Below are positions 1 through 58,784 of a DNA stretch of 58,784 nucleotides, in pieces. The DNA is from Lachnospiraceae bacterium (GTDB taxonomy: Bacteria > Bacillota > Clostridia > Lachnospirales > Lachnospiraceae). Both the position numbers and the translations under genes were made by a program. Under the pieces are notes generated by a model that was given only the letters and a program-made list of their open reading frames with translations, was not told where the DNA came from and did no database searches. Numbering within the stretch: the first letter of the stretch is position 1; each line of letters opens with the position of its first letter. The stretch covers positions 1-58,784 of the forward strand of contig JAIKYA010000067.1 in NCBI GenBank assembly GCA_024683645.1, in the 5' to 3' direction.

Positions 1-2
1 GT

Positions 3-359
3 ATAGTCAAGTCAATCTGGATGAACCCATACTGTACATTTGGAGAGCAATATAATATGCTCTTTGCCGATACAACAGAGTATGATAAGATGGTGACAAG
101 CGGCAGTATTCATGGAGAAGCATACGGTGAACAGCTTTCAATAGCGAACCGGACCCAGTATCAGGTACCGTTCTATTTGATACAAGGAAAAAATGATCAC
201 AATGTCGGGACAATGGTTGAAGTCGCCGTAGAATATTATGAGAAAGTAGAAGCACCGGACAAAGACATCTGTCTGGTCGAAGGTGGTCATGTGTCGCCGT
301 TGCTGTGTTGTGATCTGCTTGCAGCATTTGTCCATAAGATTGCTGAAAAGCAGAAGTAA
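3..359 (+). CDS. Alpha/beta hydrolase, C-terminal fragment (5' end outside window)
   Basis: The reading frame is open from the first bases of the window, so the gene begins upstream and only about the last 118 residues are visible. The segment reads like the end of an alpha/beta-hydrolase (proline iminopeptidase/prolyl aminopeptidase type). GKNDHNVG carries the usual catalytic aspartate after a beta strand, and VEGGHVSPL carries the catalytic histidine near the C-terminus. The nucleophile serine would lie outside the window. The substrate cannot be told from this fragment. The gene ends in a TAA and is followed by a hairpin with a T-run, so it seems to be the last gene of its transcript. Confidence 0.7.
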   Translation: MVKSIWMNPYCTFGEQYNMLFADTTEYDKMVTSGSIHGEAYGEQLSIANRTQYQVPFYLIQGKNDHNVGTMVEVAVEYYEKVEAPDKDICLVEGGHVSPLLCCDLLAAFVHKIAEKQK

Positions 360-418
360 ATCAAATAACCGTAGTCTATTGGCGCAACCATAAACCGTTC
401 CGTACAAGTCCGTTTAAG

Positions 419-440
419 CATTATGGCGCGCGCCACAATG
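419..440. repeat. 22-bp near-perfect palindrome
   Basis: The core TGGCGCGCGCCA (424-435) is a perfect palindrome, flanked by CATTA on the left and CAATG on the right, giving a single mismatch pair over 22 bp. It lies in the non-coding stretch behind the hydrolase gene. It could be a protein-binding site or a short cruciform. No partner gene is obvious. Confidence 0.5.
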
Positions 441-472
441 ACAGCATACCCTTTTGGAACTGAATAACTCAC

Positions 473-514
473 AAAGACCTGAGATTCGCTCACACAAGCA
501 CTTATCAGGTCTTT
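473..514 (+). terminator. Rho-independent terminator behind the hydrolase
   Basis: The arms AAAGACCTGA (473-482) and TCAGGTCTTT (505-514) pair over about 10 bp around a 22-nt loop and are followed by further T residues (TTCTTTTC). The A-run on the other side could let it act on the minus strand too, for the gene that ends at 580. Confidence 0.65.
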
Positions 515-579
515 TCTTTTCAGGCGGTTAGTTTTCCGCTCCGTAGTCTCGGACGGCTCTGATGGGCCTTCCGTTCGTC

Positions 580-783
580 TTATGGTGCTTCTTCGAAGGG
601 AATACCGGATTCGGCCTCTGCGATGGCCTGCGCTTTGTCGCGGGCGGTGTCGTCAAGCTTTTCTTCGAGACCGGTGAGGGCTTCGAAGGGGGCAAACTGC
701 GCGGCACGCTTTTCAAGTGACATCTGAGGATGCCGTTTTGATACGTGATGCGGCATATCGAGCATATCTGAATAATCAGTCAT
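580..783 (-). CDS. Small conserved clostridial protein with RAAQFAPF motif
   Basis: This is a 67-residue acidic protein. Its start is supported by a GGAGG ribosome-binding site about 6 nt upstream on the minus strand. The N-terminal half has the recognisable block HVSKRHPQMS, then RAAQFAPFEALTG; the C-terminal half is a charged helix. From memory, short proteins with this block are common in Clostridia and often sit next to Y-family DNA polymerase genes (YolD-like partners), but no polymerase gene is visible here. The function is unknown and the YolD-like link is recollection, not something the window shows. Confidence 0.65.
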   Translation of the reverse strand: MTDYSDMLDMPHHVSKRHPQMSLEKRAAQFAPFEALTGLEEKLDDTARDKAQAIAEAESGIPFEEAP

Positions 784-850
784 AGTACCTCCATTAATAT
801 CGATACTTTTGAACTTCTTCGCTGTGATCCGACTGTCTCCTGAAATAAGT

Positions 851-879
851 AAGACAGAAGGAACGTCCCCTTTGTCTTC
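851..879. repeat. REP-like hairpin with an AAGG-n-CGTCCCC core
   Basis: AAGACA and TGTCTT flank a core GAAGGAACGTCCCCTT, making an imperfect palindrome in the gap between the small protein and the trigger-factor-like gene. The same AAGG..CGTCCCC core flanked by short inverted repeats recurs at 29011-29031 (ACCAC/GTGGT arms). Palindromes with this core look like the dispersed extragenic repeats of many Firmicutes. That family assignment is from memory. Confidence 0.45.
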
Positions 880-894
880 TTTGGCTTTTTGGGG

Positions 895-938
895 AATAAA
901 AAAGGAGCTGCCACACTAATTAGTGCGACAGCCCCTTT
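895..938 (-). terminator. Terminator of the trigger-factor-like gene
   Basis: On the minus strand the sequence just behind the stop codon folds into a long imperfect hairpin: AAAGGGGCTGTCGCACTAA pairs with TTAGTGTGGCAGCTCCTTT. It ends in a run of T. The position, directly 3' of the gene on the minus strand, fits a Rho-independent terminator. Confidence 0.8.
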
Positions 939-942
939 GCTG

Positions 943-2127
943 TCAGTCAGTTATCTTTACTACGTCGCAGAGATATTCGCAGACCTTGTCGTCTAAGAGG
1001 CTCTGTGCCATGTAGCCGTAGCCATAGGTCTTTACGGCATCCTTGAAGGCGGCATCGTCGGATGAATAGCCTGCTTTTTCCTTGATCTCGTCTTTGGTAA
1101 GAGACAGGCCGGCGTGCTTGTAAACATACTGGAGACTTAAGAGCTTCTGGGTCTTGGTCTGTGCACGTTCCTTAAGCAGTGCATCATATTCCTCCTGAGA
1201 GGATACGCCGTACATATCAAACACGGTTCCGTACATCTGGCTGCCGGTGTACTGCATATACATTTGGTTGTAGTAAGCGAGGTTTTCTTCATCCTGTGCG
1301 GCAAGCACCTTGGTCTGGTAATCCATGAACTTGCTCGGATAAGCGCTGTATACGGTATTTAAGGATATGGAAGATGATATCTTGTTCTTTAAGCTGCTGC
1401 GGTATTTCTCGCTGCGTACCGATTCACGGAACTGGTCAACTGTGGTCCCGCGCTCGGGATAGTTGGCTGCAACGAAGGCATCATTGAATTCGGGAGCTTC
1501 GTATACGCCTTTGAATTTAACTTCATAATTTACCGTCTTGCCTGCGAAAGCTTCTTCATCGGCATCCTCATCATAATCCACATCAACGGAGAAAGTGTCT
1601 CCGGCTTTGTGGCCGATAAGGGCTTCATCAAATACCTCATCGATCTCTTCACTGCCGATGGTGTATTTGTACTCACTGTCTTCACCTATGGTCTCATGTA
1701 CTTCGCCGTCTATCCTGGTGGTGTAGGAGATGCCTACGGTATCATCCTCATCTGCGATCCTGCCGGCGTCGGTAGAGAGTGTGGTATGTTCTTCGATGGC
1801 CTGATCCACTTCCGAGTCTATGGAGGCTTCGGAAGGCTCAAGCTCGGAACGGGAGAAGCTCATGTTCTCATAATCAACGGTGGCAAACTTGTCTATATCG
1901 ATGGAAGCTATAGTACCGTCATCATTCAGATATTTGGAATAATTGAGCTGATTGGCTTTGTGGATGACCACCAGTGCGACTATAAAGCCGACTATAAGAA
2001 CCGGGATGAGCACTGACCACATTGCGGACATTGCTTTTTTGTGACGCTGATCCGCGCGGGCCTTTGCCTCTGCGATACGTTTCTGTTTTGATTTGCTTAC
2101 TTCATCGTGCTTATTTGTTTCACTCAT
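943..2127 (-). CDS. Membrane-anchored trigger-factor-like peptidyl-prolyl isomerase
   Basis: The 394-residue protein starts behind an AGGAG-type site. Residues 1-33 are basic and cytoplasmic and are followed by one membrane segment (about 36-56, SVLIPVLIVGFIVALVVIH). The rest is predicted to face outside. Residues about 105-210 resemble an FKBP-type PPIase domain as found in trigger factor (IADEDDTVGISY, then VDVDYDEDADEEAFAGKTV). The remainder resembles the helical trigger-factor C-terminal chaperone domain. The ribosome-binding N-domain is missing and replaced by the anchor, so it probably folds exported proteins at the outer membrane face, much as PrsA does, rather than nascent chains. It has its own promoter and terminator and is divergent from recJ. 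Confidence 0.75.
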   Translation of the reverse strand: MSETNKHDEVSKSKQKRIAEAKARADQRHKKAMSAMWSVLIPVLIVGFIVALVVIHKANQLNYSKYLNDDGTIASIDIDKFATVDYENMSFSRSELEPSEASIDSEVDQAIEEHTTLSTDAGRIADEDDTVGISYTTRIDGEVHETIGEDSEYKYTIGSEEIDEVFDEALIGHKAGDTFSVDVDYDEDADEEAFAGKTVNYEVKFKGVYEAPEFNDAFVAANYPERGTTVDQFRESVRSEKYRSSLKNKISSSISLNTVYSAYPSKFMDYQTKVLAAQDEENLAYYNQMYMQYTGSQMYGTVFDMYGVSSQEEYDALLKERAQTKTQKLLSLQYVYKHAGLSLTKDEIKEKAGYSSDDAAFKDAVKTYGYGYMAQSLLDDKVCEYLCDVVKITD

Positions 2128-2218
2128 TGTCTTTCTCCTTCATAACTGCTAATACGGAGCGGGGAGAGCCGCTGCCGGAAAGTTCCTTTCCCGGACGCCC
2201 CAAAAACTCCAAATACAG

Positions 2219-2247
2219 AGTATATATCAAAAGTAAAAAAAAATAAA
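2219..2247 (-). promoter_or_regulatory. Probable promoter of the trigger-factor-like gene
   Basis: On the minus strand a good -10 (TATACT, 2219-2224) lies 17 nt from a weak -35 (TTTATT, 2242-2247). The leader that follows (about 2140-2200) can form two stems, CCGG.AAAG with CTTTCCGG and AGCGG with CCGCT, just before the ribosome-binding site. That suggests a structured 5' UTR. Confidence 0.45.
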
Positions 2248-2277
2248 GTGAATTTATGGTGAACGGGATGTTTTTTG

Positions 2278-2286
2278 TGTTATACT
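2278..2286 (+). promoter_or_regulatory. Extended -10 promoter of recJ
   Basis: TGTTATACT matches an extended -10 (TGnTATAAT); no good -35 is seen at the right distance. It lies downstream of the first in-frame start at 2256. A transcript from here would begin near 2293, so recJ should start at the TTG at 2334. Confidence 0.5.
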
Positions 2287-2333
2287 GTAAAAGCTGTAGT
2301 CTGAATATTTCATTTACGGGGAGAGTTATCAGG

Positions 2334-4106
2334 TTGGCTGAATGGATCCTGGTCAGAAAAGGCGGAGATTATGTCGAAACAGGCAGGAAGTACGGTATCT
2401 CGCCTGTGATAGCCAGACTTCTTAAAAACAGAGGTGTGGAAGGAGACGCTATTCCCGTTTTTCTGAGTGAGCAGGGGGCGGCACTATCACTGCCGGATTC
2501 TCTTCCGGATATGGAAAAAGCATACCGGGTCATTAAGGACAGGATAGATAAAAAAGAAAAGATAAGAGTGATAGGCGACTACGATATAGACGGAGTATGT
2601 GCTACGGCTATATTGCTGAAAGGACTGAAGACACTGGGCGCCGATGCCGATCATACCATCCCGCACAGGATAAATGACGGATACGGAATGAATCCCGGCA
2701 TGGTAGAGGATGCGGCCGGGGCGGGCGTCTCACTGATAGTGACCTGCGATAACGGCATAGCCGCTACGGAAGAATGCGCTCTGGCTTCCGAACTGGGAAT
2801 AGACGTGGTGGTGACCGATCATCATGAAGTAAGATATGAAGAAGAGGGCGGGGTGCGTAAATATATACTGCCAAAGGCAGCGGCAGTCGTGGATCCCAAG
2901 AGGGAAGACAACGTATACCCCTGTCCCGGGATATGCGGAGCAGTGGTGGCGTATCAGCTTATCAGATACATAATGAAAAGAGAGGATCCTTCTTTTGAAG
3001 GGAGCGCCACTGATCGTGAGATGATGCAGCTGGCGGCTTTTGCGACCGTCGGTGATATAATGGAACTGGGAGGAGAAAACCGCGGGCTGGTAAAGCGCGG
3101 ACTCAAGAGCATATCCGAAGAGCCCTGCAGGGGAATGGCGGCGCTGAAGAAGGCAGCGGGCCTGGAAGACGGCGAGGTCAGCGCTTTTCATCTCGGTTTT
3201 GTCCTGGGACCGATGGTCAATGCCGGAGGCAGGCTGGACAGTGCTGACAGGGCGCTTGAACTGTTCATGAGCGAAGATGACATCAGTGCGCTGAAAAGAG
3301 CGGAAGAACTGAAAGCACTTAATGAAAGCAGAAAAAGCATGACCGAGAAGGCCGTGGCTGATGCCGGCGATATAATGAAAAAAGAAGGACTGGAAAATGA
3401 CACGGTGCTGGTAGTCTATCTTCCGGAGTGTCATGAGAGCATAGCAGGCATAGTAGCCGGAAGGCTTAGAGAAAAATATATAAAGCCGGTACTTGTGGTC
3501 ACGAACGGGCGTGATGAGCTGAAAGGCTCGGCCAGATCAGTGCCTGCTTATCATATGTTCGATGCGATGCTGGAGATAAAGGATGTATTCATCAAATTCG
3601 GCGGCCATTCGCAGGCAGCGGGCTTCTCGCTTCCAAAGGACAGGCTCGGAGAACTGAGAAGGAGGCTTAATGAGAACTGCCGCCTGAAAGCTTCCGACAT
3701 GAAGGAAGTACTAAAGATAGATATGGAGCTGCCGCTCTGCTATTCCGACGACGCACTTGCCGATGCACTGGAGGCGCTGGAACCCTACGGTGAGGGCAAT
3801 GAAAGGGCACTCTTCGGCAGGATGGGAGTGGAGATCACAGGCATAAAGAATATCGGAGTCAGCGGAAAAGTTATAAAGATAGATGTGAAGGATTCGGGCA
3901 GCGACGCGGAGCTTACCATGTTCGGGAAGAACCGTGTATTTAAGGAAGAGCTGGCCGCAAGGTATGGGGAAGACAAACTGCAGCAGCTGTATATGGGACG
4001 CGGCGCGGGGATCAGATTCAATATAGTGTACAGCGTCGCATGGAACCTGTATAATGGTATCAAAAGACTGCAGATCGTTGTGGAGGATTACAAGTGGGCA
4101 GACTGA
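2334..4106 (+). CDS. recJ: Single-stranded-DNA-specific exonuclease RecJ
   Basis: This is a DHH-family 5'-3' exonuclease acting in recombinational repair and mismatch repair. VIGDYDIDGVCATAIL is motif I with metal-binding aspartates, TDHHEV is the DHH motif, and GGHSQAAGFSL is the DHHA1 glycine-rich motif. A C-terminal OB-like domain follows (about 450-590). I chose the TTG at 2334 (LAEWILVRKGG, read as Met) because it has GGGGAG about 8 nt upstream and lies behind the extended -10 at 2278-2286. The longer frame from 2256 would add 26 residues (MVNGMFFVLYC...) encoded across the promoter. The length of about 590 residues fits shorter clostridial RecJ proteins. Confidence 0.9.
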   Translation: MAEWILVRKGGDYVETGRKYGISPVIARLLKNRGVEGDAIPVFLSEQGAALSLPDSLPDMEKAYRVIKDRIDKKEKIRVIGDYDIDGVCATAILLKGLKTLGADADHTIPHRINDGYGMNPGMVEDAAGAGVSLIVTCDNGIAATEECALASELGIDVVVTDHHEVRYEEEGGVRKYILPKAAAVVDPKREDNVYPCPGICGAVVAYQLIRYIMKREDPSFEGSATDREMMQLAAFATVGDIMELGGENRGLVKRGLKSISEEPCRGMAALKKAAGLEDGEVSAFHLGFVLGPMVNAGGRLDSADRALELFMSEDDISALKRAEELKALNESRKSMTEKAVADAGDIMKKEGLENDTVLVVYLPECHESIAGIVAGRLREKYIKPVLVVTNGRDELKGSARSVPAYHMFDAMLEIKDVFIKFGGHSQAAGFSLPKDRLGELRRRLNENCRLKASDMKEVLKIDMELPLCYSDDALADALEALEPYGEGNERALFGRMGVEITGIKNIGVSGKVIKIDVKDSGSDAELTMFGKNRVFKEELAARYGEDKLQQLYMGRGAGIRFNIVYSVAWNLYNGIKRLQIVVEDYKWAD

Positions 4107-5203
4107 ACAGTCTCAGTGAGAGAAAAAAAAGACACCTTGAACTGTACGCAGGGTTGTGGGTCATAATGTATCTGGTCGTGACCTGCGGTATCTATCCCGG
4201 CAAGATGCGCTATCCCGTGCAGCTGGGCATGGTACCGGTCGTATTTTCGCTGATCGGGCTTAAACTCAGACATATGGAGGAAGCCTGCGAAGAGACCTTC
4301 GGTATAAAAAGTGCGGCTAAGGGCCTGCTGATGCCCTACCTCTGGTTCTCGCTTGCGGGACTGGTCATATGTTCAGCGGGAGTGATGCTGGATCTTAACG
4401 GTTACACTGTAAAGTACCTTATGGAGAAAGTTGAGAATGCCGTTACCTTCTACGGCAACAACGGGCTGTGGATACTTCCCTCCGCCTTTATAGCCATAGC
4501 CGTACGCGGCTTTATCAAAAGATCCGGTATGCCGGATAAAGTGTGGGGCTGCGGGGTAAGCCTGCTGTTTGTGGTCTTCTGCGGGATACTGTATTATACG
4601 GGGTATAATACGGAGAGGATCTTTGATGTAGGTAGCGAGGGTATATACGGAGTATTTATCAGGATAGCCATGGTGATGTGGCGCGGTATCATGGGAGCTT
4701 TCTTCTGCTTTATAGGGGAGCTGCTCTACGGCATGTATGACAGGATAAAAAAGAGAAAGCTTCTGTTTGTGATATTTGCAGGGCTTCTGCTGGCGGCCGC
4801 TACCGCGCTCGCCATATATACCGGAGAAATCTGCTGGGAGGATTTCAGCTTCGAAAAGCCTTATATCACAATACCTGCGGCACTGGCTGTTACGATAGCG
4901 CTCTATATCTTCAGCGTATGGGTGGATACCATACCTCCGATAGCATATATCGGAAGACATGCGATCATCATATACTGCTGCGCAGCTGAGTTCGGAGCGG
5001 TATGGCTGGCTTACAATACCTACGTGGCGGTGCTTGCACGTCTGGCTAACAGATTTGCAGCCAGCTGTATCCATGCAGTGGTGCTGATCGTGGCGCTTAT
5101 CGTGCTGGTATTCATATTCGGCAGAAAGGAGCTCTCGTTCCTCTTCGGATACAGAAGTTTTGAAAAGCCCATGGTAGAAGAAGATTTCGATACCTACGAT
5201 TAA
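4094..5203 (+). CDS. Acyltransferase-3-like integral membrane protein
   Basis: This protein has 369 residues with about nine to ten hydrophobic segments. The GTG start overlaps the end of recJ by 13 bases and has GGAGG about 8 nt upstream, so the two genes are translationally coupled. The layout resembles the acyltransferase-3 (OafA/NolL) family: a basic patch, LMPYLWFSLAGLV in the third segment, and IAYIGRHAIIIYC near the end, which is like the family's late GRxSLxIY block. The classical N-terminal histidine of active OafA-type enzymes is not evident. A role in acylating a surface glycan or lipid is therefore inference. The C-terminus is short, acidic and cytoplasmic. Confidence 0.5.
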   Translation: MGRLNSLSERKKRHLELYAGLWVIMYLVVTCGIYPGKMRYPVQLGMVPVVFSLIGLKLRHMEEACEETFGIKSAAKGLLMPYLWFSLAGLVICSAGVMLDLNGYTVKYLMEKVENAVTFYGNNGLWILPSAFIAIAVRGFIKRSGMPDKVWGCGVSLLFVVFCGILYYTGYNTERIFDVGSEGIYGVFIRIAMVMWRGIMGAFFCFIGELLYGMYDRIKKRKLLFVIFAGLLLAAATALAIYTGEICWEDFSFEKPYITIPAALAVTIALYIFSVWVDTIPPIAYIGRHAIIIYCCAAEFGAVWLAYNTYVAVLARLANRFAASCIHAVVLIVALIVLVFIFGRKELSFLFGYRSFEKPMVEEDFDTYD

Positions 5204-5567
5204 AACCCGGACCTTATGTCTGAATATTTGCAAAAAAGTGTACGTGATTTAAAACATACAATTTCACAATAGTACACAAAATGGACACAATTATCCGATA
5301 TACTGACAATCAGATAGTTAATTACTTTATTACTATCTCCCCCTCATATAAGCGGTGCGCTGCGCGTACCGCTTTTTTACTTTATAGGAAATTCCTCTGG
5401 AATTTCCATAAAGCAAAAAGCCCTCCGGGCGGGATGCACACTCGCGCGAGAGGAAAATGTTGCCTTCGGCAACCGCGCTCGGCGCTAGCGTTCCGCAAGC
5501 GGAACGCTTTGTTCCTTTAATTCGGAAACTCCTCCGAAATCCCCTCCGCTTCGGCCGGTGCATACAT
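5204..5567. other. Non-coding region packed with palindromes
   Basis: I see no convincing gene here. In order it holds: a TATACT box (5299-5304 region); a hairpin with arms GATAGT/ACTATC (5313-5337); a terminator (5351-5378); a palindrome with GGAAATTCC-type arms (5387-5407); the motif GCGGGATGCACACTCGCGCG (from 5429), which recurs at 37391; CCTTCGG and CGCTCGGCG stems (5463-5486); a perfect 10-bp inverted repeat AGCGTTCCGC/GCGGAACGCT (5487-5508); and ATTCGGA..TCCGAAAT (5519-5541). ATGCAC near 5434 can pair with GTGCAT near 5558, enclosing most of the array. A short RNA between the TATACT box and the terminator is possible but unproven. Confidence 0.6.
5351..5378 (+). terminator. Rho-independent terminator behind the acyltransferase-like gene
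   Basis: AGCGGT (5351-5356) pairs with ACCGCT (5367-5372), extended by inner GC pairs, and a run of six T follows. It closes the recJ transcript, or ends a short RNA that starts near 5309. Confidence 0.75.
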
Positions 5568-5596
5568 TTGCTTTTAATATTGGCCTGTGGTAAAAT
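5568..5596 (+). promoter_or_regulatory. Sigma-A-type promoter of the phosphodiester glycosidase gene
   Basis: TTGCTT (5568-5573) is separated by exactly 17 nt from TAAAAT (5591-5596). The -10 box ends 8 nt before the in-frame ATG at 5605, so transcription would begin at about that ATG. Confidence 0.65.
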
Positions 5597-5604
5597 ATCT
5601 TGTT

Positions 5605-7359
5605 ATGTTTGATGTATTTTTATACGTATGTAAAACAGGTTTTGCCAATATCATCAAGACACTGAAAGAGATGGATTACCTTCATCTCCTTTTGGTGTGC
5701 CTGATCGTCGGAGTTTTTCTGGCAATGCTGATCAGATTCTTCCGCTATGCCTTTGAGAAGAGGGTGAGGCTTATATGGTCACTGCTGGCAATGCTCTGCG
5801 CAGGTGTGGCTCTTTTTATGTGCGTTATAGCCTCCGCTGCCGGAACTCTGGTCTTTGAGCCGGATACAAAGCCCGAGGATGTGGTCAGGGTGTTCCTGGA
5901 TTCATATATACAGAGGGATATCGCCGCTGCAAAGAATTATCTGGAGCCGGGGGTGATGCTTCCGGAGACAGCAGAAGGGGAAGATGAACTCAAAGACAGG
6001 TTTTATGAGGCTCTTTTTACAAGTTTTTCATACACGATAAGCGGGGAGACTGACATGCAGGATACGCATGCATCGGTCCCCGTTTCTTTTACCTGGCTCG
6101 ATATGCAGGCCATGATACCCGATATCAGCGCTGAACTTACGCCGCTTCTTGAATACGGTGTGGAGAACAGGGGCAGGAATGCGGTTTTTGATGAGAATAA
6201 GGAATACCGGCATGAGTTTCTGGATGAGATATATACGATGGCCGTAGACAGCGGTCTGGCAAAGGCGCAGGAACATTACATCACCGAGGAATATACTGTG
6301 GAGCTCGATTATATAGATGGTGAGTGGAAAACGGATCCCGGCGAGGGGCTGATAAATGCCTTCCGCGGAGGAGTGAGAGCGGGTGAGGATTTTGCGAACA
6401 ATGCAAAGAGTGAAGTGCTGGCAGACCTGACCTATATTCCCAAGATATATACGATAGCGGAAGATGCCACGGTTTCCCCCGCGCCCATCCCCGAAGCCTA
6501 CGGACAGACCGACGATCCGGCGGTGATCACTGCGCTTTTTGAAGAGTATACCGAGCTGGTCGGGGACGAAGACATAGTATGGAGGGAAGAGGGCAACTTC
6601 AAGGGCGGTGATTTCAGGTATTATGCCGACGAGACCATATTCTTTGTCTCATGGAAGGAGATATTCGAGGATCACTACTGCGCTTTTGCGGAGGTGTTCG
6701 TGGCAGACGGTTCGCAGTTCAGACGCAAGCTGGCGGAGGATACCTACGGTTCCGCAGTACAGAAAGCTGCCTCACAGCTGGCAAATGAAGCCAATGCGGT
6801 CATAGCCATGAACGGTGATTATTATAAATTCCGTACCGAAGGCGTAACGGTCTATAACCGTGAGCTGTACCGCTTCAAGCCTTACAAGCTGGAGCTCTGC
6901 CATGTCGATTCAAACGGAGATCTGAAGTTTACTTATGCCGGAGAACTTGAAGATGAGGAGATGGCCAGGAAATATGTAAAAGATAATGATGTGCTCTTTA
7001 CTCTTGCTTTCGGCCCGGTGCTGGTGGCAGACGGAGCAAAGCGCGAGACCGGAGGCGGATACCTTCTGGGGCAGGTGAACGAGAACTATTCCAGATCGGC
7101 GATAGGCCAGCTGGGAGAACACCACTACCTCATGATGAACCTAAACTACGGCTACAATACCGGCGGCGCGACGATAAGCGAGACCGCAAACATCATGTAC
7201 GACAAAGGCTGCAGGCAGGCATACGCCCTTGACGGCGGTCAGACGGCGGAGATGGTGATAAATAATAAGGTCTATAATGCCATTGATTACGGTAATGAGA
7301 GAATGGTAAGCGATATAATCTATTTTGCAACGGCACTGCCGGAGGACGCCGAAAGATGA
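5605..7359 (+). CDS. Membrane-anchored phosphodiester glycosidase-domain protein
   Basis: Two N-terminal membrane segments (about 24-44 and 55-80) anchor a large outer portion. The middle (about 85-270) resembles an NTF2-like/DUF4878 fold (PEDVVRVFLDSY). The C-terminal third is an NAGPA-type phosphodiester glycosidase domain: AVIAMNGDYY near its start, LAFGPVLVADG in the centre and AYALDGGQTAEMV as the DGG catalytic block. Such enzymes remove a sugar cap from phosphodiesters; bacterial members are thought to act on envelope polymers. I chose ATG 5605 because the promoter places the transcript start there. GTG 5587 lies in the promoter, and ATG 5671 is an alternative with a weak GAAAGAG site. 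The stop overlaps the next start by 4 bases. Confidence 0.7.
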   Translation: MFDVFLYVCKTGFANIIKTLKEMDYLHLLLVCLIVGVFLAMLIRFFRYAFEKRVRLIWSLLAMLCAGVALFMCVIASAAGTLVFEPDTKPEDVVRVFLDSYIQRDIAAAKNYLEPGVMLPETAEGEDELKDRFYEALFTSFSYTISGETDMQDTHASVPVSFTWLDMQAMIPDISAELTPLLEYGVENRGRNAVFDENKEYRHEFLDEIYTMAVDSGLAKAQEHYITEEYTVELDYIDGEWKTDPGEGLINAFRGGVRAGEDFANNAKSEVLADLTYIPKIYTIAEDATVSPAPIPEAYGQTDDPAVITALFEEYTELVGDEDIVWREEGNFKGGDFRYYADETIFFVSWKEIFEDHYCAFAEVFVADGSQFRRKLAEDTYGSAVQKAASQLANEANAVIAMNGDYYKFRTEGVTVYNRELYRFKPYKLELCHVDSNGDLKFTYAGELEDEEMARKYVKDNDVLFTLAFGPVLVADGAKRETGGGYLLGQVNENYSRSAIGQLGEHHYLMMNLNYGYNTGGATISETANIMYDKGCRQAYALDGGQTAEMVINNKVYNAIDYGNERMVSDIIYFATALPEDAER

Positions 7360-8546
7360 TAGAGACAGCATCGATAATCTACGGCGGCTATATAGTGCCG
7401 TGGACACTGACCATCATGATACTTGCAATACTCAGCTGGTTCTTCTTAAGTTATGCCATCTACACGGCAAACGGCGGCAGGAGGATCGCTATGTGGGTGT
7501 TCTTTGTGCCGGCAGTGTTTTTCTCGGTGCTTTTCTCAAGAATAATATACTGGTATTGTCACAGTGAGCAGTATGACGGACTCATGAGTGCCCTTACGAA
7601 TCTGAGCGTGGACGGTTTTGCCATGCTGGGGGTTATCCCGGGAGTGGTGCTGGCAGCAGCACTGGTATGCGCACTTAAGCTGGATACGAGTTTTCTCGCG
7701 ATGCTCGACGCTCTTTCAACGGGAGCCGGAGTCGGCATGGGAATACTGTATCTTACGGCGCTTTTTAATGCGGGCTGCCGGGGCAAGGTGGTCGTGTCAA
7801 ATCCCGAGTATCAGCATCTGCCTTTTTCATCGCCGATAACCGCGGCAGGCGGAGTGACGGAATACAGGTTTGCAACCTTCTTTTTCTCCTTCCTTGTCAT
7901 GTTCTTTATCAGCGGTATCTGCATGGAATATTATTTTAACAGGAAGGAACAAAAAGGAGCCACCTCCATGCTCTTCCTCATATCCTTCTGTTCGGCGGAG
8001 TTCGTGCTGGATTCTACGAGATATGATGCGGGATTCTTCCGCTTCAACGGCTTTGTCAGTGTACTGCAGATATTTGCCGGTATAGTATTCATACTCATAT
8101 GCCTGATAAGCGGTATACTGGCTATAAAGAGAAACGGTTTCAAATGGTACTATGTTCTTCTGTGGGTACTCATGTTTGCTGCGGAGGGAGTGACCGGCTA
8201 TCTCGAATATCTCGTCCAGCGGCACGGGGATATGTATGTGGAGATATATGCCGGTATGATCGCAAGCAGTCTGTGCACCGGGATATTTGCCTATCTCTGT
8301 TACAGGACTGCACGGCGGAGGGAACAGGCAGTGACGGAAGAAGAGGAGATACAGAAGCGGACTGAGATCTTTAAGAGGGATGACGAGTTTTTTGATGTGG
8401 ATGAAGAGGATGAGACGGAAGATGGCAGGCGCAGACGGAAAAAACACGGGACGGTGGTGTCGCTGATACTGGCGGTAGCGGCAGCGGTGATGGCAGTGGT
8501 CGGTTTTGTGACGCTGCTTTTATCAAGAAAGGGGAAGAAGAGCTGA
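7356..8546 (+). CDS. Lgt-like multi-pass membrane protein
   Basis: This protein has 396 residues with about eight membrane segments, an acidic cytoplasmic loop (about 325-365, DDEFFDVDEEDETEDG) and one last membrane segment. The order SRIIYWYC, DGFAMLGVIPG, GAGVGMGILY, AEFVLDSTRYD, FVSVLQI parallels prolipoprotein diacylglyceryl transferase, where an E..R.D block precedes a VSQ block. The strongly conserved Lgt block with RIGNF and its catalytic neighbours is not clearly present (the matching place reads ALFNAGCRGK). It may therefore be a diverged relative with another substrate. It is coupled to the glycosidase and to murE by 4- and 1-base overlaps, which suggests an envelope role. Confidence 0.5.
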   Translation: MIETASIIYGGYIVPWTLTIMILAILSWFFLSYAIYTANGGRRIAMWVFFVPAVFFSVLFSRIIYWYCHSEQYDGLMSALTNLSVDGFAMLGVIPGVVLAAALVCALKLDTSFLAMLDALSTGAGVGMGILYLTALFNAGCRGKVVVSNPEYQHLPFSSPITAAGGVTEYRFATFFFSFLVMFFISGICMEYYFNRKEQKGATSMLFLISFCSAEFVLDSTRYDAGFFRFNGFVSVLQIFAGIVFILICLISGILAIKRNGFKWYYVLLWVLMFAAEGVTGYLEYLVQRHGDMYVEIYAGMIASSLCTGIFAYLCYRTARRREQAVTEEEEIQKRTEIFKRDDEFFDVDEEDETEDGRRRRKKHGTVVSLILAVAAAVMAVVGFVTLLLSRKGKKS

Positions 8547-10105
8547 TGTTTAAGATAGCGGAACTTTTACGTGGCTGTGAATACTCGGTGATCTGCGGGG
8601 ACGGGGACAAAAACGTAAGCGGAGCCGTATGCGATACAAGAAAGACGGAAGAAGGCTGTCTTTTCATATGTATAAAGGGAAGCAGCTTTGATGCACACGA
8701 TGCGGCAGCTGCGGTGATCGAAGCCGGAGCGGGGGCCGTGATCGGTGATGATGAGGAAAAGCTTGCATCCTGCGCGGAGCTTGCAGAAAAGAAGGGAGTG
8801 AGTCTCCTGCTCTGTGCGGATTCAAGGGCGGCTGCAGCTGCAGCGGCCTGTGCGAGGTGCGCTCGTCCTGCGGAAAAGCTGTTTACTATCGGCGTGACCG
8901 GTACTAAGGGGAAGAGTACGACGGTAAGTCTTATACGTTCGGCACTGGAAGAATGCGGGATAAAAACAGGACTGGTCGGTACCATAGAGATTTATGACGG
9001 AAAGGATTCCGAGGCAAGTCTCAATACCACTCCGGATGCATTTAAACTGCAGGATGCTTTTGCAAGGATGGTCGATAACGGCTGCCGCGCAGCTGTAATG
9101 GAGGTATCCAGTCAGGGCCTTATGATGAAGAGGGTGGCGGGGTTTACTTTCGATGTTGGTATTTTTACCAATCTCTCACCTGACCATATAGGACCCGGAG
9201 AGCATAAGGATTTTGAAGATTATCTTGAATGCAAAAAGCTGCTGTTTGCACAGTGCAAAACGGGCTTCTATAATGCGGACGATGAATATGCGCCCAGGAT
9301 CATGGAAGGCTGCAGCTGTGAGAAAAGTGAAGGCTTCGGCCGTAGCGGGGAGATAAACTTCAGGGAAGAGAAGCTTTGCAGCGAAGACGGAAAGCTCGGC
9401 GTGAGCTTTATCTTAAATGACGGAGAGATAAGCGAAAACGTGCGTTTCATGCAGCCGGGGATATTTTCTATATACAATGCGCTCGCGGCTTACAGCGGAA
9501 CTGCGGCTGCCTTAAGAGCACTTGATAAGGAGAAGTTCAGCGTCGGGAAGATATTTGACGGCTTTAACAGGGCATGGGTAAAAGGCAGGATAGAGATGCT
9601 GCCTGTTTCGAATGATTATACGATGATGATAGACTATGCGCATAATGCGATGGCCCTGAAGAGCCTGCTTACGACCATAAGGGAATATGAGCCCGGAAGA
9701 CTGGTGACGCTTTTCGGCTGCGGCGGAAACCGTGCGAAATCGAGACGCTACGAGATGGGCGAGGAAGCCGGAAAGCTTTCCGACATGACCGTCATCACCT
9801 CGGACAATCCGAGAAACGAAGAGCCGATGGATATCATAAATGATATAGTGAGCGGCATGGAAAAGACGGAAGGCAGATACGTCACTATCCCGGACCGAAA
9901 GGAAGCCATAAGGTACTGCTATGAAAATGCAAAGCCAGGAGACATAATAATCCTTGCAGGCAAGGGACATGAGGATTATCAGGAGATAAAGGGCGTAAAG
10001 CACCATATGGATGAACGTGAACTGGTAATGGAGATACTGAAAGAGGCGGGGGATAGTGAGGCTCTTCGCAGGATGGAGGAGCGATACCCCGGAGTGAGGA
10101 TATGA
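8546..10105 (+). CDS. murE: UDP-MurNAc-tripeptide ligase MurE
   Basis: This is the cytoplasmic Mur ligase that adds the third amino acid to the peptidoglycan stem. The N-terminal UDP-binding domain (about 1-105) is followed by the ATP-binding loop VTGTKGKSTT (about 115-125), then LNTTPDA and MEVSSQGL typical of MurE, and the C-terminal domain with SDNPRNEEP. The DNPR sequence is the signature for meso-diaminopimelate rather than lysine, so the cell wall is probably of the DAP type. The length of 519 residues is slightly above the usual 490-500 because of a longer N-domain. The ATG overlaps the previous stop (TGATG), and the stop overlaps priA by four bases. Confidence 0.93.
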   Translation: MFKIAELLRGCEYSVICGDGDKNVSGAVCDTRKTEEGCLFICIKGSSFDAHDAAAAVIEAGAGAVIGDDEEKLASCAELAEKKGVSLLLCADSRAAAAAAACARCARPAEKLFTIGVTGTKGKSTTVSLIRSALEECGIKTGLVGTIEIYDGKDSEASLNTTPDAFKLQDAFARMVDNGCRAAVMEVSSQGLMMKRVAGFTFDVGIFTNLSPDHIGPGEHKDFEDYLECKKLLFAQCKTGFYNADDEYAPRIMEGCSCEKSEGFGRSGEINFREEKLCSEDGKLGVSFILNDGEISENVRFMQPGIFSIYNALAAYSGTAAALRALDKEKFSVGKIFDGFNRAWVKGRIEMLPVSNDYTMMIDYAHNAMALKSLLTTIREYEPGRLVTLFGCGGNRAKSRRYEMGEEAGKLSDMTVITSDNPRNEEPMDIINDIVSGMEKTEGRYVTIPDRKEAIRYCYENAKPGDIIILAGKGHEDYQEIKGVKHHMDERELVMEILKEAGDSEALRRMEERYPGVRI

Positions 10106-12345
10106 GCGGAGAGGTATATGCGCTGGTCATAATCGATATTGCGCATGAACGCCTGGACAGACCTTTTGAATACAGGGTTCCCGAAGAACTGAGAAGCCGT
10201 GTAAATGAAGGAGCGGAGGTCCGCATCCCTTTCGGGAAAGGAAACAGGGAAAGATGCGGTTATGTGGTAGGTCTTACGGATACGCCCTCATATGAGAGGG
10301 ATAAGATAAAGGACATAGCCGGGCTTGTTGAAAGCTCCGTAGGCATAGAAAACAGGATGCTTAAACTGGCCGTATGGATAAAAAAGAAATACGGCGGGAC
10401 TCTTGTCGGAGCGATGCGGACGGTACTGCCGGTAAAGGAAAGAGTGGCAGCAAAGGTCTACAGATCGATAAGCCGCAACGTGAGCATAGAACAGCTCAGT
10501 GAGGAAGCGGGTAAGCTCAATCCCGTGCGTTTTGCAGCCAGGATAAGGCTGATGAAGGCGGTAGCCGATGCGGATGAGATACCGGTGGATCTCGCGGTAG
10601 ACAAGCTGAACGTTTCAAAAGCAGTGATAGCTACTGCGGTAAAACAGGGACTGATAAAGCTTAGGGAAGATACAAGATACCGCAATCCCGTGGCGGGGAG
10701 CAGTGCACGCTACGAGCGGAAGGCTGAACTTTCCGATGAACAGAAGAGTGCGGTACATAAGATACTTGAAGAGGCCTCGGGAGAGAGGCGGCCCGTCCTG
10801 ATAGAGGGAGTAACGGGTAGCGGCAAGACGGAAGTATATATGGAAGCCATAGCCGCGACAGTGGAAGCCGGGCGGCAGGCCATAGTGCTGATACCGGAGA
10901 TAGCGCTGACCTTCCAGACCCTAATGCGTTTTTACGCACGTTTTAAGGACAGGGTGTCCGTTCTGCATTCAAAGCTATCGGACGGTGAGAGGTACGATCA
11001 GTTCGTACGTGCAAGAAAAGGCGAGATAGATGTGATCATCGGTCCGCGTTCCGCACTGTTCATACCCTTTAAGGATCCGGGTATGGTAGTGATAGACGAG
11101 GAGCATGAGAGCAGTTATAAGAACCAGAACATGCCGAAGTATCACGCAAGGGAAGTGGCGGAAGAATTGTGCCGCATGTGCGGAGCCCAGCTGGTACTGG
11201 GATCGGCGACACCCTCTATGGAAGCTTCCTACAGGGCGGAATGCGGCAGCATAAAGAAGATAAAACTCAGCAGGCGGTACGGCAGTGCAAAGCTTCCGGA
11301 AGTGACGATCGCAGATATGCGGGAGGAGCTTAAGGCCGGAAACAGGAGTTTTTTCTCAAGAGTGCTTTCGGAAAAGATAACCGAGCGGCTGCTTAAGGGC
11401 GAGCAGACGATGCTTTTTATAAACAGACGCGGGCGCGCGGGTTTTGTATCCTGCCGCAGCTGCGGTTATGTCGTAAAATGCCCCCACTGTGATGTGTCGC
11501 TGACCGAGCACGGCGGCGGCAGCCTCGTCTGCCATTACTGCGGATATACAGCGGCTAAGCCGGCACTCTGTCCGGAATGCGGTTCGAAATATCTGGCGGG
11601 CTTCAGGGCCGGGACCGAAAGGATAGAGGAAGAGATAGCAAAAGCCTATCCTTCGGCGCGTGTGATCAGGATGGACGGCGACACGACGAAGAGTAAGGAT
11701 GCGCACGAAAAACTGCTGCAGACCTTTGCGGCGGGTGAAGCAGATATAATGGTCGGAACACAGATGATAGTGAAGGGACATGACTTCCCCAATGTGACGC
11801 TGGTGGGGGCGATCGCTGCGGATATGTCGTTAAATGCGGCGGATTATCATGCAACGGAGCGGACATTTTCACTGCTCGCACAGGCAGCGGGAAGAGCCGG
11901 AAGAGGGGATAAGCCCGGAGAAGTGGTGATACAGACCTACAAGCCGGAGCATTACAGCATACAGGCTGCCGCGGCGCAGGATTATGAGTATTTTTATGAG
12001 AGGGAAAAAGCCTTCAGGGAGATGGCTGATTATCCGCCCTTTTCGCATATGATGGCACTGCAGTTTTTTTCGGCGGATGAGAAGGCTGCGTTTGAGCGGG
12101 CAGGGGCTGCGGCGGATGCGATAGGCAGGGACTGCGGCACAGAGACTGAGGTGATGGGACCTTTCGGGGCCGTGATCGCGAAAATAAGGGATATATACCG
12201 TGTAGTGGTTTATATAAGGAGTAAAAACGAAGCTGTTTTAGTTGCGGCAAAGGACATAGCGGAAAAGCTGCAGGACAGGAACAGGGAAAGCGGGAAAAAA
12301 GAAGTAACGCTGCAGACGGATCTTGATCCCGTGACGGCATTTTAA
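10102..12345 (+). CDS. priA: Primosomal replication restart helicase PriA
   Basis: This superfamily 2 helicase reloads the replisome at stalled forks. The N-terminal DNA-binding domain (about 1-110) leads to a helicase core with Walker A EGVTGSGKTEVYM, the DEEH box VIDEEHESSYKN and motif VI QAAGRAGR. A zinc module with paired cysteines (CRSCGY, CPHCDV, CHYCGY, CPECGS) is inserted in the core, as in all PriA proteins. The length of 747 residues is normal. The ATG shares four bases with the murE stop. It begins the conserved Firmicutes order priA-def-fmt-rsmB-rlmN. Confidence 0.95.
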   Translation: MSGEVYALVIIDIAHERLDRPFEYRVPEELRSRVNEGAEVRIPFGKGNRERCGYVVGLTDTPSYERDKIKDIAGLVESSVGIENRMLKLAVWIKKKYGGTLVGAMRTVLPVKERVAAKVYRSISRNVSIEQLSEEAGKLNPVRFAARIRLMKAVADADEIPVDLAVDKLNVSKAVIATAVKQGLIKLREDTRYRNPVAGSSARYERKAELSDEQKSAVHKILEEASGERRPVLIEGVTGSGKTEVYMEAIAATVEAGRQAIVLIPEIALTFQTLMRFYARFKDRVSVLHSKLSDGERYDQFVRARKGEIDVIIGPRSALFIPFKDPGMVVIDEEHESSYKNQNMPKYHAREVAEELCRMCGAQLVLGSATPSMEASYRAECGSIKKIKLSRRYGSAKLPEVTIADMREELKAGNRSFFSRVLSEKITERLLKGEQTMLFINRRGRAGFVSCRSCGYVVKCPHCDVSLTEHGGGSLVCHYCGYTAAKPALCPECGSKYLAGFRAGTERIEEEIAKAYPSARVIRMDGDTTKSKDAHEKLLQTFAAGEADIMVGTQMIVKGHDFPNVTLVGAIAADMSLNAADYHATERTFSLLAQAAGRAGRGDKPGEVVIQTYKPEHYSIQAAAAQDYEYFYEREKAFREMADYPPFSHMMALQFFSADEKAAFERAGAAADAIGRDCGTETEVMGPFGAVIAKIRDIYRVVVYIRSKNEAVLVAAKDIAEKLQDRNRESGKKEVTLQTDLDPVTAF

Positions 12346-12364
12346 AAATATCGGAGGTAGAAAA

Positions 12365-12859
12365 ATGGCGATCAGAAAAATAAGAGAAATAGGAGATGAG
12401 GTGCTGAATGCTCCCTGCCGGGAAGTGACAAAGATGACAGGACATACGGGCGAACTCATCGACGATATGCTGGAGACTATGTACAATGAAGGCGGCGTGG
12501 GACTGGCAGCCCCGCAGGTGGGAGTGCTTAAGAGGATCGCGGTCATCGATGTGACCGGCGAGGATCCTTATGTGCTGATCAACCCGGTAATAGTCAGTTC
12601 CGACGGCGAACAGACAGGCTGGGAAGGCTGTCTGTCGGTACCAAATAAGACGGGGATCGTGACCAGGCCGAACCATGTGGTGGTGAAGGCTCTGAACAGG
12701 GACATGGAAGAATATACCGTGGAGGGAACCGAGCTCCTTGCAAGGGCGCTGTGTCATGAGATAGATCATCTGGACGGAAAGATGTACACGGAACTTGTCG
12801 AAGGAGAACTCAAGGACCTTCGGACCATGGACGATGAGGACGGGGAGGATGAGGAATGA
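12365..12859 (+). CDS. def: Peptide deformylase
   Basis: This enzyme removes the formyl group from the N-terminal methionine of new proteins. All three metal-enzyme motifs are visible: GVGLAAPQVG (about 43-52), WEGCLSVPN with the metal-ligand cysteine (about 86-94) and CHEIDHLDG with the two histidines and the catalytic glutamate (about 130-138). The C-terminus is an unusually acidic tail (MDDEDGEDEE). CGGAGG lies 8 nt before the ATG. The gene overlaps fmt by four bases, so the enzymes that add and remove the formyl group are coupled. Confidence 0.95.
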   Translation: MAIRKIREIGDEVLNAPCREVTKMTGHTGELIDDMLETMYNEGGVGLAAPQVGVLKRIAVIDVTGEDPYVLINPVIVSSDGEQTGWEGCLSVPNKTGIVTRPNHVVVKALNRDMEEYTVEGTELLARALCHEIDHLDGKMYTELVEGELKDLRTMDDEDGEDEE

Positions 12860-13794
12860 AGCTCGTATATATGGGGACTCCGGATTATGCAGTGCCGCCG
12901 CTTAAGGCTCTTTACGATGCAGGCCATGAGATAAGTGCGGTTGTCACACAGCCGGATAAGCCTGTGGGCCGGGGCAGAAAGATACAGGAGTGTCCTGTAA
13001 AGGTACTGGCAAAAGAACTGGGGCTGCCCGTTTTCCAGCCGGAGCGGATAAAGAGGGCGGAAGCCGTGGAAGAACTGAAAAAGTATGAAGCGGATATCTT
13101 TGTGGTGGCGGCTTTCGGACAGATTCTTTCCAGAGAGATACTGATGATGCCGCGTTTCGGCTGCGTGAACATCCATGCCTCACTGCTTCCCAGATACAGG
13201 GGAGCCTCACCGATACAGAGCGCCGTCCTGAACGGTGATGAGGAAAGCGGAGTTACCATCATGCAGATGGATGAGGGGATCGATACCGGAGACATACTGT
13301 TTCAGAGAAGTATAAAGCTTTCGGAAGACGAGACCGGAGGCAGTCTTTTCGACAGACTGAGCACCCTCGGGGCAGAGCTGATAACGGAGGCCCTGCCTGC
13401 GATCGAGAGGGGGGATATCTCACCTCTCAGACAGGACGAAGAAGCGGCAACGCATACGAAGATGATAAACAAGGAAGAGGGAAGGATAAGCTTTATGCGT
13501 GATGCGAAAGCGGTAGAGCGGCAGATAAGGGCCATGAATCCCTGGCCCAGTGCTTTTACTTTCCTGGGAGGAAAGCAGCTGAAGATATGGGCTGCAAAGG
13601 CTGAGACGGACAAGAGCCATGCGGTTCCCGGAACGGTGCTTTTTACCGAGAAGGATTCCTTTACGGTAGCCTGCGGCAGCGGAACGCTTAAGATACTTGA
13701 GCTTCAGCTTGAAGGAAAGAAAAGGATGGGAGCGGGAGATTTTCTCAGGGGACTGAGCTTAAATCCCGGAGACCGGCTGGGACAGAAAGAATGA
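12856..13794 (+). CDS. fmt: Methionyl-tRNA formyltransferase
   Basis: This enzyme formylates initiator Met-tRNA with 10-formyl-tetrahydrofolate. The N-terminal Rossmann domain begins MKLVYMGTPDYAVPPL. The catalytic block NIHASLLPRYRGASPI (about 107-122) contains the Asn-His of the family, and MDEGIDTGDIL follows with the active Asp. The C-terminal OB-like tRNA-binding domain occupies about 205-312. The 312-residue length is typical. It overlaps def upstream and rsmB downstream by four bases each. Confidence 0.95.
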   Translation: MKLVYMGTPDYAVPPLKALYDAGHEISAVVTQPDKPVGRGRKIQECPVKVLAKELGLPVFQPERIKRAEAVEELKKYEADIFVVAAFGQILSREILMMPRFGCVNIHASLLPRYRGASPIQSAVLNGDEESGVTIMQMDEGIDTGDILFQRSIKLSEDETGGSLFDRLSTLGAELITEALPAIERGDISPLRQDEEAATHTKMINKEEGRISFMRDAKAVERQIRAMNPWPSAFTFLGGKQLKIWAAKAETDKSHAVPGTVLFTEKDSFTVACGSGTLKILELQLEGKKRMGAGDFLRGLSLNPGDRLGQKE

Positions 13795-15152
13795 AAAAAG
13801 CTACAGCGGGCAGAAGACTGGCACTGGACATACTGCTTGGTGCCGAGTCGGAAGGCGGAAAGGCCGATGTGCTGATCCGCAATGCCCTGAACAGAAACTT
13901 TGATATGGACGACCGTGACAGGGCCTTTGTATCGAGGCTTACGCGCGGCTGTATAGAAAAGCGCATATTCCTTGACTATGCGGCGGATCAGTTTGCGTCA
14001 AAAAAGACCGCGAAGATGAAGCCGGTGATCAGGAACGTGATACGCATGGGAATATACCAGATGCTGTTCATGGACAGCGTACCGGATGCGACAGCCTGCA
14101 ACGAAGCGGTCCTTCTTGCGGAGGAACGTGGATTCAAGGGACTGACGGGGTTTGTGAACGGAGTTCTCAGGAATGTTTCCAGAAACAGGGATATAAAGCT
14201 TCCGGATGAGGAGGATGTCTTAAACTATCTCAGCATAAAATATGCCATGCCGAAAGAACTCTGTGCCATGTTCGAAGAGCGTTTCGGCAGAAAGCGGGCG
14301 GAGAGGCTGCTTGCGGCGTACGATACGGAGAGACCGCTGAGTGTCAGGTTCATCCTGGGCGATGAAGGGGCAGAATGCATAGCGGTGGAAAACTGGAAGG
14401 CGGCAGCAGTCGATGCCGTACATAATCCATATCTCGAGCATATGTACTTTTTAAGGAATGTTCCCGGTGTTGAACTGCTGCAGGGTTATGATGAAGGCCT
14501 GTTCATGGTGGCAGATACCTCATCCGCGCTTGCAGCGATATGTGCGGGAGTGAAAAAAGGAGACAGGGTCATCGATCTGTGTGCCGCTCCCGGAGGAAAG
14601 AGCATGATACTCGCTGCGGCAGCAGGCTGTGAGGGAAGGGTACTTGCCTACGATGTGAGTGAGGATAAGAAGACCCTGATAGAAGAGAATGCAAGGCGCC
14701 TCGGTATGGAAAACATATCGGCCGGCGTTCATGATGCAACGGTATTTGATAAGGAACTTGAAGTAAGTGCGGATGTGGTGATGGCAGACCTGCCCTGTTC
14801 AGGAATGGGAGTGATGGGACGCAAATGCGATATCCGTCATAATATAGATACTGGAAAGATAAGTGAGCTGGCTGCGCTGCAGCGCAGGATACTGTCAAAT
14901 GCGGTAAGGTATCTGAAGAGCGGAGGAACCCTTCTGTTCAGTACCTGCACGGTAAGCAGACAGGAGAATGAGGACAATGCGGACTGGCTGATAAAGGAGA
15001 AAGGCATGCTGCCCGACTCACTCGGAGGCTTCCTTCCGGCTTCTCTTAAGGAGTATGAGACGGAAGAGGGAAGGGTGCAGCTTTTATGCGGGGAGCCGGC
15101 AGGACTGCCGCTTATAGATTCGTTTTTCATTTCGAGATTTAAGAAACCATGA
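13791..15152 (+). CDS. rsmB: 16S rRNA cytosine-967 C5-methyltransferase RsmB
   Basis: This protein has an N-terminal NusB-like RNA-binding domain (about 1-145) followed by a SAM-dependent Rossmann methyltransferase domain. DLCAAPGGKS (about 262-271) is the SAM motif I, ADLPCSGMGVMGR carries the PC catalytic motif IV, and LLFSTCTVSRQENE carries the TC nucleophile motif VI. The domain order and the 453-residue length are those of RsmB/Sun. The ATG overlaps the fmt stop, and the stop overlaps rlmN, by four bases. Confidence 0.93.
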   Translation: MKKATAGRRLALDILLGAESEGGKADVLIRNALNRNFDMDDRDRAFVSRLTRGCIEKRIFLDYAADQFASKKTAKMKPVIRNVIRMGIYQMLFMDSVPDATACNEAVLLAEERGFKGLTGFVNGVLRNVSRNRDIKLPDEEDVLNYLSIKYAMPKELCAMFEERFGRKRAERLLAAYDTERPLSVRFILGDEGAECIAVENWKAAAVDAVHNPYLEHMYFLRNVPGVELLQGYDEGLFMVADTSSALAAICAGVKKGDRVIDLCAAPGGKSMILAAAAGCEGRVLAYDVSEDKKTLIEENARRLGMENISAGVHDATVFDKELEVSADVVMADLPCSGMGVMGRKCDIRHNIDTGKISELAALQRRILSNAVRYLKSGGTLLFSTCTVSRQENEDNADWLIKEKGMLPDSLGGFLPASLKEYETEEGRVQLLCGEPAGLPLIDSFFISRFKKP

Positions 15153-16189
15153 GCAGTGAGGGAAACAAAAGAAACATAAGAGAGCTGGACTATGCCGGTA
15201 TATGCGCACTGATGGAAGATATGGGCGAGAAGAAATTCCGGGCAAAGCAGCTTTATGACTGGCTGCATGTAAGATGTGCGGACGGATTTGACGAGATGAG
15301 CGATCTTTCGAAGGCACTTCGGGATAAGCTTTCGGAATACTTCGATGCCACTCTCCCGAAAGCCGAACAGATACAGGAGTCAAAGACAGACGGTACGAAG
15401 AAGTATCTCTTTGCCTTAAAGGACGGGCAGCTCATAGAGGCGGTGAAGATGGAATACCATCACGGCGTGAGTGTATGTATATCCACCCAGGTGGGCTGCA
15501 GGATGGGCTGTGCCTTCTGTGCTTCCACGCTGGGAGGGCTGGTCAGGAACTTAAGCAGGGCAGAGATGCTCTCCGAAGTCTATGCGATCACCAGGCTCGA
15601 AGGAAAGAGAGTATCCAACATAGTAATGATGGGGATAGGTGAGCCTCTGGATAATTACGACGAGGCTGTATCTTTTATGCATATGATCAGCGACGAGAGA
15701 GGGCTCAACATAAGCGCCAGAAATATCACCATATCCACCTGCGGTCTGGTGCCGGGTATAATGAGGCTGGCCGAAGAGAAGCTGCCGGTCACACTGGCGC
15801 TCTCGCTGCATGCGGTAAGTGATGAGAAGAGAAAGAAGATAATGCCCGTTGCGAACAGCTATTCCATCGCTGAGCTCATGGAGGCCTGCGACAGCTATTT
15901 TGAAAAGACCGGGCGGAGGATAAGCTTTGAATATGCCCTTATAAGGGGAGAAAACGACAGTGACGCTGATGCTGCCGCACTTGCCGGCCTTGCCGGCCCC
16001 AGAAGGGTGCACGTAAACCTGATACCGGTCAATCCCGTGACCGAAAGGGGGCTTTCGGGACCCGATAACGGCGCGGTACGCGCTTTCCTTAAGAAACTGC
16101 AGGATGCGGGTGTGACCGCGACCGTGCGCAGGGAGCTGGGGAGGGATATAGACGGTGCCTGTGGACAATTAAGAAGAAAGAGTTTATAA
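15149..16189 (+). CDS. rlmN: Dual-specificity 23S rRNA/tRNA adenine-C2 methyltransferase RlmN
   Basis: This is a radical-SAM enzyme that methylates A2503 of 23S rRNA and A37 of some tRNAs. The cluster motif is CRMGCAFC (about 115-122), preceded by STQVG; MGIGEPLDNYD is the usual SAM-contact motif. The mechanism also needs a C-terminal cysteine, which is visible in DGACGQLR close to the end. The length of 346 residues is normal. The last 30 bases of the gene contain the -35 and -10 boxes of a promoter for the next gene. Confidence 0.95.
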   Translation: MSSEGNKRNIRELDYAGICALMEDMGEKKFRAKQLYDWLHVRCADGFDEMSDLSKALRDKLSEYFDATLPKAEQIQESKTDGTKKYLFALKDGQLIEAVKMEYHHGVSVCISTQVGCRMGCAFCASTLGGLVRNLSRAEMLSEVYAITRLEGKRVSNIVMMGIGEPLDNYDEAVSFMHMISDERGLNISARNITISTCGLVPGIMRLAEEKLPVTLALSLHAVSDEKRKKIMPVANSYSIAELMEACDSYFEKTGRRISFEYALIRGENDSDADAAALAGLAGPRRVHVNLIPVNPVTERGLSGPDNGAVRAFLKKLQDAGVTATVRRELGRDIDGACGQLRRKSL

Positions 16190-16190
16190 T
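16162..16190 (+). promoter_or_regulatory. Promoter inside the rlmN 3' end, driving prpC-prkC-rsgA-rpe
   Basis: TGGACA (16162-16167), a 17-nt spacer and a perfect TATAAT (16185-16190) lie at the end of rlmN. Seven bases (ATACCGC) separate the -10 from the ATG of prpC, so the first transcribed base should be at or next to that ATG. Confidence 0.7.
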
Positions 16191-16197
16191 ATACCGC

Positions 16198-16938
16198 ATG
16201 AAACTTTCAGCCTATTCCGTTACAGATATCGGAAGAACAAGAAAACTTAATCAGGACTATGTGTTCACGTCACAGATGCCCCTGGGCCAGCTGCCGAATC
16301 TCTTTATCGTTGCAGACGGCATGGGCGGTCACAAAGCAGGGGAGTATGCCTCCAAATGCGCAGTGGATACGGTGGTGGAAAAGGTAAGCCTTTCCAGGGA
16401 AAAAGGAACCATACGTATACTCTCAAAGGCGATAAGGCAGGCCAATACCAGGATACGCGAGAAAGCCGCAAGTGACGAGAACTTTCAGGGAATGGGGACG
16501 ACGCTTGTGGCGGCGTCTTTTGATGAGGAAGAACTGATAGTTGCCAATGTCGGCGACAGCAGGCTTTACCTTTTCAAAGAAGGCAGATTAAAGCAGATAA
16601 CCACGGATCATTCGCTGGTCGAGGAAATGATACGTATGGGTGAGCTGGAGCGGAAGGACGCCAGGCTTCATCCCGACAAGAATATCATCACCAGGGCGAT
16701 AGGTGCGGCCGATGACGTGGATGTGGACTTTTTCGAAGTAGACGGCGTTGAGGAGGGTGACATCATACTGATGTGCACCGACGGTCTCAGCAACATGCTG
16801 GATGACAGGGAAATAGAAGGCATAATCGCGAGCGGAGATAATGTAGAGGAAACTGCAGAAAGACTCGTGAGTGCCGCAAACATGAACGGAGGCCGCGACA
16901 ATATCGGCGTAGTTCTTGTCAAAGTCGCGGAGAGGTAA
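16198..16938 (+). CDS. prpC: PP2C-family Ser/Thr phosphatase PrpC/Stp1
   Basis: This manganese-dependent phosphatase reverses the phosphorylation made by the kinase encoded next to it. TDIGRTRKLNQD, VADGMGGH (metal-binding Asp and Gly), NVGDSRLYL, CTDGLSNML and GGRDNIGVV are the PP2C motifs in order. The 246-residue length is typical. There is no Shine-Dalgarno sequence before the ATG, and the -10 box of a strong promoter ends 7 nt upstream, so the mRNA is probably leaderless. prkC follows after 9 bases. Confidence 0.94.
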   Translation: MKLSAYSVTDIGRTRKLNQDYVFTSQMPLGQLPNLFIVADGMGGHKAGEYASKCAVDTVVEKVSLSREKGTIRILSKAIRQANTRIREKAASDENFQGMGTTLVAASFDEEELIVANVGDSRLYLFKEGRLKQITTDHSLVEEMIRMGELERKDARLHPDKNIITRAIGAADDVDVDFFEVDGVEEGDIILMCTDGLSNMLDDREIEGIIASGDNVEETAERLVSAANMNGGRDNIGVVLVKVAER

Positions 16939-16947
16939 GGAGTAAAG

Positions 16948-19392
16948 ATGGTCAAGATCGGAATGATGATCGCAGATCGGTATGAGGTGCTGGAAAAGAT
17001 AGGCACCGGTGGTATGAGCGATGTATACCGTGCAAAGGATCATAAACTGAATCGATATGTTGCTATAAAGGTACTGAAGCAGGAGTTTTCCGAGAACAAG
17101 GATTTTGTATCCAAATTCCGTGTGGAAGCCCAGGCTGCAGCGGGACTCATGCACCCCAATATCGTCAATGTGTACGATGTCGGAGAGGAGAACGGTTTCC
17201 ATTATATCGTAATGGAGCTGGTAGAAGGTATCACCCTTAAGAAATATATCGAGAAAAAAGCCAGGCTTTCCGTAAAAGAGGCTGTGAGTATAGCCATCCA
17301 GGTGGCTATGGGGATCGAAGCCGCTCACAACAATCATATAATCCACAGGGATATCAAACCCCAGAATATAATAATCAGTAAGGAAGGAAAGGTGAAGGTG
17401 ACGGACTTCGGCATCGCCAAGGCTGCCACCAGCAATACCATTACATCCAATGTGATGGGCAGTGTTCACTATACTTCTCCCGAGCAGGTAAGAGGCGGTT
17501 TCTCGGATGAGAAGAGCGATATATATTCGCTCGGTATCACGCTTTTTGAAATGCTGACAGGCAGGGTGCCTTTCAACGGGGAGACCACGGTTGCCGTAGC
17601 CATCAAGCATATACAGGAGCCGATGCCCACACCCAGGAATTTCGTTTCGGAGATACCTGTATCCGTTGAGCAGATCGTCATGAAGTGTACGCAGAAGAGT
17701 CCGGACCGCAGATACCAGTCAGCCCCGGAGCTCATCGAGGATCTTAAGCGTTCACTGATCAGTCCCAACGAGAATTTTGTCAAGATAGAGAGCAGTGACA
17801 GTTCAGGGGCAACCAAGGAGATAGAGCCCCAGGATCTGAAAAAGATAAAGCAGCAGGCAAGGGCACGCGACGATTATGAAGCTAATTTTGCCGGACGTGA
17901 TGACAGTGCCGGGCGTGAAAAAGGAAAACTGAAGAAGTATAAAGGAACCGATACTTCGGAGATATATGAAGACTATAATCCGGAGAATGTCGAAGGCTAT
18001 GAAGACGGATACGGATCCGAAGACGGTTATTATCCTGAAGACCAGTATGATGAGCCTTACCCGGAAGAATATCCGGAGGACTATGCCGGGGAGAACTATC
18101 CCGCAGAGGAAGCTCCCGCCGGCGGTTTTGTCATAGAAGAGATGGTCCCCCCGAGGAATCCCAGAAAGAACAGGGAAGAGACGGCTGCCAGAGTAAACGG
18201 CAAGAATGGCAAGAAGAATACGTCGGGCTCCAAGAACGGAAAGAAGAGTCCCTCAAAGAACAGCACCTCCGGCAAGAACAGCCAGACGGCTGCCAGACAG
18301 AAGAGACGCACTACCGAGAGTTATGAAGATGAGTATGATTCAAAGATGGAAGTACTGACGACGGCGCTTATAGTCATAGCGGCCATAGTCATAGGGCTTA
18401 TCTTCCTTTATATCGTAGCGAGCGCAATGGGGATCTTTGACAAGCGTGACAATACCACGGGAGAGGGACAGGAAAAGGGTGTCGTGGAGATGCCCGATGT
18501 GATGAATCTGACCAGCAGGGAAGCTCAGGAAAAACTGGAGGATCTCGGTCTGATGGTAAGTCTTGTTCCCGAAGCATCGATAGAAGTAGAGAACGGCAGG
18601 GTAATACGCACCTCTGTTCCGGCAGGTGAGAAGGTGGCGGCACTCGAGGCAGTGACGATCTATTATTCTACCGGCGGTGACGGAACGAGCGTGCCTGATG
18701 TGACCGGAAAATCAAGAGCCGAAGCGGTATCCATACTTGAGGCGGAAGGCTTCATAGTAAACGTGAGTACCGAGAATTCGGATGAAGCGGAGAAAGATGC
18801 GGTCATACGCCAGGACCCTGCAGGTGAGAGCCGCACTTCCAGAGGCGGAGAGATAAACATAGTCATCAGCGCCGGCAAAGCCGGGGTATCGGTGACCATG
18901 CCGAAGCTCATCGGGCTGGAAGCTGATGAGGCTGTTGCTCTGTTGGTTGAAAAAGGCCTGATCGCTACCGAGGGTGAAGCGGTCTTTTCAGATGAATATG
19001 AAGAAGGACTGGTTGCTGAACAGAACGTGCCCGAGGGGCGTACGGTTAACAGCGGCACAGAGATAACTTATAAGCTGAGCAAGGGGCCGGAACCTGCTTA
19101 CTACAGTGTTTATTACACTATTGATACACCTCCCGGATACAATTCCGGCGGAGGAGATGCCGAGATACTGCTTGAAGCTGCGGACGGAACGCAGATCTAT
19201 ACAAATAAGACATCCAATTTCCCGCTTGTGATCAATGTGACGGGAATATATCAGATCACCGGCGGAGAGCTCTCGTTGTCCTATCCCGTTTGGCAGGAAG
19301 AGGTAAGGGATGATGCCGGAAATATCATTTCCGAGGGCGGCTGGGTCACCATGTATACGCCCAAGGTGCATATCGATTTCGAAAAGCAATGA
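16948..19392 (+). CDS. prkC: PASTA-domain Ser/Thr protein kinase PrkC/PknB
   Basis: This is a transmembrane eukaryote-like kinase that senses cell-wall fragments and controls growth and division. The kinase domain (about 11-270) has the loop GTGGMS, VAIK lysine, HRDIKPQN catalytic loop and DFG. A long juxtamembrane linker (about 300-465) contains an acidic Tyr/Pro-rich stretch and then a Lys/Asn/Ser-rich stretch. One membrane segment follows (about 468-492), then three PASTA repeats (about 505-710) and a unique beta-rich outer domain of about 95 residues. At 814 residues it is longer than B. subtilis PrkC (about 650) because of the linker and the tail. It overlaps rsgA by four bases. Confidence 0.95.
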   Translation: MVKIGMMIADRYEVLEKIGTGGMSDVYRAKDHKLNRYVAIKVLKQEFSENKDFVSKFRVEAQAAAGLMHPNIVNVYDVGEENGFHYIVMELVEGITLKKYIEKKARLSVKEAVSIAIQVAMGIEAAHNNHIIHRDIKPQNIIISKEGKVKVTDFGIAKAATSNTITSNVMGSVHYTSPEQVRGGFSDEKSDIYSLGITLFEMLTGRVPFNGETTVAVAIKHIQEPMPTPRNFVSEIPVSVEQIVMKCTQKSPDRRYQSAPELIEDLKRSLISPNENFVKIESSDSSGATKEIEPQDLKKIKQQARARDDYEANFAGRDDSAGREKGKLKKYKGTDTSEIYEDYNPENVEGYEDGYGSEDGYYPEDQYDEPYPEEYPEDYAGENYPAEEAPAGGFVIEEMVPPRNPRKNREETAARVNGKNGKKNTSGSKNGKKSPSKNSTSGKNSQTAARQKRRTTESYEDEYDSKMEVLTTALIVIAAIVIGLIFLYIVASAMGIFDKRDNTTGEGQEKGVVEMPDVMNLTSREAQEKLEDLGLMVSLVPEASIEVENGRVIRTSVPAGEKVAALEAVTIYYSTGGDGTSVPDVTGKSRAEAVSILEAEGFIVNVSTENSDEAEKDAVIRQDPAGESRTSRGGEINIVISAGKAGVSVTMPKLIGLEADEAVALLVEKGLIATEGEAVFSDEYEEGLVAEQNVPEGRTVNSGTEITYKLSKGPEPAYYSVYYTIDTPPGYNSGGGDAEILLEAADGTQIYTNKTSNFPLVINVTGIYQITGGELSLSYPVWQEEVRDDAGNIISEGGWVTMYTPKVHIDFEKQ

Positions 19393-20276
19393 GGAAGCTT
19401 ACCGGCAGGATAGTCAAAGGCCTGGGAGGCTTCTATTACGTTGATACGGGAGCTGACGGCATATACGAATGCAGGGGGAGAGGGATATTCCGCAAGGATA
19501 ATACCAAGCTCCTCATCGGCGATATAGTGGATCTTGAGGTAACTCACGATCAGGATATGGAAGGCAGCATAGTAAAGCTGTATCCCAGAAAATGCGTGCT
19601 CAGGCGTCCCGAGGTTTCAAATGTAGACCAGGCAGTAGTGGTCTTTGCGATACATGAACCGGAGCCGAGCCATGTACTTCTGGACCGTTTTCTCATAAGC
19701 ATGAAGAAACTGGATATCGAAACGATACTGGTCTGGAACAAGGCTGATCTGGCCGGGGAAGAAGAACTTGGCAGGGAAAAGAATGATTACCGCGATGCGG
19801 TTTCTTCGGTAAGTGTGATATCCGCCAGGGGCAAGCTCGGAATGGAGGAACTGAAAGCAAGACTTTCCGGAAAGATAAGCCTTATAGCGGGACCCAGCGG
19901 AGTGGGAAAATCCACGATGTTAAATGCTCTCTGTCCGGGAGCCAATGCCGGTACGGGAGAGATAAGCAGGAAGATGAAAAGGGGAAAGCATACCACCAGG
20001 CATGCTGAACTCTTTAAGCTGGGAGACGACACCTATCTTCTCGATACACCGGGCTTTACCGCACTGGATCTGGAGGATATGGATGCGGATGAAGTGAAGG
20101 CCTACTATCCCGAGTTTTATCCTTATGAAGGAAAATGCAGGTTCAATCCCTGTTCACATACGCATGAACCCAGCTGTGCCGTGCGGCAGGCGGCTGAGGA
20201 CGGAGAGATACCTGCGATACGCTATGATAACTACAAACAGATATATGTAAAGCAGAAAGAAAGCAGGAGATACTAG
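19389..20276 (+). CDS. rsgA: Ribosome small subunit-dependent GTPase RsgA
   Basis: This circularly permuted GTPase assists late maturation of the 30S subunit. An N-terminal OB-fold (about 1-70) is followed by the GTPase motifs in the permuted order NKAD (G4), GPSGVGKST (G1), KHTTRH (G2) and DTPGF (G3), then a zinc finger CRFNPCSHTHEPSC. The 295-residue length is typical. The position between prkC and rpe is the standard Firmicutes arrangement, and the family is a known target of PrkC-type kinases in other species. Confidence 0.95.
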   Translation: MRKLTGRIVKGLGGFYYVDTGADGIYECRGRGIFRKDNTKLLIGDIVDLEVTHDQDMEGSIVKLYPRKCVLRRPEVSNVDQAVVVFAIHEPEPSHVLLDRFLISMKKLDIETILVWNKADLAGEEELGREKNDYRDAVSSVSVISARGKLGMEELKARLSGKISLIAGPSGVGKSTMLNALCPGANAGTGEISRKMKRGKHTTRHAELFKLGDDTYLLDTPGFTALDLEDMDADEVKAYYPEFYPYEGKCRFNPCSHTHEPSCAVRQAAEDGEIPAIRYDNYKQIYVKQKESRRY

Positions 20277-20280
20277 GACT

Positions 20281-20937
20281 ATGGAATACATACTGGCTCC
20301 ATCGATTCTGGCGGCGGACTTTGCAAAACTGGGAGAGCAGATAGACGCGGCTGCAGCGGGCGGTGCGAAATGGCTTCATTTCGACGTGATGGACGGCTGC
20401 TTTGTCCCGTCGATATCCTTTGGCATGCCGGTTCTCGAGAGCGTCCGCAGGTTCACGAAGCTGTTTCTGGATGTGCATCTGATGATAGTGGAGCCCGGAA
20501 GATATATAGATGAATTCGCGCGGCTCGGCGCAGATATGATCAGTTTCCATTACGAGGCTGCCGGAGAGGAAAGCGCAAAGCTTGCAGGCAGACTGCATGA
20601 GCTGGGAAAGAAGGCCGGTCTGGTCATCAGCCCGGATACTCCGGCGGAAAGCATAAAGGAACTGATACCGGCTTTTGACATGGTGCTTGTGATGACCGTG
20701 GTCCCGGGAGCCGGAGGGCAGACCTTCATGCCGGAATGTCTGGATAAGGTAAGAAAGATAAGAAGCTGGATCGAGGAAGGCGGCTATGACTGCCATGTCG
20801 AAGTGGACGGTGGTGTAAGAGCCGATAATATCGCAGAAATGAAAAAAGCCGGCGCCAATGTTATCGTCGCCGGGTCAGCGGTTTTCAGAGGAGATGCGGC
20901 AGCGAACGCCGCAGAGCTCATGAAGGCGCTTGACTGA
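20281..20937 (+). CDS. rpe: Ribulose-phosphate 3-epimerase
   Basis: This TIM-barrel enzyme interconverts ribulose-5-phosphate and xylulose-5-phosphate in the pentose phosphate pathway. Visible motifs are LAPSILAADFAKL, HFDVMDGCFVPSISFG with metal-binding and catalytic residues, VHLMIVEP, MTVVPGAGGQTF and EVDGGVRADN. The 218-residue length is normal. In many Firmicutes thiN follows rpe; here it does not, and thiN is found at 33533-34153. The stop codon is only three bases from the stop of the convergent transporter gene, leaving no room for a terminator between them. Confidence 0.95.
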   Translation: MEYILAPSILAADFAKLGEQIDAAAAGGAKWLHFDVMDGCFVPSISFGMPVLESVRRFTKLFLDVHLMIVEPGRYIDEFARLGADMISFHYEAAGEESAKLAGRLHELGKKAGLVISPDTPAESIKELIPAFDMVLVMTVVPGAGGQTFMPECLDKVRKIRSWIEEGGYDCHVEVDGGVRADNIAEMKKAGANVIVAGSAVFRGDAAANAAELMKALD

Positions 20938-20940
20938 AGT

Positions 20941-22686
20941 TTACAGGGTGAATTCTTCTTTGAAATTATTGTAATATTCCTGGAACTCGGGACCGCGCTT
21001 CGAGCGGATATTATTGAGGTATTCGTGTGTATCGAAGGAATCGTCACCGAGTTCTATCATTGCCACGGCTATGTTCGAGCAGTGGTCCGATACTCTCTCA
21101 CATACAGTTATTATATCGTTAAAGATAAAGCCCTGCGTGATGGTGCATTCCTCCCGCTGCAGGCGGTTTATGTGATTGAGCTTCATCTGGTCGCAGAGGT
21201 TGTCGATCAGTTCTTCCAGAGGCTCCACCTGCTCGGCAAGAGAAAGATCATTCTCTATGAAAGCATCGACTGCGATGCTGACTACCTTCCGAAGAGCGCT
21301 GCCGAGTACTTTAAGTTCATTACCTGCGCTGGTCGAAAACTTAAGAGCCTTGTCATGAACTTCTTTTGCACTTTCGGCGAGGTTGAGTGCATGGTCGGAG
21401 ATGCGCTCGAAATCCGAAAGCGTATGCAGGAATTTTGATATCTCTTCATTCTGTTCGCGGTTCATTTCCTGACCGGTCAGTTTTACCAGATATGAACCGA
21501 GGGCATCCTCGTAACCGTCCACGACATTTTCAAGAGAACGTATCTCGGATTCTTTTTCTTCACTGTATTCATCAAACAACGTAAAGGATTCGTTCAGGGC
21601 CTTCATGGCGGAACGTGCCATATCGTTTATGGTGATACGGCTCTGTTCAATAGCAAGCGCCGGATGATGTATGAAGCGTTCCTCCAGACGGAAGCCCGGA
21701 GCTGCCTCTTTGTTCTCCTTTATCAGAGCATTGATCAGTGCTTCTATTATATCCGTGAAGGGATAGAGCAGCAGGAGCATTGCAAGCCTGAGCACGGTAT
21801 TGACCAGTGCCATGGAAAAAGGATTCATTACGGTATAAAAGAAGGGGAAGCGGATGATCGCTTCCGCTATGTAAAACAGCGAAGCGGCAAACATGGAGCC
21901 TAAGGCCGTTGAGATGGGGTAAGACCAGGCTGTCCTCTTACCGCTGGTATTGGCACCTACGGAGGAGAGGAGCACGGGTACCGCAGCACCGGTGGTGATA
22001 CCGATGAGAAGCGGGAAGGCCGAATCAAAGGTGATGGCTCCGGTTACAGACAGAGCCTGAAGTATACCGACTGAAGCCGATGCCGACTGCAGCAGCGCGG
22101 TAAAAGCGATACCTATAAGGATGCCTATGAAAGGGCTGGACAGCGAGGTGAGGATGCCGGTGAACCAGGGCTGCTTGCCGAGGGAAGAGACCGAACCGCT
22201 CATCTTGCTCATGCCGACCATAAGTATGGCGAAACCGATCATGATATCGCCTATGTTCCTGGTCTGGGATTTCTTGCCGATCATACGGCAGAGTATGCCG
22301 GCAACGGCAACGGTGCCCGTAAGGGTAGCCGTGGAAAGGATGCTTGCTATGCCTCCGCCGCCTTCTATATAACTGAGACAGATGACCCAGCCGGTGATGC
22401 TGGTACCGAGTACCGCACCGATTATAACGTTGATACCGCGGGTAACGTTCATCATGCCAGAGTTGACGAAGCCCACGACCATGACGGCGGTGGCGCTCGA
22501 AGACTGGATAACGGCGGTAACGCCGGTACCGAGCAGCATGCCTCTGAGTTTTGTGCTGGAAAGCTTGTAGAGTATGAGTTCGAGTTTATTGCCCGAGGCT
22601 TTTTTCAGACCATCACCCATAAGGGACATACCGAACAGAAAGAAGGCAAGTCCGCAAAAAAGGTCTATGAGTTCTGATATCTGCAT
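20941..22686 (-). CDS. Na/Pi cotransporter family protein with PhoU-like C-terminal domain
   Basis: The N-terminal 330 residues hold about eight to nine membrane segments with the duplicated NptA/PNaS signature (GTGVTAVIQSSSATAVM, then ALLQSASASVGILQAL), where the QSS/QSA blocks bind sodium and phosphate. Residues about 350-580 are helical and resemble PhoU (EISKFLHTLSDFERISDHA). It should import phosphate with sodium. I chose the start at 22686 because the perfect GGAGG lies at the proper distance before this ATG and inside the four codons that a start at 22698 would add. The promoter overlaps that of the divergent kinase gene. Confidence 0.9.
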   Translation of the reverse strand: MQISELIDLFCGLAFFLFGMSLMGDGLKKASGNKLELILYKLSSTKLRGMLLGTGVTAVIQSSSATAVMVVGFVNSGMMNVTRGINVIIGAVLGTSITGWVICLSYIEGGGGIASILSTATLTGTVAVAGILCRMIGKKSQTRNIGDIMIGFAILMVGMSKMSGSVSSLGKQPWFTGILTSLSSPFIGILIGIAFTALLQSASASVGILQALSVTGAITFDSAFPLLIGITTGAAVPVLLSSVGANTSGKRTAWSYPISTALGSMFAASLFYIAEAIIRFPFFYTVMNPFSMALVNTVLRLAMLLLLYPFTDIIEALINALIKENKEAAPGFRLEERFIHHPALAIEQSRITINDMARSAMKALNESFTLFDEYSEEKESEIRSLENVVDGYEDALGSYLVKLTGQEMNREQNEEISKFLHTLSDFERISDHALNLAESAKEVHDKALKFSTSAGNELKVLGSALRKVVSIAVDAFIENDLSLAEQVEPLEELIDNLCDQMKLNHINRLQREECTITQGFIFNDIITVCERVSDHCSNIAVAMIELGDDSFDTHEYLNNIRSKRGPEFQEYYNNFKEEFTL

Positions 22687-22714
22687 AAAAACCTCCATGA
22701 TTTTTTGTAAAATC

Positions 22715-22743
22715 TTAACACAGACAAAATTATATGATATAAT
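22715..22743 (+). promoter_or_regulatory. Promoter of the histidine kinase-like gene
   Basis: TTAACA (22715-22720), 17 nt, TATAAT (22738-22743). The expected transcript start is near 22750, giving a leader of about 65 nt before the ATG at 22816. It overlaps the opposite promoter at 22729-22757. Confidence 0.65.
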
Positions 22744-22757
22744 CCTCTTGTTGGCAA
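22729..22757 (-). promoter_or_regulatory. Promoter of the Na/Pi cotransporter gene
   Basis: On the minus strand TTGCCA (22752-22757), a 17-nt spacer and TATAAT (22729-22734). Each of the two opposite promoters has its -10 box inside the spacer of the other, so polymerase can occupy only one at a time. Confidence 0.65.
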
Positions 22758-22815
22758 TATATCGTAATTCCGATTTATCGCCCGTTTTTCATCTTTTTTT
22801 TGTGAGGTTTTCAGA

Positions 22816-24444
22816 ATGACCAGAAAAATCTTTATAAATTCGTTTCTCTTGGGTTTATCTGTTTTGGTGCTCTGCCTGGCCCTGTTCTTCGGACTGCGTT
22901 ATACCCAGATGATAGAAGAAGGCTATGACAGACTGCAGGGAGAGACCGAGTATGCAAAGTGCGGGCTTGCCATAGGGGGGATCGATTACTTAAAGTCTCT
23001 CGGCAATACCAATCACATCACATGGATAGATGCCGGCGGTAATGTCTTATTCGATAATTACAACCAGGACCTTAAGCAGTCTTATACGGGACATGAGGAA
23101 TATGAGTCCGCTAAGGCTACGGGAGAAGGCAGGGGTATAATGAAGAGCGGCAACGGGAATGAGAGCGTGATGAGTTACGCTATCCTGTGCAGTGACGGCA
23201 CGGTGCTCAGGCTCTCGAGCCATCTGAATGTTGTATCCAATGTGCTGAAGGCCGTAAGCCCCATACTGTGGGTGTTTTCACTTGTGCTCATCATCTCGGG
23301 CATAATCGCTTTCCGTATGGCCAATCAGATACTGAAGCCCGTTAACGCCATCGATCCGGACAGCCCCAATCTGTCCGATGAATATACCGAGCTGAAACCG
23401 CTGATCGAAAGACTCCAGGAGCAGAAGCTCACCATCCAGGATCAGATAGACGAGCTGAGCTACCGTCAGAAGGAGTTTGCGGCCCTGACGGAAGGAATGG
23501 AAGAAGGCTTCCTGATAGCTGATAAGAGGGGAGTGATACTCTCCGCAAACGGCGCTGCACTAAGACATACCAGAGCCTGCAAGATAGGCGAGGAACTGAA
23601 ATTCATAGATGAAGGTTTTACCAAGGCCAAGGATCAGGCGCTGAGCGGGGAAAAGACCGAGCAGCTGATAGAGATCGACGGCAGAAATTACAGGCTCATC
23701 ACTACACCCGTGGTCAGCCACAAGAGAGTGAGCGGTGCGGTCTTCATCATCATGGATGTTACGGAAAAAGAGCAGAGGGATATACTGCGTCGTGAGTTTT
23801 CGGGAAATGTGAGCAAGGAGCTGACGGGACCCGTGGAGGTCATAGCGGAGGCTTCCTCCAAGATGTGCAAGAAAAAGACCACGCCGGAAGAGGCGCGAAG
23901 ATATGCCGAGGACATCAGCAGGGAGTCCAAACGGCTGATGGCTCTTTTAGGTGATATAATCAGACTTTCCAAGCTTGATAACGGTGAGATCACCGAGAAG
24001 AAAGAGAAGGTCGATGTATATAAGCTTTCGGAAGCAGTGATCAAGGAGCTTAAGCCGCAGGCCGACGAAAAGGAAGTCAGCTTAAAGATCGAGGGCGAGA
24101 CAGCCTATGTAAACGGAGTGGAGCAGGTGCTTAAGGAGATGTTCTTTAACCTTCTTGAGAATGCGATCAAGTATAACCGTAAAGGCGGCGAGGCCGTGAT
24201 AAGTGTAAAGGAGAAGAACGAACACGTGACCGTGACCGTGAAGGATACAGGTATAGGCATACCCTACGGTGACCAGAGCCGTGTATTTGAGCGCTTCTTC
24301 CGTGTGGACAAGAGCCACTCCAACAGTCTGGGAGGAACGGGCCTGGGACTCTCCATAGTAAAGCACGGTGCACAGTTCCATGATGCGGACGTGAACCTTT
24401 ATTCCGTACCCGGCGAAGGTACTCAGATAAGCATAAGGTTCTGA
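22816..24444 (+). CDS. PhoR-type sensor histidine kinase homologue lacking the phospho-acceptor histidine
   Basis: The layout is that of PhoR/WalK: membrane segments at about 7-27 and 150-170 around an outer sensor, a HAMP-like linker, a PAS-like domain (about 220-320), HisKA and HATPase domains. The HisKA H-box, normally N-V-S-H-E-L-(R/K)-T-P, reads FSGNVSKELTGPVEV, so the acceptor His is Lys334 (codon AAG at 23815-23817). The ATPase boxes NLLENAIKYN, DTGIGIP, FERFFRVD and GGTGLGLSIVK are intact. No response-regulator gene is adjacent, although PhoB-PhoR pairs are expected near phosphate transporters. It may be a pseudokinase or scaffold, a phosphatase-only form, or an early step of decay. 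The divergent Na/Pi transporter suggests a link to phosphate. Confidence 0.85.
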   Translation: MTRKIFINSFLLGLSVLVLCLALFFGLRYTQMIEEGYDRLQGETEYAKCGLAIGGIDYLKSLGNTNHITWIDAGGNVLFDNYNQDLKQSYTGHEEYESAKATGEGRGIMKSGNGNESVMSYAILCSDGTVLRLSSHLNVVSNVLKAVSPILWVFSLVLIISGIIAFRMANQILKPVNAIDPDSPNLSDEYTELKPLIERLQEQKLTIQDQIDELSYRQKEFAALTEGMEEGFLIADKRGVILSANGAALRHTRACKIGEELKFIDEGFTKAKDQALSGEKTEQLIEIDGRNYRLITTPVVSHKRVSGAVFIIMDVTEKEQRDILRREFSGNVSKELTGPVEVIAEASSKMCKKKTTPEEARRYAEDISRESKRLMALLGDIIRLSKLDNGEITEKKEKVDVYKLSEAVIKELKPQADEKEVSLKIEGETAYVNGVEQVLKEMFFNLLENAIKYNRKGGEAVISVKEKNEHVTVTVKDTGIGIPYGDQSRVFERFFRVDKSHSNSLGGTGLGLSIVKHGAQFHDADVNLYSVPGEGTQISIRF

Positions 24445-24445
24445 T

Positions 24446-25147
24446 ATGGAGACGATATATCAGTTCGGTTTAAAAGCAGGAGAACTGAGCATACCGGAAA
24501 AAGAGGTATACAGGTATCTCGGATATATGGGACATACCCCTGCAGCTTTGGATGCACAGCGTATAGCGGAAGGGATAAAGAAGACAGAGGCTGCGGCAAT
24601 GCCTAAGGCATGCTACGGCCTTTTCGATATCACTGTGAATGCCGCGGAACCGGGGGCAGATGGTCTGCAGGAAAACCGCATTTTGGACGGGCTATCGGAT
24701 GAAGACGGGGATGCTGTTTCAGCAGGAGAAGTGGTGATGCCTTACGGGAAGGTATACTCGAAGTCGCTCGCGGCGTGGATAAAGGGCTGTACAAAGGCTT
24801 ATATCTTTGCGGCTACTGTGGGCGCGGGTGTAGACAGGATGATAAAGACGTCAGCCTTCAGGTCAATGTCGGAAGCTGCCATACTGCAGGCCTGCGGGGC
24901 CGCAGCAGTGGAGGAATTCTGCAATATATTGAACAGACGGCTTAATGAAGAGGCCGGGCAGAACGGCTATGAGCCGGTGAAGAGATACAGCCCGGGATAC
25001 GGCGATCTGGATCTGGAAGAAAACCAGAAGGGAGTATTTGCCGTACTTAATCCGGGGAAGTTTATAGGACTCAGTCTGATGGATACCTGTATAATGAGTC
25101 CGGAAAAATCAGTCACAGCCATTATAGGACTTAAGGAAAAGCAATGA
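24446..25147 (+). CDS. Stand-alone MetH activation-domain-like protein
   Basis: This 233-residue protein resembles the C-terminal activation domain of vitamin B12-dependent methionine synthase, which binds SAM for reductive methylation of cobalamin. RYSPGYGDLDLEENQ corresponds to the RxxPGY SAM-binding block of MetH, and GKFIGLSLMDTCIMSPEKSV is the conserved end of that domain. The cysteine-rich middle (AAILQACGAAAVEEFCNIL) is helical. Clostridia often encode MetH without this domain and supply it as a separate protein; no metH gene is visible in this window. It starts one base after the kinase-like gene and overlaps the next gene by four bases. Confidence 0.75.
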   Translation: METIYQFGLKAGELSIPEKEVYRYLGYMGHTPAALDAQRIAEGIKKTEAAAMPKACYGLFDITVNAAEPGADGLQENRILDGLSDEDGDAVSAGEVVMPYGKVYSKSLAAWIKGCTKAYIFAATVGAGVDRMIKTSAFRSMSEAAILQACGAAAVEEFCNILNRRLNEEAGQNGYEPVKRYSPGYGDLDLEENQKGVFAVLNPGKFIGLSLMDTCIMSPEKSVTAIIGLKEKQ

Positions 25148-25953
25148 TGAGCAGAGAAGAGTTTGTAAGCGAAGCAGTAAAACGCGGATACAGAAACGGA
25201 GCGGAAGTACTGTTTGAGACAGTGTATGAGGCGGCTTGGGGACTTTCGGAAGATCATCCGTATCGAAAGCTTATGGCCTGTATAACAGAAGGAAGATCGC
25301 CTGTGGCGGAACACGCAGATATCAGCTGTCAGGATCATCCCTATCTTGTAACGGAAGATATACTGAATGAACTTGAGAAGCAGGCAGACGGAATGGGGAC
25401 ATCTCCTCGTGCAGATGCATTGAGGGAGGCTGTGTCCGCTTACAGGGAAGACCGGATGCGGGAGCGCGCCGAAAAAGAAAAGGAAGAACTGCCGCTGTGG
25501 AGAGCATACAGTGGACTGGATGAGGATAAACTTAAGGAAGCGGGAAGGATAGCCGCAAAGCTTTTGGAAAACGGGAATAAGGACAGCGATGAGTTAAAAA
25601 ATGTGGCGGAAGCGGCTAAAAAGATTGCTTCCATAAGGTGCGGGGCATACTTCGGCAGTGTGCTCGGCCGTATGCAGATGCAGGATATGGAGGCCGCGGG
25701 AGATGCGGCAGAGTGTTTCATAGCGTCCGAAAAAAACATCAAAGAGCCGGATGTAACGCTTGCGCTTAAGCTGCTCGGAATGGTACGGCCGGAGAAAGCG
25801 GCAGCATATGAAAAGCAGACGAGTGAAAAAAATATCTCCAGAAACCGTATAAACCTTGAAACGCTGTCGGGCAGTACGGAAAAGAAAAATACAGCGATCA
25901 GGGAACGCAGGACGGAAAAAGCGGCGGAGCAGGCTGCGGTATTGAGGCGCTGA
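25144..25953 (+). CDS. Unknown charged helical protein
   Basis: I do not recognise this 269-residue protein. It has no signal peptide or membrane segment, is rich in Glu, Lys, Arg and Ala, and is predicted to be largely helical. The N-terminal third contains two short His/Pro-containing repeats (EDHPYRKLM and QDHPYLVTED). The C-terminus is a Lys/Arg-rich tail (RERRTEKAAEQAAVLRR). The start ATG overlaps the previous stop, with a second ATG immediately after it, so the exact start could be 25144 or 25147. Composition resembles the charged proteins at 42024-46720, but I see no clear motif shared with them. It ends the transcript that begins at 22750. Confidence 0.7.
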   Translation: MMSREEFVSEAVKRGYRNGAEVLFETVYEAAWGLSEDHPYRKLMACITEGRSPVAEHADISCQDHPYLVTEDILNELEKQADGMGTSPRADALREAVSAYREDRMRERAEKEKEELPLWRAYSGLDEDKLKEAGRIAAKLLENGNKDSDELKNVAEAAKKIASIRCGAYFGSVLGRMQMQDMEAAGDAAECFIASEKNIKEPDVTLALKLLGMVRPEKAAAYEKQTSEKNISRNRINLETLSGSTEKKNTAIRERRTEKAAEQAAVLRR

Positions 25954-26023
25954 AAAGACATAGGGGCCGCCCTGTTCCGGGACGGAGAAAAGGACATCGG
26001 GAGAAAAGAATATAAGAAGAGTA

Positions 26024-26052
26024 TTGACAAAAATATGGGAGTGGTGTACTCT
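26024..26052 (+). promoter_or_regulatory. Promoter of the GntR/ABC operon
   Basis: A perfect -35 TTGACA (26024-26029), a 17-nt spacer and -10 TACTCT (26047-26052). The expected transcript start is about 26059, at the edge of the tandem repeats that follow. Upstream, 25954-26020 has no gene, only a GC-rich stretch. Confidence 0.7.
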
Positions 26053-26054
26053 TT

Positions 26055-26106
26055 GTGTATCACACCAAATAATACAAAGAATACAAATCATACAAGCGAT
26101 ACACAA
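26055..26106. promoter_or_regulatory. Operator-like region: inverted GTGTATC/GATACAC and four 9-bp tandem repeats
   Basis: Directly behind the -10 box, GTGTATC (26055-26061) and GATACAC (26098-26104) form an inverted repeat. Between and overlapping them are four consecutive 9-mers: AATACAAAG (26071), AATACAAAT (26080), CATACAAGC (26089) and GATACACAA (26098), sharing the core nATACAnn. The position over the transcript start and the presence of a YtrA-type GntR regulator in the same operon suggest autoregulation. That link is inference. Confidence 0.6.
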
Positions 26107-26193
26107 GGGATAAGCTTAGGTATAGGGATGACGACAAAGGCCGGGTAACATACTGATAAAGCAGAGGATCCGGCGATAAAGGAGGAAGAAGAG

Positions 26194-27048
26194 ATGGAAT
26201 TTGCAAAAGTAGGAAATACACAGATGGGACTGCTGGTACTCGGAGCACTGCTGTTTATGCTCGTTCCGCCCGCTATAGCATTTATCTGGACCAAAAAGAA
26301 AAAGGAGAAGTTCACGAGCGTACTTGCGGGAGCGGTAACGTTTATGTTATTTGCCGTTATACTGGAAAAGCCGCTGCAGAATATCCTGGTCTTTCCGACG
26401 ATGATGGGACTTTCCGAGCATGCAGCAGCAAAATTTATAAACGCAAGGCCCGTTCTGTGGGCGCTGATAGTCGGGCTTTTTCCGGGAGTCTTTGAAGAGA
26501 CGGGACGGCTGGTGGCCTTTAAGACTGTACTAAAAAACAGAAAGAATCGTGAGACGGGAGTGTCACACGGTATAGGACACGGCGGTTTTGAGGTGATGAT
26601 CGTTCTCGGAATCCCTTATATCCAGTATATCTCGTACGCTTCAATGATCAATGCGGGAACCTTCGGAAATGTGATAGCACAGGTGGCGGCAAAGGCTCCG
26701 GAGCAGGCAGAACAGGGGTATGCGATCGCAGCGCAGCTGGCTGCTTTTACGGCAGGAAATCTGATACTGAATATAGTGGAGCGTATATTTGCCGTTATGT
26801 TTCATACCGGCGCTTCGATGCTTGTCTTTTATGCCTGCAGAGATAAAAAGAAGTTCCTGCTGTATCCGCTGGCTGTCCTGCTCCATACGGCAATGGACTT
26901 CATTGCCGGTCTGCAGCTGGCGGGGGTGACCACATTATCGCCCGTGATGATGGAAGCAGTCGTTGTGTTATCCGGCATCGCGGTGTTCTTCGGAGCTTAT
27001 TTCCTTCTGTATAAGAAGGATAAAGAGAGTGAAAAGGAGGCTTTATGA
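26194..27048 (+). CDS. YhfC-family intramembrane metalloprotease-like protein
   Basis: This 284-residue protein has about seven to eight membrane segments. The conserved polar residues lie inside the membrane: FEETGRL (about 110), HGIGHGGFE (about 128), FHTGASM (about 206) and LLHTAMDF (about 230). This Glu-Glu...His-His pattern is that of the YhfC/PrsW/CPBP clan of glutamate-type membrane proteases. As first gene of an operon with an ABC exporter and a GntR regulator it may provide immunity or process an envelope or peptide substrate. The start has GGAGGAAG about 8 nt upstream. It overlaps the regulator gene by four bases. Confidence 0.8.
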   Translation: MEFAKVGNTQMGLLVLGALLFMLVPPAIAFIWTKKKKEKFTSVLAGAVTFMLFAVILEKPLQNILVFPTMMGLSEHAAAKFINARPVLWALIVGLFPGVFEETGRLVAFKTVLKNRKNRETGVSHGIGHGGFEVMIVLGIPYIQYISYASMINAGTFGNVIAQVAAKAPEQAEQGYAIAAQLAAFTAGNLILNIVERIFAVMFHTGASMLVFYACRDKKKFLLYPLAVLLHTAMDFIAGLQLAGVTTLSPVMMEAVVVLSGIAVFFGAYFLLYKKDKESEKEAL

Positions 27049-27410
27049 TATTAAGGATCGATGAACTGTCCGATGTGCCCATATATCAGCAGATAAGGAA
27101 CCAGATAGTGATGGGGATATCCTCGGGCGAACTGGAGGCGGGGGAGCAGCTGCCGACGGTGCGCGCCCTGGCTGTGGAGATGGGGATCAACACTATGACG
27201 GTGAGCAAGGCTTATCAGCTGTTAAAAACGGAGGGCTACATCATGACAGACAGGAAAAACGGAGCAAGGATACGAAGCGAGATCGAAAAGCAGGGAAGGA
27301 TAAGTTCCGGCAACCGCTCGGAGCTTAAGCGCATCGTATCGGAGGCAAGGCTTTCGGGAGTACCGAAGGATGAGCTAATGAAACTCGTGGATGAGTATTA
27401 CGGAGGGTAG
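27045..27410 (+). CDS. GntR-family regulator, YtrA subfamily
   Basis: This short GntR protein of 121 residues has an N-terminal winged helix (VPIYQQIRNQIVMGI, LPTVRALAVEMGINTMTVSKAY, TEGYIMTDRKNG) and only a short helical C-terminus for dimerisation, which defines the YtrA subgroup. These regulators usually repress ABC transporter operons that respond to cell-wall-active agents. It is located within such an operon, and its likely operator is the repeat region at 26055-26106. The preceding SD AAAGGAGG lies inside the protease gene. Confidence 0.9.
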   Translation: MILRIDELSDVPIYQQIRNQIVMGISSGELEAGEQLPTVRALAVEMGINTMTVSKAYQLLKTEGYIMTDRKNGARIRSEIEKQGRISSGNRSELKRIVSEARLSGVPKDELMKLVDEYYGG

Positions 27411-27414
27411 ACTT

Positions 27415-28824
27415 ATGTCAGCTGTATTTGGATGGATAATGTTTTTGTGCCTTGCATCGGTGCTTTTGTTCAATTTATTCTACATGTATCCGCTTAAATG
27501 GAAGGAAAAAAAGTTCATACTGGGAGTCAAGAGACGTAAGGAGTTTAAGGAAGAGGAAACTGCGGAAAAGATAGACACCATAGTGGCCGGATGTCATAAA
27601 CAGGCTGTGATCATAACGATCGTCTGTTTCGTGATAGCGGCTCTTCTGCTCCTGGTAAAAGGGATGGTGATGCAGACATTCTTCTGGATGCTCTTCATCT
27701 TTATCGCGATCTTTGCCGGTATGGTACCTTATATAACGGGGCATAAGGAGATGATGAACCTTAAGAAAGCGCTCGGGCTAAAGAGCGGAGAGAACGTAAG
27801 CCTTGTGGACCTTAAAGTGAGCGGCAAGGTTCACACACTTAAGCCGCTCTGGGTCACGATCCCGAACCTTGCGGGCTTTATACCTGTGATCGTGGCGCTG
27901 CTTTTTGACCTTAAGCTGATAAGCTTTGGGGGAAACAGGATCGCCGGGAGTTTTATCACAACGACCGTCATAGGGACTTTATGGCTTATGGGCCTGCTTA
28001 TAACCGCCTTCGCCTTTCTCATGGATAATCTGAAAAATGAGGTGATATCCCCTGACAGCGATGTGAACGCAAACTATAACAGGGCAAAAAAGAAGAATGC
28101 CGCTGATCTGAACACGGCCTTTCTCTGGATCAATGTGCTCTATACCGTAGCAATGGCGTTTGGCTTTTTACTCCGATACAGCGACATGCTCATGATGGGA
28201 GGCCTGCTGGTCTATATAGTCTTAATGTTTGTGGCGGTCTTTGTCTTCATTCATTACTCCAAGAAGATAGAGGCCAGGTACCTTAAGGAAACAGAGCTGG
28301 TCACGGATGATGATGAATGCTGGATAGCGGGGATGTTTTACTACAATCCGAAAGATAAGCGCATGAACGTGGAAAAGCGCGCCGGAGTTGGTTCTACCGT
28401 TAATTTTGCACATCCCGGAGGAAAGCTCGTAGGCATTATCGCTGCAGGTACGATAGTAATGACGTTCCTTTCCCTGATATGGGTGGGACTGGTGGAAATC
28501 ACCCCCATCAGTCTGCGGGCTGAAGATTCAAAGCTTATCTGTCATCAGCTGCGGGATGAGTATGTTATCCCCTTTGATGATATCGCAAGCGCGGAATACG
28601 GAGACGACATTACGAAACATACCGTGATCCGTACTGCCGGCGTGGGAATGGACACCCTGCTCAAGGGGAAATTCTCCGTGGACGGAAAAGGATGCACGAT
28701 ATTCCTCAATCCGCAGACAAAGGCCTTTATCAGGCTCGTCACCAAAAGCGGACAGACCTACTATCTCGGCGGACTCGATGCTGCCGAGACCGCAGCGGCC
28801 ATGTCCGCCCTGGAAAACAGATAA
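27415..28824 (+). CDS. Multi-pass membrane protein with DUF5808-like and PH-like parts
   Basis: The 469-residue protein has about ten membrane segments. The start at 27415 is chosen because GGAGGG lies 8 nt upstream; a longer frame from 27391 has no such site. After the sixth segment the sequence ECWIAGMFYYNPKDKRMNVE, then AGVGSTVNFAHPGGK, resembles the DUF5808 motif (W..G.FY.NP.D.R). The C-terminal 120 residues (EDSKLICHQLRDEYVIPFDDI...) resemble a bacterial PH domain. Proteins of this build are commonly encoded beside YtrA-type regulators and ABC transporters in Firmicutes. The function is unknown; a sensor or partner role for the exporter is inference. Confidence 0.75.
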   Translation: MSAVFGWIMFLCLASVLLFNLFYMYPLKWKEKKFILGVKRRKEFKEEETAEKIDTIVAGCHKQAVIITIVCFVIAALLLLVKGMVMQTFFWMLFIFIAIFAGMVPYITGHKEMMNLKKALGLKSGENVSLVDLKVSGKVHTLKPLWVTIPNLAGFIPVIVALLFDLKLISFGGNRIAGSFITTTVIGTLWLMGLLITAFAFLMDNLKNEVISPDSDVNANYNRAKKKNAADLNTAFLWINVLYTVAMAFGFLLRYSDMLMMGGLLVYIVLMFVAVFVFIHYSKKIEARYLKETELVTDDDECWIAGMFYYNPKDKRMNVEKRAGVGSTVNFAHPGGKLVGIIAAGTIVMTFLSLIWVGLVEITPISLRAEDSKLICHQLRDEYVIPFDDIASAEYGDDITKHTVIRTAGVGMDTLLKGKFSVDGKGCTIFLNPQTKAFIRLVTKSGQTYYLGGLDAAETAAAMSALENR

Positions 28825-29034
28825 AACCATCGGGGCCGGCCCTTTAGCGTTTCTTGCTTCCGGCAAAGATCGTTCATTGCAAGACCCGCTTCCGCTTGGG
28901 TTCGGCTCGCAGCGGTGCTAAACTCGTGCAGGCACTCGTTAAGCACCGGCGGCCTCACACAGTCTTGCACTGAAGCGATCATTTGCCGTAAGAGAGGAGA
29001 AGAGCAAAACCACAAGGTCCGTCCCCGTGGTTTT
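28823..29034. repeat. Large nested inverted repeat (about 212 bp)
   Basis: Three levels of imperfect inverted repeats share one centre. The outer arms are AAAACCATCGGGGCCGGCCC (from 28823) and the complement-like stretch AAGGTCCGTCCCCGTGGTTT (from 29014). The middle arms are at 28861-28884 (CGGCAAAGATCG...GCAAGAC) and 28962-28988 (GTCTTGCACTGAAGCGATCA...TTTGCCG). The inner arms are CGGTGCT (28913) and AAGCACCG (28941). The element fills the whole gap between two genes of one operon. It could be a MITE, a REP doublet or a structured RNA. It may also attenuate readthrough into the ABC genes, since the outer arm ends in five T. Confidence 0.6.
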
Positions 29035-29069
29035 TAAATATAGCAAGTGCTTCGCAGGAGGGAGCGTAT

Positions 29070-29792
29070 ATGAAGCCGGTATTGGAGATAAAGAATTATA
29101 CAAAGGTATATGGAGAGGGAAAGAAGGCAGCGGATAATGTGTGTCTTACGGTTGAAGCCGGTGATATCTACGGTTTTATCGGACACAACGGTGCGGGCAA
29201 ATCCACTACGATACGTGCTGTGGTTGGAGTGCTGGATTTTACGGAGGGCGATATATATATAGACGGTCATTCCGTAAAGAACGAAGCGATGGAGTGCAAA
29301 AAGATCACTTCATACATTCCCGATAATCCGGATCTGTATGAAAACCTAAGTGGTATACAGTATCTGGATTTTATCGCAGACGTGTTTGGCATTGACGGGA
29401 AGAAACGTGAGGAAGTGATCGGAAAATATGCGGATGCGTTTGAGATCACGGATTCACTCGGAGACCTGATCAGCTCATATTCCCACGGTATGAAGCAGAA
29501 GCTGGCGATAATATCCGCATTGATACACGAGCCGAAACTGATCGTTATGGATGAGCCTTTTGTGGGGCTTGATCCCAAGGCGGCTTTTACGCTGAAGCAG
29601 ATCATGCATGAGCTGTGTGAGAAGGGGACAGCGATCTTTTTCTCAACCCATGTGCTGGATGTTGCGGAAAAGCTCTGCAATAAGGTGGCTATAATAAAAG
29701 GCGGAAAGATCATAGATTCGGGGACCATGGAAGAGATGGTGGGCAAGAAATCACTGGAAGAGGTATTCCTGGAGGTGGAGGATGAAAAGTAG
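29070..29792 (+). CDS. ABC transporter ATP-binding protein
   Basis: This is an ABC-2-type ATPase of 240 residues. Walker A is GHNGAGKST (about 36-44), the Q-loop region follows, the signature reads YSHGMKQKL (about 136), Walker B is LIVMDEPFVGLD (about 156) and the H-loop is FFSTHVLD. It pairs with the permease that overlaps its 3' end by 11 bases. GGAGGGAG lies before the ATG. With the upstream YtrA-type regulator it probably forms an exporter linked to cell-envelope stress; the substrate is unknown. Confidence 0.92.
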   Translation: MKPVLEIKNYTKVYGEGKKAADNVCLTVEAGDIYGFIGHNGAGKSTTIRAVVGVLDFTEGDIYIDGHSVKNEAMECKKITSYIPDNPDLYENLSGIQYLDFIADVFGIDGKKREEVIGKYADAFEITDSLGDLISSYSHGMKQKLAIISALIHEPKLIVMDEPFVGLDPKAAFTLKQIMHELCEKGTAIFFSTHVLDVAEKLCNKVAIIKGGKIIDSGTMEEMVGKKSLEEVFLEVEDEK

Positions 29793-31383
29793 CATGGTAT
29801 TGATAAAGAATCTGCTCCTTTCCACCAGTCAGTGGAATATATACAGATTCTGCAGGGATAAGAAAAAAAGGGGAAGGATCATCGGAAACTTCATCGGACA
29901 GTTTATCCTGTATCTGATGCTGATGGCATACTGTGTTTTTTCCTGTATCGGATACGGAAAGCTGGGGCTTACGGTAGTGATACCGACGCTGTGTGCTCTT
30001 ACGATAGCTCTCATGGCCTTCTTTCTTACCTTGTTTAAGACCAACGGATATCTGTTCAATTTTAAGGAATATGACATGCTCATGTCCCTGCCTTTTGAAG
30101 CCGGGACGGTGGCGGGCTGTAAATTCCTGTACATGTATATAAAGAGCCTGCCCTGGAATCTGAGTATTTCCCTGGCCATGCTTATCGGATATGCGGTATA
30201 TGCAAGGCCTTCAGCCGCCGGGATTTTCCTGTGGCTGCTCTTAAGTTTCTTTCTTCCGGTCATACCCATGCTGGCAGCAGCCTTTATCGGCTATATCATC
30301 GCCGGGATCAGCGCAGGTTTTAAGAAGAACAATCTGATACAGACTCTGCTCACGTTTATGATAGTGATTGCCTGCTTCAGTCTGCGCTTCATCATAGAAT
30401 CCGTTGCAAGGACCGGCAGGATAGAGGAGACTCTTACGGATCTGTCCGGATTTATAAGTCAGGCCGGCAGGACATATCCGCCTGCGGGCTGGTTCGTAAA
30501 TGCGGTAATGTATCTTAAGCCGGCGGATATCCTTCTGATGACCGGCGTGACTCTGCTGCTCTTTGAGCTGGTATTCATACCGGTGGGAAGGGCTTACCGC
30601 CGCATCAATTCCGGACTCAAATCCCATGCCGCAGCGGGGAAGTTTTCGATGACGGCGCAGAAGCGCCGCAGCATATATAATGCCGTAGCTTTTAAAGAAT
30701 TTAAGCGTATGACGGGTTCGACAGTCTATATGACAAATGCTGCGATAGGGGAAATGATGGCGCTGCTCTTAGGGATAGTCATACTGTTTGTGGATGTTGA
30801 CAAGGCGGTCAGTACCCTTACCCAGGGAGCTCCCGTAACCGCAGAAATGCTGCAGGTGGCCATACCGCTGATCGTATATTTCTGTATCGGTATGGTGGCG
30901 ACAACGGCGATCACTCCGTCTCTGGAAGGGAAGAATTACTGGATCGTTCAGAGTCTCCCGATACCGAAAAAGGTGCTTTATCAGGGAAAGATGCTTTTTA
31001 ATATGTATCTTACGGTCCCGTTTTCACTTTTTGCGACAATATGTATCTGCATCGCTGCGCGGACGACCTTAATGACTGCCGTATTATCCGTGCTGCTGAG
31101 TTTCTGCCTCTGCGCATTCTCCACGAGCTGGGGCTGTGTGTGCGGGATCAGGCATATGCGGCTGGACTGGGAGAATGAGATAGAAGTGGTAAAGCAGGGA
31201 GCGGCTGTCAGTCTGTATATCCTTCCCAATCTGTTCGTTACAACAGGGCTGATCGTTTTAACGGTCATGCTCGGTACAAAGGTCGACAGAAATGTGATCC
31301 TTGCGGTGCTGACGCTTCTTGTTTTTGTGCTTACTGTGCTCTGCTACCGCAGGGTATGTGTCATTGCGGAAAAACAGGCCTAA
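29782..31383 (+). CDS. ABC-2-type transporter permease
   Basis: This 533-residue integral membrane protein has about twelve hydrophobic segments, roughly two sets of six, as in large ABC exporter permeases of Firmicutes. The N-terminus is cytoplasmic and basic (CRDKKKRGR). The mid-protein loop (about 280-310) contains KRRSIYNAVAFKEFKRM, a typical cytoplasmic coupling segment before the second half. It has an 11-base overlap with the ATPase gene. No terminator is apparent between its stop and the Phe leader promoter, so the downstream attenuator also has to deal with readthrough. Confidence 0.85.
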   Translation: MKSSMVLIKNLLLSTSQWNIYRFCRDKKKRGRIIGNFIGQFILYLMLMAYCVFSCIGYGKLGLTVVIPTLCALTIALMAFFLTLFKTNGYLFNFKEYDMLMSLPFEAGTVAGCKFLYMYIKSLPWNLSISLAMLIGYAVYARPSAAGIFLWLLLSFFLPVIPMLAAAFIGYIIAGISAGFKKNNLIQTLLTFMIVIACFSLRFIIESVARTGRIEETLTDLSGFISQAGRTYPPAGWFVNAVMYLKPADILLMTGVTLLLFELVFIPVGRAYRRINSGLKSHAAAGKFSMTAQKRRSIYNAVAFKEFKRMTGSTVYMTNAAIGEMMALLLGIVILFVDVDKAVSTLTQGAPVTAEMLQVAIPLIVYFCIGMVATTAITPSLEGKNYWIVQSLPIPKKVLYQGKMLFNMYLTVPFSLFATICICIAARTTLMTAVLSVLLSFCLCAFSTSWGCVCGIRHMRLDWENEIEVVKQGAAVSLYILPNLFVTTGLIVLTVMLGTKVDRNVILAVLTLLVFVLTVLCYRRVCVIAEKQA

Positions 31384-31394
31384 AGGGTCATCTC

Positions 31395-31423
31395 TTGACA
31401 GTCGCGGGAAAGTGTGATAAATT
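31395..31423 (+). promoter_or_regulatory. Promoter of the pheA leader
   Basis: A perfect TTGACA (31395-31400), a 17-nt spacer and TAAATT (31418-31423). The -10 box ends 7 nt before an ATG at 31431 that opens the Phe-rich leader peptide. Confidence 0.7.
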
Positions 31424-31430
31424 AGCCGAC

Positions 31431-31559
31431 ATGGGAAATGAGAATCTGAAATCAGCTAAAGCCTTTATGTTTGAAACCTGCAGCTTTTTTGCAGGCTCAT
31501 TTTGGTTTGCCTTTAGTAAGCAACATAAGGATGCGGAAGCGGAGAACAGGTTGGCATAA
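31431..31559 (+). CDS. Phe-rich leader peptide of the pheA operon
   Basis: This small frame codes for 42 residues. The central part, AFMFETCSFFAGSFWFAF, contains seven Phe (all TTT codons, 31464-31514) and one Trp, then SKQHKDAEAENRLA and a TAA. Such a run directly before a terminator and a Phe biosynthesis gene is the layout of ribosome-mediated attenuation. If ribosomes stall at the Phe codons, AGAACAGG (near 31542) stays free to pair with CCTGTCC of the terminator stem. Reaching the stop at 31557 would cover it and let the terminator form. The ATG seems leaderless; an internal ATG at 31467 is an alternative start. I see no T-box sequence. Confidence 0.6.
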   Translation: MGNENLKSAKAFMFETCSFFAGSFWFAFSKQHKDAEAENRLA

Positions 31560-31585
31560 AGAACGAGATAAAATGCACAAACAAG

Positions 31586-31614
31586 ACCCTGTCCTTTGCG
31601 GACAGGGTTTTTTT
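31586..31614 (+). terminator. Attenuator terminator before pheA
   Basis: ACCCTGTCC (31586-31594) and GGACAGGGT (31600-31608) form a perfect 9-bp stem with a TTTGC loop, followed by seven T. It ends 20 nt before the pheA start and so can only act as a regulated terminator or as a partial barrier to readthrough from the ABC operon. Confidence 0.85.
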
Positions 31615-31633
31615 CATGAAAGGAGAATGAGGA

Positions 31634-32452
31634 ATGAAAATCGCATACAGCGGAGTAAAGGGAGCATATGCACATATAGCGGGAGAGAAGATATTTCCGG
31701 GAAGTGATTGCAGGGCATATCCTTCTTTCGGTAATGTGTATGAGGCAGTCACGAGCGGCGAGTGTGACTACGGCGTGATGCCGATCGAAAACAGTTTTGC
31801 CGGGGATGTGGCACAGGTGATGGATCTGCTTTACTTCGGAAAGCTGTATATCGTGGGCATATATGAGATGCCTATCGCCCACCATCTGCTGGCAGTGAAA
31901 GGTGCCGGGATTTCGGATATACGCAGGGTGGTAAGTCACCCGCAGGCACTTGACCAGTGTGCCGGCTACATACGCGAAAAAGGCTATGAACAGTGCGCAG
32001 CCACCAATACGGCAATGGCGGCAAGGGATGTGGCAGCAGCCGGTGATATACATACTGCAGCCATCGCAAGCAGGGAGACGGCCGAGATATACGGACTCGA
32101 TGTCCTCGACCATGATATCAATGAAAAAGATGATAATATGACGCGCTTTGTGGTAATATCAAAAGAGGACAGGCCGCTTTTGGGAGAGCGTCAGGCTTTT
32201 TCCATGATATTTACCGTAAATAACGTGGCGGGAGCGCTGGCTAAAGCGGTGACGACCATAGCTTTGAACGGCTTTAACCTGCGGGCCATCAGAAGCCGGC
32301 CCGCAAAGGAGCTTGCCTGGAACTACTACTTCTATATCGAGGGTGAAGGGGATATCAGCAGCCCGGCAGGAGCGCGGATGGTAGAAGAACTTAAATACAA
32401 CTGTGACGTGATAAGAGTACTCGGAAACTATCATTCCGATGTCACACTCTGA
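31634..32452 (+). CDS. pheA: Prephenate dehydratase
   Basis: This enzyme converts prephenate to phenylpyruvate in phenylalanine synthesis. The 272-residue protein has a catalytic domain (about 1-180) with MPIENSFAGDVAQ and DNMTRFVVIS, the latter containing the essential Thr-Arg-Phe. A C-terminal ACT domain (about 190-265) includes IRSRPAKELAWNY, where Phe feedback normally acts. No chorismate mutase domain is fused to it, unlike the enterobacterial P-protein. AGGAATGAGGA precedes the ATG. Expression is probably controlled by the Phe-rich leader just upstream. Confidence 0.93.
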   Translation: MKIAYSGVKGAYAHIAGEKIFPGSDCRAYPSFGNVYEAVTSGECDYGVMPIENSFAGDVAQVMDLLYFGKLYIVGIYEMPIAHHLLAVKGAGISDIRRVVSHPQALDQCAGYIREKGYEQCAATNTAMAARDVAAAGDIHTAAIASRETAEIYGLDVLDHDINEKDDNMTRFVVISKEDRPLLGERQAFSMIFTVNNVAGALAKAVTTIALNGFNLRAIRSRPAKELAWNYYFYIEGEGDISSPAGARMVEELKYNCDVIRVLGNYHSDVTL

Positions 32453-32489
32453 AGAACTGACGTTAAGAAAAAACGGAGGATAAAGAATC

Positions 32490-33518
32490 ATGGGAATGGT
32501 TTTTGAACGCAAACTGACAATACCCGCCGAGGTAAAAGAAATGTACCCGCTCACCGCGAAAATGAATGAGTGTGTGGAAAAGCGCACCGCGCAGATAAAA
32601 CGTATTTTCGAGGGAGCGGATAAAAGACTCCTTCTGATCATAGGCCCCTGCAGTGCCGATAACGAAGACAGCGTCATCGACTATACGTTGCGCCTTCGGA
32701 AGATGCAGGACAAAGTGGAAGACAGGATACTGATAGTTCCGCGTATATATACAAACAAACCCCGCACCACAGGCGCAGGCTATAAGGGCATGCTCCATCA
32801 GCCGGACCCCGGTGAAAAGCCCGATATGTTCAAAGGTATAATAGCCACAAGGCATCTGCATATGCGTGCCGTGGAGGAGACGGAATTCTCCTGCGCGGAC
32901 GAGATGCTCTATCCGGAAAACTACCGCTACCTTGACGATCTTCTCGGTTATGTGGCAGTTGGTGCCAGAAGCGTGGAAGACCAGCAGCATCGTCTCGTTG
33001 CCAGCGGTATCAGTGCACCGGTAGGCATGAAGAATCCGACCTCGGGCGATTATTCGATCATGATGAATGCCATACAGGCAGCCCAGCATCCGCACACCTT
33101 TATCTATCGCGGATGGGAAGTACATTCGGAAGGCAACCGGCATGCGCATGCCATACTCCGAGGCTACACCAACAAGCACGGACAGGCACTTCCCAATTAC
33201 CATTACGAAGACCTGATCAGACTGTACGAGGATTATCAGAAGGCAGAATATCAGAATCCCGCAGTCATCATAGATACGAATCATGCCAATTCGGGAAAGA
33301 ACCCCTTCGAGCAGCCCCGCATCATCAGGGAGGTTCTGTACGCCTGCAGGCATAATAATGACATTGCTTCACTTGTAAAGGGCTTTATGGTCGAGAGTTA
33401 TATAGAGGACGGTAACCAGAAAATCGGAGACGGTGTCTACGGCAAGTCGATCACAGATGCCTGCCTTGGCTGGGACAAGACCGAAAAACTCATTTACGAT
33501 ATCGCAGAGCTGCTGTAG
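32490..33518 (+). CDS. aroF: Class I 3-deoxy-7-phosphoheptulonate synthase (AroF/G/H type)
   Basis: This DAHP synthase joins phosphoenolpyruvate and erythrose-4-phosphate, the first step of the shikimate pathway. Motifs IGPCSADNEDS, NKPRTTGAGYKG, GARSVEDQQHR, GMKNPTSGD and DTNHANSGK are those of the E. coli-like AroF/AroG/AroH group. The symbol names this group only; the isoenzyme type and feedback inhibitor cannot be assigned. The length of 342 residues is typical. It follows pheA after 37 bases with an AACGGAGG site, so both ends of Phe synthesis share the attenuator. That suggests, but does not show, that this isoenzyme is the Phe-responsive one. Confidence 0.93.
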   Translation: MGMVFERKLTIPAEVKEMYPLTAKMNECVEKRTAQIKRIFEGADKRLLLIIGPCSADNEDSVIDYTLRLRKMQDKVEDRILIVPRIYTNKPRTTGAGYKGMLHQPDPGEKPDMFKGIIATRHLHMRAVEETEFSCADEMLYPENYRYLDDLLGYVAVGARSVEDQQHRLVASGISAPVGMKNPTSGDYSIMMNAIQAAQHPHTFIYRGWEVHSEGNRHAHAILRGYTNKHGQALPNYHYEDLIRLYEDYQKAEYQNPAVIIDTNHANSGKNPFEQPRIIREVLYACRHNNDIASLVKGFMVESYIEDGNQKIGDGVYGKSITDACLGWDKTEKLIYDIAELL

Positions 33519-33532
33519 TCAGCGCTGATTGG

Positions 33533-34153
33533 TCAGGGGATTTTTGAACACAGGATCATAAGGATCCCGCTATCCACGCTGATGCGGGCTTCGGAGGAAG
33601 CCCAGGCGTTACTGACGCCCAAAGGAAATGAATTGGTAAGCGTAAGGTCCCCGGCCTCGTATTCACTGCCTAAGACCGATACTCCCGTGCAGCGGTCGCT
33701 GAGTGAAAAGAGCGAGAGGGAGCAGGAAGCCATTTTCGGAAGGCATATTTCTCCATGAGAAAAAACGTACGCGAAGCTGTCATGCCCGTACAGGCGGACC
33801 GAGGCACCGTTTGATACGAGGAAGGCTGCGGTCTGGATGTTGGCGATAGTATGGTCCAAGCGGCCGCCGAAAGCACAGCAGATCGCAATATCCGTAAAGC
33901 CGAGGCTTAAGGCATGCCTGGCGGCTATCATCGTATCGGTATCATCTTTGTGTGAAGGAAAGCGCATGACGGGAACGGAGCCTTCGGGCTCGGGAGACGA
34001 ATCAAAATCCCCGATGATCAGATCCGGAGTGATGCGCATTTTATCGGCATACTGCCAGCCACGGTCGCAGGCTATATAATATGAGGCTTTTTTTATTTCT
34101 TCCGGAATATCGGCATAATCGCCGCCGGATATTATCAGACATATTTTTTCCAT
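33533..34153 (-). CDS. thiN: Thiamine pyrophosphokinase
   Basis: This enzyme transfers a pyrophosphate from ATP to thiamine, giving thiamine pyrophosphate. The 206-residue protein begins MEKICLIISGGDY. It has ACDRGWQYADKM, IIGDFDSSP and FPSHKDDTDTMIA, the metal/ATP motifs of the family, then CAFGGRLDHTIANI; the thiamine-binding beta domain follows. The start at 34153 gives the usual length. There is no Shine-Dalgarno sequence, and a promoter -10 ends 7 nt upstream, so the mRNA is probably leaderless. In many Firmicutes thiN follows rpe; here it is 13 kb away and convergent with the DAHP synthase gene. Confidence 0.9.
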   Translation of the reverse strand: MEKICLIISGGDYADIPEEIKKASYYIACDRGWQYADKMRITPDLIIGDFDSSPEPEGSVPVMRFPSHKDDTDTMIAARHALSLGFTDIAICCAFGGRLDHTIANIQTAAFLVSNGASVRLYGHDSFAYVFSHGEICLPKMASCSLSLFSLSDRCTGVSVLGSEYEAGDLTLTNSFPLGVSNAWASSEARISVDSGILMILCSKIP

Positions 34154-34160
34154 GACAGTA

Positions 34161-34189
34161 ATCATATAACGTACGAAGAGGAAAATCAA
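34161..34189 (-). promoter_or_regulatory. Promoter of thiN
   Basis: On the minus strand TTGATT (34184-34189), a 17-nt spacer and TATGAT (34161-34166), then seven bases (TACTGTC) to the ATG. Confidence 0.55.
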
Positions 34190-34228
34190 CAAAGAAGCGC
34201 AGTCGTAGAAGGTTTTGAAAATCCTGCC

Positions 34229-34257
34229 TTGCATTGAAGGCACACTCGGGATAAAAT
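34229..34257 (+). promoter_or_regulatory. Promoter of the EAL gene and probably the fucosidase
   Basis: TTGCAT (34229-34234), 17 nt, TAAAAT (34252-34257). The expected start near 34264 gives a leader of about 58 nt before the ATG at 34322. Confidence 0.6.
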
Positions 34258-34321
34258 AGTTGAAATATCTCCGCAGATGGACGGGCGGGATAAGCTTAAG
34301 CAAAACCGGAGGATTTCCGAA

Positions 34322-35029
34322 ATGATCTATTATGACCATCTACCCTTGGATAAGGATATACTGAAAGCGCTCAGGGAACTTTCCGTCAATTATGTTTTCC
34401 AGCCGATATTTCAGGCGGACGGGGAGACCGTTTTTGCGTGGGAGGCACTGATGCGTCCGACCGACATGACGGTTACTGAACTTATAGAAAAATATTCGAA
34501 GGAGGACAAGCTCCATGTCCTGGAGGTGGCTACATTTTTCGGAGCCATGCAGGCCTATTTCCTGAGAGGGTATCAGGAGCGGGTTTCGATCAACTCATTT
34601 CCGTCTGACTGTATGAGAAGCGAGGAGGCAGATGCCTTTCTGGAGTATTTCGGGGAAGAGATACGGGGAAGGATGATCATAGAGAATCTGGAATACCCTT
34701 ATTTTTCAAGAGAAAACTGGGAAGAAAAGGATAAGTCGGTCAGATTCATGGATAACCTGATGAGTGTGGATGATTATGGAAGCGGGATAAACGATCTCGA
34801 AATGGTGGCTATCATGAATCCCGATATAGTAAAGCTCGACAGGGCTCTGATCAGTGGGATAGATCATATAAAAGAAAAACAGGAAACGGTAAAACAGTGT
34901 GTACTGGACTTTCACTCACAAGGCATACTTGTAGTTGCCGAGGGAGTGGAGGAAAAGGAAGAATTTGACTTTCTTGTGGGCCTCGGAGTAGATCTGTATC
35001 AGGGCTATTATCTGGCCAGACCGGCTTAA
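34322..35029 (+). CDS. EAL-domain cyclic-di-GMP phosphodiesterase
   Basis: This 235-residue protein is a single EAL domain without sensor or GGDEF part. The catalytic signature is kept: WEALMRP (EALxR) at about 40, SINSFPSD with the metal-binding Asn, IIENLEYP with the Glu, SVDDYGSG (DDFGTG block), IVKLDRALI with the Lys, VAEGVEE, and GYYLARP at the end. It is therefore likely to hydrolyse cyclic di-GMP. The start at 34322 is chosen because CGGAGG lies 8 nt upstream; an ATG at 34277 has no such site. It is 16 bases from the fucosidase gene, which suggests a shared transcript. Confidence 0.88.
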   Translation: MIYYDHLPLDKDILKALRELSVNYVFQPIFQADGETVFAWEALMRPTDMTVTELIEKYSKEDKLHVLEVATFFGAMQAYFLRGYQERVSINSFPSDCMRSEEADAFLEYFGEEIRGRMIIENLEYPYFSRENWEEKDKSVRFMDNLMSVDDYGSGINDLEMVAIMNPDIVKLDRALISGIDHIKEKQETVKQCVLDFHSQGILVVAEGVEEKEEFDFLVGLGVDLYQGYYLARPA

Positions 35030-35045
35030 ACCGTAAGGAGTAAAG

Positions 35046-37325
35046 ATGGAACATATTCTGAGATACACTAAGGAAGCGGCAGACTTTAATGAGGCGCTGC
35101 CGATAGGCAACGGACGTATCGGCGGTATGGTATACGGAAGGGTCCTCAGAGAGACGGTGGGACTTAACGAAGATTCCGTATGGTCCGGAGGAATGAGAAA
35201 CCGTGTTAATCCCGATGCGCAGGAAGGCCTGGCGGAAGTAAGGGAGCTGTTACGGCACGGGGACATACCGGCGGCGGAAAAGACAGCATTTGAAAAGATG
35301 CAGGGGATCAATCCGAACTGCAGGCATTATATGCCTCTCGGTGATCTTGGCATTGATTTTTTTTACTTTATGGAAAATACCTCCGCAATCGGGAACATAG
35401 AGACGGACGGATACGAAAGAAAGCTTGATATCTCCGAGGCTGTATCGTATGTGGAATATAAGGCCGGGGATGTTACATACAGAAGGGAGTATTTCATCTC
35501 CGCGCCCGGCAATGTGCTGGCTGTGCATGTCTCGGCAGATAAGCCGGGAAAGATAAACCTTGATGCCGGGATAGACGGCCGTGATGATGAGTATGACGAC
35601 AACCGTCCCTGTGCGGATAACATGATAATGATTACGGGAGGTACGGGATCGGCTGACGGCATATTCTTTGCTGCCGTGCTTTCGGGCAGCTGCAGCGGCG
35701 GCAGCTTAAGGACTGTAGGTAAAAAGCTGAGGATAAGGGAGGCTGACAGCGCAACGCTTTATGTGAGTGCGCGAACGAGCTTCTATGAATGTGATCGGGG
35801 CGGAGCGGATCCTTTGGATAAAAGCTTTGAAACAAAGGCGATCGCAGATGTGAGAGCCGCACTGGGAAAAGAGTATGAAAGCCTGAAAGCAGAGCATATT
35901 GCCGACTACAGAAAGCTGTATGACCGGGTCAGACTGGATCTTTGCGGCGAAGACCGGCAGAGCCTTACGACCGATGAGCGTCTGGAAAGATTTAAAGATG
36001 AGACAAACCGTGACAACGGTCTGATGGAACTGTATTTTAATTTCGGAAGGTATCTGATGATATCGGGCAGCAGGACAGGGACGCAGCCGCTGAACCTGCA
36101 GGGCATATGGAACAAGGATATGAAGCCTGCCTGGGGCAGCAAATATACCGTAAACATAAACACGGAGATGAATTACTGGCCCGCGGAGAGCTGCAATCTG
36201 AGCGAATGCCATGAGCCGCTGTTTGAACTGCTCGGGAGGGTATGCAAAAACGGACGGAAGATGGCAAAAGAAATGTACGGTATCGATAAAGGTTTTGTAT
36301 GCCATCACAATACCGATATATGGGGCGATGCCGCGCCGGTGGATGAGTGGATACCGGCGACGATCTGGCCTATGAGCGGAGCCTGGCTGGCGCTGCACGT
36401 TTATCAGCATTACGAGTATACGCAGGATACGGAGTTTTTAGCAAAAAACTATTATCTTTTGAAAGAGGCTGCCGAATTCTTTACGGAGTTTCTGATACCG
36501 GATGAGGAAGGACGGCTGATAACCTCACCTTCCGTGTCACCGGAGAATACATACAAAACGGACAGGGGAGTAACAGGCTGTCTGTGTATGGGACCCTCCA
36601 TGGATTCGCAGATAATCACCGTGCTTTTTGAAGCGGTGATAAAGAGTGCGGCCATACTTGATAAGGATGAAGAATTTGCCTCAAAACTTTCTGAAATGTT
36701 AAAGAAGATACCGGCTCCGGAGATCGGGAAGTACGGTCAGATAAAGGAATGGGCGGTAGACTATGACGAGGTGGAGCCGGGACACCGGCATATCTCCCAG
36801 CTTTTTGCACTGCATCCCGCCGATCTGATCACGCCTGCGAAAACACCGGAGCTTGCAAAAGCGGCAAAGGCCACTCTTGAGCGGAGGCTCTCGCATGGCG
36901 GAGGACATACCGGCTGGAGCAGGGCCTGGATCGCAAATATGTGGGCGCGGCTGTATGAGAGCGATATGGTGTATGAGAACCTGCATAAACTGCTGGGCCT
37001 GTCTACGAACAGGAACATGTTTGATAACCATCCGCCTTTCCAGATAGACGGTAATTTCGGCGGGACTTCCGCGATCGCGGAAGCGCTGCTGCAATGCACG
37101 GGCGGAGAGATCATCCTGCTTCCGGCACTCCCTTCGCAGTGGAAGGACGGAAGCGTATGCGGCCTTAAGGCAAAGGGAAACGTGAGCATTGATATCAGCT
37201 GGAAGGACGGGAAACTGACACAGGCAAGGCTTGCTTCTGCAGCAGGAGGGGATTACCGCATACGTTACGGAGGTGAAACAAGGAATGTGACACTTGGCGG
37301 CGGCAGTGTTTTTTTGTGGACATAG
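35046..37325 (+). CDS. GH95 alpha-L-fucosidase
   Basis: This 759-residue enzyme has the three GH95 parts: an N-terminal beta domain (NEALPIGNGRIGGMVYG at about 15-31), an (alpha/alpha)6 barrel, and a C-terminal beta domain. NINTEMNYWPAESCNL carries the two catalytic Asn residues known from the Bifidobacterium 1,2-alpha-L-fucosidase, SPSVSPEN carries the general acid Glu, and FQIDGNFGGTSAIAEA carries the conserved Asp. There is no signal peptide, so it should act in the cytoplasm on imported fucosylated oligosaccharides or plant glycans. SD TAAGGAG precedes the ATG. No sugar transporter lies beside it. Confidence 0.92.
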   Translation: MEHILRYTKEAADFNEALPIGNGRIGGMVYGRVLRETVGLNEDSVWSGGMRNRVNPDAQEGLAEVRELLRHGDIPAAEKTAFEKMQGINPNCRHYMPLGDLGIDFFYFMENTSAIGNIETDGYERKLDISEAVSYVEYKAGDVTYRREYFISAPGNVLAVHVSADKPGKINLDAGIDGRDDEYDDNRPCADNMIMITGGTGSADGIFFAAVLSGSCSGGSLRTVGKKLRIREADSATLYVSARTSFYECDRGGADPLDKSFETKAIADVRAALGKEYESLKAEHIADYRKLYDRVRLDLCGEDRQSLTTDERLERFKDETNRDNGLMELYFNFGRYLMISGSRTGTQPLNLQGIWNKDMKPAWGSKYTVNINTEMNYWPAESCNLSECHEPLFELLGRVCKNGRKMAKEMYGIDKGFVCHHNTDIWGDAAPVDEWIPATIWPMSGAWLALHVYQHYEYTQDTEFLAKNYYLLKEAAEFFTEFLIPDEEGRLITSPSVSPENTYKTDRGVTGCLCMGPSMDSQIITVLFEAVIKSAAILDKDEEFASKLSEMLKKIPAPEIGKYGQIKEWAVDYDEVEPGHRHISQLFALHPADLITPAKTPELAKAAKATLERRLSHGGGHTGWSRAWIANMWARLYESDMVYENLHKLLGLSTNRNMFDNHPPFQIDGNFGGTSAIAEALLQCTGGEIILLPALPSQWKDGSVCGLKAKGNVSIDISWKDGKLTQARLASAAGGDYRIRYGGETRNVTLGGGSVFLWT

Positions 37326-37345
37326 CTCCTGAAGTATAGTAAAAT
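37317..37345 (+). promoter_or_regulatory. Promoter-like pair ahead of the chemoreceptor operon
   Basis: TGGACA (37317-37322), 17 nt, TAAAAT (37340-37345), overlapping the 3' end of the fucosidase gene. The expected transcript start (about 37352) lies just before the hairpin at 37354, so a transcript from here would meet a terminator-like structure at its very 5' end. Confidence 0.5.
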
Positions 37346-37353
37346 AAATCAAC

Positions 37354-37384
37354 GGATGAGCAGCATCTGTTCATCCTTTTTTTT
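37354..37384 (+). terminator. Terminator behind the fucosidase, ahead of the chemoreceptor operon
   Basis: GGATGA (37354-37359) and TCATCC (37371-37376), with CAG/CTG pairs inside, are followed by eight T. Confidence 0.75.
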
Positions 37385-37390
37385 ACTTAA

Positions 37391-37411
37391 GCGGGATGCG
37401 CATTCGCGCGA
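37391..37411 (+). repeat. Second copy of the GCGGGATGC..TCGCGCGA motif
   Basis: GCGGGATGCGCATTCGCGCG and a final A match the motif at 5429-5449 in 19 of 21 positions (differences A/G and C/T). It lies 27 nt before the chemoreceptor start, between the terminator and the ribosome-binding site. Confidence 0.5.
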
Positions 37412-37438
37412 AAAAAAGCAGATATAAGGAGGTAGGGG

Positions 37439-39184
37439 ATGAAGTGGTTAAATAATATCAGTGTCAGAGCGAAGCTTCTTCTTATTTCGGTTCCGCTGGC
37501 TATTGCTCTTCTGGCTTCGATCATAGTGATGGCGAGCGAGATGAAGCAGGTGGAAAAACAGGTCACTGAGATCTACTACGATGTTCTGTATACCGCAAGT
37601 TCGGCGCTTGTAAACGGCGACAGGGATTTCTACCAGTCGCTGATAGGAGCTACGGGCTACCGTGAACTCAGTAAAACGGAAGGCATAGACAAATCCATAG
37701 TCGACGGTTATCTCAATGATTATTATTCAAATTCCGCTCAGGTACTGGAGCGCATCGGTGTTGCGATCGAGGCGGCATCCCGTGATGAGAGGCTTTACCG
37801 GGAGATGAAGACCTCATCGGGCTATACATTAGAGGAAATGGAAGACATCTTCAAAAAGGATTTTGAAACCTGGGGTACTTCATATAATGTTGCCGCGGGA
37901 GTCGGAGACTGGTCGGATTTCAACCTGAAATTTGACAATGCCAGAGGACGCATAAATGAGATGCAGGAACTGGTTGAGGAATGGGCCGGTCAGGAGTACG
38001 AGCGTCTTCAGCATATGATCGCCAATAAGATCATAGCTGTGTCCCTGGTATTCGGCCTGCTGATGCTGCTGATCGCGATAACGGTGATAAGTGCCATCAG
38101 GATGCTGAGGATAGGAATAAAGACAGTGACGAATAACCTGGATGAACTGGCTCAGGGCAATCTGAACGTCTCCTTCCCTGAAGAGAACGATATAGGAAAG
38201 GATGATATAGGAGCCATTACCAGAAGTGCCAAGATGCTTTCGGATAAGCTGAGTGAGGTCATGGGCAAGTCCAATGAGATGGCGGGCGAGCTGACCAGAT
38301 CGGGGACCGAGCTGGCCGATTCCGCAAACCAGGCTGTTCTGGCTTCCGGGCAGGTGACGGATGCCGTGACCGAGATCTCAAAGGGCGCCATTTCACAGGC
38401 GGAAAGCGTGGAAGCCGCTGCCGGAGATACGGACGACATGGGAAGGAATATAGAGAACATAGCAGGTGACGTAAGTGAGATGGACCGCTATGTGGAAGAG
38501 ATGAAGGAAGCCTGTGACAAGGCCATGAGCGCTCTTGACAGACTGATACAGCAGAGCAGTGAAGTGACTGCCTCCGTTAAGGAGATAGGCGATACCATAA
38601 GCTCCACCAACGAATCCGCAAAGTCCATATCGGATTTCACACAGGCCATCACGGATATAGCGACTCAGACCAACCTGCTCTCGCTGAACGCGTCGATAGA
38701 GGCGGCCAGGGCAGGCGATGCGGGCCGCGGTTTTGCGGTTGTCGCAGATGAGATAAGGGCACTGGCCGATCAGTCTTCACGCAGTGCTGACGAGATCAAA
38801 ACCATCGTTAATACTCTGCTTAAGGATGCGGCATCATCGGTGGCCGTTATGGAAAAACTGAACGATTCCTTCGGGGTACAGGCAAAGCAGCTTGATGATA
38901 CGAAGAACAATATGGAGACCATGAGCGTCAACGTCGACAAGGTGAAGGATACTTCTGCGGATATCACGGGACGTGTAGCTGAGCTTAATGAAGAAAAGAA
39001 CGATCTGATGGAGATCATCTCGGATCTGTCGGCTATATCGGAAGAGAATGCGGCGTCAACGGAGGAGACCAATGCTTCTATGGAGGAACTTAACGCAACA
39101 TTCACGATGATCGGCGAATCCGCATTGAAACTGCAGACACTGGCATCAGACCTTACTGATACCATCAGTTATTTCAGGGTATAA
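37439..39184 (+). CDS. Methyl-accepting chemotaxis protein
   Basis: The 581-residue receptor has a membrane segment at about 13-33, an outer helical sensor (about 34-198), a second segment (about 199-222), a HAMP domain and a long signalling coiled coil. The hairpin tip reads [35 protein letters not shown] in the family pattern (shown here in part: [15 protein letters not shown]), where CheA and CheW would bind. A perfect TAAGGAGG precedes the ATG. No cheA, cheW or methylation genes are nearby. Instead it is followed after 3 bases by a response regulator and a LytS-type kinase, so it may signal to transcription rather than to a motor. Confidence 0.93.
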
Positions 39185-39187
39185 AAA

Positions 39188-40018
39188 ATGATAACGATCT
39201 CGGTAGATGATAAACTGACCATTGCCAGAGAAACGGCAAAACTGATGAAGGAGATAGAGCCGGATGGTGAGCATCTGGCGGTAAAGGATCCGGAAGAGGC
39301 ACTGAAGCTCATAGAGGAAAAGCATCCGGAGATAGTGTGGCTTGATATAGAGATGCCAAAGATCAACGGGCTTGAAATGGCCATGAAGATAAAGACCATC
39401 TCTCCGAAGAGCAACATCGTCTTTGTTACGGGACATTCGGAATATGCGCTGGATGCCCACCAGCTTCACGTGAGCGGTTTTGTGCTGAAGCCGGCCAGTG
39501 TGGAAAAGCTTCAGGCAGAGATAGATAATCTGCGGACGCCTATGGCTCCCAGAAGGAAGAGCAGGCTTTCCGTACAGTGTTTCGGAAACTTTGAGGCTTT
39601 CAATGAAAAAGGTGAACCTATACATTTTTCCAGACAGAAAGCCAAGGAGACCCTTGCTTATCTGATAGACAGGCGCGGTGCGGGAGTGAGCGTAAACGAG
39701 CTGTGTACCGCACTCTGGGAAGAGAGAGAGGCTGATACCGGATTAAAGGCACAGTGCAGAGCCCTGCTGAGGAGCCTAAAGCTGGACCTCAGAAAAGAGG
39801 GCGTGGAAGATATCATACACAAGGACTGGAATTCCTGGAGTATCGACCAGTCCAAGATAGACTGCGATTATTACGATTTCCTGAAAGGAAGTCCGGCTGC
39901 GGTAAATCTGTTCCAGGGAGAGTACATGACCCAGTATTACTGGGCGGAGATGCGCATAGGCAATCTCTATGATATGTCCGAGGAATACATTGAAGCGGGC
40001 AGAGGTGGAGACTGGTGA
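39188..40018 (+). CDS. Response regulator with SARP/BTAD-like C-terminal part
   Basis: The receiver domain (about 1-120) has the acidic pair D7/D8, the phospho-acceptor D53 in WLDIEMP, T81 and K101 (VLKP), so it should be phosphorylated. Residues about 128-225 form an OmpR/SARP-type winged helix: VQCFGNFEAFNEKGEPIHF, then RQKAKETLAYLIDRRG, as in regulators whose effector domain senses or binds as SARP proteins do. The tail (about 230-276) is short, so the bacterial transcriptional activation repeat region is reduced. It is coupled to the next gene by a 4-base overlap and probably receives phosphate from the kinase at 40716. Confidence 0.85.
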   Translation: MITISVDDKLTIARETAKLMKEIEPDGEHLAVKDPEEALKLIEEKHPEIVWLDIEMPKINGLEMAMKIKTISPKSNIVFVTGHSEYALDAHQLHVSGFVLKPASVEKLQAEIDNLRTPMAPRRKSRLSVQCFGNFEAFNEKGEPIHFSRQKAKETLAYLIDRRGAGVSVNELCTALWEEREADTGLKAQCRALLRSLKLDLRKEGVEDIIHKDWNSWSIDQSKIDCDYYDFLKGSPAAVNLFQGEYMTQYYWAEMRIGNLYDMSEEYIEAGRGGDW

Positions 40019-40719
40019 AACGCGTCAATAAGAAAACCCTGAAAGACCTGACGGTCCTGATGCCGGCATGCTTTGCGAGTACCCTGCTTTTTTTCGTACT
40101 TATGAACATGAGCGATCTGTTCACAAAGGATCCAGCTATAAGGAGCCTTTTGTGTGTTATAGTCTTTTCGGCGGATATGCTCTTCCTTGTGCTCTTTATG
40201 AGCTGCATATATGGGATAAGAAGCCTGCATGAAGATTTCAGCACGGTATGGCTTCTGCTTTTTTTTCGCATACTTCTGATCTTCGCAGCGCTGCTGCTCA
40301 GTGAACTGGGATATCTTTCGGAGTTTTATGAGAAGCGTGATACGATGGTGTCTGCGGCATATCTGGCAGAGAATGCGTCGCTTATGTGTTTTGTATTTGC
40401 CTACAAGATAATGACCACTGCTTTTGCGCGTCTGCTTGAAAAGAGCGGAGTGGAAAAACAGGCGTTAAAATACAGAAAAGGCGCGATACTGTATCTGTCG
40501 ATCGGGGTGGCAGCAGTACTTTTTTCGGCAGCAGCCCTCTTTGTCCCGGGTGAAGGCAGAACGGCCATAATGGCCGGTGTGTTCAAAACCGCCGGCACAG
40601 TAACGAAACTTGCTGTGATACTTCTGCAGATCCCCATATATCTTGCGATCCGTGATGCCATCGGTACAGTCTGGAGAACAAGGCTTGAGAGAGAGCAGGA
40701 AGGGAGACGGATCAGATGA
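40015..40719 (+). CDS. Unknown six-segment membrane protein
   Basis: I do not recognise a named family. The 234-residue protein has about six hydrophobic segments and a basic, cytoplasmic C-terminus (RTRLEREQEGRRIR). The topology resembles the membrane half of the kinase encoded next to it (40716), suggesting a sensor partner or a duplicated sensor module. The GTG start overlaps the regulator stop, and its stop overlaps the kinase start, by four bases each. Confidence 0.75.
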   Translation: MKRVNKKTLKDLTVLMPACFASTLLFFVLMNMSDLFTKDPAIRSLLCVIVFSADMLFLVLFMSCIYGIRSLHEDFSTVWLLLFFRILLIFAALLLSELGYLSEFYEKRDTMVSAAYLAENASLMCFVFAYKIMTTAFARLLEKSGVEKQALKYRKGAILYLSIGVAAVLFSAAALFVPGEGRTAIMAGVFKTAGTVTKLAVILLQIPIYLAIRDAIGTVWRTRLEREQEGRRIR

Positions 40720-41948
40720 ACGGAGGTCTGCTTCTTTTCAATACTTCCGCATCTCTTTTATCCGCGGTGCTGCTGGTCTTTCTTATCCTGGCATCCTTTG
40801 GCAGGACCAGAGAGACAGACAGCGCAGGCTATTTTCACACGGGGCTGCTCTTTTTGATGCTGGCACTCTTTCTGGGGGAAGCGGGTGAATGCCTCACAGC
40901 GGATTTCTGTTCGCGGAAGCTGATCGACAGGGAGTATTCGCTCCTGCTCTCAAAACTGGCTTCCGGAATATTCGTATCAATGTCTAATATCGCATTCAGC
41001 ATATACATCTGCGGAGGGGCGGATAAGAAGGGAACGGTGAAGCTGCCCGTGGCGCTGATCGCGATACTGGCCATACTTTATATCCCGGTGCAGATCGTAT
41101 TCGGTGCCGGCATGGATATATATCCTGTATTCGGTGCGTTTCAGCTCTTTATCAGTTTCATATATGTGATCTTCAGCCTCGGAGCCGAAAACCGCCGGCT
41201 GTGGCTCGGTGCGGCCGTGCTGCTTCCCATATCCATGCATGTGCTGGAAATAGTGATCCCGTATCTGAGGCTTACGGCCTTTGGTATGACACTGATGTAC
41301 CAGATAGCGTATATGAATTATCAGGTACAGACCGAGAACGAGCTGATGCAGAGGGATATAGAACTGGCTGATACGAAGGTGAGGCTTCTGATGCAGCAGA
41401 TATCACCGCATTTTATCTTTAACTCTCTGCAGGTGATACAGGGACTGTGTGATGATGAACCGGAAAAAGTAAAACCGGCTATCGCACATTTTTCCGAATA
41501 TTTAAGGGGAAATCTGGAATCACTTACCGCCAACGAACTGATACCTTTTAAACGCGAACTTGAACATACGGGAGAGTATATAAAGCTGGAACAGCTGAGC
41601 GACGGAAGGGAATTCGAGGTTGAATACAGACTGGGAGCGGAGGATTTCATGATGCCGCCGCTGATACTCCAGCCCATAGTGGAGAACGCCATAAGATACG
41701 GTATAGGTACGCATTCAAAAGGCGGCCGCATAGTAGTGGAGACCGAAGAAGATGCGTATCAGATAGTGATAAGGGTGAGCGATGACGGACAGGGCGACGA
41801 TCATTCCACCGAAAAACAGAAGAACAGACAGAGTGTGGGACTTAAGAACATAAAGGGCAGGCTGCAGGCCCAGTGCGGCGGACGTCTTATCATAGATAAG
41901 AGAGAAGACGGGACCACCGTAAGCGTATTGATGCCGAAAAAAAAGTGA
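40716..41948 (+). CDS. LytS/YesM-type membrane sensor histidine kinase
   Basis: The 410-residue protein has six N-terminal membrane segments (about 1-200). A coiled coil leads to the His_kinase domain with the acceptor histidine in QQISPHFIFNSLQVIQGL (about 233), and then an HATPase domain with the N-box LQPIVENAIRYG and the G-box VSDDGQGDD. It probably phosphorylates the regulator encoded at 39188. It closes the four-gene chemoreceptor-regulator-membrane protein-kinase operon, all genes joined by overlaps or a 3-base gap. Confidence 0.92.
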   Translation: MNGGLLLFNTSASLLSAVLLVFLILASFGRTRETDSAGYFHTGLLFLMLALFLGEAGECLTADFCSRKLIDREYSLLLSKLASGIFVSMSNIAFSIYICGGADKKGTVKLPVALIAILAILYIPVQIVFGAGMDIYPVFGAFQLFISFIYVIFSLGAENRRLWLGAAVLLPISMHVLEIVIPYLRLTAFGMTLMYQIAYMNYQVQTENELMQRDIELADTKVRLLMQQISPHFIFNSLQVIQGLCDDEPEKVKPAIAHFSEYLRGNLESLTANELIPFKRELEHTGEYIKLEQLSDGREFEVEYRLGAEDFMMPPLILQPIVENAIRYGIGTHSKGGRIVVETEEDAYQIVIRVSDDGQGDDHSTEKQKNRQSVGLKNIKGRLQAQCGGRLIIDKREDGTTVSVLMPKKK

Positions 41949-41949
41949 G

Positions 41950-41968
41950 TGCTTCACTTTTGCTACGC
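41950..41968 (+). promoter_or_regulatory. 19-nt promoter-proximal box, copy 1
   Basis: TGCTTCACTTTTGCTACGC lies 56 nt before the start at 42024 and directly behind the kinase stop. The identical 19-mer is at 44772-44790. Similarity continues at the same spacing: 13 nt further comes ATGCAGATAA here and ATTGCAGCATAA in the other copy, where a -10 region would be. CCGGAT/ATCCGG (41970-41998) form an inverted repeat over this -10 region. It could be the -35 part of an alternative sigma factor promoter or an activator site. Confidence 0.6.
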
Positions 41969-42023
41969 ACCGGATGATAGAATGCAGATAATCCGGGAAA
42001 GAAGAAAGAAACGGAGGAGAAAA

Positions 42024-42695
42024 ATGCCGTCAGCCAGGAAGATGCTTATAGCAGGTAAGGAGTATACCGGAGAAGAGTTTAAGGCAAGACTTGAAGAGAA
42101 CAACTGGACAGCGGAGGATGACGAAAAGCTTATCGGAGCACTGTTTGAGAGTTATATGAAGGCACAGGAAGAAAATTCCAGAGTGAAGACTTATGAGACC
42201 CGGTCGGAACTGAAACGGGGGGAAGAATTATATACGCAGCTTCTGGAAAGCAGGCTGAGCCCGGAGAAGCAGGGAAAGCAGAAAAGAGAACTGCTCAGGG
42301 AAATCTGTAAATGGGAGAACATTGACGGAGAAGAAAAAAGAGCCATTGACGAATACCTGAATGCACTGGCATATACCGTTGTGCGTGAACGGCATGAGGC
42401 AGACAGGGAAGGCTTTGTGGAAAGCATGCAGTGGGCAGGCTGGAACCGCCCGGGAGATAAAAGCTTTCTTGAAAAACTATATGATGAGCGTATTGACAGG
42501 GACGGAAATATCAATAAAGAATTCGATGCGTTTTTAAGCGGCCTGGACAGAGAGGCCGGAGGCTTATCAGGCGACAGGGAAGAAATATATAAAAAACTTA
42601 AGACAATACTTGAAAAAATACCCGAGGGAGAACGCAGCACAGAGCAGAAAGAGCTTCTTGCGACTGCTCTGGCAGGCAGGCCCGGGACGGAGTGA
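42024..42695 (+). CDS. Unknown charged helical protein (candidate secretion substrate 1)
   Basis: I do not recognise this 223-residue protein. The start is set by ACGGAGGAG 5-8 nt upstream of MPSARKM; a longer frame from 41949 would run through the promoter box. It has no signal peptide or membrane segment, is about one third charged, and is helical throughout. WTAEDDEKLIGALFESYM and KSFLEKLYDERIDRDGNI could be two small helical modules. It is the first gene behind the first 19-nt box and is followed after 3 bases by another charged protein. Its place ahead of a T4SS locus makes a secreted effector or an effector chaperone possible, but that is inference. Confidence 0.7.
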   Translation: MPSARKMLIAGKEYTGEEFKARLEENNWTAEDDEKLIGALFESYMKAQEENSRVKTYETRSELKRGEELYTQLLESRLSPEKQGKQKRELLREICKWENIDGEEKRAIDEYLNALAYTVVRERHEADREGFVESMQWAGWNRPGDKSFLEKLYDERIDRDGNINKEFDAFLSGLDREAGGLSGDREEIYKKLKTILEKIPEGERSTEQKELLATALAGRPGTE

Positions 42696-42698
42696 TCA

Positions 42699-43634
42699 AT
42701 GGATGACAGAGTAACTGACAACAGAAGCTCCTACAGGAGTGAATATGAGAGGGAATATCTGCTCGGACTTAACATGCGCCGTATGGACAGCCTTATCGAT
42801 GATGCGTGGAGCGGGGAACATCCGGCTCTCCGTAATGCGATGATAGCCCTGCAGGACTGTGAACAGGGAACAGCCGAATGGAACGGGGCGGCAGCAAAGC
42901 TTGAGAACAGCATAGCTGTATATCTGGAAAGTCCCGTGGCAGAACATGTATCGGAGCTTAAAGGGATAAGTGAAGTGATCCGCAGGGAAGAAGTATATGA
43001 AGAATGCGGACTTACCGAGGGTGAAGGTCTTACTAACATGACGGAGGAGGAATGTGAGACCGAGCTTAAGGATATAGGGAAAAAGCTGGAAGCCCTGGAT
43101 ATGCTGGAAGAACTGATGCAGGACGGACAGGAGAGGCTTGCGGAGTTTTCGGAGATGCTGGAAGATACCGAGACTTATGGCTGGAAGGGCGATGAATACA
43201 TAAAACTCCGTGATGATCTCCACGGCTTTCTGCGTACCGACGTAACGATGACCGCCGCGGAGATAGCTTCAGCCGCAGGGATACTGTCGGAGAGTGCGGA
43301 GGCTTATTCAAAGATTTCGGGAAATGTTTCCGTAAACGAGCTGGCTGCGTATGCGGGAGAGCTGAAGCGGGGCATAGATGAGAAGAGCGGCATACTCGGC
43401 GCAAAGGAACCGCTGGATGAGATGCAGGGCAGACTGGATGCCAGAATGGAAGAACTCATAGATGTGTCGGAAAGATACAGGTTAAAGAAAAGCGAGAGAA
43501 AAAAGACAAGTATAGGGGAGCTTAAGCAGTCTGATGAGCCCGCGAAAAAACACAGGACAGAGACTGTACGTGAGACGAGAAATCTGCGGGACGGAGTAGT
43601 AAAGGCGGCGAATGTTTTTTTCGGCAAAAGCTAA
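42699..43634 (+). CDS. Unknown charged helical protein (candidate secretion substrate 2)
   Basis: The 311-residue protein has no recognised domain, signal peptide or membrane segment. Residues about 45-80 contain NAMIALQDCE, then KLENSIAVYLES, matching NVMTALAACE...KLSTECENYLSK in the protein encoded at 44870, so the two may share a helical module. Residues about 110-160 are acidic coiled coil. The C-terminal 60 residues are very basic (YRLKKSERKKTS, EPAKKHRTETVRETRN) and end VVKAANVFFGKS. A positively charged C-terminal tail is a known feature of some VirB/D4 substrates, which is suggestive only. It is coupled to the upstream gene with a 3-base gap. Confidence 0.7.
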   Translation: MDDRVTDNRSSYRSEYEREYLLGLNMRRMDSLIDDAWSGEHPALRNAMIALQDCEQGTAEWNGAAAKLENSIAVYLESPVAEHVSELKGISEVIRREEVYEECGLTEGEGLTNMTEEECETELKDIGKKLEALDMLEELMQDGQERLAEFSEMLEDTETYGWKGDEYIKLRDDLHGFLRTDVTMTAAEIASAAGILSESAEAYSKISGNVSVNELAAYAGELKRGIDEKSGILGAKEPLDEMQGRLDARMEELIDVSERYRLKKSERKKTSIGELKQSDEPAKKHRTETVRETRNLRDGVVKAANVFFGKS

Positions 43635-43649
43635 AGGAGATGCGCCTGT

Positions 43650-44240
43650 ATGAATGAAAAGATGGAGTTTTTCCTGCACGACATGTTCATGGAGATCATG
43701 AGCAGCCTGGATACTCTTGAGGATTATGAAGAAACGCTGGAGGCACTTTGGGAAGGGTGCCTCTTAAATATGTCTTCTGACGGAGAGACAGAGGAGGAAA
43801 GTGCAGAACGTCACAGGAAGGCGGAGGAACGACAGAAGCAGCTGGAAAAGGAAAAACAGGAAGCCGAGAAGGAAAGGGAGCGGGAGGCCATAGAGAGACG
43901 CATCCGCCTGCTCGACAATATCAGGGAGTTTCTGCTGTTGAACGATATCAGTACCATACCCGGCATACTGCCGGGACTCGAACTGTCAATGTTCATACCG
44001 CTCAAAGCGGTATGCAAGGCAGTAAGGAAGCTGCATCCGGATACGGATGATAAGGATATCGAACTTGACAGGAATGACAGGATGCTGGTGAAAGCGGAAC
44101 TGAGCCGTGTAAGGCTGCGCATGGAAGAACTTGGCGGAGGCGGAGGCAGGGTGCCGAAGAGGAGCGCAAAGGAAGTTCCCGTTAAAGAAAAAGAGCAGGA
44201 GATCCTTCAGTCTCCTGCCCATGTAAAGAAACTATATTGA
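43650..44240 (+). CDS. Unknown coiled-coil protein (candidate secretion substrate 3)
   Basis: This 196-residue protein starts behind AAAGGAGAT. After an N-terminal helical part (MEFFLHDMFMEIMSSL) comes a Glu/Lys/Arg coiled coil (about 48-90). A hydrophobic patch follows (LLNDISTIPGILPGLE) and then a helix-rich segment with KAVCKAVRKLHPDTDDKDIE. A GGGGGR hinge leads to a basic tail ending in SPAHVKKLY. No family is recognised. The stop overlaps the convergent gene at 44232 by nine bases. Confidence 0.65.
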   Translation: MNEKMEFFLHDMFMEIMSSLDTLEDYEETLEALWEGCLLNMSSDGETEEESAERHRKAEERQKQLEKEKQEAEKEREREAIERRIRLLDNIREFLLLNDISTIPGILPGLELSMFIPLKAVCKAVRKLHPDTDDKDIELDRNDRMLVKAELSRVRLRMEELGGGGGRVPKRSAKEVPVKEKEQEILQSPAHVKKLY

Positions 44241-44732
44241 CGGCCCGTTCTTTTCAAGATTTTTTTCGCGGCGTTTAACACTGCGCTGCTTCTGACGGTC
44301 CTTCGGAAGGAGAACACCTTCGCCGTCTTCCAGCACGGGACCGGATTTCACATCGGCTGCAGCAAGTTCTTTCAGCTTATCCTGTTTCAGGCTGTGTTTT
44401 GCCGCTGCTTTCTTTTCCTGGCGGCTCAATTCTTCAAAACTGATCTTTCTGCGTACTTCCGTGGATGCTTCCTTAAAGCTTGCGGTCTCTTTAGTCATTT
44501 CCTCCTGGAGATTCATAACATTATCCAGCAGACGGCTGACTTCTTTCCTTGCGGCATTTACTTCGGGAGTGCTTTCATCCGTCATGATGCGGTCCATCAT
44601 TCCGCTCTCAAGGGTGGCCAGATAGCTGTCAAGTTTTTCGGCGGCCTTAACAATCTGTTTTTCTTTTTCGAGAAGCTGTTTCAGGGGAAGTTTGATATCG
44701 GGGTTGTTCGGTTTCTTTTTAGCTGCCGGCAT
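44232..44732 (-). CDS. Unknown lysine-rich helical protein (candidate chaperone or substrate)
   Basis: The 166-residue protein has a perfect AGGAGGTGA site on the minus strand, which strongly supports it although it is the only minus-strand gene between 37439 and the window end. It begins with a basic patch (MPAAKKKPNNPD). A long coiled-coil region covers about 20-100, followed by a basic tail (PKDRQKQRSVKRREKNLEK). There is no signal peptide or membrane segment and no recognised family. It lies between two blocks of charged proteins and is convergent with the gene at 43650 and divergent from 44870. Confidence 0.7.
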   Translation of the reverse strand: MPAAKKKPNNPDIKLPLKQLLEKEKQIVKAAEKLDSYLATLESGMMDRIMTDESTPEVNAARKEVSRLLDNVMNLQEEMTKETASFKEASTEVRRKISFEELSRQEKKAAAKHSLKQDKLKELAAADVKSGPVLEDGEGVLLPKDRQKQRSVKRREKNLEKNGPSI

Positions 44733-44771
44733 GATGTCACCTCCTGTATATTTTTTTCAGTATAACATTTT

Positions 44772-44790
44772 TGCTTCACTTTTGCTACGC
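44772..44790 (+). promoter_or_regulatory. 19-nt promoter-proximal box, copy 2
   Basis: TGCTTCACTTTTGCTACGC, identical to 41950-41968, lies 80 nt before the start at 44870. It is followed at the same distance by TATCATTGCAGCATAA, the likely -10 region. It also lies about 40 nt upstream of the divergent gene at 44732, so it may influence both. Confidence 0.6.
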
Positions 44791-44869
44791 CCACTGTTGT
44801 ATCATTGCAGCATAAAATGAAACAGGAGTTTCAGGCAGCCGCATAAGGCGGGAAAAAGGAGAAAAAGCT

Positions 44870-46720
44870 ATGACATTTAATGATTTTCTGGCATTTAAAA
44901 GAGACCTTCTTGCAGTAATGGATATTGATCAGAGCGGGTTAATAAAAAGCATGTATCAGGAATTCTGTCTGGATGAAGATAATAAAAGATATTTTGACTT
45001 AAATGAGAATGAGATCGCAGAGCTCGATCCCGAAAAGAAGGAAGCTGTTGAGAAAGCTATATCCAAACTGGCCGGGGATGTCGCGCAAAGCGTGAATAAT
45101 CTGGATGCAGAGGGTTTAGAAGAATATAAGGAAAAGATGAATTCACACTCGGAGAAGCTGGCCCCGGAAGATCAGGCATTGGAGATCGAGGGCGAAGCTG
45201 TTATTGTGGATGAGAATAATGAGGAAGAAATCGTAAACAATGTCCGGGGGATCGAGATCGATGAAAACGGAGAAAAGTCATTTGATGATTTCGTGATACT
45301 TGAGAACGAGCAGAATGCTGTCGGACAGGCGGATAATAAAGAGTTCGTTGATGATTTCGTGATACTTGAGAACGAGCAGAATGCTGTCGGGCAGGCGGAG
45401 AATGAAGGACTCAATGAAGGTCTCATAGATGATTTTGAGGTCATCGATGACCAGGTGCAGAACAACGAAGAGCTGAATGAGGAGCAGCTGCAGGACGCTG
45501 CAGATAACGGAGAAATTGCCGCCAATATAGAAGATAATGTAAATGAGAATGATCAGCTCAATGAAAACAATGCTGAAGAGCTGGTAAATGCTGAAGAGAA
45601 TAACATAAACGAAGAGCAGATCATTGAAAATAACGGGGAGAATATCGATAATATCGAAAACCATAATGAGAATGAAGTACAGCCTGAAGAGAACAATGAG
45701 AACGAAGACGAGATAAACCGTGAAGAAAATGAGAACAATTTAGAGAATAACGAAAACATTAACGAAAACGAAGAAGATGCTGTCGTAAAGAATGATGAAG
45801 TAAAAGAAAACGGGGAGAAAGATCCCAAGCTTGATGCGGAGGAAAAGAAAGACGAAACCGAGATAGATGAGCTTGACGAAAAACAGTATAAAGAGGAAAT
45901 GGATAAGCTGGATGCCGGACTTGCCAATGCGGAAGAACTCGGGGAGATGAATTCCGAAATGAAGGAGCTCGGAAGTGCACTCAGAAAGCAGAATCCTGTA
46001 AGGGATAACTATACCATAAACGTGATGACGGCACTTGCAGCCTGTGAGAAACTCGATGATAACTCTACTGTTTCGGAAATGAAGGCGGCATACGGCAAGC
46101 TTTCAACTGAATGTGAGAATTATCTCTCGAAGATGGACAACGGCAGTTATAAGAACAGTAAGAATGAAGAACTTCGTGAAATGTTTGAAGGTATCGGACA
46201 GAAGGCAAAAGATATCTTTAATGATATCGATAAAAAAGTCTGGTTCGGGGATAACGAAGAAGACAGCTTCGAATACGATAAGCCCATAAGCAGGATCAAA
46301 GAGGAGCTGCAGCAGAAGAAGGAGACTCTGGAAGAAGAGTATACGAAATACGGCGGAAGGCTTAAGAAGAAGGAAGAAAAAGAGAAGGAAGAAGACGGGA
46401 TCAAGGACGAGAAGGAGCATGAGAAAAAGGAAGAGAACAAAAAAGAAGAGCCCGAAAAGGAAGAAGAACCATACAGAATGGCTGTGAACAGGGAAGGCTG
46501 GGGCAAGGAACACTTTATATATGAGTCAAAGTATTCAAAGAAGACTAACGTGGAGAACCTGATAGAAGAGGAAAAGAAGGAGAACAATAAGGACAGTAAA
46601 AGAAAAGAAAAACCCGATTACAGTAAACTCAGGATATCCAGAGGATCAAGTTTTGAGATAAAGGGCGAAGAAAATGATGTAATGGAGAATAACAAGGCTC
46701 TGGTACCGAAGAAGAAGTGA
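44870..46720 (+). CDS. Large acidic Asn/Glu-rich protein (candidate secretion substrate 4)
   Basis: The 616-residue protein starts behind AAAAAGGAG. The N-terminal 110 residues are helical (MTFNDFLAFKRDLLAVMD). Residues about 110-330 are low-complexity, dominated by Glu, Asn and Asp, with a 22-residue unit (DDFVILENEQNAVGQA...) twice in tandem. Residues about 370-500 are a folded helical part with NVMTALAACE and KLSTECENYLSKMDNG, shared with the protein at 42699. The C-terminus is Lys/Glu-rich, with EPYRMAVNREGWGKEHF and then a basic end (NKALVPKKK). No signal peptide or membrane segment is seen. The gene is A-rich compared with its neighbours because of Asn and Lys codons. Confidence 0.75.
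   Translation: MTFNDFLAFKRDLLAVMDIDQSGLIKSMYQEFCLDEDNKRYFDLNENEIAELDPEKKEAVEKAISKLAGDVAQSVNNLDAEGLEEYKEKMNSHSEKLAPEDQALEIEGEAVIVDENNEEEIVNNVRGIEIDENGEKSFDDFVILENEQNAVGQADNKEFVDDFVILENEQNAVGQAENEGLNEGLIDDFEVIDDQVQNNEELNEEQLQDAADNGEIAANIEDNVNENDQLNENNAEELVNAEENNINEEQIIENNGENIDNIENHNENEVQPEENNENEDEINREENENNLENNENINENEEDAVVKNDEVKENGEKDPKLDAEEKKDETEIDELDEKQYKEEMDKLDAGLANAEELGEMNSEMKELGSALRKQNPVRDNYTINVMTALAACEKLDDNSTVSEMKAAYGKLSTECENYLSKMDNGSYKNSKNEELREMFEGIGQKAKDIFNDIDKKVWFGDNEEDSFEYDKPISRIKEELQQKKETLEEEYTKYGGRLKKKEEKEKEEDGIKDEKEHEKKEENKKEEPEKEEEPYRMAVNREGWGKEHFIYESKYSKKTNVENLIEEEKKENNKDSKRKEKPDYSKLRISRGSSFEIKGEENDVMENNKALVPKKK
45284..45415 (+). repeat. 66-bp tandem repeat in the acidic protein gene
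   Basis: Two units of 66 bp (45284-45349 and 45350-45415) are almost identical over their first 50 nt, which begin GATGATTTCGTGATACTTGA. A third, degenerate copy starts near 45428 (DDFEVIDDQVQN). The near-identity at DNA level suggests recent duplication. Confidence 0.8.
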
Positions 46721-46741
46721 TCAGTATTTGTGCCTTTGGGG

Positions 46742-46771
46742 TTTACAAAACACATTATGTTGCGGTATAAT
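46742..46771 (+). promoter_or_regulatory. Promoter of the DUF1292-like gene and possibly the secretion operon
   Basis: TTTACA (46742-46747), 18 nt, TATAAT (46766-46771). The expected transcript start is near 46778, about 46 nt before the TTG start at 46824. This is an ordinary sigma-A type site, unlike the 19-nt box class. Confidence 0.65.
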
Positions 46772-46823
46772 TTTCAAGATATAATGTAAATAGTGGGATA
46801 TTATGTGAACAAGGAGAAGCTAT

Positions 46824-47387
46824 TTGGACGAGGAATATACAAGAGTCATACTTGAAGATGCCGAGGGAAAAGAACATGCTTTTCGCCCGGTGCTTTCACT
46901 GGCTGTAAATGACAGGGAATATATAGTTTTACAGCCGGACCGTGAGGGCGGCAGGGATGAACTGGCTATCTTCGGTTTTCATGCGGGACCGGATGATGAG
47001 ATGATACTGGACGATATCGAAGATGAGGCCGAGTATGCGGAAGTTGCGGCTGAAGCGGAAGGCATACTGAACGGCACCACCGAGACAGAAGAGTTTCTGG
47101 TAGATAACGGAGCGATCCCCGAAGAAGAGATGGCGAGGCTGCGGGAAGAAGCACTTAAGGAAGAGGAAGAAGACGAGTGCTACGAGGATGAGCAGGGAAG
47201 GCTCTTCATATTCTCGGACGAAGGGAAACCGGTATATCTGGATGACGACGGTGTCCCGATGTATCAGGATGAGAACGGAGAGAGGATATACAAAGGCAGG
47301 GACGGCATATGGTACTACCTTGATGAGAACGGCGATAAGATCTATCAGGGAGAGGACGGCGAGTGGTATTACTACGATGAGGAATAG
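46824..47387 (+). CDS. DUF1292-like protein with acidic aromatic repeats
   Basis: The start is a TTG with AAGGAG 8 nt upstream. The first 85 residues resemble DUF1292/YrzB (DAEGKEHAFRPVLSLAVNDR, then EYIVLQP and AEYAEVAAEAEGIL). The next part is an acidic linker (EEEMARLREEALKEEEEDE). The last 55 residues repeat a short unit, D(E)NG(E/D)-I/W-Y-x-G/Y: FIFSDEGKPVYLDDDG, YQDENGERIYKGRDG, WYYLDENGDKIYQGEDG and EWYYYDEE. This looks like the cell-wall/choline-binding type of beta-hairpin repeat but without a signal peptide. At 187 residues it is about twice the usual DUF1292 length. The function is unknown. Confidence 0.8.
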   Translation: MDEEYTRVILEDAEGKEHAFRPVLSLAVNDREYIVLQPDREGGRDELAIFGFHAGPDDEMILDDIEDEAEYAEVAAEAEGILNGTTETEEFLVDNGAIPEEEMARLREEALKEEEEDECYEDEQGRLFIFSDEGKPVYLDDDGVPMYQDENGERIYKGRDGIWYYLDENGDKIYQGEDGEWYYYDEE

Positions 47388-47459
47388 GAAACACAGTGCC
47401 GGTTTTTGAACGTACATTAAGATCATGAAAATGATATATAAAAAGAAGGAGAAAAAACA

Positions 47460-47741
47460 ATGAGCGAGACAATCTACAAAACCGAGAAAAGGATCGACAT
47501 CAAGACCGCGCCAAAGCTGGAAGCAGAGCTTAAGGCTTTTGCAGAGGCAGGCAATTACGATCTGGTGATCGATATGGCTGAGACTACATATATTTCTTCA
47601 GTAGGTCTCAGGGCTCTTCTTTCCATGCAGAAGGAGGTAAACAAGCACTCCGGTATGATGCTCATAAGAAACGTGTCCGAAGCAGTACGTGATGTATTTG
47701 ATGTTACAGGCTTTTCCGGACTGCTTACGATAGAGGAATAA
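47460..47741 (+). CDS. STAS-domain anti-sigma factor antagonist
   Basis: This 93-residue protein is a single STAS domain of the SpoIIAA/RsbV type. ETTYISSVGLRALLSMQKEV contains the conserved Ser-Ser pair where partner-switching kinases phosphorylate the antagonist, and the C-terminus (FDVTGFSGLLTIEE) is typical. AGAAGGAG precedes the ATG. No anti-sigma kinase or sigma factor is adjacent; its place 17 bases from a CPBP protease gene and just before the T4SS genes is notable because it may connect the locus to a partner-switching signal. Confidence 0.9.
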   Translation: MSETIYKTEKRIDIKTAPKLEAELKAFAEAGNYDLVIDMAETTYISSVGLRALLSMQKEVNKHSGMMLIRNVSEAVRDVFDVTGFSGLLTIEE

Positions 47742-47757
47742 GCGGAGAAAAGGAACA

Positions 47758-48630
47758 ATGGCGGGAGAAAACATGAAAGATCTCAGCACCCAGCAGAAGA
47801 TCTGGGTATATACAGCCTGTTTTCTGAGAGCTTTATCTCCCCTGTTTTTGTATGCCCTCCTGCCAAGCGTCTTTATGGCGGTAGGTTATGTGTTCGGACA
47901 TTCGGATATGACACTTGAGGAATTCTTTTCCTACGGGGCCAATTTCTATTCGGCACTGGGCATATTTGTGGCGTTGTTCATTTTCCACAGACGGTCAAAG
48001 AAACGAGGCTCCACGCTTACCGAGGATGCGACGCTGTATTTTAAGGAAATGAAAGTACTTAAGGCTGCCGGCTTTTTCGTTTTCGGTTTTGCATCCGCCA
48101 CAGCGGTATCGGCGCTGATAACCCTGCTCCCGAAATTCTTCCTCACCGAGTCCTATCATGTATCGGTATCCAGGATGTATCTGGGAAGAGATTTTCTGCT
48201 GACGCTGTTCACCATACTGTTTACGGCGCCCGTGACCGAGGAGATCATATTCAGGGGATATATGCTGAATACGCTTCTGGAAAAGCTGCCCGAGCATATC
48301 GCCATCATAGCGACCAGCATCATATTTGCGCTTCTCCACGGCAGCCCCATATGGATGCTTTACGCGTTTCTGCTGGGACAGATCCTTGCAAAGACATCCA
48401 TGAAGGAAGACAACATAGCATACGGCGTGCTTTTGCACATAGGTTTTAATTCGACTTCGATCATCAATCTGTTCATAACCGAGAGCGAAACACTTAACAG
48501 AGCGCTTTTCGGAAGCAAGGCACTGATAGCCCTCTACGGGGTAGTGGGACTTCTTGTAAGCGTAGTGCTCGCGGGGCTCTACACCGGCCGCATTGAAAGG
48601 AGAATAAGGATCAATGAAGGAATGGTTTGA
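47758..48630 (+). CDS. CPBP-family intramembrane glutamic protease
   Basis: The 290-residue protein has about eight membrane segments. The CPBP (CAAX protease/Abi) motifs are EEIIFRGYML (about 162, with the catalytic Glu-Glu and Arg), FALLHGS (about 195) and LHIGFNSTSI (about 226). A cytoplasmic basic loop lies at about 80-90. Members cleave prenylated or other membrane peptides, or give immunity to bacteriocins. Its end overlaps the VirD4 gene by 17 bases, so it is translationally coupled to the secretion locus and may process a membrane component or substrate. Confidence 0.88.
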   Translation: MAGENMKDLSTQQKIWVYTACFLRALSPLFLYALLPSVFMAVGYVFGHSDMTLEEFFSYGANFYSALGIFVALFIFHRRSKKRGSTLTEDATLYFKEMKVLKAAGFFVFGFASATAVSALITLLPKFFLTESYHVSVSRMYLGRDFLLTLFTILFTAPVTEEIIFRGYMLNTLLEKLPEHIAIIATSIIFALLHGSPIWMLYAFLLGQILAKTSMKEDNIAYGVLLHIGFNSTSIINLFITESETLNRALFGSKALIALYGVVGLLVSVVLAGLYTGRIERRIRINEGMV

Positions 48631-50692
48631 AGAAAACGGAAAGAAGATACTCATCTATATCATAGCTTTTCTGCTGATAGCTCTGATAGCAGGATCTGTG
48701 ATCAATATGGCCATCTATAATTTCATAGGCCATAACGGAGTAAAGAGTGAGCAGTTCTTTAATCTCCGTGTTCTTCTGGATAAGAACACATACATATACG
48801 GACTTGTAGCCGAGATATTCCTGATAGTCCTTTATTTTGCAGCAGGGAGCGGAACACCGGGCAAGAGTGCCGGCAAGATGCTCAAGGGCAAGGTCGAAGG
48901 AGTGGAAGGAAATCTTGAAAACTCAAGATTTCTGACAGATAAGGAAAAAGACGATCTGTTCCCCAAGAAGCGTTACAATGCGCTTGCAGAAGAGAAAAAA
49001 GACGGTATAGCGGTTTATGCCGTATACAACCAGAAAAAGAAGGATATGGATATCAACCTGATGAGCCCCTGCCACGGTATCATCATAGGTGCTACCGGTT
49101 CCGGTAAGACGACAACCTTCGTTAATCCCGTTATACAGATACTCGGTCATGCATCCGCAGGTTCTTCGATGATCTGTACCGACCCCAAGGGAGAACTTTT
49201 CCAGATGCATTCAAAGATGCTCAAGGAGCACGGATATAACTGTATGGTGCTGGATCTTCGTGATCCCTATTCGTCATTCAGATGGAATCCCCTTGGTTCC
49301 ATTTACGATGCATATCAGGAGTACTTAAGAGTCGGCGAAGAGATATACGAAAACAGCTATCCCATTGATGAAGCAGAGGGACTTGAGCTTGCAAACGATA
49401 AGTCGCAGTACGGTGAAGTATGGTATGAATATGAAGGCAAAGCCTATGCGATCCGCAAGGAGCTGATAGGCATAATAAGGGTACAGAAGCAGAAGGTTTA
49501 CGATGAGATGTACGAAGACTTAAACGACCTCATCAGCGTTATCTGCCCCATAGAATCAAAGGACGATCCCGTCTGGGAAAAAGGTGCGAGGTCCATCATC
49601 ATGGCAACCTGTCTCGCCATGCTCGAGGATTCCGAGAATCCCGAGCTGGAGATGACCAAAGAGAAGTTCTGTTTCTACAATATCAGTAAAGCGATCATGA
49701 ACTCCGAGGATGAGTTCGCCGCTCTTAAGGATTATTTCAAGGGACGCGACAAGCTGTCCAAGGCAGTAGGTCTTTCAAGACAGGTGCTTTCCGCAGCGGA
49801 TCAGACTCTTTCATCCTACATGTCGATAGCTTTCGATAAGCTGAGCATGTTCAACGACGAAGGTCTGTGCGCACTGACCAGTGCCACGGATATACAGCCG
49901 GAGCAGTTTGCTTTTGCTCCCACGGCGCTGTTCCTTAAGATACCTGATGAAAAAGATACCAGACATGCACTGGCAGCAGTATTCATCCTCTGCATCTACA
50001 AGGCTCTGATCAAAGTGGCCAGCTCCAGAGAGGACCTGTCGTTACCGAGAAACGTATACTTCATCCTTGATGAGTTCGGTAACATGCCCAAGATCGACAA
50101 GTTTGACAAGATGATCACCGTCGGCCGTTCGAGAAAGATATGGTTCCACATGATCATCCAGTCTTTCGCACAGCTTAACAACGTATACGGCGAGACGGTT
50201 GCCGATATCGTTAAAGGTAACTGCGGTATAAAGATGTTCATCGGTTCAAATGATATAGGTACCTGTGAGGAATTCTCCAAGCTCTGCGGTAACATGACCG
50301 TCAGAGGTACTTCGGTATCCGGTTCCACGGGAGACAAGGGTGAGCAGGTCAATTTCTCCAACCAACTGACCAGCAGGCCGCTTATCTATCCTTCGGAGCT
50401 GATGAAGCTGAACAACAAGTATTCCACCGGTAACTCGATAATAGTTACTTTCGGTAACAACCCTTTAAAGACCCAGTTTACGCCCAGCTACAAGTGCCCG
50501 CTGTATGAGTTCGGCACCATGGACATGACTGAGGTCAGAAACAATGTGTTCTACGGTGATGAGGTATTTTACGATCTGGAGGAGAGGAACTACCTGATCC
50601 TTGATGCTGCCAACGAGCAGCAGGCTGCAGATGATACGGCAGCTGATGAAGATGAAGATGGCGCTGTTGATCAGTACGCCGAAGAGGAGTGA
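48614..50692 (+). CDS. VirD4/TraG-type type IV coupling ATPase
   Basis: Two membrane segments (about 11-33 and 58-76) anchor a cytoplasmic hexameric ATPase of the TraG/VirD4 family. Walker A is GATGSGKTTTFVNP (about 157), CTDPKGELFQMH follows as the typical TraG block, and Walker B is FILDEFGNMPK (about 484), then IIQSFAQLNNVYG. The C-terminal 30 residues are very acidic (ADDTAADEDEDGAVDQYAEEE). The protein (692 residues) recruits substrates to the secretion channel. The all-alpha domain includes a Tyr/Glu-rich insert (about 235-290) that may be specific for this locus. The next gene starts after 6 bases. Confidence 0.93.
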   Translation: MKEWFEENGKKILIYIIAFLLIALIAGSVINMAIYNFIGHNGVKSEQFFNLRVLLDKNTYIYGLVAEIFLIVLYFAAGSGTPGKSAGKMLKGKVEGVEGNLENSRFLTDKEKDDLFPKKRYNALAEEKKDGIAVYAVYNQKKKDMDINLMSPCHGIIIGATGSGKTTTFVNPVIQILGHASAGSSMICTDPKGELFQMHSKMLKEHGYNCMVLDLRDPYSSFRWNPLGSIYDAYQEYLRVGEEIYENSYPIDEAEGLELANDKSQYGEVWYEYEGKAYAIRKELIGIIRVQKQKVYDEMYEDLNDLISVICPIESKDDPVWEKGARSIIMATCLAMLEDSENPELEMTKEKFCFYNISKAIMNSEDEFAALKDYFKGRDKLSKAVGLSRQVLSAADQTLSSYMSIAFDKLSMFNDEGLCALTSATDIQPEQFAFAPTALFLKIPDEKDTRHALAAVFILCIYKALIKVASSREDLSLPRNVYFILDEFGNMPKIDKFDKMITVGRSRKIWFHMIIQSFAQLNNVYGETVADIVKGNCGIKMFIGSNDIGTCEEFSKLCGNMTVRGTSVSGSTGDKGEQVNFSNQLTSRPLIYPSELMKLNNKYSTGNSIIVTFGNNPLKTQFTPSYKCPLYEFGTMDMTEVRNNVFYGDEVFYDLEERNYLILDAANEQQAADDTAADEDEDGAVDQYAEEE

Positions 50693-50698
50693 CAGATA

Positions 50699-52477
50699 AT
50701 GAAAGAGAAACTATTCAGATCCCTTTTGAAAGTTGCTGCAGGAGCTGCTTTGTCTGCAGTCCTGTTCAATATACCTGACGGAGGCGGCCTTTGCAGGGTT
50801 TATGCCGCGGCCACCGACGATGACGGAGAAAAGGGAGCGGACAGATCAGGCGAGCTGGATATTCTGAAAAGGCTCGGGGATTATGCAGGGACTGAGGATC
50901 TGAGTGATTTTGTCCAGAACTCCGGGTTTACCACTACTACCACGAATACGGCATATGATCCGACGAGGGATATAAACAACAGCACGACAGACGCACCGAA
51001 CAAGCTTACGACCGGAGTGGATCCTACTACGGGAATGAAGACGGTAACCCAGGAGGTGGGCATAGGTGAAAGTTATCATCAGGATTACGATACCTATGAG
51101 CTGAGTCTGAACGACAGGTTTTTCTTTTACAGTAATGTCGGTAACGGAGCCATCACTTCGAATCCCGTAACATTGGAGATGCCGGCCAATATCTTCTTTA
51201 CCTGCGAGAAAGACGGAGTACCCTATGCCGCACAGAGCGGAAAGCGTATCACGGAAAAGGGTACCTATGTGTTCAGTCTGACAGCTACCGAGACGGTGGT
51301 AGATACCATATATATCTATACGGCTACTTACCGTTTCCGTATCGCGGATAAGTCGGCCGGGACCGGCGATGATGTTACGGATCCCCAGCAGCCTTATGAT
51401 ATAGATGAGGAACCCGGACTGCTGGATCCGGTAAATACCGAGCCTGAGGAACCGGAGCTTTTGTCACCCGCAGATGAAGAGTTTGACGATGCGGGACTTA
51501 CCGAAGAGGAAAAAGCGGCGCTGAGCGAGATACTTAATGAAGAAGAGGATGACGGCGAGATCGGAGCAGTCATGAATGATGACGGAAGCATCAACAGGAA
51601 TGCAATAGAAGAACTGACAGGACAGCTTGATCCGGGCGACATATATACGACAGAGGGTATCAACAGACGTACCGGTATGGCCAGCAGCTATGACTATACC
51701 AGCGGCTTATACAAGAACACCTTGCGTAACAGCATGAGTTTCTATACGGATATCCCGAATGGCATGATCACCAGAAGGGAAGTGACTCTGCGTACCACCG
51801 ATGATCTGAGCTTTACGATATATAAGGACGGCCAGCCTTTTGAGTTCGATCCGGAACAGAAGATATCCGAACCGGGAAGCTATACCATAATACCCGTTGC
51901 CGAGGATGTGCTGTATTATGACGCATATCAGAGTGAGACTCCGATATTCGCCTTTAGGATAATCGGGGCGGCAGTGAACGACCTGTCGGTATACCGTGCA
52001 CCCGAAGGCTTTACCATAAGCGAGATAATGGTAGACGGTCTGTCTGCAGAGGATGTAAAGAGGATCAGCAGTGATGCGGTACTTCTGAGAGAAGACGGGA
52101 AATACACCATAACCGTAACCGACGGTGACAGGACCATAGACACCGAGTTCCTTCTTGACAGGGTAAGACCCAGGTTCTATGTGAGCGTGGAAAAGAACAA
52201 GGCGTCCTTTGCATACAAATCTACCGATGTTTCGGAAACGATCATATATAAGGACGGAGAGCTGATCTCCAGCGGAAATATCCAGAACCAGGTGAAGTCT
52301 CCCGGAAAATATGAAGTGTTTGCTGTAGATAAAGCCGGAAACAGGGGCAGGAGTGCCTTCACGGTCAAGTACGGTTTCAATAAGGGAGCTATCGCAGCCA
52401 TAGTACTGGTAGTGGCAGCCATAGCCGGACTTATAGGATACATGAGGGTTATCAATTCAAAGGTAAAAGTGAGGTAA
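50699..52477 (+). CDS. Secreted bitopic surface protein with three repeated beta domains
   Basis: Residues 1-38 look like a signal peptide (LFRSLLKVAAGAALSAVLF, then VYAAA), and a membrane segment lies at about 563-583 (GAIAAIVLVVAAIAGLIGYM) with a short basic end. The outer part contains three related modules. Two have the pattern FY(S/T)-x-NG-x-IT-x-VTL followed by KDG...KGTY (about 145-205 and about 340-405), and a third is shorter, IIYKDGELISSG then PGKYEVFAVDKAGN (about 515-550). An acidic Pro/Glu linker separates the first two. No named family is recognised. It lies between the coupling ATPase and the channel genes, so it may form an outer part of the apparatus or an adhesin. Confidence 0.75.
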   Translation: MKEKLFRSLLKVAAGAALSAVLFNIPDGGGLCRVYAAATDDDGEKGADRSGELDILKRLGDYAGTEDLSDFVQNSGFTTTTTNTAYDPTRDINNSTTDAPNKLTTGVDPTTGMKTVTQEVGIGESYHQDYDTYELSLNDRFFFYSNVGNGAITSNPVTLEMPANIFFTCEKDGVPYAAQSGKRITEKGTYVFSLTATETVVDTIYIYTATYRFRIADKSAGTGDDVTDPQQPYDIDEEPGLLDPVNTEPEEPELLSPADEEFDDAGLTEEEKAALSEILNEEEDDGEIGAVMNDDGSINRNAIEELTGQLDPGDIYTTEGINRRTGMASSYDYTSGLYKNTLRNSMSFYTDIPNGMITRREVTLRTTDDLSFTIYKDGQPFEFDPEQKISEPGSYTIIPVAEDVLYYDAYQSETPIFAFRIIGAAVNDLSVYRAPEGFTISEIMVDGLSAEDVKRISSDAVLLREDGKYTITVTDGDRTIDTEFLLDRVRPRFYVSVEKNKASFAYKSTDVSETIIYKDGELISSGNIQNQVKSPGKYEVFAVDKAGNRGRSAFTVKYGFNKGAIAAIVLVVAAIAGLIGYMRVINSKVKVR

Positions 52478-52480
52478 GCT

Positions 52481-53686
52481 GTGCAACCGGTTAGTTTGGG
52501 AATACTTGACGGTATACAGAAAGTGCTGCAGTGGATCTTTAACGAGGTCTTCGTTCCCGTGCTCAAGGATGTGTTCAATATCGTATTCTATATGATAAGC
52601 GATATGCTGAGTGACATCTTCGGGGAACTGCTTCTGAAGGCCTGGGTCGCACTGCTTAAGCTGATCAATTTCATCGAGTCGATCTTTAATATCTTTTCAG
52701 GTTATACCCAGATCAAAGTCGAAAACGTTGATTCCAATCAGGGTATACTCCAGTATCTGTTCGGCCTGCCGGTGGTGCAGAGGGCAATGCTCCTTATTAC
52801 CGCCGTATCCTTTGTGCTGGCAATGCTGGCGACCGGTATAGCGGTCATCCAGTCTATGGGCGATTCCATTGCGGAGAACAAGAGACCCATCAGTACGGTG
52901 CTCAGGGAAGCGCTTAAAACTGCGGTAACCTTTATGATGATACCTTTTGCCTGTACTTTTGCCATAGAAATGATATGCCAGATACTGAGAGTGATCGGAA
53001 CCGCTCTGCTCATAAGCGAAAACCAGAGCCTGGGCGACTGTATCTTCTATGCGATAGCGCAGTCCCACGGAAAGAAAAAAGGCTATGAGGCGTTCGCTTC
53101 AAACAATAAATTCCAGGATATCGCAGGGGTCCAGAAGTTCTTTGAATATAAGAAATTCGATTTCCTGATAGCCATCATAGTCTCGCTGTTTCTGATGATG
53201 ATACTTATCACTACCATAGTGCAGTTTATACAGAGACTTTTCATGATAGTGATCCTGTATGTCGTAAGTCCTATTTTTGCAGCATATATGCCCCTTGACG
53301 GAGGAAAGAGCTTCAAGCAGTGGAAGGATGCTTTTGTGGCATTTATGATAAGTGCTTTTTCACCGATAGTGGCGATGCGGCTGTACATGGCGACACTGCC
53401 GCTGATGCTGAGTTCGGATATGGAAATAGGCAGCGGTATTGACAAGACGCTGATGAAACTGCTGCTGATACTCGGCGGATCGTTCGCGATATATACAAGC
53501 AGGAACATGCTGGTGAAGCTGTATAACCCTTCACTCGGAGAACAGCTTGATGCCAACAGCTTCCTCATAAACATGGCACTCGGAGGCATAGGCGGTCAGA
53601 TCCGTCAGGCACTGCGTAATCCTTCTACAAAGGAGAAGAAGGATTCAAAAGATGATAAGGATGATAAGAAGGACGAGAAGAAGTAG
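52481..53686 (+). CDS. VirB6/TrbL-like channel protein, copy 1
   Basis: The GTG start has GAGGTAAG upstream and is 3 bases from the previous stop. The 401-residue protein has an amphipathic N-terminus (LDGIQKVLQWIFNEVFVPV) and about seven membrane segments. FMIVILYVVSPIFAAYMPLD, then GGKSFKQWKDAFVAFMISA, is the conserved centre of firmicute VirB6/TrbL-like proteins. The C-terminus is a charged tail (KEKKDSKDDKDDKKDEKK). It is clearly homologous to the next protein: both share the FNVF/FNIF start, the ILxYLF or ILEFFF turn and the SPIFAA or APFFAA...PLDxGxxFKxWKD block. Both probably line the inner-membrane translocation channel. Confidence 0.85.
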   Translation: MQPVSLGILDGIQKVLQWIFNEVFVPVLKDVFNIVFYMISDMLSDIFGELLLKAWVALLKLINFIESIFNIFSGYTQIKVENVDSNQGILQYLFGLPVVQRAMLLITAVSFVLAMLATGIAVIQSMGDSIAENKRPISTVLREALKTAVTFMMIPFACTFAIEMICQILRVIGTALLISENQSLGDCIFYAIAQSHGKKKGYEAFASNNKFQDIAGVQKFFEYKKFDFLIAIIVSLFLMMILITTIVQFIQRLFMIVILYVVSPIFAAYMPLDGGKSFKQWKDAFVAFMISAFSPIVAMRLYMATLPLMLSSDMEIGSGIDKTLMKLLLILGGSFAIYTSRNMLVKLYNPSLGEQLDANSFLINMALGGIGGQIRQALRNPSTKEKKDSKDDKDDKKDEKK

Positions 53687-53716
53687 CAGGGGACGATAAC
53701 AGGGAAGAGTAACAGT

Positions 53717-56308
53717 ATGGAACAGGTATATTTAGGGCTTTTGTCCGACCTTTTCAACAAAATATTCAAGAAGATCATTCAGCCTGTACTGACTTTTGTA
53801 AGCGGTATACTGGAGTCTATCTTTTCGTGGGTTTTTGACAATATCTTAAAACCGCTGCTGATCAACTTCATCATTCCCGTGCTCAAGGGCTTTATAGAGA
53901 TCATATTTGAGATGCTCGCTGCGCTGATCTACAGCATCTATGTGCTGCTGTTAAAGGTCATAGACACGGCGCAGACTCTATTCAATGTATTCGGCGGTAT
54001 AGATACCATAGTATACAAGAAAAAGAAGATGAACATACTGGAGTTTTTCTTCAGTCAGAAGTCGGTACAGACAGCCGCCTGGATACTTATAGCACTGTCT
54101 ATAGTCCTGCTGCTTGCATTCGCGGTAGTTGCCGTAATAAAATCCGTCGGTGATCTCGGCGATGAACAGCGGCCGGTCACCAAGGTGCTGCATGCTACTT
54201 TTCAGGGCTTTACCAAGCTCATAATGATCCCCATTGTATGTCTGTTTATGATAATGCTTGCAAATGTGGTGCTGTCGGCGGTTAATACGGCGATTATAAC
54301 GGCCCAGACCGGGAAGACGGAAACCACGACCGTGGCAAGGACGCTCTTTGTCATGACCACTTTCAATGCAGCACAGAACGATAAATATAATGCAAAGACC
54401 GCGCCCAAAGACTTTAAAGTCGGCGTGGACGATGAACTGAGAAAGAAGTATTACTATAAAGACGCCAACGATTCCTTTAAATTTGACCAGCTTGATCAGA
54501 TCGAAAAGGATTTCAAGTATTCTAAGATCGATTACCTGGTTGGTTTCGGCGCGGGACTGCTGCTTCTGTATGTGCTGTGCTCCGGCGTGTTCAAGTTCAT
54601 CAACCGTATGTATAACATACTGATACTCTTTATACTTGCACCTTTTTTTGCAGCATCACAGCCGCTTGATGACGGTGAGAAGTTCAAGTCATGGAAAGAT
54701 CTGTTTGTGGGGCAGCTGTTCTCGGCATACGGCTCGGTAGTGGCAATGCAGATATATCTCCTGATAATGCCCTCCGTACTGGCAGGAAAGCTCGGATTCG
54801 GACTGAGCACCGAGGGTGACTATGTCATTAAGGTACTCTTCCTTCTGGGCGGAGCATTCTCCGTACAGAGTGCAGGTCCGCTGATCACCGGTCTGATCGA
54901 TTCCACATCTGCCTCCATGGAGAGACAGCAGGATATGGCATTCTACGGCGGACTGCGTTCTGCTTATGCCTGGGGCAAGGAGATTAAAGGGGCTTTTGCG
55001 GTACGTAAGAATATGGCTCAGCGTCAGGAACAGCAGAAGCAGATGCTCGCCAAGGCAAGAGCCGAGGGAGCAGCAAGTGTCGGAGGCGGCAAGGGCGGAA
55101 AGGCACTGCCGGGCGGCGGCAGCGGTAATAAAGGCCCCGGAGGGATCAGCAAGCAGGCAACGGGCAAGGAAGTCAGAAAAGCAGCTCTGGCTCAGGCACA
55201 GAAGAAGGCTAAAGATACCGCTATCAAGAACGGTACGTACAAGCCGCCCAAGAAGCCGGATCCCAAGGCTCCGAAGCCCGGTGTTACGGGCAGGTTCCTT
55301 GGCGGATTGTTTACGGTCGGTAAAGACGCCCAGGGCAAGAGACGTGTCGGCCTCAATCTCGGCAAGCATTTCAACTTCGGAATGCAGAAGGACGGTACAT
55401 ACAAGTCCAATATCTTCGGCTTCGGAAAGAAATACGACAAGGACGGCAATCTTGTCAAGAAGAGTATGCCGTTTGTGCGCATGACCAAGGATGCGGACGG
55501 CAAGTTCAAGGTATCGAAGGTAAAGATATCAAAGGGTCTGCAGTTCAGGAAGGCAGAGACCCTGACAACGGATGCAGAAGGCAAGATAACCGGAAGGAAA
55601 CAGGGCGGCTGGTTCTGCTCGGATTTCTCGCCGCTTAACATGCACAAGGCATTCGACCAGTCCACAGGCAAGGTGGAGACTCTCGGTTCCATGTTCATGA
55701 GCTACCAGAGAGTGGAAGGACCCGACGGAAAGGTAAGCTATGTAAGGAAGGAAGCGAACGTTTTCGGAAAGACCCTTGCAAAGTGGGATGTGGACAAGAA
55801 TGGAAAAGAATACAATTCCTATATCAATGCGGGTGTTACGGATCTGCATTACGGTGTCAATTCGGAAACAGGTGAAAGAGAGCTTACGAAGGTGACAAGC
55901 TTCGGAGGAAAGAGCATCTACGAGCATGACCTGCCTGAGCAGGCGGCACCGGGGCTTGAAATATCGAAGGGAGCAGACTTCTCCATCGACGGCGAAAAGA
56001 AGGGGCACGACTTCTCATCAAGCAGCGGAAGCAGCTTCAGTATCAGCGGAGAACAGAAGGGACACGACTTCTCATCAAGCAGCGGAAGCAGCTTCACAAT
56101 CGGTGGAAATGAAAGCCACAGCGTGGGCGGAAACACAGGCGCACCGACACATGACTTCGGAGGAAGCAACATCGGTGGCAGCGGTGCGCAGACATCTGTA
56201 CCGACACATGATTTCGGAGGAAGCAACATCGGTGGCAGCGGCAGTAACGACAGCAGCAACAGTGGCGGAAGCAATGGCGGCGGAAGACCTACAAGAAAGA
56301 AAAAGTAA
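53717..56308 (+). CDS. VirB6/TrbL-like channel protein, copy 2, with long repeat-rich tail
   Basis: Residues 1-400 repeat the membrane layout of the preceding protein (LFNVFGGIDTIVY, LFILAPFFAASQPLDDGEKF, KSWKDLFVGQLFSAYGSVV). From about 410 on the protein is hydrophilic. First comes a basic Gly/Lys/Ala stretch (about 430-520). Then follow about nine beta-hairpin-like units with (K/T)D-x-x-G-K (about 530-745, for example MTKDADGKFKV, TTDAEGKITG, VDKNGKEY). Last come Gly/Ser repeats. The tail of about 460 residues is unusual for VirB6 proteins, although extended VirB6 proteins are known in Rickettsiales. It could project from the channel or be exported. Confidence 0.85.
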   Translation: MEQVYLGLLSDLFNKIFKKIIQPVLTFVSGILESIFSWVFDNILKPLLINFIIPVLKGFIEIIFEMLAALIYSIYVLLLKVIDTAQTLFNVFGGIDTIVYKKKKMNILEFFFSQKSVQTAAWILIALSIVLLLAFAVVAVIKSVGDLGDEQRPVTKVLHATFQGFTKLIMIPIVCLFMIMLANVVLSAVNTAIITAQTGKTETTTVARTLFVMTTFNAAQNDKYNAKTAPKDFKVGVDDELRKKYYYKDANDSFKFDQLDQIEKDFKYSKIDYLVGFGAGLLLLYVLCSGVFKFINRMYNILILFILAPFFAASQPLDDGEKFKSWKDLFVGQLFSAYGSVVAMQIYLLIMPSVLAGKLGFGLSTEGDYVIKVLFLLGGAFSVQSAGPLITGLIDSTSASMERQQDMAFYGGLRSAYAWGKEIKGAFAVRKNMAQRQEQQKQMLAKARAEGAASVGGGKGGKALPGGGSGNKGPGGISKQATGKEVRKAALAQAQKKAKDTAIKNGTYKPPKKPDPKAPKPGVTGRFLGGLFTVGKDAQGKRRVGLNLGKHFNFGMQKDGTYKSNIFGFGKKYDKDGNLVKKSMPFVRMTKDADGKFKVSKVKISKGLQFRKAETLTTDAEGKITGRKQGGWFCSDFSPLNMHKAFDQSTGKVETLGSMFMSYQRVEGPDGKVSYVRKEANVFGKTLAKWDVDKNGKEYNSYINAGVTDLHYGVNSETGERELTKVTSFGGKSIYEHDLPEQAAPGLEISKGADFSIDGEKKGHDFSSSSGSSFSISGEQKGHDFSSSSGSSFTIGGNESHSVGGNTGAPTHDFGGSNIGGSGAQTSVPTHDFGGSNIGGSGSNDSSNSGGSNGGGRPTRKKK
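55994..56254 (+). repeat. Two sets of 57-bp tandem repeats in the VirB6-like tail
   Basis: Set A has units at 55994-56050 and 56051-56107, coding for KGHDFSSSSGSSF plus six residues. Set B has units at 56141-56197 and 56198-56254, coding for PTHDFGGSNIGGSG plus five residues. Both unit lengths are 57 bp (19 codons) and both contain a HDF core, so the two sets may descend from one ancestral unit. Near-identity within a set points to recent duplication or conversion. Confidence 0.85.
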
Positions 56309-56340
56309 TCAGAATCAGTTAACACGGAGGATTTCAAAAG

Positions 56341-58784
56341 ATGAGGGTAATACCCAAAAGAACAAAGGTAAGGCTTGAATTATTCAAGGGCGTGGAGGTC
56401 ATAGATGTTCTGGTCGGCTCCGCGGGATTCGCACTGGCTGTTTCAGTCTTTCTCTCGAACCTTCCGGCACATATAATGGTGTCGGTGGTAATAGCCATTC
56501 TCACCGTAGGTCTGGTCATCCCTCTGGGGGACGATAAGGGTTATCTCTTTATCTTCTACGCGCTGAAGTACCTTGGAAGAAAAAGGGTGTTCGTCAGGAA
56601 AAACGCAGTTGATGATTCGGGCAAAAAGAAAAAGGGTATTCTTGATGTGATACTTCCGGCTGCTGATTTCACTGTTGAGGATATAACTCCTTTTACGGGG
56701 ATTGACGGCAAGTTCATTGAGTACGGTTCTTCTTACAGTGCGGTGGTTATGAGCGTTCCTTCGGTGGAGTTCCGCTTTTTCAGTGAGAACAGACAGAATT
56801 CCGTGATAGACCGCTGCTTTGCGGCCATACTTCGTACAGCATCACTTGACGAGGTGATCAACCTTGTCAAGGTGGACAGACCGGTGATATATGATGAGTT
56901 CATCACAAACGAACATAAAAAGATAAGCGAGCTGAAGGAGGCTTATCTTAACGGGCTGCTGGAAGAGGATGAGCTGACTACAAGAGTAGGCATAATCTAC
57001 GACCGTATCGCGCAGCTGGAGGAATTTGATTATAAGGATAAGATATACCAGCCGCAGCATTATCTGATGTTCTGTTTTAAGGACAGGGATTTTATACAGT
57101 CACAGCTTGAAAATGCGATCCAGACCTTTGCGAACAACAATATGGAGTGCAAACAGCTGGAGGGCAGGGAACTGGCAGTATTTCTGAAGTATCAGTACGA
57201 CATGGTATTTGATGAGAGGGAGATCGAGAAGATAGATCCTTCGGAATGGATGGACTGGATACTTCCCGATACCATAAAATTCACGACACGTACTGTACAG
57301 TATGACGATCTGATAACACATAATTTCCGCTTCAGGGATTATCCCACAGTGGTAAACAATGCCTGGGGTGCCGGCTTCTTTAACAAGCAGGGTACCAGGG
57401 TAGTGATGAAGATGACTCCGGTTGAAAGGTACAAAGCCGTGCGTCAGATCGACCAGTCCATCGATGAACTTAGAGAGCAGGAAGCCACAACTGCAAAGGC
57501 TTCAAAGATAATGGAAGTCGGAACTCATATAGATACGCTGGCCGAGGTGCTGAGACTCTTACAGGGAGAGAATGAGATACTCTTCAACGTGGCTACATAT
57601 GTTCAGGCCAGGGATTATGAGCTTTCGGAGCATATGGCCGATGTGGAGGCAGGCAGGTCACCGAAGCTTAAAAGCTCAGCCTTCGGTTTCAAAAAAGAGG
57701 TACGAAGGGAACTGGCCGAAGAAGGCTTTAAGGTAACGGATAACATGATGCAACAGTTTGAAGCATATGCTTCCGCGATGCCTTCGGCTTACGATGCATT
57801 CAAAAAATATGAGAGAGGAATACATTCGTCATCAGTGGCGGCTGTATTTCCTTATGTTTACAAGGCACTGTGTGATGATAACGGTCTCTTCATCGGACAA
57901 AGCGGAGGAGTACCTGTATTCATCAACTTCTTCAGAAGAGACAGCGAGAGAGTCAACTCCAATACGGTCATCATCGGTAAGTCAGGTTCCGGTAAATCTT
58001 ATGCGACCAAAACCATACTTACCCAGCTCGCTGCTGAGAACAGCAAGATATTCATACTCGATCCCGAGAACGAGTATACCAAGCTGGCAGCCAACATGAA
58101 GGGCAAGATCATCGATGTCGGTACCGCTACCCAGGGAAGGCTGAATCCTTTCCATGTCATTACCGGACTGGCAGACGATGAAGGCAGTGATGAAGAGGCT
58201 GCGGCAAACAGCTTCTCAACGCATCTGCAGTTTCTGGAAGAATTCTACAGACAGATACTTCCGGGGCTGGACGGTGAGATGCTGGAGCTTCTGAATAACG
58301 TGACGACTCACGTATACCTTGACAGGAATATCGACAGCGATACGGATCTGAGCAAGCTGTCACCTTCGGATTTCCCGACCTTTGACGATCTCCATGAGAG
58401 AGTGCTGGACGAGTACCAGACGACGGGAGAGGGTCACAGAAAGGAACTGCTCGGCAAACTCATAACACATGTGAGCAAGTTCGCTACGGGAGGCAGAAAC
58501 TCCGCATTGTGGAACGGTGAGGCGACCATCTCCACTCAGGAGAATTTCATAGTGTTCAACTTCCAGTCGCTGCTGGCCAATAAGAACGGTACCATCGCAA
58601 ACGCGCAGATGCTTTTGGTGCTCAAATGGCTGGATAACGAGATAATAAAGAACAGGGAATATAACATGCGTTACAATGCGCAGCGCAAGATAGTGATAGT
58701 TATAGACGAGGCTCACGTGTTCATTGACTCCAAATACCCGATAGCGCTTGATTTTATGTTCCAGCTGGCAAAGCGTATCCGTAA
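56341..58784 (+). CDS. VirB4-type ATPase with fused VirB3/PrgI-like N-terminus (3' end outside window)
   Basis: An ACGGAGG site precedes the ATG, and the frame stays open to the last base (about 814 residues visible). Residues 1-85 are a basic start with two membrane segments (VIDVLVGSAGFALAVSVFLS and HIMVSVVIAILTVGLVIPLG), then YLFIFYALKYLGRKRVFV, which resembles PrgI/VirB3. Residues about 90-500 are the VirB4 N-domain. The ATPase core follows with Walker A IGKSGSGKSYATK (about 545), FILDPENEYTKLA, then LNPFHVI and Walker B VIVIDEAHVFIDSKYP (about 785). It powers assembly and transport through the T4SS channel. The arginine-finger region lies beyond the window. Confidence 0.92.
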   Translation, partial: MRVIPKRTKVRLELFKGVEVIDVLVGSAGFALAVSVFLSNLPAHIMVSVVIAILTVGLVIPLGDDKGYLFIFYALKYLGRKRVFVRKNAVDDSGKKKKGILDVILPAADFTVEDITPFTGIDGKFIEYGSSYSAVVMSVPSVEFRFFSENRQNSVIDRCFAAILRTASLDEVINLVKVDRPVIYDEFITNEHKKISELKEAYLNGLLEEDELTTRVGIIYDRIAQLEEFDYKDKIYQPQHYLMFCFKDRDFIQSQLENAIQTFANNNMECKQLEGRELAVFLKYQYDMVFDEREIEKIDPSEWMDWILPDTIKFTTRTVQYDDLITHNFRFRDYPTVVNNAWGAGFFNKQGTRVVMKMTPVERYKAVRQIDQSIDELREQEATTAKASKIMEVGTHIDTLAEVLRLLQGENEILFNVATYVQARDYELSEHMADVEAGRSPKLKSSAFGFKKEVRRELAEEGFKVTDNMMQQFEAYASAMPSAYDAFKKYERGIHSSSVAAVFPYVYKALCDDNGLFIGQSGGVPVFINFFRRDSERVNSNTVIIGKSGSGKSYATKTILTQLAAENSKIFILDPENEYTKLAANMKGKIIDVGTATQGRLNPFHVITGLADDEGSDEEAAANSFSTHLQFLEEFYRQILPGLDGEMLELLNNVTTHVYLDRNIDSDTDLSKLSPSDFPTFDDLHERVLDEYQTTGEGHRKELLGKLITHVSKFATGGRNSALWNGEATISTQENFIVFNFQSLLANKNGTIANAQMLLVLKWLDNEIIKNREYNMRYNAQRKIVIVIDEAHVFIDSKYPIALDFMFQLAKRIR

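Follow-up and report, generated by a model that had tools for sequence, protein, structure and literature searches.

The 58,784-nucleotide stretch analysed here (the window; contig JAIKYA010000067.1 of a Lachnospiraceae assembly that is a bin with 5.75% contamination) ends inside a type IV secretion system (T4SS) locus, the rest of which is located on a second contig of the same genome, C162. The last 141 bp of the window equal the first of C162, and the two contigs are joined here through this overlap. C162 completes VirB4 and adds a solute-binding lipoprotein (SBP), the small protein YFDSPKN, another Ig-like protein, a pilin of the VirB2 type, a lipoprotein of 1426 aa and one more VirB6, the third of the locus. 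The genes are listed below, with positions in the window unless C162 is given, and with locus counts and G013 identities from the comparisons described further on.

39188..40018, +, response regulator (receiver domain), linked regulator; Pfam Response_reg 2.3e-19
40015..40719, +, small multi-TM protein between response regulator and histidine kinase, by eye; no Pfam match at 0.001
40716..41948, +, histidine kinase, linked regulator; Pfam His_kinase 3.8e-18
42024..42695, +, chg1, charged soluble orphan; no Pfam over cut-off; 58% identical in G013
42699..43634, +, chg2, charged soluble orphan with weak C-terminal motif RKKTSIGELKQS; 63% in G013
43650..44240, +, chg3, charged soluble orphan; 70% in G013
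44232..44732, -, chg4r, charged soluble orphan with strong C-terminal motif RRKISFEELSRQ; 88% in G013
44870..46720, +, chg5, charged soluble orphan of 616 aa (G013 homologue 932 aa); 41% identity to G013, confined to residues 331-616
46824..47387, +, DUF1292 protein with YYxDExG-like repeats; Pfam DUF1292 4.1e-9; 12/80 loci
47460..47741, +, STAS-domain protein; Pfam STAS 3e-15; 38/80 loci
47758..48630, +, CPBP (CAAX-type) membrane protease; Pfam Rce1-like 2.6e-19; 50/80 loci
48614..50692, +, VirD4 coupling ATPase; Pfam T4SS-DNA_transf E 5.7e-50; NCBIfam CD1115 family 296.6 bits, cut-off 250
50699..52477, +, IgA, core component; by eye, a signal peptide, an extracellular part and a TM helix at the C-terminus; 61/80 loci; 70% to G013
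52481..53686, +, VirB6-like membrane protein; MMCAP2_0566 family 178 bits, cut-off 90
53717..56308, +, VirB6-like membrane protein with long repetitive C-terminal extension; MMCAP2_0566 family 191 bits, cut-off 90
56341..58784, +, VirB4 ATPase, running off the contig, end at C162 2-448; Mbov_0397 family 431 bits (truncated frame), cut-off 590
C162 462-1253, SBP
C162 1336-1638, YFDSPKN
C162 1635-2861, IgB, second Ig-like protein
C162 2909-3229, VirB2 pilin; Pfam T4SS_pilin, over cut-off
C162 3186-7466, 1426-aa lipoprotein
C162 7490-8161, TM protein
C162 8171-10126, VirB6-like, third of the locus
C162 10123-11307, YunG-domain protein
C162 11283-11828, TM protein

All genes named in the original prediction (VirD4, two VirB6-like proteins, VirB4, CPBP, STAS and DUF1292) are present, and its five charged orphans just upstream were borne out as well: none has a Pfam match over cut-off or, by eye, a signal peptide, and one (44232-44732) lies on the minus strand. 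The start of chg1 was set by the first residue of its G013 homologue, in a frame that is open from 41949, and chg5 has no paralogue in its own genome at E 0.1. The prediction had overlooked the IgA protein between VirD4 and VirB6, and likewise the two-component pair at 39188-41948. Homologues of this response regulator and histidine kinase adjoin the system in G013, G018, G032, G006, G022 and G010, six genomes besides this one, with a response regulator homologue further from the system in G014; the multi-TM protein between them has a homologue in G013 only, among the contigs compared.

The island is bounded on both sides by chromosomal genes, the far end of C162 being chromosomal, and contig comparison with relatives shows that in G013 it has the same flanks. 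No tRNA gene was found in the window or C162. A codon style like that of the neighbouring genes had been proposed; it was compared by way of GC content alone, which is 0.44-0.50 in the island and 0.47-0.52 to its left. The island genes have long intact frames and, relative to G013, VirD4 is 96% and VirB4 91% identical, with the window orphans (41-88%) and also the giant lipoprotein among the faster-changing genes.

As can be seen from the list, parts of the T4SS superfamily are at hand in the form of a VirB4 ATPase, VirD4, polytopic VirB6 proteins and a pilin, and a similar set of core genes is seen again across families. Complete homologues of VirB4 reach 543 bits (G013) and 562 bits (Hungatella hathewayi) against the Mbov_0397 family (NF045975), both under the cut-off of 590. 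Pfam and NCBIfam scans of the island proteins gave no VirB1 or VirB8 homologue over cut-off, and the VirB1/CwlT-like hydrolase that the original prediction sought to the right did not turn up in them; SBP matches MltF weakly (18.5 bits, cut-off 354). An RsbW-like kinase occurs in 20 and a PP2C phosphatase in 10 of 80 loci.

One scan of genome contigs recovered at least 80 clostridial loci from about 77 genomes, the named strain H. hathewayi DSM 13479 included, with VirD4 proteins 62-96% identical (95-62% across 11 homologues). Among 392 genomes sampled from the order, 24 have the system, as do 10 of 34 in the same genus (nine through VirB4, G010 through IgA), and it is apparently resident on the chromosome in many gut and rumen clostridia. 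Plasmid VirD4 proteins are remote, the best matches being 25-38% identical and all 3420 plasmid records with a VirD4 match falling under 60%; in a tree, a long supported branch separates the VirD4 clade from three plasmid homologues. In this tree the VirD4 proteins of H. hathewayi and H. effluvii are widely separated, and horizontal spread or paralogy thus occurs.

Searches for relaxases covered two types, MOBP (PF03432) and MOBT (PF02486). The MOBP profile had no match in 148 sequence stretches (2.6 Mb in total, some overlapping), the own genome has a match to neither profile, and a MOBT match was found in one of 20 genomes, on another contig than the T4SS. On the complete H. hathewayi chromosome one full locus adjoins rplU/rpmA (names by eye), and the closest PF03432 relaxase lies some 340 kb from it. 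The four tyrosine integrases of the own genome are all on other contigs, and in eight genomes no Phage_integrase match was inside a locus among the matches listed (27 of 29 for G142, 18 of 20 for G122, 14 of 15 for G128, part of those for G134 and all for G000, G013, G403 and G436), the nearest, in H. hathewayi, lying some 18 kb outside the locus; this search was for the tyrosine type. The predicted lack of a relaxase and integrase thus holds for MOBP, MOBT and tyrosine integrases, as it does just past the window, where C162 ends in chromosomal genes and neither was found. An ordinary integrative conjugative element (ICE), with such a relaxase and integrase in the locus, was ruled out on these grounds. 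A passage of PMC3158045 takes a VirB4 cluster without relaxase as the mark of a putative protein-exporting T4SS, and the locus is such a cluster with respect to the two relaxase types searched.

The loci contain fast-changing soluble orphan proteins, 52 of which have a mean column identity of 7%. One of the 52, outside the window locus, has an Ntox11 toxin domain over cut-off (5.8e-15), and others elsewhere have weak C39-like (protease) and kinase-like matches, those scored lying below the Pfam cut-offs. When the kinase-like and C39-like alignments were searched against PDB sequences, only chance-level matches came up (best 0.71-0.84), one of them to a protein annotated H03A11.1, which we take to be a Fam20.

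Near the C-termini of about one third of the candidate orphans lies a motif, R[RK]x[IVLM][ST][LFY]x[ED]L, as scored with a profile from YFDSPKN only, and YFDSPKN, a core protein, carries it too. With this profile chg4r reaches 23 bits (motif 73 aa from the end), chg2 about 5 bits in its window copy and 16.1 bits in the G013 copy, which reads RKKMSFAELNEK, and chg5 about 4 bits, while the best score of chg3 (5.0 bits, at 115 aa from the C-terminus) is not motif-like; a clear score is thus seen in one of the five window orphans. Candidates and controls were chosen by location, size (at least 300 aa), hydropathy and charge, the last 40 aa being set aside and the motif ignored. The first set, with eight duplicate loci removed, held 50 candidates and 141 controls, and the second, from later-fetched loci and without proteins whose last 60 aa were present in the first, 20 and 32; the candidate sets include housekeeping proteins, some doubtful ORFs and some homologous members. 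In the first set the best scores in the last 130 aa have medians of 4.3 for candidates versus -2.6 for controls (p 3e-11), with 17/50 versus 6/141 at 8 bits or more and 4/50 versus 3/141 at 12 bits (p 0.078). The second set gave medians of 1.7 versus -2.6 (p 0.0013) and counts of 7/20 versus 4/32 at 6 bits (p 0.058), 6/20 versus 1/32 at 8 bits (p 0.0099) and 2/20 versus 0/32 at 10 bits (p 0.14). The counts are not independent, since some candidates are mutually homologous; two of the six second-set matches are tandem copies. Of the six first-set controls at 8 bits or more, four are inside loci and the remaining two are, judged by eye, DNA ligases; in a test by regular expression four controls matched, three of them inside loci. 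The expression was noticed by eye before testing, the cleaner tests being those with the YFDSPKN-only profile and with the later loci. The motif was found in none of 54 ORFs on two relaxase-bearing plasmid stretches, and the 1465-aa H. hathewayi orphan, absent from the 32 best scores, is without it.

Candidates also have a basic tail, with a net charge over the last 25 residues of 1.96 (50 candidates) versus 0.16 (141 controls; p 8e-5), and a G-x-M-type ending in 9/50 versus 6/141 (p 0.004). Effectors scattered over the own genome were considered and dropped. The first DNA pattern of the motif had no match there and missed the known copy also, and a looser one matched 14 places versus 26 for its backward control, six of the 14 being in frame and no more than 130 aa from the end of an ORF: chg4r and five others, by eye a large enzyme (L202) and short or doubtful ORFs (L204, L205, L208, L209). 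No scattered effectors are thus claimed.

A machine apparently without DNA-handling parts, together with large proteins of its own, several with an apparent address tag, suggests export of protein rather than DNA. We consider it probable, from sequence comparison, that the locus encodes a complete, chromosomally resident, non-conjugative T4SS that exports proteins. VirD4 and VirB4 would power a channel of VirB6-like proteins and the VirB2-type pilin, which the two Ig-like membrane proteins and the giant lipoprotein probably take through and beyond the thick cell wall. Control would be exerted by the two-component pair, to which many loci may add a STAS/RsbW/PP2C partner switch. We infer channel assembly, recognition by VirD4 and export itself, with its target and mechanism. 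The putative cargo would be the large charged cytosolic orphans of the same locus, several with the C-terminal motif plus basic tail, and the motif may be recognised by VirD4 or by YFDSPKN acting as adaptor. The original proposal that the orphans are export substrates gains from the shared motif and from the toxin domain and enzyme-like patterns elsewhere, and is weakened by the single clear score among the window orphans.

The core proteins belong to conjugation families, and the locus might be a conjugation machine that has shed its own relaxase and moves the DNA of other elements in trans, for instance through relaxases of mobilizable elements elsewhere in the genome. PF03432 occurs somewhere in 20 of the 44 distinct genomes with the system (46 entries, two of them duplicates), yet it is absent from the other 24, many of them incomplete bins. 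In three of the relaxase-bearing genomes (loci L074, L123 and L128) the contig that holds the T4SS was identified by its length. VirD4 is conserved across families, three distinct relaxases from system-bearing genomes (four loci, two identical), read as possible carriers of the signal and rejected as such, lack the motif by regular expression, and both plasmid relatives with wide flanks keep MobP2/MobP3 within about 12 kb of virD4, all of which makes transfer in trans unlikely. A decaying ICE remnant would account for the patchy occurrence in the genus (10/34 genomes), but the long intact frames, the close identity of VirB4 and VirD4 to G013, the recurrence of the core set across families and the linked regulators that accompany the system in seven genomes render this highly improbable.

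The VirB2-type pilin over cut-off, the giant lipoproteins, the solute-binding lipoprotein and the Ig-like proteins would also suit a surface appendage or adhesion organelle, with structural or regulatory orphans and a motif that serves docking rather than export, as the motif on the core protein YFDSPKN could indicate. Against this stand the wide divergence of the orphans between loci, the Ntox11 domain and enzyme-like patterns among them and the place of the window orphans (with the giant lipoprotein) among the faster-changing island genes, and we give the appendage a small chance. Returning to protein export, toxins or enzymes may be delivered into other cells, although this is less certain. 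More tentatively, and with somewhat more doubt than belief, the loci may be dedicated effector translocators, widespread in Gram-positive gut clostridia, that inject or release large locus-encoded toxins and enzymes by a new C-terminal signal (the motif and then the basic tail, also on YFDSPKN) and act on neighbouring microbes or host cells. Should it export effectors, the system would supply a level of interaction, so far missing, that links common bacteria of gut and rumen with their neighbours or their host. The family offers defined candidate cargo and a testable signal; H. hathewayi DSM 13479 is among the named strains that have the locus, and the commensal Butyrivibrio sp. WCD3002 is another carrier.

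A passage in a December 2025 review treats effector T4SSs in Gram-positives as a long-standing open question. Streptococcus suis 89K appears in PMC12857230 as a Gram-positive T4SS with evidence for protein secretion, and is reported in PMC3132442 as an island moving via its own T4SS; here, by comparison, the locus is resident, with candidate cargo of its own and a shared motif. The T4SSs of Patescibacteria (Saccharibacteria) are likewise those of monoderms with VirB2-like pilins, and the locus pilin matches Pfam T4SS_pilin, whereas the VirB1-like and VirB8-like proteins and six-pilin array given for Southlakia in a passage of PMC12857230 were not recognised in the locus. Closest to the locus core are the conjugation families of Mycoplasma/Spiroplasma ICEs (Mbov_0395/0396/0397, MMCAP2), elements that move DNA according to PMC12857230. 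Their models are matched by the pilin-like, VirB6-like and VirB4 proteins, with scores over cut-off for the first two; VirB4 stays under it and is only 26-29% identical to its 15 best plasmid matches, and most of the nearest plasmid VirB4s come from Spiroplasma. Unlike these ICEs, the locus has Ig-like proteins, a giant lipoprotein, SBP and YFDSPKN, often a partner switch in its family, and no relaxase among the MOBP and MOBT types searched. VirD4 is a member, over cut-off, of the clostridial CD1115-type conjugation family, yet its best plasmid relatives there are only 25-38% identical to it; in the two CD1115-type plasmids with wide flanks, genes for a topoisomerase or TOPRIM protein and for C40/M23 peptidases lie close by, and PLSDB types both of these MobP2/MobP3-bearing plasmids as non-mobilizable.

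The window is an entire contig of a 3.11 Mb assembly in 203 contigs (completeness 91%, contamination 5.75%), with a Lachnospiraceae bin as closest named relative by VirD4 (95% identity). Gene calls together with domain and family matches confirmed the type IV secretion system (T4SS) genes of the original prediction, namely VirD4, two VirB6-like proteins, VirB4 and their CPBP, STAS and DUF1292-like neighbors, where it had placed them. Two features that it had lacked are the following:

39188-41948: response regulator and histidine kinase, beside the system in six related genomes
50699-52477: Ig-like membrane protein (IgA), a core component with a signal peptide and a membrane helix at the C-terminus (both by eye)

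The final 141 bp of the window are identical to the first 141 bp of a second contig of the same genome (C162, 30,763 bp), which looks like an assembly-graph junction, and the end of VirB4 is encoded on C162, followed there in order by:

Directly after VirB4: family-3 solute-binding lipoprotein (SBP), the small core protein YFDSPKN, a second Ig-like protein (IgB), a 106-aa pilin-like protein
Next: a 1426-aa lipoprotein, a TM protein, a third VirB6-like protein, a YunG-domain protein, a final TM protein

The island is flanked on the left by EAL, GH95 and MCP proteins and, downstream of its last gene on C162, by an arabinofuranosidase, a MATE transporter, an ABC transporter, a P-type ATPase and enolase. 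The join of the two contigs is supported by the related genome G013, which carries this island in the same flanking context, distributed over two contigs. The pilin-like protein scores 40 bits against Pfam T4SS_pilin (cut-off 26.6) and 51.8 bits against the NCBIfam Mbov_0395 pilin family (cut-off 40). Family models named after genes of the mycoplasma ICE match pilin, VirB6 and VirB4 here (window 52481-58784 and the C162 pilin), hinting at a common ancestor of the clostridial and mycoplasma systems.

The island, as had been claimed for its visible part, contains neither a MOBP or MOBT relaxase nor a tyrosine integrase: profile searches of its own genome gave no match to the relaxase models PF03432 (MOBP) or PF02486 (MOBT), and all four tyrosine integrases lie on contigs other than the island's. 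A MOBP profile, which detected four of its own training relaxases as expected, had no matches in 148 stretches (2.6 Mb, some overlapping). A PF03432 match is present somewhere in 21 of 46 system-bearing genomes (20 of 44 after removing two duplicates) and, where checkable (six genomes fall outside this check), sits on a separate contig or, on the complete Hungatella hathewayi chromosome, some 340 kb from the T4SS; the nearest integrase on that chromosome is ~18 kb outside the locus, among the matches listed (27 of 29). Plasmids carry only distant relatives of the system, with 3420 VirD4 and 2002 VirB4 records all below 60% identity (25-38% for the best 15 of 3420, 26-29% for the best 15 of 2002). 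A MobP relaxase lies near the T4SS in both plasmid relatives examined with wide flanks, a third having been seen with 3 kb only. By these searches, the locus is no ordinary mobile element.

The soluble charged proteins within the loci range from 166 to ~2000 aa and have almost nothing in common on alignment. Scanning 52 of these orphans against Pfam at E 0.02 returned 13 families in 18 member-family matches, most of them weak; Ntox11 is above its cut-off in one orphan (55.9 bits, cut-off 25). Three related orphans share a C39-like pattern (GCWS, HYxTIVG, YYxDS; one weak Pfam match, 0.0056), and a kinase-like family has the pattern GxxDRHxxN..GIDxDxxFG with weak Fam20C and PI3/4-kinase matches (best 0.0015 and 0.011), residues that we take to be catalytic in both cases. 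Three kinase-like orphans stand in tandem in L188 (6424-11289, genome of L114), two with KVALSFKEL 42 aa before the C-terminus. Between the window and G013, identity is 96% for VirD4 and 91% for VirB4; for the five window orphans it is 41% (chg5), 58% (chg1), 63% (chg2), 70% (chg3) and 88% (chg4r).

Reading of C-termini revealed a motif, R[RK]x[IVLM][ST][LFY]x[ED]L, that unrelated orphans as well as YFDSPKN carry roughly 30-130 aa before the C-terminus. The regular expression matches 13/50 candidates versus 4/141 controls. A 12-column profile was built from 25 YFDSPKN proteins alone to prevent circularity; over the final 130 aa, its top score has a median of 4.3 in candidates versus -2.6 in controls (p 3e-11, this and the following p values being optimistic because set members are partly homologous). 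At 8 bits or more, 17/50 candidates and 6/141 controls score (shuffled candidates, 1.1%), against 8 and 5 at 10 bits and 4 and 3 at 12 bits. In later-fetched loci the medians are 1.7 versus -2.6 (p 0.0013), with 7/20 versus 4/32 at 6 bits (p 0.058), 6/20 versus 1/32 at 8 bits (p 0.0099) and 2/20 versus 0/32 at 10 bits. Among 54 ORFs of the two relaxase-bearing plasmid relatives none reaches 8 bits, a single one scoring 6.8. Within the window chg4r scores 23 bits, chg2 ~5 and chg5 ~4, and the profile finds no motif at the C-termini of chg1 and chg3. The motif is locus-associated, though not universal among orphans. Since an L110 protein (1072-3642) has the motif-like RSRKLSFKDM internally, away from its C-terminus, the putative signal may not be strictly terminal.

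The simplest account, as originally predicted, would be a resident T4SS that exports proteins. Basic C-terminal signals are frequent in Gram-negative T4SS substrates. In the protein-export account the motif would be a recognition signal read by VirD4, or by YFDSPKN acting as adaptor; possibly it instead docks structural parts. As to protein export, relaxase-less VirB4 clusters are putative protein exporters in the classification of PMC3158045. According to two reviews, characterized Gram-positive T4SSs were solely conjugative in 2019 (PMC6540685), and Streptococcus suis 89K is the first Gram-positive effector translocator in 2025, with Patescibacteria also treated (PMC12857230). A literature search by title and abstract start, with subscription journals and preprints mostly outside its coverage, found no description of this clostridial system and is therefore weak evidence of novelty.

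A pattern from a 12-sequence VirD4 alignment gave at least 588 matches, 478 of them coding for a VirD4 relative of some kind (E 1e-3). The top 80 of these 478, at 62-96% identity, are all titled Clostridia and come from ~77 genomes. Component models were run on these 80 loci with at most 10 kb of flanking DNA, a length that depresses counts of later components, and matched VirD4 in 80, VirB6 in 67, IgA in 61, VirB4 in 56, CPBP in 50, SBP in 39, STAS in 38, IgB in 25, RR in 22, YFDSPKN in 22, RsbW in 20, DUF1292 in 12, VirB2 in 12, PP2C in 10 and HK in 7. At E 1e-180 the system is present in 24 of 392 sampled genomes across the order (12 of 173 genera). Within the window's own genus its distribution is patchy (10 of 34 genomes). 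In the VirD4 tree 81 members split from three plasmid homologues on very long branches, and family labels cluster (10 changes versus a shuffled mean of 14.8; 0 of 200 shuffles as low). As the two Hungatella species are placed apart, horizontal transfer or paralogy has probably occurred to some extent.

In a second sub-type other giant lipoproteins replace SBP, YFDSPKN and the giant lipoprotein BigLipo. Giant secreted lip1928-type and lip760-type proteins with different orphans occur in this sub-type in L063/L058, L166/L167, L168/L169, L170, L174 and L176. Proteins of 1935-2400 aa that match the VirB2 pilin model occupy the giant lipoprotein's place in three loci:

L172, 11586-18788, minus strand
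L161, 1604-7411
L163, 1064-7210

The H. hathewayi locus, adjoining rplU and rpmA (housekeeping names by eye), starts with regulators, CPBP, VirD4, IgA, two VirB6, VirB4, SBP, YFDSPKN, IgB and VirB2, and continues with STAS, a 1260-aa lipoprotein, PP2C, RsbW and a 1465-aa soluble orphan. Among its last genes is one for an M48-peptidase-like membrane protein (by eye; L154, 10280-11224, minus strand).
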